In this document: piece by piece, positions 1-64,000 of the stretch
Layout of the letters: each line of letters begins with the position of its first letter
How positions within the stretch are numbered: the stretch's first letter is position 1
NCBI GenBank assembly: GCA_028532985.1
Contig: JANCIK010000010.1
Location: forward strand, 1-64,000
Direction of reading: 5' to 3'
Length of the DNA stretch: 64,000 bases
Source of the DNA: Stropharia rugosoannulata
Lineage: Eukaryota > Basidiomycota > Agaricomycetes > Agaricales > Strophariaceae
Notes under the pieces: generated by a model
What the model saw: only the letters and a program-made list of their open reading frames with translations
Told to the model about the DNA's origin: nothing
Databases searched by the model: none
Program-made: the position numbers and the translations under genes

Positions 1-101
1 CCCCCCTAAACCCTAAACCCTAAACCCTAAACCCTAAACCCTAAACCCTAAACCCTAAACCCTAAACCCTAAACCCTAAACCCTAAACCCTAAACCCTAA
101 A
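1..101. repeat. Telomere, (CCCTAAA)14
   Basis: Three extra C bases are followed by 14 perfect head-to-tail copies of the 7-mer CCCTAAA (positions 4-101), then unique sequence. The C-rich strand reads 5' to 3' into the chromosome, as expected for a left chromosome end. The unit is TTTAGGG on the G-rich strand, not the TTAGGG hexamer usual in filamentous fungi. Confidence 0.97.
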
Positions 102-780
102 CTCACTTGGTTGCCCGCGAGCGCACTACGTCTGGCAGATTTGAGGAGATCCAAGGCAGCGATGTCGAAGGATATGAGGTGGATGAAGATTTTATTGGCA
201 GGTTTGTTCCCAGTGGAAGTGCTGCAAAAGCATCCAGGGGCTCCGGCTGGTTTTCAGGATGGGGCGGTTCGCACAGGGGAAATTATGAGAGAGTTAAGAG
301 CGATTAGGCCGATTACTATGGTTCTTTAGCAGTAGATATGGCTGGAGAGGATCCTATTAGTTAACATTCTTGGGAAATAACTCTGCACTTACTGATGCCT
401 CCTGCTCCTCCCTGATGTTGCACTCTCCCTCAGATCACTATCTTTGCTATTGTATTTCTTGAATGTTTAGTTGGGGAGGTGAGGCAGAGAGGGTGGTGGC
501 CTAAAGCACTGTATATCTTTGGCCTCACAGAACTCTGTGAATGGCAGCCCACAATGGCTAAGACAGCAGAGCAACCGATGCCACGGAGTTTGGCCACAGG
601 CAATGCAGTGTGGGAATAAGCCGGGAATATCCGATTTGTACATCCACCTGGTGCACTTAGCTGTATGCACTGAACTGTTCATGTATTCTGGCTCCTGTAA
701 TGCAGGGGTCCTCTTTAAATAAGTTGTATTATATGCTTTAGGGTACATTCTGCCTACCAGCTAATTGGTAATGTCTGGCA
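102..780. other. Subtelomeric non-coding stretch
   Basis: The short open frames here start at non-ATG codons or overlap on several frames. None shows a recognisable domain or splice structure. I see nothing beyond ordinary subtelomeric DNA. Confidence 0.5.
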
Positions 781-1980
781 GCCTGAGGCAGCAGCCAGGT
801 GCACTACAAGTCATGTCTTGAGGTTGAGGGACCTGATAATTAATCAAACAATCTTTATTCTTTGTAAATCCAGGTTTAAATTTTTTCTACTTTTAAAAAT
901 CAATTTTTGTGCTCAAAACCCGCCGGAAATTTGTTGGCCACACAAGACAGCAGCCAGGTACACTGCAAGACGTGTAAAAAATCCGCCGGACCTCACAATC
1001 AATTAAACAATCTTTACTTAATTTAAATCCAAGTTTTAATCTTTTCTAACTATAAAAACAATTCCTTATGCCCAAAAGCCGCCGGAAACCTGTTGGCCAT
1101 ACAATACGGCGGCCAGGTGCACTACAAAACGTCTAGAAAAGACACTGTACCTCATGATTAATTAAACAATTGTTATCCTTCTTAAATCCAGCTTTCAATC
1201 TTCTTTAATTGTAAAATTCTTTTTATACTCATAGGCCGCCGGAAATCTGTTGACCATACAAGTATGCAACAAAGTAGTGCCCAAATGCACTATAATGTAT
1301 GTAAAAAAGCGGCAAGCCATCACAGATAAGTAAACAATATTTATCTTTCATAAATCCAGATTTCAATCTTTTCTACTTGTAAAAATCATTTTTTGGGCCC
1401 AGAACCCGCCGGAAACTTGTTGTATTCATAGGTTAGCAACGAGGTATTGAGCAGGTGCACTATAAGGCGTGTAAAAAAGCTGCTGGACCTCAGAGTTAAT
1501 TAAACAATATTCATCCTTCATAAATCCGGGTTTCAATTATTTCTGATTGTAAAAATCATTTGTTGTGTCCAGAGGCTCTTGAGGACTTGTTGGGAAAAAA
1601 ATCCGGCAGCCAGGTGCACTGCAAGTCATGTATCAAAGCCGCCAGACCTCACAATTAATTAAACAATCTTTATCATTCATAAATCTGGCTTTGAATCTTT
1701 TATGATCATAAAAATTATTTCTTAACCCAGAGGCCGCAAGAGACTTGTTGTCTCTATAGGCCGGCGACTTGGTGGTGCCCAGGTGCATTATAAAGCGTGT
1801 ACAAAGGCATACAAACCTCACAATTAAATGTACAATCTTTATCCTTGATAAATCTGGGTTTCAATCTTTTCTACTTGTAAAAATCATTTCTTATGCCCAG
1901 AGGCCACCGGAAATTTGGTACCTCTATAGGCCTGCACCCTGGTACATCAAATGAATGTACCATAGGAATTTTAGCCGCCG
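780..1980. repeat. Subtelomeric tandem repeat, about 155-172 bp x 7
   Basis: About seven diverged head-to-tail copies can be aligned on the anchor GGTGCACTACAAG-like, found near 798, 956, 1116, 1284, 1456, 1612 and 1781. Each unit holds an AT-rich block (AATTAAACAATCTTTAT, TAAATCC, TTTCAATCTTTTCTACTTG) followed by a GC block CCGCCGGAAA and TTGTTGG. Spacing varies from 157 to 172 bp. No reading frame is conserved across the units, so this looks like a non-coding subtelomeric satellite. Confidence 0.85.
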
Positions 1981-2381
1981 GACTTCGCGATCAAATTTTT
2001 TAAAATGCAAACCATACAATATCTACTTTTTTACGAAACAAAAAGTGTAATCAAGTATTTGAATTCTACTGACCCATAAAAATAATTTTAAATGCACAAA
2101 TCGGCGGCAACAAAGTAGTAGATTTATATAGTACCATCTATCCGGCGGAAATATTCAAAAACCGGTGGAAATAATAAAAGTCATCAACTACAATCCATTA
2201 TCTTGCTCTGCACACTAATTCCGCCGGATTTGCTTCAGAAAAATATATATAATGCCGCTATAAGTTGTTTTTCCGCCGGATTTACATCACCTATATATGC
2301 GGATGCCATTTGTTGAAAATGGCCCCATGAAACACGGTACTAAGATAGGTTGCCATTAGCCCCGTAGATCACGGTATTATA
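1981..2381. repeat. AT-rich DNA with dispersed CCGCCGGA motifs
   Basis: The TCCGCCGGA/TCCGGCGGA core seen in the adjacent satellite continues here without the rest of the unit (near 1972, 2142, 2220 and 2271). At 2320-2425 a short element is repeated, with a CCGTAGATCACGGTAT / GTGATCTACGGTAT inverted pair. No gene is seen. Confidence 0.6.
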
Positions 2382-5232
2382 CTAGGTTGCTATTTGTTGA
2401 AAATGGGCCCGTGATCTACGGTATACTAATAGTTTACTGAGGTCCTGTATACTACGGTACCCAGCCACTGTCCTATGTGGCCGAGTCCACTTTTGGATAC
2501 TGGTTTTCCAGCTGCTGTCCAGCTCAATGCCATGCACTTGATAGAACTCCTTGAGACACTGGAGCTCATTGTCTGCAACTGCATGTGAATAGCGCTCCCG
2601 AGAACCTAATAGAATATATCCACCACCAAGATCCTTTGAGACCGAAGGGGATTGCTGGGGCGGATCAAAATTAGGCATTAATGTCATCAGTGCATTAACC
2701 TGAGCCTGGCGTACACCGCGCTGGGACAAATTCTAAAAAGGATTTGAGTCTTGTCATACTTCCTCACCAAGATTTCCTATTGTCCTCGTAGACCGTGACT
2801 TTGAATGACGTCAGCCTTTGTAATCATGCGCTGGCTAAGAAGACGAATTCCAGCAACAAGCTTGCAAAACTTCTTCCAATATTTGTTCGGCAAGATACTA
2901 TATAAAAAACCCGGCCCCAGCCCATAGAAGTAAGTCAGAAATTCCATAGCTTTATATCCGCTTGATATTTTTTCAGCAGGATTGCGTGGAGGGCGATCAA
3001 AGGAGCCAGGAAGGTAGGGTGTAGCATCTGCAACTCGCTTTCCATGCCTTTGCTATGTCTCTCCAATAAGAACTTGCCAGTCCCAAGTAGGTCTATTGTC
3101 AGATGCATTGCAATCCAGAGTTCCACGCCAAAGCCTGATCATAAGTTGCATAATATTCAGAGCAGGTAAATGCATGAGGTCCTCTGAAAAGCACTCTGGT
3201 ACAGGTAGAGTGTGATTCGGAGGAAAGGCACTAAAAATAGATGATTTAGTAATGCCTGTTTCTCTTTGATAGTCTCGGTATTGGGTAGGATTCTGTGCAC
3301 TAAGTAGGTGGTCGAGTCCTCTGAGATATTCTTCTGGTGTTCCAATACACATGTGTCTCAGATCAACATCAGGGTGATCACAGCCTTGAACGAGTGGATT
3401 TTCAAGTGACTTTAACAGTGCAGGATAATATTGTTTGGCTCCTCTCTTGTGTTGTCCTTTGATAGGGCAATACAGCCGGCAGCCATATGCTCCTCGATGT
3501 CCAGTTGTGCCGTTTAGGTATACAAGCCCAGGCGCATCTGCAGTACCAAGCAGAGCAAATAGGCGAGATGTTATAACAGCCTTGTCAAGAGCATCCCATG
3601 CTTGTAGACCCTCCTTCATCAGTGCAATAACATGGTGAAAACCTGGAAAAAGAAATGAATCAACAATCTTGGGTTTATTCGGACCCGGTATAAATCCACC
3701 AGGCAACACATGCTTTTTGCGATAGCGCTTGTCGGGTTCCAGATCCAGTACAACCCAAATATAGATCCAGCAATCGGACTGTTTACTTTGATATAGCTGG
3801 GCACCATAGATAGAAAGCATCAAGACTGTATCATTAGGTTGAATTTTCCTGCTTGAGTGCGCTTCAAGGTAAGCGGAGCCGCAAAATATGTTGTCATATT
3901 TATTGATGTGTCCGTGGTTTGCTCTGGCCTCTTTGAGAACTTCTTCCGTCTTCTCCCTCCAGTAGCACATGTCTTTAGCGCCTTCTGGACTACTCCAGAG
4001 CGCTTGCAACTGAGGTCCCAAGGGAATAGTATCAAATTGGCGCTGAGGTTTCCTTATGTTGGTCCAAGTCAGTAATTGCTGGTCAAAGCGCAGCTCGCGG
4101 CATATAGGACAGTGCTCGAGATCTGCAAGGGGACCAGTGTATGCCATACAGGTGTTTATGCACATGTCATGCTTCATTGAATGAATACCAGTAATGTCTT
4201 CAATTTGATGCTTTAGTTCGTGCAGTGAGGGGATCTCTGCATCTTCTATGCCTAAGCTAGCCAGAGAATGGTTGTGTGTATCTCGCACGCTGTTGTACAC
4301 TTCCTCCGAAGCGGAACTTGTTCCAATGAAGAATTCAAGTGCTGTTTGAAGAGCTGGATTGTTATCAAGACTGTAGACACCCTCCCTTGGATTTCGAAGA
4401 CGGTCAATAACTTCTTGAGGCAATGTGTCTTTATCCAACGTAGCCTCACGCAGCGCGGAAATAAAGTCCTGTGATAGCTTAAGATGCTCGAGTAGTAGGC
4501 TGGCATCTTCGTCATTGTTGGCATCATTATGGTTGTCTGAAGCCGCTGACATAGCCGCTAAACCATCTGCAATTTCTTGTTGCGACCATATGTGCATATC
4601 TTCGAGACTGCCAGGATCAGTGATGCCCTCGTGCTAATATACACATAAGAATGACAATGAATGAGAAACAAAGATAAGAAAACATACTCCATGCTGGATC
4701 TCATCATTATTTTCTTCCGAATGCGGAGCAAGCTGTCCCTCTGGTACTTGAAATGGTTGAATTTGTCGCAGTCGAGTTTGCTCCTCCTCTGCTGTTTCAT
4801 ACATGTCATCAAATATGTCTTCATTAATTGGCCCCACATTATCCAGTACAGGTTCCCAGTGACCATGTTGCTCAACTTCTGCTGCACTAGCAGATGATTC
4901 GGAAAGATCTGTCACCTTGGTTCAGCTCAATATGGGCTGGCATAGCGGGTGGCATGACAGTTCTCCTGGCAGCTGGTGCTAAGTTTGTCAAACTAGAGCC
5001 TTCAGAGACAGTGGTATTTGAGAAGGGCGCTTCTCCCTGCGTCATTTGCGCTTGCACAGTTGGCGCTTGCAGTGCCTGGCCGTGCTACTGTAGATACACT
5101 GTATATGACTGCGTGGCACTTGGCACTGGAACGGTGTCGATTGTATGTTGCTCTTGACACCAGCTTTGGCTCAGTGCGGCCATGTCGCATACAAACAGAA
5201 CATTTACAAAAATCCTGCTTTTCTGGGGGCAT
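2382..5232 (-). pseudogene. Tnp2-like (CACTA-type) transposase, decayed
   Basis: This is a cut-and-paste DNA transposase of the Tnp2/Transposase_21 type common in Agaricomycetes. The start ATG at 5232 opens a Cys-rich N-terminus (CKCSVC then H, as in the family's N-terminal zinc motif). A frame break or unrecognised intron follows before 4915. Exon 4688-4915 joins exon 4633 downwards across a 54-bp GT-AG intron (4634-4687), keeping frame. The main block (4597-3053) holds CINTC..CPIC, the GLVYLNGTTGHRGAYGCR region and the family core. The frame then hits TAG at 3053 (Trp codon position in the family), continues readable to about 2789, loses a segment, and resumes with TGA and TAG stops before the intact C-terminal part (2729-2382). 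Stops fit C-to-T decay. Terminal repeats were not found. The family call is firm; activity is excluded by the lesions. Confidence 0.88.
4634..4687 (-). other. Intron in the Tnp2-like transposase
   Basis: The donor GTATGT lies directly after the GGA codon at 4688-4690 and the acceptor TATTAG ends at 4634. Removing 54 bp joins two open frames without a stop. The size is typical of basidiomycete introns. Confidence 0.85.
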
Positions 5233-6264
5233 GGGGGTGTTGTAGTGGGTCAGGATAATCGAGACGACGGGGCTTCATACGGAGAAATTGTTGCGCTCCC
5301 AGTGCGGCCATAGATGAGGTGCGTCATGCCTTAATAGATATGTACAGATATTAAAGAATGTCGATATGGATACAAAACAGCCTTATGGATATGATTAGAT
5401 GATGTTTAAATTTCTAAGTATTCTATGGATCGCAAAGGTGTTGAATAGACCTGAATAAGGTCGATTCTCACTGGGCTTGAACCATCATATGGGACATGGC
5501 CCGGCGCCCGAGATTCACCTACATGAGATAGACATCAGCAAATCTGGGACTTACTATATAGTACCTACTAGCATTATATAATACCATAGCACCATAGTAA
5601 GGGTTCTTATCTATTTAGCACGGCATAGCATAGGCTCATATCTACATAGTAACTCAGCTACATTATGTAGTATTATATAACACTCTGTAGAATTACATAG
5701 TACAGTACCAGTACTTAAATTCGAGCAGCATTTAGGTAGATCAATGGCTATAATATTGTTTATTACTTATTCACACTTTATGTCTATTACAAACAACATA
5801 ATATTAAACTTATATATATATATGTAAGTACATTAAGAGCACGGGCTAGACAGGGGCTGTTTCGTGATGCAGTGGGGTCGTATATGGCATGGCATGGGTC
5901 TCGTGGTAGTTGTTTTTCAATGTGGCAGGGTCATGGGGTGGTTGGGACATACGAGGCAGTGGGACCTGCATGGACAGATTGGGGGATTTGGTTACTCACC
6001 TATGCTTCACCCCTTTTCGTGCCTGTTCCCTGCTCCCTGCAGCTTCATTGTCATCTTGTCATTGGCGTCATTGGCGTCATCAACATTGTTAGGGTGGTTG
6101 CACTATGGGGGAGAGGGAAGGGGAATTCGGCATGGTGGTGGTAGTGGATGAAGAGGGAACGGCTGTGATGTGGCAAGAAATATCCATAACACAGCCTTGA
6201 CACAGCCTTTGGAAATAGCCGAGAAAAAGCGGTATATGTATTCTTTAGTTCATTCAAAATAAAT
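5233..6264. other. AT-rich intergenic DNA
   Basis: Low-complexity DNA rich in TATATAGTA-type words (5,540-5,720) and a (TA)n run near 5,810-5,822. Open frames at 5,864-6,150 overlap in three frames with biased W/G/H composition and look like noise. No gene is supported. Confidence 0.5.
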
Positions 6265-6351
6265 TGTGGTATGGCCTAGGTGGTTTATTACGGCCTTCTA
6301 CTACATAAGTCCCTTGAGGCTTGGGGTTCAATTCTTGCTGGTCGCATTTTT
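6265..6351 (+). ncRNA. tRNA-like Pol III unit (SINE head or tRNA pseudogene)
   Basis: A perfect A-box (TGGCCTAGGTGG, 6272-6283), a B-box-like GGTTCAATTCT (6325-6335) and a T-run terminator (6346-6351) are correctly ordered. The D-stem pairs GCC with GGC (6274-6276 / 6292-6294). The T-stem and acceptor stem do not pair well, so this is not a functional tRNA as read. A tRNA-derived SINE or decayed tRNA is more likely. Confidence 0.35.
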
Positions 6352-7010
6352 TAATAAGTTAGCATACATGAAATTTGGCTTACTGCTGGTTGTAACTTGT
6401 ACGATATGTTGATATCATTATATCTACACACAGTATACTTTATTTAACTTAGTATATAGCGGTTCAAAAGCCTGGAAAGATATAAAGATGAGCCAAAGAC
6501 ATAACAAGATCTACGAACTTTGAAAACTGCTGAAGCTATAACTATAGTCGTTATTAGATTAGTATTTATGGCATGACTTGCAGAGCCTATTATAGAGTAC
6601 TACAACATGCTATATAATGGTTATAATTATACTATATAGTGCTATGTGACTATGGGCCATTATAAGCCTAGTCTAATTACTATAACATGCTATGAGATTG
6701 TACGGTATTACTATGCTGTTCTATGAGATCATGTGGTATTATTATGACATGCTATGAGAAAATGGTTGGATTTGCTGATGCAGGTATACACATGACGCAT
6801 TGATGCACTATAAAACGCGCCAGATGCACCTCTTCCCCTTAGTTCTTTTCCTACATGTAGTACCTCAATATACATATTGACTGGGTCTATCATGTGACTT
6901 AAGAACACAATCTACACTGAAGTGCGCCAGTGTTTCACTTTTTTGAACCGCGAATTATATTTTGGTACTACGAGCTACTGTGAATTGAAATTTTCACACA
7001 ACACCTAAAA
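6352..7010. repeat. AT-rich DNA with short direct repeats before Gypsy-1
   Basis: Between about 6,590 and 6,760 the word ACATGCTATGAGA and variants (TATGAGATCATGTGG) recur every 35-45 bp. The stretch 6,780-7,010 leads into the first gag frame. A 5' LTR for Gypsy-1 should lie near here, but I could not define its ends. Confidence 0.45.
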
Positions 7011-9779
7011 ATGGCTAGCAGCAAGAACTCACTGTCTCGCATGTCAGCCACACCACAACCGGATAGGTTGAGAAGACAATCCGAGGTGTCTGCACCCGGT
7101 GCAGATACTACAAACATATCCAATATAATGGCCGGCCACCATGGTGGGCCCAACAAGCATAGCTCCCTACGAAGTGGGGATGCGAGTGCAGTCAGCATCC
7201 CCCCAGGAGAATTGTCTGAATTGATGGCAAATATCAGAGCTGATCGGACAGCTGTGATGGAGTTCTCCAAGCCGGGCCAAGCGGCCTCCCAACATAGAAC
7301 AAGACTAAGTGCACTTGACAAAATGTGTAAGCACGGACTTGGCGACCAGTTCCCTATCATCCCAATGGATTGCTCTCTCGCTCGTCGATTGATACTGTTC
7401 TGGCAGACAATCAAGGAAGAGGAAGTTCCAATAATGAAACGGACAAAATTAGTAAGGGAAGTGCTTACCACAGCTACTTTAGTACGCCAAGCGCGGCAAT
7501 TACCTCATAACGATTTCGATGATGAAGATTTCGTACACGTGGTAATGAAAGGGGTCAGTGTCACTGTACAGATGTATACAATAATGACCGAGCGAAATGA
7601 AAGAAATGCACTGCAGTCAAAGGCGGACGAGAGTGAAAGTACAAATGGCAGCATAGCCAGTGGACAAGTAACCACAAGCGGTGTGGATTCGGCCGCGAAC
7701 AGAGCATTTGTGGCTAGCCAATATGGGCAATCTGCAACGGGCATAAGTGAGTTAGCACAACATCATAATAGATCAGACCATGGACCCACACATGTAGCAA
7801 CACTGAGTTGCCAGGGCATGATCTCACCAAGTGCTAAACATGAGTTGGATAACCAATACAAGGTACCAGCTACTGCCCAATACGGAATAGCCAATGACAT
7901 TAATGATCGGGTTGTATTACAACATCTTCATAATGAGGACGCCAAAAATAAAGGCACCTCTGCATACTCTGACCAAGGAGTACAATGGGAGGGCAGTCAC
8001 GTAGTGGACGCTATGTGTGAACTGTTTGTTCATCAACAGAACGCGGCTTGCGGGACACCAGCTCGAGAAACATACCAGCAACTGCAGGTCAATGCACACG
8101 ACACAGTAGTTAAACTGGAAATTGATAGATCATCACCGTATATTAATAATATAACTGTGCCCGATACACATATGAAATGCAATCAGTGGGCACAGAACCC
8201 CAAAGCAGTAGATACTAGACAAGTATCAACCATGGGCACATTATTCAATCCACCACCCAATTTCAATCGTGTGAGCACTGTTCCGGGAATACAGGCTGCA
8301 CACGAGAGATACAAGCTGGACATGCACCAACGATTAATGGACATAGTCCGAGATCATTGTGGACGTCCACGGTTTGTGGGACTTGAGAAAGATAGACCCA
8401 AACCACCCAGCATATCATCCATCACCAAGTATGACGGTGCCGATAAAATGTTGGTGCTAGAAGCATGGGTGACAGATGTTTCCATCTTCTTTGCAATGGC
8501 TAATTTGAGTGGGCCAGACAAAGAAGAAGGTTGAGTACTGTACTGCCAATTGTTCGTGGACGGAAAAGCAAAAGACTTTCTCTGTAGACATGTCCTGGGC
8601 TCTACAAGAGAGAAATTGAAATGGACATTTGAGGAAATAGTGTGTGCACTGTACAACCGATTTGTGCTGATCTCTGTCACAGCAGAGGCACGGGGGATCT
8701 TTGATAAAATATGTTATAACCCTGACACTGGTGTACAGGGGTTGTACGAAAGGTTACAACAAGCTAAACATGACATGATGAGTGACCCAGGTCGATTCAC
8801 CATGTCAGATAGATTCTTGAGAGCCTTGCCAGATAATTGGAGGCGCGAACTATTCCGAAGAGGATTATCAGCACAGATTAATACAATAGAGGAATTGCTG
8901 TCAGAATGTAAAGATGTAGAGCTAGCTGAGAAAGCTGCCAGACATTATAACATATCTGCTCAACCCGGAGTATTCACAAACTATCGAACATCAGACCAGA
9001 TATTTGGTAGAGGAGGTGAATCATGAGAAGACAGGCTGGGTGAGCGTACCCGACCAGTAACAAGGGATAATAACCAAAGGGGCAACTACATCCCAAGACA
9101 GGATGCACAAGGGAAACCTAAGGAGTACAATCCCATAGGCCACAAGCAGGAGAATGGCAATAACCTTGCACCCGTGAACCAAGGTGACAAGCTGCTGGCC
9201 CTGATCAAGTGCTACGAGTGCGGACTGCTAGGACACTATGCATCATCATGCCTAAAAAGGAAACATAACCCCGGTGGACAACCAACTGGCGCTCGACAGG
9301 AGTTCATTCATGCAGCACACTCAATAATAAGTGGCAGAGAACCCTTGCACCATGAGGATGCAGGGGTGGAGACCACGCACGAGGAACTCACACAAGAAGG
9401 ATCGGCTCAAGCAGGGTTAGACAGCAGCAATACATCTTCCACTGCTGGCAATGTCGAACCACTAGAGACAGATTACATTGCATATGACGACTACAATAGT
9501 GACTATTATGCACATAATGACGACTGTGAACGCATGTATGCTATGTTCATCATAGATTTCTTCACAACGCCAAACCGTACTTTAATTAAAAGAAATGAGG
9601 GGCACAGTGAAGATGATGAATCAACACAGGGTATCATTGACTTTGGTCAGCCTGATAAAGTCAAGGATCAAATATCAGCCATGACAGACCGAGCATCGGA
9701 GCAGGCCTCTACGCAGAAGCCTGGGTTCTTTAAAAAGTTGCGTGGGGTATTCAAGGCAGAGAAGGCCCCACGAGCATGA
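7011..9779 (+). pseudogene. gag: Gypsy-1 Gag, with two in-frame TGA stops
   Basis: Gag packages the element RNA into cytoplasmic particles. One frame runs from ATG 7011 to 9779, crossing TGA at 8532-8534 and 9024-9026 with no frame change. The retrotransposon-gag capsid-like region spans the first stop (about 8,420-8,950). A CCHC zinc knuckle (CYECGLLGHYASSC) lies near 9,210-9,255. The tail is acidic (SDYYAHNDDCE-type) and then basic. The first ~450 residues are Ser/Thr/Asn-rich and unlike known domains. Because both stops are TGA and the frame is conserved on either side, the gene is recently dead or rarely read through. Confidence 0.82.
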
Positions 9780-9782
9780 CCA

Positions 9783-10350
9783 GTGATCCCACTTACAAAA
9801 AAGCACTGCCTACTAACGTACAGCGCAGTGAACGGACAAGACACTTGGACGTTATGGGATGCAGGTAGCACTTGTACTTCTATATCCCCAGCATTTGCGG
9901 ATGTGGCTAACATAACCGCTTACATGCTGTTGGACCCATTCACTGTACAATTAGGAACCGTGGGTAGTCGCGCCAGTATCACACATGGTGCAGATGTAAA
10001 AATATCCATGCCGGGTGCAGACAAGCAAGAGACATATGTGGACATATGTAACCTTGACCGCTACAATATGGTTATTGGCACGCCATTCATGCATAAAAAT
10101 AAAGTGAAGCTGGATTTTGGGGACCTGACTGTCACAGTTAATGGGATCACCATACCAGCTGTGGAATACTCTGCGCCAGACATTGACCCACGCGTGCATC
10201 GAACACGTGCGAGTGACCACAAGGCGGCAAAGTGACGGCCGCCCCCAATGACATCCATGGAAGAGGTTATCAAAGACAGTAGCCTCAGAGCACAACGGGA
10301 ACAGAGGGAGCAGGCACTGCCTGCCTTGGAGAGGGGGGGAAGAGTGTAAC
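9783..10350 (+). pseudogene. pol: Gypsy-1 aspartic protease
   Basis: This continues the Gag frame after TGA 9777. The retropepsin active-site motif appears as LWDAGST (near 9,850) and the flap/C-terminal motif as MVIGTPFM (near 10,070), so this is the protease that matures Gag-Pol. Another TGA occurs at 10233, after which the frame remains open to TAA near 10,348. At about 10,330-10,338 a run of seven G bases marks the switch to the next frame. Confidence 0.8.
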
Positions 10351-10876
10351 AAAAATGGGAAAGTAGGAAATAAAAAGAAAATTGAATTTAATAATGTTGA
10401 AAAGACAGGTCAAACTGGTGATTCAACCACAGAGAATAACATTGAGAAGCCGGACCATCCGGATGACTCAAACATGAACAACAATGTCTCCCCTAATGGA
10501 ATGTTTCGCAGACGATTTTGGGAAAGACCAACACCACCACTGGACTTCGAGTGGACACTAGACCCACGAATGCCACCAGAAATAAACCAATTAATATTTG
10601 ACGCTGCAACACATAAGGCATGGCAGAGCACATATACAAAAAGTAACAAATCATACCGGAAGGCTGCACCCAGCGAAATATCCGAGGCAATAGAATTTGA
10701 CACAATATATCCTAGAGCAAAGACAATAAGACTAGGACATACAAAGAATCATTTAAATACCACAGATCAAAGTGAGCTAAACATTCAGAAATTAAAAGAT
10801 AAATTTGAGCGTCACAAAAAACTGCCTGATAAAGAGGCAATCCGTGCAGCCAGAGAAGTAAGATGTACAGACCCGA
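10340..10876 (+). pseudogene. pol: Gypsy-1 pol linker between protease and reverse transcriptase
   Basis: Open in a different frame from the protease, entered through a GGGGGGG run near 10,330. It is rich in Asn/Lys/Glu and has a Pro-rich block (RPTPPLDFEWTLDP). No catalytic motif was seen. It is cut at 10,876 by an LTR-like insertion; its next codon is found at 13,018-13,025, where the frame resumes into reverse transcriptase. The frame switch could be decay or programmed frameshifting on the G-run. Confidence 0.6.
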
Positions 10877-13017
10877 TGTGAGGTGCGAAGTTGGGTAGGA
10901 CTGGTCTGAAAAGCCTGTCTCTATAGTTCACAATGTGCGAAGACAACGTGTGTACAACAATAGCACGTTGAAAAGGTTTTACTTGTTTTATAACAAGGAG
11001 CTTCCAGTGTACGAGGTTTAAACAACAGTTTCTGATGCGAACTGGTATGATGTGTGTAGGTAGAATTTAACCCTGAAGGAAGCTGGAGAAGTACAGAGAT
11101 ATTCTACTCCTTAAATACCTGTCTGGTTGCCATGTCCAGATCGTACCTTATACATCCACGAAGATCCGACCGCCTGTGCTGACTTTATCTCGTCGGAAAC
11201 CATGCTGCTCTACAGCATGCTTCATATCTTGGCCACAATTTTCCTTATCTTCAGAAACCAAGCCCAAGCACAAGAAATCTTCCTGTGGCCGGATCATCTC
11301 CATGTTCACCCCTAAACATACATCTCCTCCAACCCTCTTTCCACACCTATGTCCCTTGTGTTTGTGTCGAGATTCTTCTGCTTTCTGCTACCACACGCCT
11401 GCATGTCGTCGGAAACCCTTGCATATCGTTGGAATCCGTCACCATTTTTGTCCCAGGTTGTATGTATGAGTATTTTCATGTGATTGACTCCCTTGTGAGT
11501 CCATAGTTACATCAGATTATTAATATTGATCTGATGTTGTCGGCATCAGAAGTCCAATATTGCTCTGATGCTGTTATCTTTCTTGATCTGCCATTGAGTT
11601 GTAATAACATCTTGAGTCTTCCTTGTGCTTGTCTTCTTGTTTCATCATGTACATGTTTCATATCTTCGAATAAACTTGCATCTTCATATCTCAGTCTTCA
11701 TATTTCGTGCTTCTTCTTGTTATTTCAGTTTCTGATCGTAGTTTCTGATCGTTAGGGCGGTGACAGGGCTGCTTTTTAGCTACGGACGTAAACCGTCAGA
11801 AGTTCCATTAAGGGAATAGCGGCGCGCAGGAAAACACAAGAGGGACTAGAGTTGAGCCTGCCTCGTAGTCTATAGTTATCAGCGCGCGAGCATCATGACT
11901 ATAAGCGCCTGCGCGCACCGTATCGCGAGAGGGATTGGTCAGCGAACTGTACAGTTGAAAGTGCATAGTTTGGCCCTCTGTGCAAGCGATCAGGAAAGCA
12001 TAGAACAGTTAAGCACCAGCGAAGTACGGTGTGAGTACAGCTGAGCAAGTACCAAGGGTGGTGTGAAGGGCTGTGCGCGCATCGCAAAGGCAGAATTTGC
12101 CTAAGTCCACACATCATGTGACCGTGGCGGCGCGCATCAAAAGGACGCGCAAAAGCCCAAGGGAACGAACGACGTACGCGCAGCGAATGCCAAGGGACCA
12201 GGACACTCGAAGGGGAGCCCAGATGCGATGCACGGACCTTTGGCCGTGCATTGCTAGTATTTACTTTACCTTATTATTAGTACACATGCGCGCATCGCAT
12301 ATAAACCTGTATTTTGGTCTATAGTAATCTAAGCAATTGTCTACCCACTAGATCTGTGTGCTGGGTTCTGTCCCAGGCCGTCAGCGGACTGTGTTTAGCT
12401 TTTGTTAGGGTTTTAACTGTGAAGTATTTGTGAATCATAGGAGTTTTGGATAGCTTCTGGCCACTGGGTCATTTGGAGAGCTCAGTGAGGAGTCAGTACA
12501 ACCGTGTACGGAAACTCGCACTGTAGTGTTTAGACTGTGAGACTGCACCGCTGGGTGAAAGACTTTGGAGAGTCTTGGATTGTTGGACTTTGGAGAGTCT
12601 GCGCATCGCACGAGGTCACCGGACCCTGAAGTGCGCGCAGCGAAGCCGTTTGCTAAAAACAACTTATTTCATTTATCATTTTGCCTAGCGCACGCCACTA
12701 TCAACCGAGCTCTATCTGAGATTTACTAGAATTAAACCCCTCCTTACAAACAAACTTGCAGGCACTACTTGCTATTACAAAGACTAGAGGACACGAGGTT
12801 CGCACATCGCATGAACGGGAACCAGAGCAGAGCACAGATTATACTAGCCATTTAGTTGAGGGCGTTCGCTCGATCTAAGGGATAGGATCTCGCTCCGCTG
12901 GGTGTGTGTGTGCGTTGTGTTTCGTGATTTCGAGTCTAGCTACGCAGTAGACCTCTCAGCGGATATGTTGCTTCTTGTGTATCTATGTTCTAAACCTTAT
13001 GGTTTTTCTTGTTTTCA
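10877..13017 (+). mobile_element. LTR-like insertion inside Gypsy-1 pol, itself split
   Basis: The insert begins TGTGAGG and ends TTTTCA. It is flanked by CGA on both sides (10874-10876 and 13018-13020) and splits one codon series of Gypsy-1 precisely. Without the nested solo LTR (11,761-12,958 plus one target copy) it is about 0.94 kb, non-coding and CT-rich toward its 3' end, like a solo LTR of another family. The 3-bp flank repeat is short for an LTR element. Confidence 0.6.
11761..12958 (+). repeat. Solo LTR related to the Gypsy-2 LTR
   Basis: It starts TGACAGG and ends CCTCTCA, with 4-bp flanks GCGG at 11757-11760 and 12959-12962. It aligns over long blocks with the 5' LTR of Gypsy-2, for example the shared GCAATTGTCTACCCACTAGA near 12,335/16,398. 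A TATA-like ATATAAA lies near 12,299. It carries the dispersed motif GCGCATCGCA (exact at 12,077, 12,290 and 12,601; reverse variant TGCGATGCAC at 12,224), where the Gypsy-2 LTR instead carries AGCGGA-type motifs. Confidence 0.85.
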
Positions 13018-14720
13018 CGAGGGGCCAGCCCCAGCCCCTCACACCGAGAGAGGCAGATATCCCAACATTGCAAGAGAAATGGAAGGAAGAGTACAATGAC
13101 ATGGTGAATGGCACACCATCCAAATTACCACCATTCCGAGATATTAATCATGAAATACATCTTATAGATGAAAATAAGAGATATTCACATCACGTACCCA
13201 GGTGCCCACAATCATTAAGGAAAGAATTCCACGAGAAACTTAATACCGCAGGATGGTGGATGCCCAGCAGTGCTTCGCAGGCTGCACCACTTATGTGCAT
13301 CCCAAAGAAGGATGGGAAATTACGCACAGTCATTGACTGCAGACAGCGTAATGACAACACAATTAAGGACGTAACACCTCTGCCAGACCAAGAAGTGATC
13401 CGGGAAGACGTGGCACGAGCCTGATTCCGATCAAAAATAGATCTGACAGACACATACGAACAAGTACATATACAACCGGAGGATGTACATAAAACAGCAT
13501 TCAGCACCATTGCTGGGACATATGTGAGCAACGTAGTACAGCAAGGAGATTGTAATGCACCATCCACATTCCAAAGGATGATGATGTTCATATTTCGAGA
13601 TTGCATAGGTATATTCCTACATGTGTATTTAGACGATATATTTATATACTCAGAGTCAATCGAGGAACATGAACATTACCTGAAGATTGTATTTGATAGG
13701 CTGAGGGATCATCAATTATACTTGAAATGGACCAAGTGCGAACTATATGCGTCTCGAGTAGACTGCTTGGGTCATATCATTGATCATAATGGAATACACC
13801 CTGACGAAGATAAACTGGAGCATATCCGTAACTGGTGTATGCCCAGAAACTATAATGACATACAGAGGTTTGTGGGATTAGTAAATTATGTGGGGAACTT
13901 CCTACCTAATTTATCTGTGTACACTGGACCACTGCTATCAATGAGTCAAAATGGCGCCCCATTCATGTGGTGCCCAATTCATCTACGGTGCTTTGAAACC
14001 ATCAAGCAATTATGCACCAAGACCCCCATCCTACAGCCTATAAAACCCGAAACAGGCCAACCTATATGGGTTATTTGTGATGCCTCTAAATCTGGCATTG
14101 GGGCTATGTATGGACAAGGACCGAGTTGGCAGGATTGTAAACCAGCCGGATTCATGTCCAGAAAATTCACAACAGCACAACACAATTATGCTGTCCACCA
14201 ACTAGAAACCCTTGCCATACTGGAAGCTCTCATCAAGTGGGAGGATAAACTAGTGGACTATAAAATTCATATTATCACTGATCATAAGGCTCTTGAGTTT
14301 TTTAAGACCCAATTGACCTTGAGCAACAGACAACAACAATGGCTTGATTATTTATCTCGCTTCTCGTTTGATATCACTTATGTGAAAGGTGAACTAAACA
14401 AAATAGCAGACTGCCTATCACAATATTATGAGAACAACACAGACAGTGACACATATGCAGCGCATGAGTATGTCAGTGCCAATGTACACATCGATAAAAA
14501 TGGGGATGACTTACCTGTACCACGTTACAAGGAAGCATTCCCCCATGCTGATGACATCCGGGCCATGGGGGAAGCAGGGGGCGCAGTACGCAGGAGCGCT
14601 TGCTTGCGGCAATTACAGGATGTGGTCGAGCCCCAGACGGCAGAGGCAGATGCACTGCATGCCCCAAACCCTACAGCTGGCCAACAACAGCCGTATACAT
14701 ACAGCAGCGGCATTAATTAG
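13018..14720 (+). pseudogene. pol: Gypsy-1 reverse transcriptase / RNase H
   Basis: The enzyme copies element RNA into DNA. One frame holds the RT fingers region (PLMCIPKKDGKLRTVIDCR near 13,290), a TGA at 13422-13424 in place of an Arg/Lys-type codon, and the catalytic YLDD (near 13,627). Downstream are the thumb/connection and an RNase H-like domain (VICDASKSGIGAMYG near 14,070 and ITDHKALEFF near 14,275). The frame ends at TAG 14718; the true reading shifts to another frame somewhere in 14,560-14,720. Confidence 0.88.
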
Positions 14721-15687
14721 TGCACGCAAGCCATATATGACATTAGGGGAAGCACTGCTACATGAGTTCAATACGCCACCCCCGAGAGTTTTGAGTGAGG
14801 ATCCATTTCTGGGCCAGATTCGCGAGGGTTATAAGACCAACAAGTTCTAAGAACCCATTATAGCAAATCCAACAGAATACAAAGATTTCTTCTTTGAGCG
14901 TGGGTTGATACACCGGCTCAACACAAAGGGAGAACAAGTTGTATGTATGCCACAAACCGATCGAGGATTAATTACTCAATTGATTGATCAGGCACACTCA
15001 GTTGTGGGTCACTTTGCCCTACACAAAACACACTCGTATGTACGCCAATGGTATTGGTGGCCGAAAATGGGCCAGGATCTGGAGGATTGGTGCAAGACAT
15101 GTATAACATGTCAAATGACTAAGGGCTCTAACCAGCACCCCACAGGGAAGTTACATCCTCTACCCATACCTATGAAACCATGGGACTCTATTGGCATGGA
15201 TTTCATCGGCCCATTCCCAGAGGTCAAGGGGTATAACTATTTATGGGTTATCATCTGCCAAATGACTAGTATGGTGCACTTAATCCCAGTGAATACACGG
15301 ATGACGGCATCTGAGCTGTCATGGGTGTACAGGCGAGAAATTGTGAGACTACACAGGCTACCAGCGTCGATTGTATGTGACAGAGACCCCAAATTCACAT
15401 CCAAATGGTGGTCCGAGCTGCACAAGATACTGGGCGCTAAACTGCTCATGTCCACGTCCTTTCATCCACAGACAGATGGGCAGACAGAACATGAAAATCA
15501 GTCTGTTGCACAAATTATTAGGTCCGTGGTATCACATAACCAGGATAACTGGGTTACCTGCCTGGACATGACGGAGTTCGCAATTAATGCGAGTATATCA
15601 GATACCACAGGATTTGCTCCATTTGAACTGAATGCAGGATACTTGCCGACTATGATAAGAGAAATCCGAGGCGCCAACGTGCCCCGC
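14560..15687 (+). pseudogene. pol: Gypsy-1 integrase, 3' truncated
   Basis: Read in the frame after the shift, with a TAA at 14848-14850 (CAA-to-TAA type). It has the HHCC zinc-binding part (HFALH then CKTCITC, about 15,010-15,115). The catalytic D,D,E set is at GMDFIGPF (near 15,195), VCDRDPKF (near 15,375) and QTDGQTEHENQS (near 15,470-15,500). The protein stops abruptly at 15,687, where the Gypsy-2 LTR starts, so Gypsy-2 inserted into this gene. Confidence 0.88.
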
Positions 15688-17104
15688 TGACAGGCCTGCG
15701 TTTACACCAAGGCTGTGATATAGCCACAGCGGGCGGTTTGGGCTGAAGTGCAAGGGTACAGCGGAGCAGTGACTAGCCTGGTCAGCCGTCTCGGCGCTCA
15801 GCGCGTGCATCACAAATCATCATGTGTGTGCTCAGCGGGCAGTTGTGTGGGGGCTCAGCAGACTGTACGGGTTGTAAGTACACAGTTGAAGTACCCAGAA
15901 TAGCTGTTAGCAGAGCACATAACAGTTAATGTCTTCTCAGCGGAAGACAGGAGTACAGCTGAGCGGAAAATATCAAAGGTGACAAGCAGGACTGTGTGTA
16001 GACGGTGTCTCAAAGGGGGCTCAGCAGAACACATCACGAAGGCTAGATTTGCCTAAGTCCACTCGTCAGGTGACCGTGGCGCGCGCACGGGAGCGTGTGA
16101 TGCCCAAGGTAATGAATAACGCACACAGCACGGACTCCACTGGGAAACTTTGACAGCAGTAGCCAGGCCTCGATGACTAAGAAGGAACCGCCCAGTGGAG
16201 CTTAGCGCCGTCTCTTGGCGGAGGCAGGCAACACAACAGGCGCAGGTTGCACTCAGCAGGGTAGTTATCAAAATGCCCGGTGGAGGCACATGCGCTCAGC
16301 GGACCTTTGGTCCGGCATTGCTAGTATTTACTCTCCACCTAAATTAGTACACAGGGCCCGTCTATATAAACTTGTAATTGTAACTACGGAAATCAAGCAA
16401 TTGTCTACCCACTAGATCTGTGTGTTGGGCTCCGTCCCAGACCGTCAGCGGGCTGTGTTTAGCTTTTGTTAGGGTCTTTACGGTGAAGTGTATTGTGAAT
16501 CATAGAAGTTTTGGATAGCTTCTGGCCACCGAGTCATTTGGAGAGCTCAGTGGGGAGTCAGTGCAACCGTGTACGAAAACTCGCGCTGCAGTGTTTTGTG
16601 AATTGAGACTGCACCACCGGGTGAACAAGGTTCTGGATAGCCTCAGCGGAATAGGACTTTGGACAGTCCCAGCGGAACGACTTTGGATAGTCAGCGGAGC
16701 GAGGCACAATTGGGAATACCAGCTTGTGTGAGCATCTGCATCGGTCACCGGACCTCAAACCCACTCAGCGGAATAAGCCCCACGGAGCCACCATCAAAAC
16801 TATACATTACTATTGATACCCTGTGCTCAGCGGAGGTTGCCCAGACATTAATCTGAGACTTCTAGAATTAAACCCCTCCTTAAAAACGAACTTGCAGGCA
16901 CTGTACAGCGGACACCTGGACTGAACTCACGAGACTCTTGAACATCACAGTCCGCTCAGCGGAGAGGACCAGGAGAAGCGTAGACATCTATAATCCGCTT
17001 AGCTGAAGAGCGTCGCTCGATCTAAGGGATAGGATCTCGCTCCGCTGGGGTTGTGTGTGTTGTGTTTCTTGTGATTTGAGTCTAGCCCCGCGGCAGACCT
17101 CTCA
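15688..17104 (+). repeat. 5' LTR of Gypsy-2
   Basis: TG...CA ends (TGACAGG...CCTCTCA), 1,417 bp, followed two bases later by a tRNA primer-binding site. It is homologous to the solo LTR at 11,761 but longer. Much of the extra sequence is repeated AGCGGA-containing blocks, including exact GCTCAGCGGA at 16,294, 16,825 and 16,954. A TATA box (TATATAAA, 16362-16369) marks the likely transcription start region. Confidence 0.88.
16362..16369 (+). promoter_or_regulatory. TATA box in the Gypsy-2 LTR
   Basis: TATATAAA lies between alignable blocks of the two related LTRs; the solo LTR has CATATAAA at the same place. It is the likely core promoter for the element's genomic RNA. Confidence 0.6.
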
Positions 17105-17106
17105 TC

Positions 17107-17123
17107 TGGAGCCCACCGCGAGG
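17107..17123 (+). other. Gypsy-2 primer-binding site
   Basis: TGGAGCCCACCGCGAGG starts two bases after the LTR end. TGG pairs with the CCA tail of a tRNA. I did not identify which tRNA. Confidence 0.7.
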
Positions 17124-17337
17124 GGTAGGTTCAGAAATCTCATATAGTGTTTCGGGGACCAGGGCTTAGCGCCTATTACAAAACATTTCAAAAATTTCAA
17201 ATACAACGGGGACGAGTAACAAGCGAGGCAAATTTCCTGCACCGTCATCGCTAGCAGAACCAGCGGAGGCTAGACCATCATTTGGTATATTGCGTCCGAG
17301 CGGGCGATCGACTAGGAGCAAGAAAGACGCTGAGCTT

Positions 17338-19239
17338 ATGGAACCATTGGTGATTACACCTACTCGAGATAGAAAAGCGAAGAGGAAAGCAAGGGAAGAG
17401 GCGTGGCTACAGATAGAAATGCAGGATCTTGCTCAGCGCGTACCAGGAGCGCTTACAGAGAGTGACTCAGAGCGGGAGGACAGGCCCAGCGGATTCTGGG
17501 GACCGCCTTCTGGAATTGAAACAGATGACCGCTCAGCGGACAGAGACATTACGCTTGAAGTTGCACCATTTGGTTCATCAGATAGCCAAGCTACTCAAGA
17601 CACACCTCCTCCGTTTTCGGAAGTATTCGAGACTGCTAAGAGATCCGCTCAGCGGACGACAGATAATAGTGAGAGTGAGGCCGAGCGCGTGGCCAGAGAT
17701 ATATTTGAAGGAGGCTTGTCAGACCTTTCCACAAGTGAACACGAACCGCCCCCTGAAATTATCACCATGCCTAAGGAAACGTCTATGCCTGTGCACGGAG
17801 CGCGCGGTGCACCAAGCTTCGACCCCACCGCGGAGTGTGATGAACTCCCACGCTACTTCGAGGACTTAGAGGACTGGTTCAAGCGCGCTGAGGTGACGGA
17901 GGATGATGAGAGGAGAGGCTATGTAATCAAATATGTACCCATGCAGACAGCGGAGGAGTGGAAGAATTTACCAGGCTATGACACCAAGAGTTACGCTGAG
18001 CTGAAGAAGATGATCCTCAATGAATATCCTGAGTTGATCAGTATTCAGACAGGGTCCATCGCGCGCCTAAAGAAGCTGTGCAAGGAGAACCAGCGCATCT
18101 CGGAGGAAGACCTCCAGGTGCTTTTGGACTTCAAGCGGGCATTCTTAGCGGAGGCAGCAAAGTTGACCAAGGCGCCTACCTTGCTGGCTAATCATACGCT
18201 GGTGACCTACTTCACCAACAGTCTCACAGCGGGGTTCAGGGAGAGGTTGTTTAACAAGCTGGATATCGACTACACTACGAGAACGTCGTTTGACAAGTAC
18301 CTAAAGGAACGCAATATACCCTTTACGGCGCCAGCGGGGATTCAAGTGGAAGCGCGGACTGAGGACATGTATCCGCTGAAACAGGTGGCAGAAATGGCAG
18401 AGCAGATGGCGCGCACCAAGAATCCTAGCACTTCGCTCAGCTTGAGTCGGGACTCAGCAGACGGGCTCATGCCTGTGCCTGCTATCAAGACTGAGTCAGC
18501 GGAGGTGCATACGCTGCGCGGGGAAATTGAGGACTTGAAGGGTTTTGTAGCGTCGTTTAAAGATACGTTGTCGCTGGTAGAAAAGACGGTGTCGAAGTCA
18601 AAGGAGACCAATAAGAAGGAGTTGGAAGATATTCTGTGCAATGTAATGTTGTCGCGGGCAGCGCCTGTTGCTGCGCCAGTCCAGCCAGCGGTACCTATGA
18701 TGCCAATGGGAGGACCAGGTTTCAGCGGAGCGCCGCCGCGTCCGTTTCAATACCAACAGCGACCTGAACCGAGGTGCTTCTATTGTAAACAGACGGGACA
18801 CATCGTAGCAGAGTGTATTGTGAGGCAACAGGATCTGTCCGCTGGGAAGATAATCATCACGGAAGCTGGAAGGCTCCAGCTGCCAGATGGATCGTCATTA
18901 CCTTGGGACCCTTCGCGCGCTATCAAAGAACGTGTAGATGAGTGGCATAAGAAGAATGGGCCGCCAGCGCAGCAGACCTACATGGCGCCGGTACACCCAG
19001 CGTACATGGGGACTCCGCCGAGTATGGTGTACGCTCAGGTCTACCAACCAGCCAGCTCTCTCGATGAGACTTATGAGGAGCAAATTTGAACACTACAACA
19101 GGAGCTGGACAGTCGGAAGGCGTTCTTAAAAGAGCGCTCAGCAGTCAAGATGCCAGAGGAGGTGATAGAGGAACAGCGGCAGCTGATCGCGACCATGAAA
19201 GCGGAGCGGGATGCAGCGCTGAGCCAGGGTTTTGATTGA
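17338..19239 (+). pseudogene. gag: Gypsy-2 Gag with a TGA stop near its C-terminus
   Basis: The frame is open from before 17,290; ATG 17338 is the first Met. An acidic, Ser-rich N-terminus precedes a retrotransposon capsid domain (about 17,820-18,330), a coiled-coil-like stretch (18,500-18,640), a Pro-rich linker and one CCHC knuckle (CFYCKQTGHIVAEC near 18,775). TGA at 19087-19089 interrupts the frame, which then stays open with a Glu/Arg-rich helix to the natural end TGA at 19237-19239. The next frame starts inside that end (TTTTGATTGAG), compatible with -1 frameshifting. AGCGGA motifs recur through the coding sequence, giving many SAE/SAD/SAR tripeptides. Confidence 0.85.
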
Positions 19240-20347
19240 GTCTGATGAAGGGAAGCGCGGGCAGAGTTCAGCGTAGCGGCTCTGATAAACCCAAGAACCC
19301 GGAAGACGTAAATAAGAAGCTACCAGTAAGAAGTACGCCTATCGAGGAGGTCGACACCGGAGATGAGGAAGAGTTTATAGAGGAGATCAGTAGACAGGCG
19401 CCCAGCGGAGCGGAGAAAAAGAAAGTAAGCTTTGCAGCGCCAGCACAGAAAGTTGGGGAGAATAAAAAGCCAGCGCAGGTGCCGTATGTAATGGTTCCTC
19501 CGCTGCGCGTACCATTATTGGGGATCTCTACAGCGGGGTTTAGGAGGAAGTTTGTCAAGCGTATCATACTGCGCAAGGTTCCGCTGGATGTAAATACCAT
19601 GCGGGTTTTGCAGCTGGATTATGAAGCAGAGGAGTGGGAGATGGACGAGGCCATCGCCCAGCTGAAGCAGGAGAACGAAGAAGAAGAGTTCATGCGAATG
19701 GACGAGCTCCCAGCGGCGACATTCCTCACTTGCGCGGAGGAGCGCGGTGGCTTACAACCCGGCACAATAATCATGGAGGATCCCTATGAGCAGTATATCT
19801 CGATGCTACAACCAGGCGAAAAGCCCAAGGGATTAATTGTGGCACGAGAGTCGCACCATCTCAAGGCGGTATTTCCGCTGATTAATGGGAAAGGCCGTGC
19901 AGAGACTCTGCTCGACAGCGGATCGCAAATAGTGTCCATGGCGCAAGATACCGCGGAGCAACTAGGCTTAAGCTGGGATCCTGACTTTACCATTAGGATG
20001 CAGAGCGCTAACAAACAAGTCGAGTCAACTAAGGGCTTAGCGCGGAATGTACCTTTTGTGTTCAGCGGACTGACAGTGTACCTACAAGTGCACGTTATCA
20101 GCGTGGCCGCCTATGAGGTTCTGTTGGGGAAGCCGTTTGAAATTCTCACTGAAAGCAATGTGAAGACGCACGGGGATGGCACGGTGGAACTTACACTGAC
20201 GGACCCAAACACTCAGTGAAAGCTAGTGGTACCTACATATAATCGGGGGTGCGGGCCGAAGATACTTCAGCGGGAACCAGATGTGCAGGACTCCAGCGCA
20301 GCGGAGGAGCCGCACGCCGACCAGGATTTTCAGTCCTCGATGATTTG
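19236..20347 (+). pseudogene. pol: Gypsy-2 protease region
   Basis: It overlaps the Gag end. A Lys/Glu-rich linker leads to a retropepsin with the active-site motif LLDSGSQIV (near 19,905) and VLLGKPFEIL (near 20,120). TGA at 20217-20219 (Gln-TGA-Lys) breaks the frame, which otherwise stays open to 20,347; the following reverse transcriptase frame begins overlapping near 20,249. Confidence 0.8.
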
Positions 20348-21629
20348 ATGCGTCAAGGAGAGGTCGTGTTAATGTTTGAGCGGGATGATAGGACTGGAAA
20401 GATAGAGATAGCGGGATATGCATTGCCAAAAAAGGGAGGGAGATTTGGCTCCGCTGAGCTGAGAGATGTGTACATGGCTCAAGCTGTGCACGAGGCTAAG
20501 ATGGAGGATAAAGAGAAAGCATCAATTTATAAGTACTTTCAGCAAAAAGAATGGCGAGAAAAAGAGACGGTGAAAGGAGAGCCTAGGGGGCAATTCCGCT
20601 CAGCGGACCCCGAGCAAGGCCAGTCAGCGCGGAAAGGAGTAACTAGAAAGCGGTTAACTGGTAAAAATGCCACTACCGTAACCGTCTTTGCAGGAAAGAA
20701 ATATAAACCGGTCGCTGACAAGGTCAGACCCATTTACCAAGAGCTACCAGAGAAATTCAGGATAGTGAGAGAGATAAAGGGAGATCTGCTGAAAGAAATG
20801 CCTCCGCTGATGGTACACCCACCAGAGTTTGTACCCACGGGAAGGTACACAGCGGAGCGGAAGGAGGAGATAGATAAAGCGCACGGAGGAGATTTCCTGT
20901 GGCCAGAGGAGCGCAAGCTAGTACACCAGGTGTTCATGCAGCAGAATGAGGCATTCGCGTGGGATGACACGGAAAAGGGGGGGTTTAGAACAGACTTCTT
21001 CCCGCCGGTGGATATTCCAACGGTAGAACATACGCCGTGGGTACTGAAAAATATACCCATTCCGCCAGGCATGTACGAGCAGGTGTGCGAGTTCATCACT
21101 ACTAAAATCCGCGCTGGGACTTATGAACCATCCAGTTCATCGTACCGGTCGCGCTGGTTCACAGTAACAAAGAAAGACGGGGTGTCCTTTAGAATAGTAC
21201 ACAGCTTAGAGCCGCTGAACGCTGTTACCATCGCGCACTCAGGATTGCCGCCGGCAGCAGAGAGTTTGGCAGAACACTTCGCTGGGCATGCATGCGGCGG
21301 AATACTGGACTTGTATGTTGGTTACGACGAGTGACTCTTAGCAGAGTCGTCTCGTGACTTAACAACATTCCAGACACCGTTTGGTGCGCTCCGCTTAGTG
21401 ACCTTGCCAATGGGCTGGACCAGTTCTGTACCCATCTTTCATGAAGATGTAACTTATATTCTCCGCAATGAAATACCAGACGTCACGGAGCTGTACATTG
21501 ACGATGTGCCTATCCGCGGACCGAAGACACGGTATGAATTAAGGGATGGGGGGTACGAGACGATTCCAGAGAACAGCGGAATCAGGCGTTTCGTGTGGGA
21601 ACACATGCAGAATGCGAATAGGATAGTTC
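20249..21629 (+). pseudogene. pol: Gypsy-2 reverse transcriptase, 5' half (interrupted)
   Basis: A basic linker (to about 20,700) precedes the RT palm and fingers: RWFTVTKKDGVSFRIVHSL near 21,150, TGA at 21332-21334 inside the conserved Tyr-Asp-Glu-x region, the TPFGALRLVTLPMGW block near 21,376, and the catalytic YIDD near 21,494. Coding stops making sense after GATAGTTC at 21,629. The exact continuation is found 39 kb away at 60,634. A few codons read on into the insertion and end at TGA near 21,654. Confidence 0.9.
21622..21629 (+). repeat. Left target-site duplication (GATAGTTC)
   Basis: GATAGTTC here is repeated perfectly at 60634-60641. Gypsy-2 RT coding reads correctly up to this copy and onward from the other one, so the repeat is an insertion footprint. 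Confidence 0.9.
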
Positions 21630-21668
21630 CAGGTAGTGTCGCCACACTGCAGTGAATGTCACGGTCCA
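21630..21668 (+). repeat. Left terminal inverted repeat of the 39-kb element
   Basis: After one unpaired C, the first 19 bases match the reverse complement of the right end (60615-60633) at 13 of 19 positions. Weaker similarity continues inward (CACGGTCC against GACGTACC). Confidence 0.55.
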
Positions 21669-21729
21669 GCAAACGACCCCATGTGTACGAATGAGTCGAC
21701 TCGGGAGAACTCGCCCAATCTCTCAAACG

Positions 21730-22620
21730 ACTCTGCTTAATTAGTACACTGCCGATGTAATTAGAAAGTCTTATAAAAGTAGTTGCCTATATTGACCACC
21801 ATAATACCAATTGTACAAAAATATCATCCGATAATTGCTGTGGCCGAATGGGTGGAATAAAAAGGGTACGATCCAACATGTTCTTTTAAATTTGAGCTAT
21901 GGACTATAGCTGTGTTCGGGCCAAGCGCTAGCTAGGTCCTGGCAATGATAATGGGCAGCGGCGATAACAATACACATCGGTGATAACAATAGATTTCAGC
22001 AATAAAATGAATATCAGCGATAAAATAGGTCTCGGCGATAAAACACCTTGACTTCTGTGAATGGAAAGAACTTCAGTATTACGATTGAGCCTATGACTTT
22101 CATTACAGATGGTAGGAAATTTAAAAAATGTTTAGCAGTTGGCGGTAGAAATGGTCGCAAATTTGAAGCAATTATTGCATCACAGCGATAAAAATGCTTA
22201 CGATCGGCGATCAATCACTATCATCAGCGTGTTGATGCTTTTTTAAGGTGCGGCGATAATAAATAATCACGGAAATAGAGTTGACAATGAACAGTCACAT
22301 TGATGGTCGGCAATAAACTCTACATTCTGGCCGATTATTATCAGGATTTATGCAATGAGAGAGAAAAAATGATACATCGGCGATAACTTCATTTAACCCT
22401 TAGTGATCTGTGGTATCAATTCCATGTCATGACCATCATCGGTGATAAAGACTTCTACATTTGGCATTCATTCACACAAAACTTGATGATAATAAACATT
22501 ATCTCAAGAATCTTCGGTCTCAAGTAATTCACATCTTAGTGATCCCTAAGCACCTAAACACACGTCGGACCAAGCAATGCTATTCAATATATACATGAAG
22601 CTATATACATCACTTCAATT
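21730..22620. repeat. Non-coding end of the 39-kb element with dispersed TCGGCGATAA
   Basis: About a dozen copies of TCGGCGATAA and one-base variants (AGCGATAA, TCGGTGATAA) lie between 21,955 and 22,450 in both orientations, within otherwise AT-rich DNA. There is no gene. The core also appears at 23,530 and 23,141 on this side and as CGGCGAT/ATCGCCGA at 57,245, 57,965 and 59,158 in the other arm of the same element. Confidence 0.7.
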
Positions 22621-22623
22621 AAC

Positions 22624-25543
22624 TCAATGAGGCAAACACACGGAACGCCGTGTTCCAGTAGATTCAGAAGGCGCTCTTGAAGCAGCCCTTGACGGTGCCC
22701 TTGAGCGCGAACGGGGTTGTGGGGAGGTGGGCCTTGAACGAGGCTGAGCGGACACCGCTTGGCCTCTCTTCGGGGGTCTTCCAACTCGCCTTGCCTCCTG
22801 GATGGGGGCTCCAACATCTGCAGTGCTTTCAATTGTGGTGATGTGAGGTACACCAGGAAGGCCTTTGGCCATAGCAACATCGCCGAGTGTGTCAGGCTGG
22901 GACGACGGAACCTCAATCACGGGAGATAACGGCCGGCGAACAGCGTCAACTGGGCGCGGAATGACGACTTCATATGACTGATCTTTGCCTACAACAGGCT
23001 TGCCATCCGCTATCCCCTCGTCATCTGAGCCAATGTCCATATCCTGTATCACATTTTCTGCAGACCCATCAGTTTGATGCTCAGCGAGCATACATGCGTC
23101 CTTGGTGCCCTCGGCAATCTCTCCATCTTCTGCAGGATCAGCGATAATTGCATCATTGGTGATACCAGTTGGCTTCGGGACATGGCTTCCCAACGCGACA
23201 GCGACATCCATGGGATCAAATGGTTCCACAAAAATGTTCTCACCATTGTGGACCTCTGTGTCAGACCCACCGGACCGTACTTGCTGCTCCTCCAAATCCG
23301 GGATTTGAAGGTCTGCCTGGAACATGTGCTGGATGGCATCTACTTCCACTGGATCTTCATTTCCTGTTGATATGTGATCTTTAAATTAATAAATTCTGAG
23401 AAAAGAACGAACATAACGTACTGGGAATTGAATAATGTCGGCGAACATCGTCCAATTGCTTCATCTCATCATCCATCTCCGAGATGAGTTCTGATTCTTC
23501 CTCTATGACTCTGGCGCGTGCTTTGGCAGCGGCGATAATATTGTATGCCTGGGCATACACCGCATCGGAGATTGCTTGAGCGCGCTTTTCGGTGGCAGCA
23601 ACGATCTTCTCGGCAGTCTTGCGCGCCTGTTGGATCTGCATATCACAGTCTGTGCCGGCTTCTGTGGACGGTGTCCGATGTTGAGGGTCACCAAGTCCGA
23701 GAGCCGTTTCGATAACAGCGAGGCGTGCGGTCACGGCAGAATGTTGGTCGGCGACACGATCAGCCAACTTGTCAAATGTTTTTAAGTTTATTGTTGTCAG
23801 TAAAGTTGAGAGTATATCATGACAATAAAGAAATTTACTGTTTGTATATGTCTGGCCGATCTCTTTGTTAATGAGACTATTATTCCATGCCGCCTTCTGT
23901 TCGACATGAGAGAGCCTGGCGTCAATTCTATGAAAAATGGTGTTCCAGTCGGGCGGGGAAAGGCTAGAGGAGGTTGCCTGCTGCTGCATGGCCGACGATG
24001 CACCGGCCGAGACTGAAATGTTGTCCTCACGAACGGTACTTGTTCTGTCCATTGCTGGAACTGGAGGAACAACGGTGCTGCTCGGTACCGCCGTGACTGA
24101 TGTGTTCGGCGGTGTCGCCGAGACATGGGAGGCACTGGCCACAGCAGGTCGTGCGTCTGGAAATAAGATTTAATATTTCAAATTAGGACTTATATATGTT
24201 AAGTGATGTGTGATGGTTACTGACATTTTGCTCGGCCCTTGAGATCATCAACATATACTTCAACAACCTTTTGCTTGCCCTTGTCGACGGTGGGTGTGCG
24301 CTGACCTTCCAGCTCCGCCCTCAACTCCTGCCTAAGCTGAGATGGGAGTTTTGTCTTGGACCCCGAAGGTTTTATGAGGCGGTGCTCGGCCGGCCGGTTA
24401 GAAATCGATGCAGTCGGATCGACTTGTTGAGGGGGCTGTGGGCGTGCAACCTTTGCGTCCCCTGGCCCAGTGCGCTGCGTTGCCTCCAAAGCAAGCTTTT
24501 TCATGGTCATCTCCGCAATCCCAGGGAGGGACCGCCGCGCTGCTTCCAGGTCAAGTCCCTTTGAAGAGGGGTTCGGTGGGGGTCTCGGCTGGACTACAAT
24601 GACATCTTCGTCTGACAGAGCCAAACATTAATAAATTTAGATAAATGTTAAACATTGCATAACATAGACAATAAATACCTTCTATTTCATCGTCTTCCTC
24701 GTCATCACCTGCTGCTGCTGTTACGCCCTTTTCGGGAATGGACAACTTTTTCGCATCAGCCGGAAGTCGACATTGCATCTTCCTGTTCGCGCACTCAAAG
24801 CACGCTAAGGTTGCCCCCTGCTTCCGCTGCCGCTTGACATGGCATGGGTAGTCATTGTTGCGGCAGTACCTGCATCGCGGAATCCAAAAAGATCCAGGCT
24901 GGATCTCGGCGTGAAGCCTTTGGGTCGTAGGGCGTCTCGATGATTCACTGTAGTCCTGGTCATCATGCTCGTCGTCGGCCCGATGTTTCTTCTTTGGTGC
25001 ATTGTTGTCGGCCGGAGGCGCTTTTCTTTTTTGGACCTTAGGCTTCTTTGCATTCCCTTCGTCCTTCCCTTTCGGCTTCGATGGACCAGCGTCAGGCTGC
25101 ATAGACAGCTGCCGAATACTGGTCTCCAACATTGCAACATCTTTCCCACCCGATGCTGCCACACCTTCGATGTCTTTAGCCGTCGAGACCGGCCGGAAGG
25201 ACGCAGTGTCTGCCTGAGGTTGTCGCACCGCTTCTTCATGCTTGTAAAATGCATTGAGCGCCTCAGCACTGGAGTTGATGGTGCGGAAACGACGCGCAGT
25301 GGCGAGGAAACTCCATTGGGACCAATTGACGTTCGGCTTGAGGACGTGTGAGCACACATTATTCTGCAAGACTGTAAGATTGATATACTGCATCATGAAG
25401 GTAAGCTTGCTCACCAGTTCTGGACGCTCCCTCCTGAATATTTCTGGAAACTTCCTCTCCGTCAACGCCTGGCAAAACAAGCGCTCCAACCTATCCAAGC
25501 GGGCCTCGTACTCGGCGACTTCCTTAGCATTGGCAGTGTTCAT
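22624..25543 (-). CDS. Zn2Cys6-type / AT-hook protein of the 39-kb element
   Basis: Unknown in name, but rich in DNA-binding features. ATG is at 25543. Introns at 24612-24678 (GTATTT..CAG), about 24,171-24,222 (GTCAGT..CAG) and about 23,364-23,424 (GTACGT..CAG) join four frames into roughly 880 residues. Exon 1 ends with a Cys cluster spaced C-x2-C-x6-C-x13-C-x2-C-x6-C (about 24,770-24,870). This is the fungal Zn(II)2Cys6 pattern with a slightly long linker, and that family typically binds CGG triplets. It is followed by a Glu/Asp tract. The middle is Pro/Ser-rich with a coiled coil (about 23,470-23,700). The C-terminus has an AT-hook core (VGRPPKRG near 22,770) and an Arg/Ser-rich tail. A nuclear DNA-binding role is inferred. 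It diverges from the gene at 25,729 over a 185-bp promoter gap. Confidence 0.72.
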
Positions 25544-25728
25544 ATTGAGTGATCGGCAGGAGCAATGAATTGCGGGCGGCAGAACTTGGAGGGACGGTGA
25601 TGGGAGTGACGGAACAAGCAAGTCAGACGTGGCCGAGATTGATCAACAGAGTCACGTGTTTGCTGACAAGATATATTTGGTTTACGCGTGTTGAACCAAC
25701 ACCATCACGGCGACACCATCGATCTCTG

Positions 25729-26266
25729 ATGAACTACGCAAATACGCCCGCCGAGACAGTCTTACAACTTCAGAAGCGTCTTCAACATCTGTTAGAAATG
25801 GCAAGGAAGGAATGCTCAGTTGGTGATGCAAATTCAATGGTAATGTACACTTTAACAATGTTTAATTCAATTTTATTCTCATGTTGTACAGCCTCTTGCA
25901 CCACTCGGTCGCCCATTTGTTCAAGTATCTCCGATGAGCGTACAAGTTCCAAATGACCCTGTGAGATAATGATTCAATATGGCGTTACAAATTTCACTGA
26001 TGCTTGACACAAAAAAGCCAATGACAGACAAGGAGTTAATGTCATTACATTCCAAAATTCTTGCCTATAAACAACTTGATGGCGGAACATATCTTGAAGC
26101 ATGCACCCTTGTCTATTTTGAGGAACTACGCAGCTTGGAAAATGCTACTCAGCAACTCAACACATGGAAGAGACTCAAAACTGTCGCGGAGCACAATCGG
26201 CAGGAGTTAATGAAAATTATTGCCGAGGTAAAGAAATGGAGGTCAGGCTTGTCTTTAAATACATAG
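25729..26266 (+). CDS. Small coiled-coil protein, unknown function
   Basis: Three exons by eye. ATG 25729 is followed by a helical segment (ETVLQLQKRLQHLLEMAR). An intron follows the codon ATG after AATTCA (GTAATG..TACAG, near 25,840-25,889), then a short Pro-rich exon, then a 54-bp intron (GTGAGA..AAAAAAG, about 25,961-26,014), then a helical exon to 26,266. The product is about 145 residues, mostly alpha-helical and charged, without a recognised domain. It is divergent from the Zn2Cys6 gene and convergent (38-bp gap) with the gene at 26,304. Confidence 0.6.
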
Positions 26267-26303
26267 GTTGACCATCGGTGTTAGTTTGTATATACAATGA
26301 TCA

Positions 26304-27020
26304 TTAATGATTGCCACGCCTACCAGTCATGCCAGAATGTGTCCGTGCATCAGGAACGTACTCCGATGTACCCATGTGCTCACTCAAACGCTCCACCTCA
26401 GTCTTTCTAGTTCTTTTTTTTTGAACTTGAGTTTTTGGTATTTCCTGATGTTCGGCCATTTCTCCATCAGTGTTGCATATAGGGGCCGGTGATGCAGTAT
26501 TTCTGGGTGTTGGCAACATATGTGCAATAGCATGTAAAGCACTGAGCGACGGCCGGGTCATAAGTTGAGCATCAACATTGAGTGAGACGCCCGAGGCAGG
26601 CAACCAATTGACGGCATCAAGATTTGTAGCAGCAGCTGTTGTAACTGTTTGTGATGTCCAGACTATAGGAGGACCAGATGCAGAACCGATTGGAGGAGGC
26701 CCTCCACTTAGGGTCAAATACCGATGATCATCATGTGTAATATGTGGTTCTGCCGATGACCCAGAATATGTCATCGGCTGAGATGCAATATCCCATTCGG
26801 GGGGACTGTTTAAGCCGGCCAATCCCAATTTTTGATTTATTGAGGGACAATTAGACAAGTGGTCAGAATGGAGATGTTCATGAGAAGGAACAGTGCCTGG
26901 ATGATCATTGAGAATGATCTGAGGTGCCTCGGCCGTAGCTCCGGCCGACCTCTCGCAAACTGTGGCAGAGTGCATCAGGAGCTGAGGGTCAATATTGCTG
27001 TTGTGGTCACTCTGTGTCAT
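26304..27020 (-). CDS. Ser/Thr/Pro-rich protein with basic C-terminus, cargo of the 39-kb element
   Basis: The frame is open from just inside an apparent acceptor (TGTGCAG, ending at 27,030) to the stop at 26,304; the first Met is at 27,020. It is low-complexity, rich in Ser/Thr/Pro/His, with a basic segment KKRTRKTEVERL near the C-terminus that could be a nuclear signal. No family was recognised. The foldback element starts only about 17 bp upstream of the acceptor-like site, so the 5' part of the gene may lie on its far side (see 31,372-31,620). Confidence 0.5.
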   Translation of the reverse strand: MTQSDHNSNIDPQLLMHSATVCERSAGATAEAPQIILNDHPGTVPSHEHLHSDHLSNCPSINQKLGLAGLNSPPEWDIASQPMTYSGSSAEPHITHDDHRYLTLSGGPPPIGSASGPPIVWTSQTVTTAAATNLDAVNWLPASGVSLNVDAQLMTRPSLSALHAIAHMLPTPRNTASPAPICNTDGEMAEHQEIPKTQVQKKRTRKTEVERLSEHMGTSEYVPDARTHSGMTGRRGNH

Positions 27021-27526
27021 TGATTCCACTGCACATAGTGTAGCTACACTGTACCGACACAGTCGTACCTAGGGACACTACAGTGTAGTCGACAGTGTCG
27101 GTCCCTAGGAACACCCTCGTACCCGCAGTGTATATGGCCTAAATAGGACAAACTACACTGTAGTCGATATACTCGTACCCGGGTACAGGCCCTATATGCC
27201 GCATTATGCCGTGCAGTCAAGCAGCATTGCATTGCAATAGTGGGCGGCATTACATTATACTGATGTGCGGCATAGTGAAAAAATGAATTATGCCGCATTA
27301 TGCCATGTGGTCATGCAGCATTGCATTGAGATAGTGGCCAGCATTACATTTTACTGATGTGCAGCATGAGGAAAAAAGGAATTATGCCGGAAATCATATG
27401 GAATTGGATAGCTGCATGAATCACGTAGTATGTAGACTGGTTGTGATAATATGAGTTTGCCAATGTGGCATCACATATTTAACTTGCAGCAATCTTTCCA
27501 GATGTGTTCACATATGAATTACTCAT

Positions 27527-28637
27527 TACAATAGTACTGATCATCCACATATTGCCGCTTCACATATTTACCTTGCGGCATTCATTAAAAATGTAGCCAA
27601 AAAGAATGCAAAATCGAAATATTCATTACAGCAGTACTGATCATCTATTCCTTGCGGCAATCGCTGCAAATGTGGCCCAAAAGCATCCACAATCGAAATA
27701 TTCATTACAAAAGTACTGATCATTTATACATTGCTGTTTCAAATATTTACCTTGCGGCAATCATTGGAAATGTAGACAAAAATGCAGGGATTTCCAATAA
27801 AGAATGTATCACTATGTGAGATGGCCACAAGTCAGATAGTTTGGATAGCATACATGTTATGGCAAGTAAAGTTGGATGAGAGAATAGTATTGTGTGTCGA
27901 TTGCCACTGATGAATGTATAACTACATAAGATGGCTGCAAATATGCATAGATTGCCACTATTAAATGTGCCACTATGTGAAATGGCCGCAAATATCCATA
28001 GATTGCCACTGATGAATTTATCACTACATGAGATGGCCGCAAATGTGCATAGACTTCCACTGATGAATGTATCACTATGTGAGATGGCCACAAATGTACA
28101 CAGATTACTACTGAGGAAAATATCGCTACATGAGATAGCCACAAGTCACAGTTAGATAAGGGAGTTCTATTCTACATAGATTGCCACTGATAAATGTATC
28201 ACTATGTGAGATGGCCGCAAAAATGTGTAGATTGCCACTAGTAAATGTACTACGTGAGATGGCCGCAATAATGCATAGATTGCCACTAGTAAATGTACTA
28301 CTACGTGAGATGGCCGCAATAATGCATAGATTGCCACTGATAAGTGTATCACTTCATAAGATGGCCGCAAAAATACGTAGATTGCCACTGATACGTGAAC
28401 TACTATGTGAGATGTCCTTGAGTTACAGTTGGATCAGGGAGTTCTATTCTGCATAGATTGCTACTGATACATTTATCACTATGTGAGATGGCCACAAATA
28501 TCCCACTGATAAATGTACTACTATGTGAGATTGCCGCAAATATGTGTAGACTGTCACTAATAAATATACTACTATGTGAGATTGCTGCAAATATGCGTAG
28601 ATTGTCACTGATAGATGTACTACTATGTGAGATGGCC
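27527..28637 (+). repeat. Left arm of the foldback, 51-bp tandem repeats
   Basis: From about 27,900 the arm is a tandem array of a 51-bp unit (GATTGCCACTGATAAATG, then TCACTATGTGAGATGGCCGC). Because 51 is a multiple of 3, frames stay open and encode a 17-residue repeat of the MAANMHRLPLINVSLCE type; these open frames are by-products of the repeat. The array continues unpaired to about 28,920. Confidence 0.85.
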
Positions 28638-29768
28638 TTGAGTTACAGTTGGATCAGGGAGTTCTATTCTATGTAGATTGCCACTGATACATTTATCACT
28701 ATATGAGATGGCTGTAAAAACATTTAAATTGCCACTGATAAATGCACTACAATTTGAGATTGCTGCAAATATGTGTAGATTGCCATTGATTCATGTATTA
28801 CTATGTCAGATGGCTGCAAGTGACACTTGGATAAAAAAAGTTGTATTTTGTGTAAATTGCCACTAACATAGATTTACAATAATTAATATACTACTACATG
28901 AGATGGCCACTGATGAGCATGCTGCTGTACTTTGCTCGGAAACCATGTTTTGGCATGTTCCAGATTAAGTGCCTGTTAAATGCCTGCCTCACATTGTACA
29001 TGTGCTGCACAGATCATAGTATTCCGACACATTCCATGCATGCAGGTCCAGGAACAATAAGAATAGGGACTTTTAGGTGCTATTACAATCAAAATACAGG
29101 GTTTTACTGTCCCTATTGTGTCTTGGTTGCATCCAGCATCTAAGAGTGGTTTGAAGCTGTCGTAGCAGCTTACACTCTCGCGTTTTGGTATTGTTTTTAG
29201 CTTGTTCCGGCTTGCCTTTGTGTATTGTTTTGGGGTTTGGTTGGAAGCCATGTGGAAAAACCTCGCCTTTGTACACCTTGTGTATGTTGTGTCCATGATT
29301 TCTTTATGATTTCTGTGGTCGCAGTATATACAAGTGTATCACTGCAAGTTACAGTTGGATGGCATTACAGCTTGTGGCATGAAATACCAAACATGTAGCA
29401 CAATTTGAGGTGTAAGTTAATCTATGTAACATCTATCTGAGGTGGCTCTGGAGTTGGATATGTAAGGGGAGACAGAGCATTGATACAGCAAGCTTCCTCT
29501 CTTTTCTGTCATATATGTTCAAATAACATTGTTCCCGTGCATTTTGGTATGCCACCAGAGTCAGGCTAGTTCTGAATGTATATTGTATATTAGCCACCGC
29601 AGGTTGTGCTATATATTTGGTATTTCATGCCACAAGCTGTAATGCGCAAGAGATTATGCTTAAGTGCCCATTAAGCATCCAGTGGTATTTTACACTATTT
29701 ATGCTACTCACAAGCCATACTCATCATATCTTATTGACTTTACATTCCAAATACATTTTTAAGATTCC
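28638..29768. other. Spacer of the foldback
   Basis: It contains the unpaired end of the left array and about 0.8 kb of unique AT-rich DNA. Within this, CAAATATG-type and GCATGCAGG-type words occur, but no convincing gene. Short frames on both strands lack introns or domains. Confidence 0.5.
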
Positions 29769-30885
29769 TCAAGGCCATCTCACATAGTAGTACATCTATC
29801 AGTGACAATCTACGCATATTTGCAGCAATCTCACATAGTAGTATATTTATTAGTGACAGTCTACACATATTTGCGGCAATCTCACATAGTAGTACATTTA
29901 TCAGTGGGATATTTGTGGCCATCTCACATAGTGATAAATGTATCAGTAGCAATCTATGCAGAATAGAACTCCCTGATCCAACTGTAACTCAAGGACATCT
30001 CACATAGTAGTTCACGTATCAGTGGCAATCTACGTATTTTTGCGGCCATCTTATGAAGTGATACACTTATCAGTGGCAATCTATGCATTATTGCGGCCAT
30101 CTCACGTAGTAGTACATTTACTAGTGGCAATCTATGCATTATTGCGGCCATCTCACGTAGTACATTTACTAGTGGCAATCTACACATTTTTGCGGCCATC
30201 TCACATAGTGATACATTTATCAGTGGCAATCTATGTAGAATAGAACTCCCTTATCTAACTGTGACTTGTGGCTATCTCATGTAGCGATATTTTCCTCAGT
30301 AGTAATCTGTGTACATTTGTGGCCATCTCACATAGTGATACATTCATCAGTGGAAGTCTATGCACATTTGCGGCCATCTCATGTAGTGATAAATTCATCA
30401 GTGGCAATCTATGGATATTTGCGCCATTTCACATAGTGGCACATTTAATAGTGGCAATCTATGCATATTTGCAGCCATCTTATGTAGTTATACATTCATC
30501 AGTGGCAATCGACACACAATACTATTCTCTCATCCAACTTTACTTGCCATAACATGTATGCTATCCAAACTATCTGACTTGTGGCCATCTCACATAGTGA
30601 TACATTCTTTATTGGAAATCCCTGCATTTTTGTCTACATTTCCAATGATTGCCGCAAGGTAAATATTTGAAACAGCAATGTATAAATGATCAGTACTTTT
30701 GTAATGAATATTTCGATTGTGGATGCTTTTGGGCCACATTTGCAGCGATTGCCGCAAGGAATAGATGATCAGTACTGCTGTAATGAATATTTCGATTTTG
30801 CATTCTTTTTGGCTACATTTTTAATGAATGCCGCAAGGTAAATATGTGAAGCGGCAATATGTGGATGATCAGTACTATTGTAATG
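29769..30885 (-). repeat. Right arm of the foldback
   Basis: Reverse complement of 27,527-28,637 with very few differences (one is a short deletion near 30,420), so the two arms are kept alike. Transcripts through both arms would form a perfect long hairpin. Confidence 0.88.
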
Positions 30886-31371
30886 AATATTTCGATTCTG
30901 CATTCTTTTTGGCTATATTTTTAATGATTGCCGCAAATTTTCAAGCAATTTATGTAGAGCGGCAAACTCACTTTTGTATCACATTTAAAAGGTATCCTAT
31001 AATGGTTTTTTTTTGTAGTGCAGCAATTATTATTACATTTAAAGAATAGGCCGCCATGGTTTTTAGTGGCGCAGCAGGTAACATTTGAAAGGCATGTTGC
31101 AAAACAATTTTAGTAGTGCGGCAAACTATTTCCAATAATTATATGCGGCAAAGCAAATTAAGGGATGCCACATAACAAACACTTTCAAGGCTTATAGTAC
31201 TATACAGGATTTGACTAGTCTAATCATTACCCACTAAGTATAAGCGGCAATTTCTGGCATGTCCAAATATGGACAGGAAGGCCGCGGGTACGAGAGTGTT
31301 CCTAGGGACCGACACTATCGACTACAGTGTAGTGTCCCTAGGTACGACAGTATCGGTACAGTGTAACGTGC

Positions 31372-31620
31372 CTACCTGTCCACTGGTAATTGAAAGGTAA
31401 ACAAACAGTCATTGAAATTGTCTCTCGGCAGTGAAGGCAATGCAGAGACCACTTCTGAGCGAATGTCGGCCAGCACTGATGCAAGCATGGCGGTTTCATC
31501 TCCCTTTGCCAGGGCATTCATTATCAACATTGTTATGTTTCTTGAAAATCTGCTTACCAAGAATTTATGTAGTACAGGCCCTTGAACTTGTATGGTGCCT
31601 TTTCTTAGGGCAGGGGCAGG
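31372..31620 (-). CDS. Possible 5' exon of the gene at 26,304-27,020
   Basis: An open frame of about 80 codons (containing NALAKGDETAMLASVLADIR) ends at a donor-like GTAGGC only a few bases from the foldback's right end. An acceptor-like TGTGCAG sits just beyond the foldback's left end, next to the downstream frame. The geometry suggests an element inserted in an intron. The phases do not match as read, so either the gene is broken or the two frames are unrelated. Confidence 0.3.
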   Translation of the reverse strand, partial: PAPALRKGTIQVQGPVLHKFLVSRFSRNITMLIMNALAKGDETAMLASVLADIRSEVVSALPSLPRDNFNDCLFTFQLPVDR

Positions 31621-34600
31621 TTACCATGCAGATATAATGCACCCCGCATTGTGGTAATAGTACACCCTGCATTTCCCTCAATCCACACCCCGCCTGCTTA
31701 ATGATAGTGTGTACAAAATTAAGCATAATGAGCCCTATTCATATTGGTAGCGGTATTAGCATATTACATTCATATTAAATTTGATAATAAATGTAAAGGA
31801 AAAGGAAGAACGGAGTCGGTGTATAATAGATAGATTTGTCTGTACAGCGTAAGCAGTTTGTGTCAGACTGTAAAGAGACAATGTTTCATTTCATTCTAGA
31901 TAAAGCGTAGGTAATCCATTTCAGTTATAAACAACGTATACACGGAGCGGGACTAGCAAAGTCTCCCCGAAACAGTCAGCAACAAACACATTTGGCATAA
32001 ACACCGCAAAAACTGTGTCCTAGTATGCATTTGGGATAGACTGCAAATAACATGTCCACAATGTACCGTACCTGCAGACTGTAAATATCAAGCAGAAGAC
32101 TTACCGTCCCTCCAGACGGAAAATGAAATACAGTTAATGTACGGTCGCAAGGAACTTTGTGTACGCCGATTGCATGACCTGAGAAGTCATTACCTACAGT
32201 GCAGGTGTATCAAACACCATCATGCGCAGGGCAGCGCATGGTATGTACCGTCCTCGTGGGTCAGCCCACTAGAATGGCATCGGAATATGGTGACGCCAGA
32301 CTACTGACTGGTCGAACGGTAAAGTCAGTGCGCGCATTGCACGGGTGACCCGCACCGAATATGCTCAATACACGTGCGAGAGCATATCGCAGATTCGGGG
32401 TATGTGTTAATGTACGGCCGCATCACTATCGCATATATAGGCAGAGTGACGGAGCCGCAGACAAATAATATCGGGGTTGACACCGCAGATGGGATGCTCA
32501 CAAAGCACGGTCACCGTGACAGACTGTAAATACAAAGATGATGATGTACCGTCCCTCCAGACAGTAAGTGAAATAGTGTTAATGTACAGTCGTAGGGAAC
32601 TGATAATTGATCGTCCCTCCGGACAATAAGTACAATAGTGTTAATATACGGTTGCAGGGACCTATGTGTACGTTGATTACATGGGCAGAAAGCTGAGTGC
32701 TTACAGTGCAGTTGTATCAGACAGCATGCGGAAGGCAGTACCGTCCTCATGGGCTAGACCATGAGTATGGCGCTGACATATGGAGAGTCCAGACTGTGGG
32801 CGCAACCTTCTACCCTCGAGAATTTAAAGGTGAGCGTAACCGCAAGTAAAAACATAAAATGTATCTGTTGGCACAAACTGCTTACACCAAGCAGGTCATA
32901 TACAGTACATTTGGACTCCATGTAGAAACCTGTTGTGGTGTCGACACCCGGTAGCACTCTTACACATTGATCAGTAGGCGGCCCGTGTAGAGACTAATTG
33001 ATAAACCGTCTGTATATTGTGTGCGGCCGTAGTGAGTGAAAAGGAGCTGGTAGGAAACACACAAGGCCCATGAGCCATATAGATGCATGCCAACAAATGA
33101 GCACAACCACAAGCAGTAGTCCAGTAGTCTACCATTGACCCGGGCTGCAGTCCCCCTGGACTGCAACTTAAAAAAGTCTTCATGTACTGTCACACGGCAC
33201 TGGAGGCTCTCAGGCGCAGCTTGGTGGGTAGCTGATCTTGTACTATCGAGCCATTCTTTGTTGAAGCTCAGACATGGCTCGTTGTCGTACCGATTCACCG
33301 CATACCGCGTGCCCCTCTCCTAAGATCTCGTGTACCACAAACACCACAACCACAAACTACTAGTGGATCACATTACATCTGGAGAACATATATTATACAG
33401 ACCTGTCAGACAGTAGATTTAGCACAACCGAATAAATTAATGGACTGTCCAGGCCGCAAATTCAGCGCCCATGACATACTCGTCTGCCAGACCCGCTGAT
33501 TATTGCTGGAATCTAGAATGTCATGTGTAGTCGTGCTTGACTTCGGACGCGCAACCACGAGCGCGTACTGTGAATTCTGTATAGATGAGTCAAGCCACAA
33601 ATTTAATGAGTTCATTACACGGGCAAGGCATACCGGCATATTCAGTACCCACACTATACTGATTTACTGCTCGGTGAGGCCGCCAGTTCAGATTTCTCAA
33701 TACCACGGGCGTGGTATTCCCCATCTTCTGTGCGCACATTTTACAGATTGGTCCAGCCGCATATTTAGCCAATACACAGGGGTAGCACACCGCATATTTA
33801 ATACCTATAAGATACTGTTTATTAAGACTGCATGTGTGGCACAGACTTTGTACGGATCAGTCAGTCCGTAAATACAGTGCCCATAACATGGTGGTTACTC
33901 GTACCGCAAATGTAGCTGGCACGATATACCGATCACCGAGACTGGCCTGCAGGTTATGTCGGTCATGCAGCATTCAGCCGCAACAGTTGATATTATTCCT
34001 AAGAGTTGTGCTACTGATGTCCAATGTAATACATGGGTGTGGCCTACCGCATATACGATGCCTACACTTTACTGATCTGTCCAGCGGCATATTCAGTGTT
34101 CTCAATACACAGGTGTGGCACACTGTATATTCAGCACTGGCAATACACTGTTTATTAAGCCTGCATGTGTGGCACGCACTTTATACGGATAAGTCTGTCC
34201 GTAAAGACAGCGTCAGTGACATGGTGGTTACTAGCACCGCAAATCCAACTCACACAATATATTGATCACCTCGACCATAGTGGCCCCATGTGTACGGTGC
34301 GCTTGATATTCTATAGATGGTCTGCTCTATTACATCTCCTAAGATATGTCACAAGTAACTGGTGACTCATCTTGTCTACTTCATGTTTTCTTCATGACAA
34401 TGTAGTGACCCACAGTGGTTTATGAGCTCTTTATTGGTGCTAAGACGTGACTCGTCGTCGTACTGATTCGCCACCGCATACACGCGTGCTCCTCTCAGAC
34501 AGTAGATTCAGCTGCCTCAATAAACGGATTGTCCAGGCCGGAAATGCGGCACCCATGAAATACTACTTAAACGGACGCGCTCATCCTTGCTAAAATTCAA

Positions 34601-35794
34601 TGTTTCGTGCAGTCGTGCTTGACTTCAGACACGCAGCCACAAACACTCACTTGAGTCACTTTACCTATGTAGACTAGGCAAGCGGTATACTCAGCGTGCG
34701 CAATACACAGGTGTGGCACGCCGCATAATGTTCGCTGACGGGGTACAGTTTAGTGACACAGCATGTGCAGCACCGACCATATACGGATCCGCCGGTCCGT
34801 AGACACTGCATGTGTAATAACATGGTTAATCGTACTGTAAATGGAACTCCCACGATATACCGATCACTGAGACTGTAGTGGCTCGCAAATTATGTCGAAC
34901 ATTTAGTATTCAGCTGAAATGGTTAATATTATGTCTCTGAGTTGTGCCACTTACGTTCAATGCAATACACAGAGGTGTCCTTCCGCATATACAACGCTCA
35001 CATTTTACTGATCGGTCCAGCCGCATATACTGCGTTGTCAATACACAGGTGTGGCACACCGTACATTCATGACTGAAAATACACTGTTTATTAAGATTGC
35101 ATGTGCAGCACCTACTTTATATGGATCAGTTGGTCCGTAGACGGTTTGTTATTCATACCGCAAATGTAACTCGGACAATATACTGATTACCCAGACCATA
35201 ATAGTGGCTTCATGTGCGCGGTGCATTTGATATTCTATAAATGTTCTGTTCTATTTACAGGCTAATTATTTGCACTGCATAATACACACCCTTATTCATA
35301 CTGGTGTAAGTGACTACTTAATGAGGCATGGAAATACAGTGGTGTCACGGACTGAAAATCAACAAGTCAAAATACACAGCCAGGACGTACCGCAGAAGAG
35401 CAGACTTCTCAACCAATCTGAGAGGCGCATCACCTGTCCCACTCCAGTTCAGTACCTCCTGCGCATGCAAAAATCTTCTTAACAGTGATGCTACTCGGCG
35501 CAGGGAAGGCGGCACGGGACACAGGACACGCGGGGCGCTGTTGCACGGGTAGAGCCTTACGGAGAACGCCAGTGAGAACACCCATGGTCAGTATACTCAG
35601 TACTTTTACTCATTCTGAATCTATTAAAGCCTGAATTCCGACTTTCATATACTATACTGGACTACTGAGTCACTGTGAAGATCAACCGGCGGTAGATTGT
35701 ACTCTGATAGTCATGGCGAAGATTGCAAGATTCCGTGGGAATCCGCTTACAAAGCTTTTTGGGCCTAAGTTTTGACAAGTCCAGAGCCGAAATT
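31621..35794. repeat. Non-coding zone with ACCGCAAAT motifs and long direct repeats
   Basis: No gene is seen in 4.2 kb. A ~200-bp segment (CCGTCCCTCCAGAC...ACAGTGCAG...CCGTCCTC) occurs at 32,085-32,260 and again at 32,520-32,760. A second set anchored on TGCATGTG(T/C)(G)GCAC occurs near 33,830, 34,163, 34,759 and 35,100, with nearby TACGGATCAGTC and CCGATCACC words. ACCGCAAAT and variants (CCGCATATA, CCGTAAATA) are spread over the whole stretch and continue into the inverted repeat at 35,795. It may be the motif-rich end of the inner element. Confidence 0.65.
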
Positions 35795-36005
35795 GACCGT
35801 AATATTGGCATGCATATGACCTTTAAAAACATTTCATTACAATATACAAATAACCCTTTGATACACATTCATATTTCCTTCACACAGGGGGCCGAACATG
35901 TGTGCATATCGTGCAGTCTTGCCAGACCGCAGATGCGCGGCCCTCGATTTACAGAGCACATGTACCGCAAATCACCAGGAATGTGCGTACTGCTCAGTGG
36001 GCCCG
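35795..36005 (+). repeat. Left inverted repeat of the inner element
   Basis: Pairs with 55,900-56,111 in reverse complement, with roughly 85-90 percent identity by eye. It includes AAAACATTTCATTACAATAT and GAGCACATGTACC. It contains an ACCGCAAAT motif near 35,961. Confidence 0.8.
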
Positions 36006-36138
36006 TTAGTTCTACCGCTTATACACGCTGTAGATAGCCGTGTTGTAATGAGCTGATACATTGATCAGCACATGCAATGCAAACCACAAACAGTTTTAAG
36101 GGACACAACATAGCAAGCCTACAACCAGTTTCAAAATC

Positions 36139-37189
36139 ATGATGGAATTATTGCCACGTTTACGCACTGCTCTCATCTTCCTCATGCCACCTGCAAGTCG
36201 ATTTATGCAAGTCTGGAGCCAACTTTCTGCCGCAAAACAGAAGAAGTATTGGAAACTTTTGCCATCGGATTGTCGAGCGCTCTGCGCTGTATACATACTT
36301 CTCAATCGTCCCTCATACAGTACCCATGAATTCAGACAACTTGTTTGGAATTACTTGCATCCAGACGAGAAATTTAGCGCGCTCATGACATCGATATACG
36401 ACATGGGATTAACACAGCAGAAACAGGACGCTGTTTATGACACGCTGGGCACTTTCGACAATACCGTGTACCTGTTGGCCCCGTCTGAGCCTAACCCGGA
36501 CGATCTCGAGAAAAGCTTCAAGGACGAGCAGTACCCCGCCATATTGGATATACTCATATATCCTTCAGTTGAAGTATGTCATTCTTTCTCCTATATGATT
36601 AACATTCTCCATTAATATCAGTGTTCAGCGAGGATTTTCCTATCCAGACTTCGTTCAGCTTACCTGTTGGAATGGCTATTTCAAATACATCGAGTGGAAG
36701 GAACTGACACGATTTGTGGATCCCTCAATTTTCCCGGTGCATTATTATCATCCTTGGGGCTTCTGGGCAAAGTTAGACGTTTCCAAGGAGATAGACGTCA
36801 AGTTTTGTAGCCCAGTCCTTGTTCTCAGATGCGGCGACCATCCCTTTTCACTCGAAGACATGCAGCGCACAATTGGGTTGTGCGAACTGTCATATAGACT
36901 CTACATGGAGGACACATTGTCAGTCTATACCGTTCAACCTAGATGTATGTTCCGTCCTGACAACGACAATGTACTGGCCAAGTTTGGATGGGGCTTGAAG
37001 GAGGTTGTGACAGAGGACGAGTACAGGAGAGCTGAATTTGAAGCGGCAGCTCTGGCTCTCTGTGTATGCAACGACGACAACAACATTATAAGCTGGGAGT
37101 TTGGTGGAAGGCACTTCACAGAAGGTGAATACGGCTCTGACAATGAAACTTATCCAGTGAAGTTCCAAGAGCCGTATGAGGAATGGTAA
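36139..37189 (+). CDS. Two-exon hypothetical protein, about 331 residues
   Basis: ATG ATG at 36139. An intron 36574-36628 (GTATGT..TTCAG, 55 bp) joins the two open frames in phase; the earlier CAG at 36,621 would break the frame. The protein is neutral, rich in aromatic residues (WNGYFKYIEW, YYHPWGFWAKLDV) and ends in an acidic tail (QEPYEEW). No signal peptide, membrane segment or known domain was recognised. It is convergent with the gene at 37,248 (58-bp gap). It is the first cargo gene inside the left inverted repeat. Confidence 0.68.
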
Positions 37190-37247
37190 CGAAGGAGGAT
37201 GTACATTTCTGTCTAAAATATCGCTAATGAAACATTGAATACGCATT

Positions 37248-39438
37248 CTACTCTACATTTGCGCTCTGTGAGATGTCCTTCCATAGCGCAGCTTGCTCTG
37301 GCGTCTTGAACACAAGCTTAATGTCCATGCCATAGTGCGTCCCAATACCAGCGAGGTTTTTCTCTATAATCTTCATCATTATGGCTGTCTCGTAGTGCTC
37401 TGTCGTGACGTCCATCCCGTAGAGATCGTTAATCGTGAGGCCGGTCGTGTTTCTAAAATGGCTGACCCAAAACGAGCGTACAAAACACGGTGTCGGTTCC
37501 AAAGATGGCATGTAGTAGATAGTGTTTGCGAAAACCGGATTAGTCGAGTACGCCTTGCAGGTTTTGTAGAAGAAAAATTCGGTTAGGACATCTTCAATAC
37601 AACAACCGCAATGCATATGGCCTTCGGGAGGTATGTTGAGCTTATTCTGTTTCTGGAAAGTGACGCCATGCAACTGAGTAGCATTGTCTGCATCTCTGAG
37701 TTTTTGATTGAGCTGGTGGAAACGGCATATGAAGAGTCCGTTACGCGTATAGAAACACAGGAGAGCGACATTTCGAGACATATACGACGCTTCAGGGACG
37801 AAACTTTGTGCTTCACGGATAGCACCGCGGTACCTCACTTTGCAGCTGCACGCTTTCGTATACATTGTACGCCTTTTCCGGGGAAGACTCGCAAAGTCGA
37901 TGCCTTTGGTTTCGGCATCAAACTTCTTTAAGCTTCTGAGGGCTTTTTCTATCGTGAACTCAGCTTATAACTTCATGATAAGATAGATTAATGCAAATAC
38001 TCACTGCGGAAATCTTTGAGATCGTCTTCATCCATTGTATTGAGAACACGCCTTGCCCACAGCGAATCTGGCAATCGAGGCCCACACGGCTTACGACGCT
38101 TGCTACGAGTAACGGCACTCAAGTCAGCCTCATCCTGTTCGTTGGCAATGTTGAGCGCCATCTTGTGATCATCGTCCACCTCGTCGTCGTCGTCTGTGTC
38201 CTCTTCGTTGTCCGATACCTCAGCGTCGCTTGCTCCATCGTCAGCATTGAGGTCCTTGGCCGCGCTTACACCTCCATAGACATCCTCGTCCTTGTCATCT
38301 TCCTCGTCGTCCTCTGCATCATTCTCCTCGGCCGCCTCCATATCCACATCCTGGTCTGAAACCATAGCGCCTTGTGACTCTGCCTCGATCGTACTTGTGC
38401 GGTTACTTGTATCTAGAGAAACCCCTGAGGACTTTGATTTAGCAGGGTGTTTGCCGTTGCCGCTTAAACGGACTTCAAGGACCTTGATGTCTTCTTCTAG
38501 CGATGAGATTTGACTGCGTAGAGACTCTAATTTATTGGCTGGTACAGTCATGAATTGACGCATGGATGCTGATAGCTTTTGCTGTAATTCTTCCAGAAGA
38601 GTCCGATCTGCGCGCTTACGACCAAAGTGATAGTCGTACGCTTTCTGCGATGAAGTCAGTCTCGCTGTGGCCGTGGCAAGATACTCCTCAGCAAATGTCT
38701 GATCCTCCTTAGCCTTTGATATCGCATTGAGGTACTGTTGGATAGTTTCAGGAGAGTTTACTCCCATCTCCTTGAGGGAAGAATCAATCCGTTTAATTGA
38801 ATTTGAGACATATTCACGGTACAGCTCCCATACACATAGACTGGCCTGAGTGTAAGCGAGGTCTTTACGAGCAATGAAATCGCTTTGAAGCTCGAACTGG
38901 GTGCGATACATATCTGGTACTCTGGTATCCTTGAGTATCTGTCTATTGAAGTAGGGGCGGTCGGGGGTCCTATATGAGAACTTGTCCTCCCAAGAAGACA
39001 GACTACCTAATCTGTAATATGCGTTATTCAAAGGAATATATATGAACGTTAGGGCGCACGCTACCTCTCTGCTGCAATCATTTTAATACTTTGGATCAAT
39101 GCAGCCGTATTGTTATCACTGTCTCTGAGGGCAAATAAGTATGTTAAGTCCGTATGAGAGCTAATAGACGTACGAGTTCATGGCCTTCATGGCTGCTACA
39201 TGGCTCTTGAGGCCATTGCTCGGCAAAGGCATTTCAGTACTCTTGTTTTCGGCACGCGCTCTGGTGATACTCTTGTTTCTGCTACTGCTACTTTGGTGGT
39301 TTCAGAATGGTCGGGAACAAAAAAGCAGGTTGCATAGACATACTGAGCAGAACCCATCCTTGGGCGCTTAAATGTGGAGGCATCAATATCTTCCGTGCTG
39401 CCACCTGGGTTTTGATGTTTTGTCGCTGGAGTCGGCAT
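37248..39438 (-). CDS. Multi-exon coiled-coil/acidic protein, unknown
   Basis: ATG at 39438. Exons are visible at about 39,360-39,438, 39,180-39,260 (ending before GTACGT), an internal exon from about 39,016 to 38,005, and the last exon 37,963-37,248. The last intron is 37,964-38,004 (GTGAGT..TATAAG, 41 bp). The central exon encodes long charged helices (about 38,480-38,960), then an extreme Asp/Glu tract (38,160-38,350), then a basic patch (RSKRRK). The last exon is globular, with HCGCC and a conserved-looking C-terminus. The layout resembles nuclear chromatin-associated proteins, but no family was identified. Confidence 0.62.
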
Positions 39439-39510
39439 CCGTTCTGCAGCTACGACAATACTGCAGGAGTAGGAGCAGATGAAATTAGTTACTTCATATT
39501 AGTGACCCGG

Positions 39511-40224
39511 ATGCTACTTGCCTGTGACTGCCTGAAGGTGTTGCATGTGCGTCATGAAGATTCGCGTCAACAAGTTCTTCTATATGTTGACTACATTGGT
39601 AAGGTTTTCAATTGAGTTTATGCAGTGTAGAACTCTAACGTAACATACTCTATGTTCACAGTCATGTCAGGGAAACACCCCAACAAGTTCACATTAGACG
39701 GTGGTTCTATAATCCCTGCACTGAAGTATATTCTAAGCCCAGTGATATATCTAATAGACGAATCAACATACTTTAACGCGATGATATCAGATTCATTCCG
39801 AGCCTTGTCTTCCAGGTGAGTGTCACCACAGTCACCGTCAGAGTGAGTCATATTGGTCTTAACAAATGCCTAAGTAATCGATGAAGCCAACTTGAAGTAC
39901 TCTAAACAACATACATTGGTGTACACGGCTGGTAACTCGGGGTCGGCTAACCCTTTCGGAGGTGTCGAGGACATGCTTCTGGTCATTGAACAGTCTAATG
40001 TGTTCGATGTAATACTATCATTATTTCAAAACAGGATCAAATGCTCAGTCAAAGAGAAAATGTACGATGGCCCCTCTATTGTCTCCAAAGGCATGCCCAT
40101 ATTTAATTCTGGAGCACTAACATATACCAGTTTAACAAATGGACATTGTCCCAAAGAATATACTCACTTGTTGACAGACTGTTCTCATAGGCCGACACTC
40201 AAATCGCTCGGGTTAACCCTATGA
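39511..40224 (+). CDS. Spliced hypothetical protein, possibly broken
   Basis: ATG 39511. Intron 39599-39661 (GTAAGG..TTCACAG) joins the first two exons in phase (YVDYI then VMSGKHPNKF). The next donor GTGAGT at 39,816 and acceptor CTAAG at 39,874 leave the third exon one base out of phase, so either a different splice is used or the gene carries an indel. The third exon encodes a well-formed frame to TGA 40,224 (GNSGSANPFGGVEDML and others). No family was recognised. It diverges from the gene starting at 39,438 over only 72 bp. Confidence 0.45.
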
Positions 40225-40957
40225 GTTCCTCAGAAAGCAGGTATAGTATGTTTTATTTGAAGAAAACCTACGTGGAGACAGTAGCAAAAGCCCCTGTCTT
40301 AAAATAAATATCAGTATTGAGCCATAGTGGCATGTTCGACGTTCGTATTGAGTTTATATTAACTGCATGAGCACTGACATAAAATCCTATACATCAGCCA
40401 ATGTAAATTATTTAGTGGTAAACACTTACCTCTCACTATGCTCGTCTACTACAGTGTCCCTCACCACCACACTCGTATTTTCGCTGTTAATATTTGGGCT
40501 TGCAAAGGTTCTTTCCCTGGCGCTGAGATGATATCTAACATATTTTTAGCATATAGAGAATTCTTTCTAGCGTCACATACCCCAATGTGTTTGCTGTGGG
40601 ACTAAGAATTCTCCACTCCATCCCCTCCATCCCGGAGTTTGAAATAATTTGACTCTCTTCCCTACACGAATCATAATTCAGTATTCCGAGCCTCTGATTC
40701 CGTTATTTGGGACTTACACCGTATTGTTCGTAAGCCCCGCATCATTCATATTCATACCCGTCACCAGGTCACCAATAAGGCGGTCATCTGGTAGATCTTC
40801 CATGGAAGTCGGTAATCTATGAATGCCATGAGTGAGTCAATGTATGAGCAGTAATACTCTCATGTTACGCACCCTCCATCACCATCAACATCCAGGGCAT
40901 ACTCAGCAGAAGATCCAGCAAGTGGATTAAGTGGGTCAGCGGCGATAATGGTCTCAA
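40225..40957. other. Intergenic, no gene seen
   Basis: AT-rich DNA without a sustained open frame. A single AGCGGCGATAATGG at about 40,938 resembles the motif of the outer element, an exception to its otherwise arm-restricted distribution. Confidence 0.4.
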
Positions 40958-41736
40958 TCACCTCCGACTTGACTTTAACCGAGGTCGCTTCATCCAGATC
41001 TTTATTTCACATGAATGCTGAACTCCTGCGTTGTCTTCAGACGACGCTGGGGGGCCTTGCTCATTATGTAATGAGCCTGTTTGAACATGTGCGGTGTCCA
41101 AAGAGGACTGTTGATCCTGTGCACTGTGCAGAGAGAGCGGCGCAGCGTGCGCGGGGTCCACAGAAGGTGGATGAGCGTGCGCAGTGTCCAAAGACGACTG
41201 TTGAGCCTGTGTGCCGTGCAGAGAGAGTGGCGGAGCGTGCGCATGGTCCGCAGAGGACGGGTGAGCATGCGCAGTGTCCAAAGACAACTGTTGAGCTTGT
41301 CTGTATATCCCATGAGTCGGTGAATGATTATGCAGCAAGTTTGAAGAACTCACATTTTATGGCCATCATCACTCACTGCATGGTTGATCAACAATTCAGT
41401 AGAGGGAATCAGGGAGCTGCTAATCTCTGGTTTTCCTTTAACAGCAGCCGCTCGCTGTTCAAAGTTTCTCCAAGCCGCTCTGGCATTGTCATGGCGTATA
41501 CGAGCAGCCTCCTTTTTGTCCACTGTATGCACGCATATCATGTAACGTCAGATATAGAAGTTAGAATAGGTAAATATGCACTCACAGTCAGCCTTTCGTT
41601 TGTGTTTGTACATCTCCCACTCCTTTAGAGATTGATTGAGCTCATTCAAAAGCAGAGTTTCCTCATCCTGAACAGCGTGAATGCCCTCTGTCGCTCCAAG
41701 GGGCCTAACGGGGACTGCTGCTCGAGATGACTGCAT
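40958..41736 (-). CDS. Protein with tandem Ser/His/Ala-rich repeats
   Basis: ATG at 41736. Exon 1 encodes a helical charged region (EETLLLNELNQSLKEWEMYKH). Donor GTGAGT and acceptor CATACAG lead to exon 2 (KKEAARIRHDNARAAWRNFEQRAAA), and a second intron (GTGAGT..ATACAG, near 41,294-41,345) leads to exon 3. Exon 3 is an in-frame minisatellite encoding three copies of a QQSSLDTAHAHPPS / DPAHAAPLSLH pattern (41,060-41,310), each about 90-100 bp with a GCGCAGTGTCC core. The basic end KRPRLKSSRR could be a nuclear signal. Function unknown. Confidence 0.5.
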
Positions 41737-42174
41737 GTTAACGTATATTGTTGTTGTGGTGATGTAGAATAGCATGTTTGGAAGTAACAGAGACACAGTT
41801 GAATAGGACTGTATGTCAAGGGTAAGGTCAACCAATACTGCACGGATACCTAGTAAACGCCAGTTGCTCTACCTCACCACAAACGACATGACTTGATAAT
41901 TGTGATTGGTCATATCTGGCAAGTGCCAAGCAAAGACCCGTGTTTCAGTGTCTGGAATTCGCGGAAGATTGTGGCCGTTTGGACGTTTTGATCCAAGTAT
42001 GCATGTGTGTCAAATTCCTCCGTATCTTACTTGAATCTAGAGATCTCAGATCCCATACATCTCGGTTCCTTTGGTGTGCGATGGATTTAGGGCTTAAGTC
42101 CAAACATGTTTTAAAACTTATTCTCCACTCCTCTCTCTTGACCTCTGCCAGTTTCGTCCCTCAAGTAGCCTCTG

Positions 42175-42949
42175 ATGAGAAGTGTCACTATTGCTCAGTC
42201 ACCAGATATTGCAGTATCTGGCGATTGCTCAGTTCACGCATCCACTGAGACTGGTAAGCGCTCCTTCAGACTTACAGTTTGATTGATTTGCTGATGATCT
42301 TCAGAGAATGAATACTTCTACGCTGTGCTGGTTGGACGTGAACCTGGCGTTTACCATCAAAGGTATGTAGTTTTCACGCCTTCATAGATGTATTGGACTA
42401 AGGATATTGGTTTACGTGTAGGGAACAAGTCACGTTGAGCCTGAACCGCATTCCAGGTAGTGCCGTGGTAAGGTTTAGCTCCGAGGACGAGGCACGCCAA
42501 CACTACATTTCCGCTGTGAAAAACAAGTTGGTCTTTAAAGTTGACCTGGTGGAGAGTCGTCGAACGTTGAATGTATCCGATGTGGGAGATGTTATCCCAA
42601 TACGTCCCACTGGTACGTTTCCGCTACCATATTTAATACCTCGTTTTCTGACATTGAAATCAGGGAGCACATCGCTGTCCCACCGCTGGTACAGTGTCAC
42701 CGTTGGTCGCGATCCCTGGGTCTACAATGGATCATATGTTCTCACTGTTCTTGCTACTACTATAAATGATCGAGCTACTAAATCAGGGCGAATGTTGCGT
42801 TGAATGTCTTGAGCATTCGAGGGGCCCGTTGTGCAAAGTTCTTGGCAGAGGAGGAGGCTGTCGCAGACTTCAAGTCTTATCTTGCTGCAGGACAGGTTGT
42901 CCAGGTCAAGTATAGTCATGAGCGCTTGCTGGTGAATGACTATACATAA
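42175..42949 (+). CDS. Protein with two RNase H1 N-terminal/viroplasmin-like domains
   Basis: ATG 42175. Three introns are clear: 42254-42304 (GTAAGC..TTCAG), 42363-42421 (GTATGT..GTGTAG) and 42613-42663 (GTACGT..ATCAG). The joined product contains the signature FYAVLVGREPGVY followed by FSSEDEARQHY. After a linker comes RWYSVTVGRDPWVYNG, with the second half (AKFLAEEEAVADFKSYL) encoded beyond a fourth, less certain splice (about 42,735-42,790). This Y.V..GR.PGVY fold is the RNase H1 N-terminal RNA/DNA hybrid-binding domain, named after caulimovirus viroplasmin. No RNase H catalytic domain follows, so a nucleic-acid-binding accessory role is inferred. Confidence 0.72.
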
Positions 42950-43165
42950 CTATTTGTACGGTAGATATGTAGTCTGTTGTCCGGAAATATATTTCTCCTT
43001 CCTCCCTTGAACATTATGTGCCACTGCGGCACAGGGCGTAGTAAGACTAGTCTATTTGTACATCATCGGAGTTAGTTTGAGTAATCATTCCGGGATGTAT
43101 ACCGCCCATAACCATGAGAGGTGTACCAGGACTTGTCAATAACCTCCAACTTTCATCCATAAATT

Positions 43166-44644
43166 ATGGGTCGCAAGAAACCTTCCCCTCTTGCTGATAG
43201 AAGTGATTCAAAACAAAATAAATCTCTGGATAGGCCAAAGTATCCCATCGGTCCTGATGGTCTCAATCGAAATCAGTGCTACTACCAAAATAAGATAAAA
43301 CGAGAGAAGGAAAAGCAGGTAAGCTGAAAGTACTGTCATTCCCTATAGTGAAATATTAAAGTAACTAGGAAAGCGCCATGGTAATATCTTCTACATTGCA
43401 AGTATGCGCGAACCACAACTGAGTGAATCAAATGATTAATCTCAGGGAATTGCTCCTTTACAGTCCGTACATGGAAGCAGTGAGGTCGACGCTCTTCCCC
43501 TGGTACATACATTTATCACTCTGTTTTACTTGTGCATGAGATTTTTTCTGAACAAGCCACCTCTATAGCCTCAGGGAATGGATCCTTCTCGTCCCATACA
43601 GTAACGCAACCAGACAGTCTCCAACCATCAGGTGTGCATACCTACTCCTCCAATGCTATATATGTGTACAATTTTTTTTTTCGGTAGCCACCTAGGTATG
43701 AAGATGGCACAGAGTATATACTACAGCCTGTACTTGGTGCTGCGGATTGGGACGTATATGACTCGTGGGATATGACTTCACCGTCTCCCTCTGATCATGT
43801 AGACCCCATGTCTGGAGCTCGATCTAACCAACTGGAGAGCAACATCCATTTCTCTACCTCAAGTGTGACTACGGCATCAGGACTCACTACTCATGAGCCG
43901 AATTTGGCAGATACGTTCTATCCTTGTGTGGAGGAGAGTTATCACACCTTGGAGACGGAACGTTCAAGTGGACCTGTTACACAGCACTCAACAGTCAATT
44001 CCAATCTCCAGACTGGATCCACGTCCACAGTTCCGAGGGATACTGGGAATATGGCACAGACCTTCTCATTATCAAAGGTAGTAGGTGATCTCCCACAAGA
44101 CGAGCAATCAACCAAAATTCTACACAAGGAATTCGACTTATATACCGACTACCTTGAGATGCGGGAACTCATCAAGGCCTGGTCAATGTCCATGGGAGGA
44201 ATGGAAAACTGGCCGCATACAATAGAGCAGAGGTTCGAAGCGGCAAAGGTTAAGGGCTTACCAGCACTACAGCGCTTCTGCGCCAGATTATTCGACTTAG
44301 AAACAAGGGGCCATAAGTTTATGGCAACTCTGGCATTTATCTCAAGTTCGTTGCCCAAGAGTCCTCAAGGCCTTTCCCATCTTTGGAGATTACAGCAAGA
44401 GCAGGTAATGGTAGTATGCCGGGGTCTAACGATCCTGGAACTCTGTGCGTCTATTGCAAAGCGTAGCATGTTCACAATTGGAAATGGAGAGTATTTTCAT
44501 GCTGCGCCCTACACACTGCTAGAAGATCGGCCTTCTGGACCAGTAGCATCCAAGAATGCTCTTCGACATCCCTTGGCAAATGTTTTTGACGAAATGGAAG
44601 AGAGGGAGGTTACAGCATACCTATCTTTGTACGAATACTATTAG
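43166..44644 (+). CDS. Multi-exon hypothetical protein, basic N-terminus
   Basis: ATG 43166 opens a Lys/Arg-rich exon (MGRKKPSPLADRSDSK). Introns are GTAAGC at about 43,319, small exons near 43,446-43,500 and 43,573-43,622, and GTGTGC..CGGTAG to about 43,688. The last exon (43,689-44,644) is Ser/Thr-rich and then helical with conserved-looking Trp/Leu (LIKAWSMSMGGMENWPHTIEQRF). Its last ~200 residues look globular. No family was recognised. It lies head-to-tail with the viroplasmin-like gene, about 220 bp downstream. Confidence 0.55.
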
Positions 44645-46556
44645 TTGTACTACTGGTACTACTACTGGTACACAGCAGGTAGTAGTAGGCACTTTCGAAT
44701 GTTTAGAAGCCCCGCAACATGTTTGATAAAGTATCACAGTTAAGAGTACAAAATCATTCCTGCAGCGCCTCTTAGAGAAATCTATACTGGGTACATCATA
44801 AAACTGCTGTCTATGATGGTTATGATGCTGCATTCTGATGCTATTCAGATCATTCTGACGGCTTCATACAGCTGTTATGATGGTGTAGTCCACATTATGA
44901 TGGTGTCAAGACGGATATAACTGGTATATGATGTTCACATACAATAATTATGACGTTTTTCTGACGTTTTTCTGACTCTTCATTAGTACATTATGTGTGC
45001 TTTACAAGACAATGATGATGAATACGAGCGGCGGCAATGCGCATGACAGGTGCATTCACCTCGGCTCTGCACCATGCGTCTGCGCAGCGGCATACGCCCT
45101 GCCACGCATCCCCCAAACTCCACGAAATAGCTATTATCGCTTATCATAGTGGGTAGAAATATTCACTGTCCATTACTTAACGCAGAACAACACAATGTAG
45201 TCTATGGACAATACATTGAAACAGAAAGAACGGCCTGAAGAAGAGACACAAGACGTTTATTACCACAGAGTTCATCAGGAAAATGACTTTTGTCCCCAGG
45301 GGCTTTGTATCTCCCTGGCACTGCCTTAGAGATCCTAAGGCAGCCAGGGCATGCAAAGCAGCCAGGGCCCTTAGGTGCACTCAGGGCAAGGTCCCTCTGC
45401 AAACAACCAGGTACAACCCCCCCAAGGCAATCCAGGGCAGCTCAAGGCATCCTAGGATCCACCAGATGTACCTTGTATCATTCAAAGATGTTTATATATA
45501 ATGCCATTTAACAAGTACTATTCAAACTTCTTATACAAAACAAGTTATATATTGACTCTAACTACACTAGATAATACAGTATTCATGTAGATAGATATAA
45601 TACAACACAGTGATAGGGCACTTATGAAGGTGGTAATTCTGCTCGGAATAACACGTTCAGGGGCTCGTTAGAAAGCCTGAATTAACGCGAAGAAGCTCCA
45701 AAAAACCGCGACACAATTGAAGAAGTTGTTCTTGACTTAGAGCAAAATTAGTCCAAGACAGGGAGATGGAGGAGGACATGGCTACTCACAGGCATCCAGG
45801 AGTCTCAAAATTTGTGTAAGGAACGCGTTCAAACCCCACATAAATGGTGAATAAACATGCCAAGTTGCGAAAGCCTTTGTTGAAAATTGAAGGAGGGAGA
45901 TGATATTTAAGTCTGCAATAGTAGTCATATGGTCATTAGGGACATCGGATATTGAGGGCGTATCGGACGCCATAAACTGGTCGATTAGTCGATACATATC
46001 TATAGTAAAAGATTTCAAAAAGAATTAGCCAAAAATACGGACTGGAACCCAAGATATGAAGTACTTTACCTGGAGGAGGGAGGGGGAGGAGGAGCACATG
46101 GCGGATTTTTGGATTCCAAGCAACGATATATAGTGTTTGAGGGCTCGTTAGAAAGCTACAATCAAGGTGAGTTCATCATAGAAAGAATTAAGAAGATTGG
46201 AGACGAACCTATGTCAGAATCAAAGAAATACCTCAAAACTCCGAAGTTGACTAGCAACTTGAAATGAAGGACGCTTGGCTGCCCCAAAAATTAAGCCGTC
46301 GCAGGAGCAGGTACCTTATGTAGTTGAGTAAGTTTTCCCAAAGTTTGAGACACTCAGGATATCCAGAAGCGCACCTATGAATTAAATTGTCCCATCCAGG
46401 GGAAGGAGGACACACAGAGTGAGATCGCCCTTAAACTCGTCAAATAATGTAATGAATGGTACTGTCTGATAGGTATTAATAAGACGAACCAGGAAATGCA
46501 AAAATCATACTGTTTGGCCGGGTATTGACAAATATATGAAGGAAAATGCGTCCTAG
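44645..46556. repeat. Non-coding region with CAGGGCA minisatellite
   Basis: No gene is seen. 44,800-44,950 has TATGATGGTG-type words. 45,335-45,460 is a short array of AAGGCAGCCAGGGCA-like words. From 45,655 the phrase GGGCTCGTTAGAAAGC recurs (45,660, 46,139, 46,940, 47,414), each time with similar surroundings, pointing to degenerate units of the array that follows. Confidence 0.55.
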
Positions 46557-47490
46557 GGGGACTTGACACCTATAAGATGATACTTGGCAAGTACAGGATG
46601 GATTGGCATGATCTTGGGGACGGTTTGCAGAGGACTAAGATGGTCTTGAAGGTGCAAAAAGAATTGAGAGTAAAGGTGGACAGGATCTGGAGTTATGGCA
46701 CTTTCAAGCAGAGGCAGTCCAGGGGCAGGAGGAGCACATCACAGTTGTATGGCTTCCAGGCGTCAGAATCGAACGTTCAAAGACTCAATAGAATCCCCTA
46801 ATGCCCAGGAGCTCATATATGAAAAGAACGACACAATATAGCGGATACATACCTTTAAAATCGATAAAACATCGGAAAATAGGGGAAGGAGAGAGACATA
46901 GCTGGTTCTGGCCTTCCAGGCAACCAAATCCATCGGTCTTGGGCTCGTTAGAATCGCATAATTGCCCAAAATATGAATATGCGGTGACCGAGGGCTCGGA
47001 GGAAATGGACAAGATAGAAAGTGGTGAAAGGGGACTTGACACCTATAAGATGATACTTGGCAAGTACAGGATGAATTGGCATGATCTTGGAGACGGTTGG
47101 CAGAGGACTAAAATGCTCTTGAAGGTTCAAAAAGAATTGAGAGTAAATGTCAACAGGATCTGGAGTTATTGCACTTTCAAGCAGAGGCAGTCCAGGGGCA
47201 GGAGGAGCACATCACAGTTGGACGGCTTCCAGACGTCGGAATCAAACGTTCAAGTACTCGATGGAATCCCCTAATTTTCAGGAGCTCATATGTGAAAAGA
47301 ACGACGCAATAAACCCAACACATACCTTTAAAATTGATAAAACATCGGAAATTGGGGGAAGGAGGGTAACATAGCCGGTTCTCGCCTTCCAGGCGACCAA
47401 ATCCATTGGTATTGAGCTCGTTAGAATCGCATAATTGCCGACATTCTGAATCTGAGGCGACCGAAGGCTCGGAATAAACGGATGAGAAGG
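46557..47490 (+). repeat. 473-bp tandem duplication
   Basis: ACTTGACACCTATAAGATGA at 46,561 recurs at 47,034, and the following ~460 bp align closely. Units include GGGCTCGTTAGAATCGCATA and GGAGTTATGGCACTTTCAAG-like blocks. Frames inside differ between the copies and no protein is supported. Confidence 0.85.
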
Positions 47491-48202
47491 GAAATGGTGA
47501 ACTGTACCAATAGGGGTCTCCAGATGGTGCTAAGTTTGCACGTCGAATACTGGTTCGTTTAGAGTGTTCTTGGGTGCGTTAGAAACGTATAGATGAGCTA
47601 AAGACGTACCAAAAAACCGTTTGATAATGCGGTAAACCGTTCCGACAATATACAGCAATCTCTATAGGGATGGGCCTATTCCATCCACATTTGCCCTCCT
47701 GACATAAACCCAAGCTCTAGACCAGATCTAACAAGGTAGCAGCCACCAAGGACTGCCTGAGTAGAGTAGAGCCTAAGCATACATACAAGTAAAGCTGAGG
47801 GAGGGGGTTGGGGAACATGAGAGTGAAGTGCAAGTGAACTTAGAGGACTTAGTCGACTTAGTGCGATATTGGATAGGCTTACATAATCAAATTATCGGAC
47901 TATTTGAAGTACTTAAATGGGCATGTCACCCACATAATGTGTATAATTCTATTGTTTGAAAATCAACAATGAAGGTGGGAAAAGTCATTCAAGCTGGCTT
48001 TATTTCCCCACGTTGCATGGAAATTCAAAGCATGCCAGGGCATGCCAGGACATGCCAAGGCATCTCATGACATCCTAAAGTAGTTAAAGGCCCCATCAAT
48101 TGATGATCTGATCGCACTTTCCTAAAGTGCCCTCTGATCAAAAGTCTTTTTCGTGATGTTCTCGTAATGTATTTGATCAACACTTATGTATATACACAAG
48201 GA
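47491..48202. other. Non-coding stretch with ATGCCAGGGC words
   Basis: AT-rich and without a gene. At 48,030-48,070 the words GCATGCCAGGGCATGCCAGG repeat, echoing the 45.3-kb CAGGGCA array. Confidence 0.45.
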
Positions 48203-49540
48203 TTATGACTCTACTAAATCAGGGTAATCGTCTCGAGTCATTCTCTCATTTATCTGTATCATCGACACCCGCACGACCCGACCATTGCAGAGACATTGTA
48301 TAAGGTAATGTAAGGCATCTTCACGATGCCGAAATGTGGACATAGACCCTCCATTCACCTGAAAGATGTTGGCGTCGACGTTGGAGGAACTACTTAAAGA
48401 ACAATAAATTAGTAAATACATGTAGCTGCCGAATTTATTACTGACCCAATTCGAAAGACACCTGGATTATGCCCAATGATAACCGTGCACCACCACTCTG
48501 GGCCCCCTCGGCCATAATCTACGGCCATGGAAATTTAAAATAAAAATAAGTTGAAACATGGTATGAGAGAAAGCCATACCTTTATCGATTTGAATAAGTT
48601 TGTCCTGCTCACCAACTTTATCCCGGCATACATGTGTAGTTCTGCGTACTATCATAGCATTATTGAGATAGGTAATGAAAGCCTCTCTGGCTTCATGAAG
48701 ATTCTCGTAGATGACGTGGTAGGTCTGGCGTACATCATCAAACAGGGCCTCCTGATTATCATATCTAATGCCGTGTTTAGTACAGAAATAATGACAATTG
48801 ATCATGACTTACTCAAAGCTGTATACTCCAGGGCGTCGCCCGATGAGAGCTACTTTGAACTGGTGTGAACTGGAGATATTTGGGTCAGAAAAGTTCCACT
48901 GTGTGACGCGATTCCTCTGTGCTCCATAGTCAACAATGGTATCCCTAGAAGACTTAGAGAGACGGAATCGAAGTACAATATCTATTTCAGCCATTGAAAG
49001 AGCCTTGTCAGTGAGATAAAAGTCAACAGAAGCATTTGAAGTCACGTTTATTTGAGTAGTACTGTCTTCTACGACCAATGTCAAGCAAGTGTTCAACTTC
49101 ACGCCGTTCCAAAAGCCCTATGTATGTGTGTTATCATTAAATGGATTAAAGCTGCACGTCAATGGATACTCACCATTTCTTTTGTATTGTCTGCGGTTAC
49201 TGGAATTGCCTTCAGTGTAGAATGGGTCGACACTGAAGACTGTCTCTCCGGTAGCACTAATGTGCACTTTGGAAGCACAAGAAGTCATGGTTTGAAAGCT
49301 TCGATGGGCACAGACCGACTGAAAGCGGCCTTTCGGCCATGACCTGTAGATATGGTGACTTGCTGCATTCTGATAAGTGACCACGCGCGCATGACGGACT
49401 ATCGCCAATCTGAATATATCTTCCGCAGGTAATGGAGATAAATTAAACCCACAAAGACAAAAGGCGGAGATAATATGACCTTTAGCGTGATATATCATAT
49501 AGTACTTGATCATTAATACTCTGGGACATGATGTAGACAT
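48203..49540 (-). CDS. Second protein with two RNase H1 N-terminal/viroplasmin-like domains
   Basis: ATG at 49540. The first long exon (49,540 to about 49,172) is of unknown fold, with Cys/His-rich patches. After GTGAGT, a second exon encodes a beta-rich region and then FKVALIGRRPGVYS. After a GTAAGT..AATCAG intron (about 48,761-48,818) come the matching second-half residues (HEAREAFITYLNNAMI). A later exon has WCTVIIGHNPGVF, and after another intron the matching half (STFRHREDALHYLIQCL) to the stop at 48,203. Both domains match the GR.PGVY signature. The domain layout parallels the gene at 42,175 on the other side of the repeat block. Confidence 0.68.
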
Positions 49541-49765
49541 GATTATTTGTAAAACCTGTATGACCTCTGTTTATGCATATGGAAGATATGTCCCACAGAT
49601 CGCATGTAGAACACATTCATTTATTTTCTGGAAACTGTGTCGCCTCACCCAATGCCATATTTGCGACATCCACGGGCAACAGAGGCCTCAATCACAACAT
49701 CACGGGGTATATAAGGTTCTGAGATTGGCTTCATTACTTGTGTTGCTTTTTCACAGCGATTTGTC

Positions 49766-50297
49766 ATGACCACACCACAGACAACCAATGCCCGTATCTG
49801 CGGAAGCCCTGACTGCCAACAAGAAATCCGTAACTCATGTGAGTTTGTTCCAATGTACATCTATTATGGGGTATGTCACTCATGCTACTTACAGGCTCTT
49901 AGACACTACCATTCATTTATCCATTTTACAGAGCACAGCACAGCTCCCACTGCACTGGCTTGCACGCCTTCAAGACGGTACCTTCTACTGGAATCAAGAC
50001 CCTATTTTGAGTCACATTATTGAATCCGACACGCGACCGCTTGAACTATACTACTGCGATCAGGAGCCGCATTGGCAGCCATTTAACCCAGAGATGCCGG
50101 TGCGCTCCCTCCCACCGGGCTGTCCATTTATGATACGCTGGTCCGGCCACCAAGATAGCGACTGTATTGGTATCAAGCACTTCATCCAGAAGATACACCA
50201 CCGCTTTACCCGGTGTCCCGTACCTGCGTGTTACCTTACTCCTGACAAGCCAGGGACACCAAGTGATGATTCTTACAGTGGAAATGGCGATGAATAG
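49766..50297 (+). CDS. Small Cys-rich protein, spliced
   Basis: ATG 49766. Exon 1 has a CxxxxxC / CHSCY arrangement (CGSPDCQQEIRNSC, then CHSCYLQ), suggesting a zinc site. A short intron (GTATGT..TTACAG near 49,870-49,893) or read-through leads to a ~125-codon exon ending at 50,297 with WQPFNPEMPVRSLPPGCPFMIR, HHRFTRCPVPAC and an acidic tail. The exact splice is uncertain, since two overlapping frames are open. No family was recognised. It is convergent with the gene at 50,348 (51-bp gap). Confidence 0.5.
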
Positions 50298-50347
50298 ATG
50301 TTTGTAAAGAGATATTATTACAGAGAGCCATTTGACTACGTCAAATC

Positions 50348-51965
50348 TTATTTACTCAACATCAAATCAAATTCTGCTTGTTGCTCTAAGAGCGCAATTC
50401 TCTTCTCCGCTTGAGCAAGCTTCTCCAGCAGAGTCTGGTTTTTCTCATTCGCTTCTTTGAGTGCTTTCTCAGATTTGATGGCATCAACGCGCCTGGACTT
50501 CAGAAGCTCTATGATTTGCCCGTTGAAGTTGTTCACATTTTCCTGAGACCAATCTTTTGCTTCCAGGTGTAAACGAGGCGATGTGTAATGAAGGGTAGGC
50601 TGTCTTGCAGAGACATGCTGTGCACCAATGAACAACCAGCAGCCAGTTGCTGCAGATATATCCTCACACTGGTCAGCCCGTAAATGTCAGAATAACCCGA
50701 GTAATAGACGACATCAACAGTGTACCTTCTCTAGCATGGAGTTCATCATCTTCAAGAATCTTGTGCTTGCAAGTGTCTGGTCGTCTATAGGATCTGGCTT
50801 GCGGTGGTGGCGTACGACCTCTGAATGCCAATTAGAATATTGTTCAAACAAGAATATACTTCATACTATGTAGCTTATTCCCCCTCATTGCGCCATCAAC
50901 ATACCCATATACAGGATTTTGATCGTTAGCGCGAACTCGTGAAGAGGAACTAGAAGACGCTACATGCTAACTCAACAGGGATTACTTAAAAATTTATGAG
51001 TAATACTCACCGCCCTGCGAGACACTTTGAAACAATGAAGGTATGGGACGATCTCCTTCTGTATGAGGACTGGGGGATGTTGGAGGGCTTGAAGACATGG
51101 TGATATCGCCGCCGTCTCCTGATATATCATCGTAGTCATTGTTCATAAATTCAGACGGAGCACCACCTAGAATAATTGGTTAGTACTGATTGATGTAGTA
51201 GTGGGTGTGTATATTAGTTACCAGAGCTCGAACGTCCAATTTCCCGTAAGAGAGGGTCGATGTTAGTATTGCCTACATCCTCGCCAAGGTCTTGCCGCAA
51301 CAGGGTCGAAAAAACATCCAATTTGTTTGACCTTAGCGAAACCGGAAGAGCACGGCTTAAAGAAGGCTGGGAGTCGTTTGGAGACAGAGTTCCATTCACA
51401 GTAGGTGTTGACACAAATGGGAAGACTGGTAAGCCTTGAATCTCCTGTGACAATATTTATGTGGTTTGACACCTCATATGTCAGTGAATTAACTCACATT
51501 AACAATGGTTCTCTCTCTGAGATATGCCTGTCCTTTCTTTGAGTGCGCACACTCTGTCAGAAGAGGTCTACCTTGGCACAATCTGCATCGCCTTGGGGAC
51601 CTCTTTTGCGTCGGGGAAGCCTGTTTCTTCATAGTGTAAGTGATAGACATGCGCGTTCAATGATTCACTGTACCTTTTTGTTAACTGCAACCGAAGTAGA
51701 TGCTAAACTACTTGTCTGAAATGAGTGGTATAGTTGTTAGAAGCTTGCGGAAAAATACAGTAGAGATACTGACTCGACGGCCTTGAGACGGAGTAGAGGG
51801 GGCTGGCTGCACTGAAACCTTTTTTGCTCCATGAATTGGGCAGGTCGCACGCAATGGTCTGTCAGGGCACCTTTGGCATCGCTGAGGCGCTCTTTGCTTT
51901 TTTTTTACAGGACTTGGCATGGAGGGAGTCAAACTGTAGTCTGTAGATAAGGTCAAATGCCACAT
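50348..51965 (-). CDS. Paired CCCH-like zinc motif and coiled-coil protein
   Basis: ATG at 51965 (a second Met at 51920). Exon 1 has a motif CQRCPDRPLRATCPIH. A later exon (about 51,600-51,510) carries a second copy, CRLCQGRPLLTECAH, so a C-x2-C-x8-C-x(1-2)-H module is duplicated. Further exons are at 51,453-51,214, about 51,000-51,160 and about 50,700-50,830. The last exon (50,635-50,348) is a coiled coil (IKSEKALKEANEKNQTLLEKLAQAEKRIALL pattern, about 45 residues). The combination of two small zinc modules with a dimerising helix suggests a DNA-binding regulator; this is inference. Confidence 0.55.
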
Positions 51966-52332
51966 AGCATGAATTAAGATGTAGGTGCGGTAGCACTCTT
52001 ATATAATCTTCTCTGCAGTTGACAAGAACAGTAAACAGCCACTATGGTGGGACAAGGTGGTAGTACGTACAGCATCTTCTACCTAAGTCATATACTGGTG
52101 TGGAGAGCCGTACTATTAATACCAAGTGTGACAGCAGTTATGTATCTCAGCAAATGCTGCCCTGATATTATGACAGTCGATTTGAACTGTAACTCAAGTG
52201 TGAAGTGAGTTCTTCAAGTTCTACATATTTTGGACTGAAAATACACCATAATAGCGATGTTGGGAGTCTAACCAAACCTATGTATATAAAGATATATATT
52301 TAATCTAATAAAAACATACAAAACAAGTTGGT

Positions 52333-55300
52333 TTAGGATGTAAATCGAAACATCTTTCGAATACGCATACGGTTCCAAATAGAGAGAAATACTTTTGTGA
52401 GACTCATGGCTCGCTCCTGGCCCATATATCCAATCATCTTGCGGATCCTTCCTAGCCCCTGATTGCCACACTCCCCAGCGCTTGTGTTAATAGGAAGTAG
52501 TCGAGGATCAGAATTTTTGTAACTCTTGAGGAAGCAAGCCGATGCACATTTTGTATGGTCGGTGGCATGAAAGTCGTCAATGGCAAATAGAGTTTTCTGG
52601 AAGAATTCCGGCTCTCTGAGCATGCAGTATGGCTGTAACTCACAGGCAAAGTCATATACAACGATATCCGGTGCTTTTCCCACCTTGTGTACATGGCAGA
52701 AAAGACGTCGTTTCTGCCTTTGCCAACCGGAATACAATGAAATCCATATGCAACACTGTGTGTGCACCAGCAGACCATAATACCCCCTGTTAACTTCTTG
52801 GGGCTATATGTGGAGTAGAATTTGCGGCAGCCATATTTTCTATCAGAAGTTGTATCCTTAGAGTCTTCTTTGAGCTGTGGATAGGATGGTCGGAATTGAA
52901 TCTGCGGCATTGCATAGTAACAACCGGTCTATACAGGTCACTCAATATTAGTGAATTGACTACACCAGAAAAAATAGCATACCTGTCTCCATTTCGAAGA
53001 ATCTGTCTCTGTCTGAGGGACTGGTTCCATTGTTTTGTGAACTAGATACTCTCTCCGTACACACTCTGCCCGGACATAGAGCCAGCGACAGAGAGCAATT
53101 GTTTGAGGACTGAATTCACTGTTCTTGATCAACTCATACTCCAATGTGTGGTAAACACTCGGTATATGAATGAGTTTGGAGTATGTCTCATACAAAGGGC
53201 ATTGAAGAAACTTAAGAAGTAGCGGTAGCATGCGTCCATTAACCATCTGAACTGCATTTTCTTCAGCAGCAATCTGTGACGCATAAGAAACACGACTGTG
53301 AAGAGATGAAATTGGGCATACCTGTAGCAAAAGCTCCTTATACTGTGAAAGCGGAACACGGTGATTTAGAACAGCCTGAACCCCGAAATGACATTCAAAG
53401 AAGGTCCCCAGCGATTTATCCACATTCATAAGATCATTGACAAGTTGGGGAATTAAATGAAATCAGCGCTTCATGGAAGCCTTCTGCTTTTCAAGGGCTT
53501 CTTCTCTGGATTGTCTGGTCAAAGCCTCTTCATCCAATTCAGATTCTGACAGCAGACTTTCCATCTCTGTCGTCTTGAGACCTTCAGCAAGAGGGGGACC
53601 AGATATCGCCTCACGAAGCAGCTTTCTCAGGGCTCTGTCAGGGATAAATTGAGGACCTTTGAGGCGCACAGTATCCTGGTATATCGGTGACTTTTGTGTA
53701 ATGGATGTCGGAGGTTCCAGAGTCGAAAGTGCCATTTTTCGATTGAATGCAATACATACTCCATCCCAGATTACCATAGAAGGCGTGGGGCCACAATCAG
53801 GACATACCATGTCTAAGCTTCCAAAGTCCATAAGCCTTGCGTACGCGAACCAAACATCTCGGAACTTTTTCTGATCAAGAAACCGCTGACCACCTGGCTG
53901 TGTCGAATACCTGCGGGAAATGACAGTCACCCAAGCTGTGAATGGTGTCTCAGAACTTGTAAACGTGCTGATATAGTCATTGAGGACCTCATGGGCAATA
54001 AGAATGCTATTATTGTAGTTGAACAATCCGAACTCCCCACAATCGGGGCCTATGCAATTCACTTTGCAAGCCGGGCAGAGCTGAACTTCGATTGTAGCTT
54101 TCCATGACTTAAGCAGTCCATAAACCGTACATTGCCTTGTTACAACTGGAGCATTAGGGGCGAGCATTGTACGAGGCATTTGACAATTGCACGATGATGA
54201 GTCCGATACCTTGAAGGTAAGCCCCGAGTAGTTATCAGGCAAGGTTGGTACCACTATAGGCAAATCAGACGGGACTCTAGCCCATGTCGGAGGCAATACA
54301 GGAATATAGGAGATTGCAGAGTCGGAGAGACTGATGCCATTGGATAAGCGTTGAACTTTCCTCGCTGTTCGAGTTTGTGCATTAGTACCTTATCTCTGAT
54401 TTGTACGAACGCCGCTCGTCTCACCTTCTATATGTGGCAGGAGCTTCACTGTGTAATCTGCAGCTGAACGGTCGTGGTTAAGAGTGCGTTTGGCCATGGC
54501 AATGTGAGGACATGATTGAGCAGAATCTTGCATGCACTTCCAGCGTCCTGATCCATCATCTTTCCCAATGTACTCGACAACAGTCGTGTTCTTAATAGTT
54601 GGATCGATGGGCGGTGGTACAGATACAAAATTGATGAATTCGTCCCCACTACTACCCCATGGATATCGTTGAATAATAGTAGGGTTCTGGTGATTTACTG
54701 CAGCAAAAACATGAGGTGATTACCATGCAACACTGAACATAACTTACGTGGCATATCCTGGACATCGGGAAAAAATATAGACCCATGATCACGGATAAAT
54801 CACGAGTGGAAACAGTTGGCCGTTCTCTTTGATTCAGGACAGAGACATACAACAATTAACTCTTGATCGAGCTTGCTCGCATGAATGTGATACCAAAATT
54901 TCTGAGTAAGTAACAGATTGTCAGTAATTTCAAGTAGCGCATATCATCAGTCATCACTTACCGTCAATTCTCCCTTCTCATGATTCCATCCTGTTGCTAC
55001 GTATGTCTTTCTTGATAGTTGATAAAATGGCAACATCCCATTGATTATGGCATCAAAAAATAGCTCATAACGCTCTTCAGACTCATCAGCTGCGGGTATA
55101 TCGCAATTTGCATCATGAATAAGTGTATCATAGAAAGCGCTGTGGCCTTCGAATTGCATGGGCTGAGCGCTTGGTGCAGTCTTAGATTCGGTCATAAGTA
55201 CAATATAGTGCACTGGTTATGTTATCCGACTTACCCAGTCAGGTGGATCGCTCGTGGGCTGCTCGACAACGGACTCAGCCTCCCAGGTTGGTGAACTCCG

Positions 55301-55552
55301 GACTCCTGTCACCCCACTTTGTTGATGAGGTGGAGAAGGGGGGCCGTTACTTGCATCTTGGTGGCCATTGCGTGTCTTGCAGGCTCTCTTGTAAGCCCCA
55401 GCATCTTGATTACGTGCCTTGTTAGGCTTTCGGCCTTGCCATGTAGGGGTAACGAAGCTCAGCGGCTGTTGATAAGCCATGTCCAATGAGATTTCTTCGG
55501 CATTACTTATTAATCGTTGTGGCAGAGAAATGTAAGCATCTGAGTATTCCAT
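52333..55552 (-). pseudogene. KDZ-superfamily transposase, two lesions
   Basis: Many exons run from ATG 55552. In order: an N-terminal Pro/Ser region; a helical domain (55,160-54,960); a SWIM-like zinc motif C-x7-C-x-H (WKCMQ...SCPHI, near 54,510-54,545); and a Cys cluster (CNC, CPACKVNC, CPDCG) in 54,200-53,780 with the family block CPDCGPTPSMVIWDG. TGA at 53463 then interrupts an otherwise continuous frame, and an intron (GTATGC..CCGCAG, about 52,917-52,984) precedes the catalytic part. A one-base frameshift near 52,690-52,700 separates AMYTRWEK from VVYDFACEL. The acidic residues are in VVYDFA, IDDFHATDH and AGECGNQG. Cys clusters plus this core identify the CxC5/CxC6-like KDZ group. It could be a lesioned copy relying on another source of transposase. 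Confidence 0.82.
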
Positions 55553-55899
55553 GGACCAGGTCGAGTCTCAGTGAAGTAGAAGGTTTGAATGTATGTGTGT
55601 TAACTTCTGCAAGAAGCCTGCGCCAAAAATATCACCGTCTGACATAACAGAATCACATATGGTGCGCGTACTGATGCAGACACCAGTGGAAGAATCAACA
55701 TTGTATAATGATGTACATGGACTGCTGTGGCATTGAACATATCAGTGCAGTTGCGGTTGACAGTTCGTAGATTTCATAATCTCTACAGTATATATAAACA
55801 GTAAATGTACACATATGATACATACCTGCAGACAGTCCCAACTTCTGGAAACGGTACTGTTTGCAGTCTATGCCACTAGTATACTGCGCCACCTATGTA
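55553..55899. other. 5' flank of the KDZ gene
   Basis: Non-coding, between the KDZ start codon and the right inverted repeat; presumably holds its promoter. No clear TATA box was chosen. Confidence 0.4.
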
Positions 55900-56111
55900 T
55901 ACGGGCGTACTGAGCAGCATGCAATACCCTGATGATTTGTGGTACATGTGCTCTGTAAATTGAGGGCCGCACATCTGCAGTCTGGCAGGACTGCATTATA
56001 CACACATATGTTCAGCCCCTGTGTGAAGGAAATATGAATGTGTATCAAAAGGTTCATTGTATATTGTAATGAAATGTTTTTAAAAGTCATACACATGCCA
56101 ATATTACGGTC
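55900..56111 (-). repeat. Right inverted repeat of the inner element
   Basis: Reverse complement of 35,795-36,005. The outer end is ...CCAATATTACGGTC, ending at 56,111. Confidence 0.8.
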
Positions 56112-56197
56112 CTAGTTCAGTTCCTCCAGTCATATTGAGGGAATGGCTTGAAATGATTACTTCGGCGGAAAATGGCTGAGTCACGGACAGATCTGTA

Positions 56198-57535
56198 ATG
56201 GACATATACGCAGCACGCATCAAACTGGGAAATGAGCAAGACTATGGTTGGCCCGAAGATTATGATCCAAGTCCAATTGAAAAATGGCTAGATCTTGCAT
56301 TCATTGTCGAGGAGGAACAGTAAGAATTTCAATACGTTCAATGCTTCATTATATCACTCAATGTTTATTAGGATGGCTATTCAATGTAGCATTCGGCGTT
56401 ATCATCATGACAAGCGCGATTCCTCCATTGAAACCATACAAAAATCTCGTATGGAATTATTTCACAAATTCAGCCTGCTTGAAAAGATGGAGAAAGAGCT
56501 TGGCATTGTCAAACTAACAACGCGCGACATAATGTCTGAGCCACCTGTAATCACCGATGCTCCCAATATTGCCGAATGGGACATTCTGGATGCAGACGAG
56601 AATGTCGATGGTTCAACAAATACAAACTCAATTCCCTTTGTCCCACCTTGCAGATCTGGTAGACTAGGCACTGACAACGGATTGGCAGAACCAGATAAAG
56701 GCCTTGATTCAGACAAACTTCCTGAACTTATTGAACTGTTGTTGCCATCGTATCTCAATGTCAGCAATGACTATGCTCCGGCCGAGATGTCAATGCGCCG
56801 CCAGAGAGCACATCGCTATCTGTCTCAAATCCGAGAACTCATCGCAGAAAAGTCTTTTCGGTACACTGATCAAATTCGAAATGCTCCCAGAAAGGGTGTC
56901 CGGACTCGCGGCAGAAGTGCCATTCTGGACTTGAACCACCACATATCACATCTATGTCAAATGTATACATGGACAAGAAACCGTATGATTGCTCTCGGCG
57001 CTACTACGAATGATGCTCTCGCCATGTATTTGGAGCTCACAAAGCATGATGTTCGGTGTAGCACAGCTGTGCTACAACCAAATCAACAGGGCTCAATGAA
57101 GTTGACGTTGTCATGGATCTGGTAATCCATAAGCAGACGTAGGCTGGCTGGCATATCCCACATGACTGACAGTGAAGATGAAGCAACTGTGCTGGAATGT
57201 ATGTATGACTTTATTGGGGTGGTCAAATGAATTACTGACGCTGACCTCGGCGATCCAATTTAGTCAAACGAATTCATTGGCTGCGCGCAAGGGCCAGTCA
57301 TGATAGATGGCGCGAGGAACAAATTTTTGTCAAGCATGAGATGAATTGGACGGTTAGGTACTTTCTGCATCGCCAGATGTTCTGGGCAAATGCGCTGAGG
57401 GACTACCCTCACATGCAACACGGTGCCCGCGGATACGCCGAGAGGAAGCGCCGAGAGTGGTTTGATATGGCCGAGAATGCGGATCAGTGTTTTAAAGCCT
57501 GCTCAACCGATTATCTGTCCCCATTATCAATTTAA
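56198..57535 (+). pseudogene. KDZ transposase C-terminal region of the 39-kb element
   Basis: ATG 56198. An intron (GTAAGA..TTATTAG, about 56,321-56,371) leads to a long exon to about 57,120, then GTAATC and further small exons to TAA 57,535. Recognisable are the KDZ C-terminal helical region (RYLSQIRELIAEKSFRYTDQ, RKGVRTRGRSAI, then TRNRMIALGA) and the terminal block HWLRARASHDRWREEQ, KHEMNWTVRYFLHRQMFW. No Cys cluster or DDE core precedes it, and the inner element's edge is only ~90 bp upstream. The inner element has therefore probably separated it from, or replaced, the N-terminal part. Confidence 0.62.
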
Positions 57536-57738
57536 TGAGACCTTTGTATTTATGGAGTGTTGTATTCGGCCGGCCATAATGTCTATCAGTGGTTATTCAA
57601 AATGTAAATGCTTTTTGTATGGGCAATAACTACATCACATGATTCTTTTTCACACGAATAATTGAAAAAAGAAAGTCAACCAATTGCTGTCTCTTTCTTA
57701 TCCATCAACCATCACCAGGCCAGACCTATATCAGAAAA

Positions 57739-60250
57739 ATGCCGCAACTCATCAATATTTTCAACCCAGTCACTCAGAAAGCATTCGCCGAACATCCCCA
57801 TCTCCCGTATTTGAAAGAGGTTGTCGCTTATTGCGAGTCGCATTTCCGCGCAATAATACCCGTCATTGCAAATTTACCCACCGGCAAGCAAGAAGTCAAA
57901 TAGAAAATGCTTGAAAACTTGTGTTGTGAAGTTGTACGTACATTTTAAAATAATGTTACACTTTTCAGATCGCCGAGACATTTATACCAGAAATTTGCAA
58001 TGTTCCACGTGGGTATCGGCGCAAGTTTATCCCTCGGAATACCCACGCCGATCGTTACCCGAACGTTGGCGAATCAATTCCTTCTGTCTGACTCCAATGA
58101 CTTTATCTTCGGGGAAGACGTCCTGGAAATGATTGCTCTATACCCATCGGTGCTTGACACCGAGGAGCAATACATTATTGAGTCACGATATGAAAATAAT
58201 TGGTGGAAAGAATGTAACATGCTCCAGCCGTACCTGGAGAACTTCAATATCAAGAAATGTTTGGAAGTGCATCGCAAATTGAAGATTGAACGCCTTACCC
58301 CGAAGGATCTATCTCCGGCTGCGAAGCGAAAACTGCTTGAAGAAGTTCGCAAGGTCACCTCGCCAGCCACTGATCACGTCTTCCCCGAGCAATTAGTTTT
58401 CGACCTCCCGGCACAAAGGTGTAAAAATTGTATCACTCTAACAGCCCTCTGTGTACATTCCTTTACAAAACTTGAGGGCATCATTCAGTTCGCCGACGGG
58501 ATGATAGTGTCTTCTGAAAAGGATCACAATATTGCTAGTTGGTTGGTCTCCGCGGCTAGCGAGATACGCGAGCTACTTCTTTCCAAGCCCAATGGACATA
58601 CTCCTTCAAGTCAAGAAATCCTCTCAATGAGACCATCGGCCTTAGGAACTACAGCCGTGAGTCATACTGGTTATCTCAACTCCCTTCCCACTGCTTTTGA
58701 CAAGGAATGGTATGGATATGAAACCGCCGAGGTTGACAGTCTTCATGATAAATTCTCCGTTGCCAGTGGGCAGGCAGTTGTCCCCAACCAGAGTGCACCA
58801 AGTTATGCCGAACGTAAATTTCATCAAATTGATGATGATTCAGATAAAGAGCAAATCACCATACCATCATCGCCTACACTGTCTCTGGATTACCCCATTT
58901 CAGATGAGTTCCAGGACAACAAATCATTGCCTGATCCAACCATTTCTAATCGTCAAGGTTGGTTTATCTATCTCCTCATTTTGAATCAGTTACTTATACT
59001 ATATTTTTGTATAGTTACATCAATGTTGAAGAATGTCGTTGTTCCCCCGATGGCCAGCCGTGTCGCTCTCAATAATGTCAACTCAGGTTAGTTTTATTTT
59101 GTCCATACACTTATCAATACCTCTGTACTGACTGCTGTGCTCCCAAATTCAACCTATCGGCGATATCTCAAATCCTCGTGGTTCGCCGATGATCTCGGTT
59201 TTGCTGACCCCAATGGAGAAGTAGAACCGCTACACAACGAGTTTGCAGATTCTCATCATTCGGAAGTATCTGAAGACCGAGATTTGCAGTGGGCCACCGC
59301 TCTTCAAAAGTCCCTGAGGACAATGAATTCGCCGAGTCACACCATCCTGACCTGCCTGTGGACAATGAATTCGCCGAGTCACACCATTCTGACTTGCCTG
59401 AGGACAATGAATTTGCACCGACACACACGTCGTCCTACATTCCTGAAAATGCACAGCACCAGCCTGACCTGTTGCCTGAAGACAATGAATTTGCTCTAAC
59501 CCGAGAGTCGTCATACATCCCGGACCACGCAAAATCACACCAACCTGACCTGCCTAAGGACAACGAGTTTGCTGCCACACCGCCGCCCAAGACTCCACTG
59601 GACAATGAATTTGGAGGTTTGTTGAGTCTACTTTTCTGGCATATCATACTCAATCAATCATAGACAGCCCCACGGCCGGACATATTCAAAGTGCCGAGAG
59701 CCTCCCAATCCGCGAGTGTGCAGGTGAGTCTGGTCTACTTGAGATCTCATTTCATTCATCATATTAAGACTATTTTTGTACCCCATTGACGAAGCTCCGG
59801 CCGGCATTCCCAAAGCCAATGACATTTTTCACCAACCCATTGATGACGAATTCGCAGGTCCGTAGTTTTCAGAATGAACTTGATATCAAAGTCCATTATC
59901 CGAACCATAACTAATTTGCTTCAGAAGACAGCATTGTTGCAATGAGCGATGAACCGCTTCCTCTGGATAACGAGTTTGCAGATGAGACTATGACGCAAGA
60001 CGTCCAGGAGAGTGATCGTCCAAGCACCAATGAACGTCTTGGACCAGGGCCCTCAGCCACGGAAGATAACTACAACTTCTATAGATACATCCAACTTGAA
60101 GATGTCATAGACCCTGATGATGACACTGTTTATGCATCGGCCTTGGATGATAGCGACTCCGAATATCATGAGGGTAGCTCGCACTCCCCAGAAGACTCAT
60201 ATTATAGTGACTCGGCGGATGAAATGTATATGGATGACGGCGAAGACTAA
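57739..60250 (+). CDS. Cys-motif protein with C-terminal NEFA repeats, cargo of the 39-kb element
   Basis: ATG 57739; a first exon to about 57,920, an intron ending TTTTCAG near 57,967, then a long exon to about 58,955. Two frames overlap at 57,968-58,080, so a splice or indel is misread there. The main exon has a helical region and CKNCITLTALC (C-x2-C-x6-C, near 58,415), half of the Zn2Cys6 pattern seen in the gene at 22,624. After further introns, an acidic region carries nine copies of a (P/L)xDNEFA-type motif (59,230-59,990), partly as 42-bp DNA repeats. The tail is very acidic (DSDSEYHEGSSHSPEDSYY). It may be a nuclear factor acting with the other Cys-motif protein; function unknown. Confidence 0.55.
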
Positions 60251-60633
60251 AATGTAAAAAAAAAGTTGTACATATGTTTTACCTCTTGTGTTGATAGACT
60301 ATTGAATGTGTTTTTACTGCTCCTTCACATTCAGTTTTAATGACCTTCCCAATGGTAGTCATTGGGTATATATTACTTGACATATCTCTGCTATGACTGA
60401 CATATCTGTGCTCTCGGGGCATCCGGCCCATTTTCCGCCGAACAAGGCTTTCCTGGCGATCGCAGCAAAGTCGGGGAGTGTTCGCTGGACCCATATGGTA
60501 CGCACACACTGTAGTCTGTCCCATTTAGGCTTACGCTTGAGCAAACGAGCGAACTCTCTTGACCTGACTGATACAGCTACAGTGGGACCGTTCTCTGGTA
60601 CGTCTTGTATGGTCCAGTGTAGCTACGGTATGT
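60251..60633. repeat. Right end of the 39-kb element
   Basis: A non-coding terminus ending CAGTGTAGCTACGGTATGT. Its last ~19 bp pair imperfectly with the left end. GCCGAA/CCGCCGAA motifs occur near 60,435. Confidence 0.6.
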
Positions 60634-60641
60634 GATAGTTC
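60634..60641 (+). repeat. Right target-site duplication (GATAGTTC)
   Basis: Perfect copy of 21622-21629. Gypsy-2 RT coding continues directly from here (CAG CGG ATG AAG). Confidence 0.9.
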
Positions 60642-61735
60642 AGCGGATGAAGTACTCAGGAGGGACTTTCAGCGGAAAGAAATCCATATTGTGTGCAGCG
60701 GAGATTGTGGTGGTGGTGGGACACTTATGTACCTACGAGGGTTGAAAGCCAGTGCAACTGGGGACTGTGTAAGAATGTCAGCGATGTGCGCGCCTTCATG
60801 GGTACGATGGGGCTCCTGCGTATTTACATCTCAGACTATGCTAAGCGAGCGGAGCACATACAGCGATTGTTGCGTGGGAAAGAACCCTTCGAGTGGGGGC
60901 CAGCGCAGCAAGCCAGTATGGACGCACTGAAGGATGGAGCGCAGAACGCACACTGTGTTAAGCCGCTGGACTATACACTGCCAGGACCAATCACGCTGGC
61001 AGTAGATACATCTTGGCGCGCTGTAGGATTTTATATCTACCAGCAAGATCCGCTGAACGCGAAGAAGCGTGTGTACGCCCGCTTTGGGTCAATTCTGTTA
61101 ACTGAGAGGGAACAGCGGTTCTCACAACCAAAGAGAGAGCTATACGGGCTATTGCGAGCGCTGCAGGCATGCTATTACTGGCTCATCGGACCGCGGAAGT
61201 TGGTAGTGGAGACGGATGCCAAATATCTCAAAGGGATGTTGGATAATCCGGGCATGGGACCCAATGCTACCATTAACCGCTGGATAGACAAGATCCTTAT
61301 GTACCACTTTCAGCTGAAGCATGTAGCAGGCAAAACGTTCGGCGCGGACGGTCTGTCATGACGAGAAGGACAACCAGGAGATGAAGAGTATGAGCACTCA
61401 GCGGAGGATGATGACCAAGAAGTAGGTCCGCTGGAGTATGAGAAAGTGTATGAAGAGGATCCCGATCTGCTGAGTTTAGAAGAGTTCAAGGACCAGATTG
61501 ACGACCACAGAGGGTATCTACAAGCTGGATTCCTCAACGAGTTGTTTGATGGTCCCGCTGAGCCAGCTAGAACGGAGGCACATTCGGTTGACTGTTTCCA
61601 GTTAGAACTGGAGCGGGCTAGAAAAGAGACGAGAGAAGAACAGTGGACAGTGCGTAACTTCCTACAGACAGAGGAGGTGTTGCCCGCTCAGAATTTGTTC
61701 TGGCACATGTAATTCCAGAGTCAAAGATAGATGAG
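60634..61735 (+). pseudogene. pol: Gypsy-2 reverse transcriptase 3' half and RNase H
   Basis: It resumes the RT thumb (RMKYSGGTFSGKK region, near 60,645). A frame wobble occurs in the GTGGTGGTGGTG run near 60,710. The RNase H-like domain follows (ITLAVDTSWRAVGFYIYQQ near 60,995 and VETDAKYLKGML near 61,205), then TGA at 61359 (Ser-TGA-Arg) and an acidic linker to 61,712, where the frame shifts. Together with 15.7-21.6 kb this accounts for one Gypsy element interrupted once. Confidence 0.88.
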
Positions 61736-63260
61736 TTGGAAGACGAAGAGTACGATGAGCGAAATCGAACGTCAGCGGGGAAGGACATGGATGATAAGCT
61801 GCCAATGATAAGGTATTGGCTGCAAAATCCCAGTACAAGACCCAAGGATATGAGTGAACAGGAGCATCAGAATTTCATCCGTAACGCACGAAACTTCTTC
61901 TTAGACAAGGATGGGCGGATGTACCGGCGCTCAGTGGACGAGGCACATAAACTAGTAGTTGATCCCGCTCAGCGGACGCGTATGTTGCGTGCCGCGCAAG
62001 ACAGTCTGGGGCACAGAGGCGCATATGCCACGCGCAAACTGCTGATGGAGTGCTTCTGGTGGCCAGAGCTGGAGCGGGATGTCTACTGGTATGTCAAGAC
62101 ATGCCATGTGTGTCAGCTGAGGCAAAAGACCATCATCCAGATTCCGCGGACAGAGACACATACGCCGTCCATCTTCCAGCAGCTACATGTGGACACTATG
62201 CACATGTCACCTGCCTCAAATGGGTACAACTACATAGTGCACGGGCGGTGCGCACTGAGCTCATGGGTGGAAGGTCGTCCCCTGAAGAAAGAGAATGCAA
62301 GGGCAATAGCGCAGTGGATGTTTGAGGATATTATCTGCCACTGGGGATGCCTTAGAGAGATAATCACGGATAACGGTGGACCGTTCCGCGCAGCGCTCAA
62401 GTACTTAGAAAGGAAGTATGGTATTACAGGGATTACCATCTCAGCGTACAACTCTCAGGCGAACGGAAAGATAGAGCGGCCCCATTGGGACATCAGACAA
62501 ATGTTGTGGAAAGCGTGTGGTGGTACCGAGGGCGCACATAAGCGCTGGAGCAAGTTCTTCTACCATGTGCTGTGGGCGGACCGCGTTACAGTGCGCCGCG
62601 GATTTGGGTGTTCACCCTTCTTCATGGTCACTGGCGCGCACCCGATCCTACCGCTGGACATCGCTGAGGCGACGTGGCTGGTCAAGTTACCAGATCGCGT
62701 ACTTACTACAGAGGAGTTAGTAGGGTATCGTGCGCGCGCGCTGGCCAAGCATAGGGACACAGTGGAGGAAATGCGTCAGCGGGTGTCAAAGATAAAGCGG
62801 GATGCTATCAGAGAGTTCGAGTGGAAACACTCCGCTAAGATCAGAGACTATGCGTTCAAACCTGGCGATGTCGTACTGATGCGTAACTCGGGCATTGAGT
62901 CCAGCTTAAATCGCAAAATGTTGGCACGCTGGAATGGACCATACATCGTCATCGCGCGGAAGGAAGGAGGCAGCTTATCTAGTCGCTGAGCTGGATGGGT
63001 TGGTGCTGAAAGACAAAGTCGCAGCATTCCGCTTAATACCCTACTTTGCCAGGTGCCAGCTGAAGCTGCCAGCGGACTTAGACGATATCATTGATCAAAC
63101 GCGCAAGAACCTCAACAAGATGATGTCAGCGCCAGACTACGAGCCGGCCATACCTAAAGACTATATTTTTGATGAACCAGGAGTGGTTTCAGGCAGCGGC
63201 CAAGTCCCAGCGGATGAAGATGATGATGATGAGGATGGGTGGGCGGAGCCCGCTGCTTAG
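61736..63260 (+). pseudogene. pol: Gypsy-2 integrase
   Basis: The zinc-binding N-terminus is present (GHRGAYATRK, then CHVCQLR near 62,105). The catalytic D, D, E lie in LHVDTMHMSP (near 62,190), EIITDNGGPF (near 62,365) and NSQANGKIERPHW (near 62,455). The C-terminal domain has the FKPGDVVLMRN and RWNGPYIV blocks (62,858-62,945). A one-base shift near 62,970 moves the end into another frame, which runs to TAG 63,260 through an acidic tail (DEDDDDEDGW). GCTCAGCGGA occurs exactly at 61,967. Confidence 0.88.
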
Positions 63261-63380
63261 AGGCGCAAAGTAGAAAAGGGGACCACAATAGAATATATTG
63301 GGTAAACTAAAGGAGAAAGGTACAAAAGAAACTAGCTAAGGACCACTCTGAGGTGCTCAGCAGAGTAATTAAGAGGGCCA
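63261..63380. other. Gap between integrase end and antisense gene end
   Basis: About 120 bp, purine-rich on the + strand, as near a polypurine tract. The exact tract and the 3' LTR lie outside what can be defined here. Confidence 0.35.
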
Positions 63381-64000
63381 TCACTGCGGCGCGGGCTCCT
63401 CAGTGGGACTGGTCCCAGTCAAATCCAAGCTGCGCTGTAAAGTCTCTAACTCTTTAACAAGCAGAGCGCGGCACTTCAGGATGAAGTCAATTTTGTGCAA
63501 GTCACAGATGATCTCAGCCTGCAAGTCTCCGATGAGACGGCGGGTGACGAGCTCAGATGGGTTCCTGGTGTTCAGCAGTTCCTTAATGAGGTTGGTAGCA
63601 GCGTCGAGACAGGCATTGACTTTGTCATTCGAGAGAGTAAGATTGGTACCTAAAAGAAGATGAAATAGTTCAGCGGATGCAACAGAGAAGAGTGAGGGCA
63701 AAGAGCGCACCCTGTACAATGAAAGGAGAATCGGCGAAAGTAGGAACGCCGTCAGCGCCGAGATGGGCCTTCTTAGAGGAAGCGTCGTGGAACGGTGTGT
63801 CACACGGAGAGCGCCGGTTGTCAGAAGAGCGGAGTATCATGCCGCGGCCAAGCACACGAGTGCGATGTCCGCTGGCCTGAGTGCGCTCCCACTGACATAG
63901 AAGTAAGAAAGTAACGAGAGAGGGAAGACGCAACAGAACGAACCTGACGAGGAGTGTTGGGAGGAGGCGCTGAGCGCTTCTTCGGAGGACTAGGCTCTGG
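63381..64000 (-). CDS. Spliced antisense accessory gene in the 3' part of Gypsy-2, partial
   Basis: On the strand opposite to pol, three exons join in phase. The first exon enters from beyond the window and ends at a CAG before GTTCGT (about 63,944). The second begins after ATGTCAG (about 63,893) and ends before GTGCGC (about 63,711). The third begins after TTTTAG (about 63,651) and ends with TGA at 63,381. The second exon has a basic/Ser-rich sequence. The third is helical (KVNACLDAATNLIKELL, ICDLHKIDFILKCRALLVKELETL). No family was recognised. Three clean splice junctions on an antisense strand argue for a real accessory gene of this Gypsy family. Confidence 0.6.

Follow-up and report, generated by a model that had tools for sequence, protein, structure and literature searches.

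A 39-kb insertion in a Gypsy-type element of Stropharia rugosoannulata probably represents a Kyakuja-type KDZ transposon enlarged by nested related transposons

The window considered here, a stretch of 64,000 nucleotides from the mushroom Stropharia rugosoannulata, harbors a Gypsy-type element interrupted by 39 kb of other sequence, which raises the question of whether this insertion is one giant mobile element with a cargo of genes or a composite of smaller ones. Our analysis favors the latter: with a probability of roughly 0.87, it is a Kyakuja-type KDZ transposon of about 14.5 kb that was inserted in the Gypsy element, was swollen by two nested, related transposons and later suffered a deletion. 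A 'giant' element of a mushroom can, on this evidence, be a nest rather than a cargo carrier.

The proposal that one insertion interrupts the polymerase region of a Gypsy-type element is confirmed, as both flanks abut in uninterrupted copies and the ends of the insertion recur elsewhere. The insertion point lies between a YIDD motif on the left side and an RNase H domain on the right. A Pfam scan of the left Gypsy open reading frame (20243-21331) gave no reverse-transcriptase domain match, and the left flank is labeled here as a putative reverse transcriptase on the basis of the YIDD motif and its position. The coding sequence had been described as continuous across the insertion point; the frame is indeed open in two native copies, in which GATAGTTC occurs once and is read through, whereas the window copy is decayed, with an in-frame stop about 300 bp ahead of the junction and a frame change in the right flank. 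The uninterrupted site, whose recovery had been suggested as a check, was found in the same genome in at least 27 close Gypsy copies, whose matches to the two flanks share exactly 7 bases; these counts are lower bounds, the best 40 of 114 and the best 40 of 92 candidates having been scored. In two diverged copies (~77%) the overlap is 5 bases.

These empty sites and the comparison of copies place the target-site duplication ATAGTTC at 21623-21629 and 60635-60641, and the element in its present state at 21630-60634 (+ strand; 39,005 bp; CAGGTA...TATGTG). Both ends recur in nine other complete copies, and across all ten, which range from 2.6 to 51 kb in length, they are fixed to the same base. 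The original prediction of an 8-bp duplication has to be revised to 7 bp: the longer match is seen in 3/10 copies, approximately the rate expected from a chance G, while a perfect 7-bp duplication is present in 9/10, every one a different sequence. As the G at 60634 follows the same right end in all ten copies, it belongs to the element, whose right end reads ...TATGTG. The expectation that other copies would each be flanked by a distinct duplication was borne out in nine of ten cases, albeit at a length of 7 bp, with one copy (C10:1101040-1103596) showing none. For two further ends, a left one at C5:291200 and a right one at C9:279362, our searches recovered no partner end. The imperfect terminal inverted repeats noted earlier are also upheld: the outermost 20 bases pair at 14 positions in the window copy (chance ~3e-5) and at 14 or 15 across the ten copies, all of which have CA..TG termini. 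A blastn comparison of the ends detected no terminal inverted repeat at that level.

These features bear on the class of the outer element. Kyakuja transposons of the Agaricomycetes (Kyakuja-1_LB and Kyakuja-2_LB among them) are characterized by a 7-bp duplication and CA..TG ends according to PMC12730594, and the outer element fits Kyakuja by description, in its 7-bp duplication, its CA..TG ends, its predicted CxC2-KDZ transposase and its agaric host, an assignment by features. It differs in that no TET/JBP gene was found here and in the presence of three other conserved genes, termed A, B and D below. Counting against the assignment, two Laccaria families of Kyakuja are stated in that source to lack terminal inverted repeats, whereas the outer element has weak 20-bp inverted ends (14/20). 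The earlier assignment to Zisupton is not supported, since the 7-bp duplication and CA..TG termini are Kyakuja features in PMC12730594, which gives 8 bp for Zisupton and Dileera. Zisupton is rejected for the outer element on the duplication length, although the element shares with Zisupton and Dileera the superfamily domain PF18758. The KDZ1-KDZ3 elements of Cryptococcus, as described in PMC12810828, likewise have a transposase with a cysteine cluster, are about 9-11 kb long and have been seen to jump, but are of the CxC1 type, with terminal inverted repeats of 139-241 bp and duplications of 8 bp (KDZ1) or 4-8 bp (KDZ2 and KDZ3).

Comparison with other copies resolves the window copy into three parts of the outer element's own sequence, all on the + strand: 21630-27031 (element positions 1-5402; ~97% identical to the C5a, C1 and C5b copies), 31379-31606 (9750-9977) and 56112-60634 (34483-39005). 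The reading as a KDZ-group DNA transposon of a basidiomycete is supported, but not as one multi-gene element of 39 kb: the element's own sequence in this copy amounts to only ~10.15 kb. The core is about 14.5 kb long and comprises genes A, B, the KDZ transposase and D. The C9 copy has a core of 14.7 kb; what sets the copies in the window, C5a, C5b and C1 apart from it and from one another is mainly stretches of other sequence at different places. Gene A (22627-25642, - strand) consists of several exons with a CxxC-rich stretch, and its scanned parts, which exclude one 136-aa exon, have no Pfam match. Gene B is represented by its 3' part (26307-27031, - strand; match at 26325-27032), with a short piece continuing at 31379-31606 and the remainder interrupted or deleted. 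The transposase gene is reduced to a 3' remnant (56112-57532, + strand) that is missing the KDZ domain itself. Gene D (57646-60250, + strand) is also made up of several exons and has no Pfam match above its cut-off. Between two copies, dN/dS for the four genes is 0.15-0.31, with the lowest value for gene D (0.15) and the highest for gene A (0.31). The copies also bear CpG-directed changes.

In the C5a copy, the joined exons of the transposase match PF18758 (KDZ; E 2.5e-36) and PF18803 (CxC2; E 5.4e-15). A protein search recovered 42 homologues, and those named to species come from Agaricales mushrooms. When the protein of the C9 copy is aligned to 12 of these, D499, D621 and the eight Cys/His residues of the zinc cluster are invariant, and E681 is conserved in at least 90%. 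None of the 123 KDZ matches listed for the genome falls in the window, which indicates that the window copy has lost its catalytic domain. The transposase remains noted earlier consist of a 3' stretch left from the outer gene together with the CxC4 portion of the inner element's gene.

The sequence separating the parts of the outer element belongs to two further elements. The smaller, of 4,347 bp (27032-31378, + strand; CACATA...ACCTG), is a member of a second KDZ family with long internal inverted arms and is flanked by its own 7-bp duplication, TCCACTG, at 27025-27031 and 31379-31385. Two longer members of this family on C12 each have a 7-bp duplication and a KDZ match. Further copies of the family occur in C2, C9 and C11.

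The larger (31607-56111, + strand; 24.5 kb) is what is left of a CxC4-type, KDZ-associated element that measures 26-27 kb when complete, and is collinear with copies on C12 and C9; its left end reads AGGGCAGGGG... and its right end is deleted. The two complete copies on C12 and C9 both have 8-bp duplications, AAGATTAC and GACCAACG, and are comparable to Zisupton and Dileera in duplication length; in the window, a duplication flanking the insertion in the core is no longer legible, the right end being gone. Besides those of the outer family, this genome yields ends and duplications for another KDZ family (with 7 bp) and for the 26-27-kb CxC4-type element (with 8 bp). Within the larger element lie two opposed gene regions at 36100-39082 (36100-37186, + strand, and 37251-39082, - strand), neither with a Pfam match above its cut-off, and a 2.9-kb high-copy repeat (45273-48159) that is missing from the C9 and C12 copies. 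Its transposase-like gene contains a CxC4 domain (PF18717; 53466-54389, - strand; E 2.9e-45), the sole match above a curated cut-off among 17 open reading frames of this stretch scanned with Pfam. Further pieces of the gene lie at 52336-53462 (- strand), in more than one frame and apparently broken here. Both the CxC4 and the KDZ domains are found in 2/71 homologues, and the window copy has no match to the KDZ model. A separate 20.3-kb element bounded by 212-bp inverted arms (35795-36006 and 55901-56111) was considered and rejected: these arms lie within longer arms of the 26-27-kb element in the C12 and C9 copies, the right one being cut off in the window.

Taken together, these observations suggest the following history. 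The outer transposase, with its CxC2 zinc cluster and KDZ DDE domain, would recognize the short imperfect ends and make a 7-bp staggered cut; the ends and duplications are directly observed in the outer copies, as is the transposase gene in sister copies, while recognition and chemistry are predictions. As a putative cut-and-paste element of the KDZ group, it would first have entered the Gypsy copy, a landing directly evident at this site, and would then have served as a landing pad, receiving the short member of the second KDZ family with its own 7-bp duplication as well as the CxC4-type element, itself host to the 2.9-kb repeat. The nested insertions are established by comparison with copies without them, and their placement after the entry into Gypsy is the probable order. 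The breakpoints suggest that one deletion took both the right end of the inner element and the outer KDZ domain. The present 39-kb copy would then make no transposase of its own and could be moved only in trans.

Alternatively, the element might have collected its nested insertions at an earlier location before moving into Gypsy as a loaded 39-kb unit, mobilized in trans by a sister copy; the outer ends and 7-bp duplication, intact despite the lost transposase domain, and the existence of 25- and 51-kb copies with intact duplications are consistent with this. We consider it unlikely, as the same load is found in no other compared copy and insertion into a resident element takes one step fewer. 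Less probable still is one giant 39-kb Zisupton-type transposon that was inserted as a unit, cargo genes included, with an 8-bp duplication. The 8 bases do repeat when the window copy is viewed alone and KDZ-associated domains are present, but the 8-bp match holds in only 3/10 copies with the extra G constant on the right, the nested stretches of 24.5 kb and 4.3 kb are known from other places as separate elements, each bounded by ends and duplications of its own, and the two nested insertions are at the same sites in none of the three close full-length sisters (C5a, C1 and C5b). An assembly chimera or recombination artefact is barely credible, even though the evidence consists of assembled sequence. 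Wherever an outer or nested end is preserved, it falls exactly where other copies of that element end; duplications flank both the outer element and the 4.3-kb one; and the nested copies show several percent divergence from their relatives and are hence not simple assembly duplicates.

The comparison with the cargo of giant fungal elements is likewise unsupported, as the extra length consists of nested transposons and no host-derived cargo emerged. The Starships of Pezizomycotina are multi-gene elements with a large size range that encode a tyrosine recombinase (DUF3435-type) and carry host-like cargo. The wide size range and multiple genes are shared by the present elements, which differ in having a gene for a DDE-type KDZ transposase and a bulk of nested transposons. 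No Pfam match to a DUF3435-type recombinase was found in 26 scanned translations, a subset of the open reading frames, and a Starship-like cargo element is therefore unsupported. Our literature search found no paper on nested KDZ elements, on CxC4 together with KDZ, or on giant cargo-bearing transposable elements in Basidiomycota.

A Kyakuja-type family without TET now has exact ends, duplications and empty sites, and its gene B raises the question of what a KDZ transposase needs besides itself, and what replaces TET where it is missing. In this genome gene B lies head-to-head with a KDZ gene at 15/19 loci, at a spacing of 1.6-2.9 kb; one of the other four is the window copy, in which the KDZ domain is deleted. 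No TET/JBP gene lies within 15 kb at any of the 19 loci: the genome has 32 Tet_JBP matches, none of them inside the window or within that distance of a gene B locus. Genes A, B and D have no Tet_JBP match in Pfam either, one 136-aa exon of A lying outside the scan. Of the 88 KDZ matches that were counted, 15 lie within 8 kb of gene B and 26 within 8 kb of TET, with no overlap between the two sets. Gene B itself has no Pfam domain match, and no homologue at E 0.001 among 7,995 candidates in a protein database. It is a conserved partner gene that matches no known family at the sensitivity used, and other KDZ partner genes may be in print. We tentatively propose that a TET-less branch of KDZ elements might use this undescribed partner, transcribed head-to-head with the transposase, in place of TET/JBP. 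Its product might serve either as an additional protein of transposition or as an alternative factor against silencing.

Both ends of the outer element, the KDZ-group insertion within a Gypsy copy of the window, recur base-exact in nine further complete copies when its first 771 bp and last 934 bp are used to search the 48-Mb genome (20 contigs, C1 and so on), of which the window is C10:1-64000. The larger copies lie at C5:106775-122687 (C5a), C1:4462701-4487702 and C9:554126-568788, all three given with the right end before a terminal G, and at C5:3579535-3630633 (C5b, the largest at 51 kb). Four copies fall in a 2.6-3.0-kb class (C10:1101039-1103596, C8:1673423-1676146, C11:80599-83311 and C2:38471-41466), and one of this small type is enlarged to 10.9 kb (C10:843647-854562). 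The small copies, including the enlarged one, have only about 100-160 bp per end in common with the big family and are probably its non-autonomous members. The same searches found no partner end for a left end at C5:291200 or a right end at C9:279362. C5b additionally has an internal inversion, and an insertion of 15.4 kb in it bears a further KDZ match (C5:3587362).

The base following the originally predicted right end is G in all ten copies, the window included. Counted as the last base of the element, this G leaves a perfect 7-bp duplication, different each time, in nine of the ten copies, whereas counted as target it leaves an 8-bp match in just three. The constant G and these counts therefore indicate a duplication of 7 bp, in place of the 8 bp of the original prediction. 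The check proposed with that prediction, a search for further copies with the same ends and individually different flanking repeats, thus finds such repeats, of 7 bp, at nine of the ten copies. The outer element occupies 21630-60634 (39,005 bp), with termini CAGGTA...TATGTG; the imperfect terminal inverted repeats attributed to it are present, but weak (14/20 over 20 bp).

Uninterrupted Gypsy sites were sought with both flanks, the best 40 candidates being scored of 114 for one flank and of 92 for the other, and paired by position using 31 of the 40 in each set (excepting the window's own match and eight partnerless ones). The empty site anticipated elsewhere in the genome was recovered in at least 27 copies, in which left and right flanks overlap by exactly 7 bases; two diverged uninterrupted copies among the candidates scored overlap by 5 bases. 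The C10 copies at 2409519 and 2425303 are unpaired, their left match ending 109 bases short. Two native Gypsy copies contain GATAGTTC once, in an open frame continuing past the YIDD motif. The right flank of the insertion encodes an RNase H domain and, farther along, an integrase zinc-binding domain (Pfam), which is the Gypsy order; the left ORF (20243-21331) has no Pfam match. With YIDD on the left and RNase H on the right, the polymerase gene is thus split between the two, as had been claimed for the reverse transcriptase gene. Strictly continuous coding is not retained: the window's Gypsy copy is decayed, the reading frame meeting a stop codon some 300 bp short of the junction and changing in the right flank, and the gene was broken already before or since the insertion.

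According to PMC12730594, Kyakuja elements have 7-bp duplications and CA..TG ends, as does the outer element, and are without terminal inverted repeats, in contrast to the weak match seen here; Zisupton and one Dileera element have 8-bp duplications, which argues against the proposed Zisupton assignment. Judged by its ends, the outer element is a putative Kyakuja-type element. The Cryptococcus KDZ elements, as described in PMC12810828, are 9-11 kb long, with longer terminal inverted repeats than the outer element's ends and duplications of 4-8 bp as against its 7.

Alignment with the other copies assigns only 10,153 bp of the window to the outer element itself (21630-27031, 31379-31606 and 56112-60634), the rest of the supposedly single 39-kb element being nested. 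The C9 copy holds the core, i.e. the element's own sequence, in 14,664 bp, and a splice-aware gene model of it places genes A and B on the minus strand and the KDZ transposase and gene D on the plus strand; the model fused the latter two, and their boundary at ~11.6-11.8 kb was set by judgement. Joined exons of C5a match PF18758 (KDZ; E 2.5e-36) and PF18803 (CxC2; E 5.4e-15), while genes A, B and D gave nothing above the curated Pfam cut-off in a scan covering all but one 136-aa exon of A. Comparison of the C5a with the C9 copy gives dN/dS values of 0.31 for A (854 codons), 0.17 for B (327), 0.15 for the KDZ transposase (1080) and 0.15 for D (561). A database search with the transposase recovered 42 proteins, the top match being 51% identical (Flammula alnicola). 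In an alignment with 12 of the 42, D499, D621 and all eight Cys/His positions in the zinc cluster show no variation, and conservation of E681 is 90% or more; D499, D621 and E681 presumably form the catalytic triad. The window copy is missing core positions 5728-11389 (C5a numbering), the part with the KDZ domain, and none of the genome's 123 KDZ exon matches falls inside the window.

The first nested element (27032-31378; 4,347 bp; CACATA...ACCTG) is flanked by the 7-bp duplication TCCACTG, and the core lacking it has TCCGCTG once. Its relatives occur in C2, C9, C11 and twice in C12 (~14.4-14.6 kb); the two in C12 are flanked by duplications of 7 bp (ACAAATA and GGCTGAT) and each contain a KDZ match and a gene-B match, which makes the nested element a short representative of another KDZ family, the second in the window. 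Its internal inverted arms (27516-28642 and 29768-30893; 1,127 bp) are 99.7% alike. The second, inner element (31607-56111) is collinear with C12:2724858-2751258 (26,401 bp) and C9:389178-416548 (27,371 bp), which share the left end AGGGCAGGGG... with the window copy and the right end ...AACATATACC with each other, and have the 8-bp duplications AAGATTAC and GACCAACG; in the window the right arm is cut at 56111 and abuts the core directly. The minus-strand gene of the window copy encodes a CxC4 domain (PF18717; E 2.9e-45), found together with KDZ in 2 of 71 homologues. Taken together, the three families make the insertion a nest of KDZ-related elements, in which the only 8-bp duplication seen is that of the inner CxC4 element. 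The latter also includes a 2.9-kb high-copy repeat (45273-48159), which contains a 472-bp direct duplication and recurs at more than 30 genomic places with 88-96% identity among the best 37 of 185 candidates.

The outer family behaves like a DDE transposon of the cut-and-paste type whose stagger is 7 bp. Ends, duplications, empty sites and, in sister copies, the transposase gene are the observed part of this mechanism, whereas the chemistry is inferred, and copies without the transposase gene, such as those of 2.6-3.0 kb, would be mobile in trans. The probable order is outer insertion, nesting and then deletion. Four close copies (window, C5a, C1 and C5b) differ by 1.6-2.8% over 5,783 columns, and their private C-to-T and G-to-A changes (in the window, 21630-27031 and 56112-60634) are 10.6 to 37.9 times commoner on CpG than elsewhere, a bias that methylated DNA would be expected to show and that may be due simply to deamination of 5mC. 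According to PMC12730594, hypermutation is not detected in Agaricomycotina.

Gene B of the C9 copy, used as a genome query, gave 63 exon matches in 19 loci (window 26307-27031, C9:561375-563882 and 17 others), of which 15 are arranged head-to-head with a KDZ match 1.6-2.9 kb away. This does not hold for the window copy, with its KDZ domain deleted, or for C1:146376, C13:2021521 and C8:3037854; the pairing was computed with 49 of the 123 KDZ matches, and the others, checked by eye, are not near these four loci. As several of the 15 belong to the same families (four to the outer and two to the second), the independent cases are families, not loci. No database homologue of gene B was found at E 0.001, in a search that needs shared 5-residue words and is hence no proof of absence. 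No Tet_JBP match lies within 15 kb of any of the 19 loci, and among 88 of the 123 KDZ matches (most of the remainder are extra fragments of loci already counted) there is Tet_JBP within 8 kb of 26 and gene B within 8 kb of 15, none having both. Genome-wide, 26 of 32 TET/JBP matches (one of the 32 below the cut-off) have a KDZ match no more than 8 kb away.
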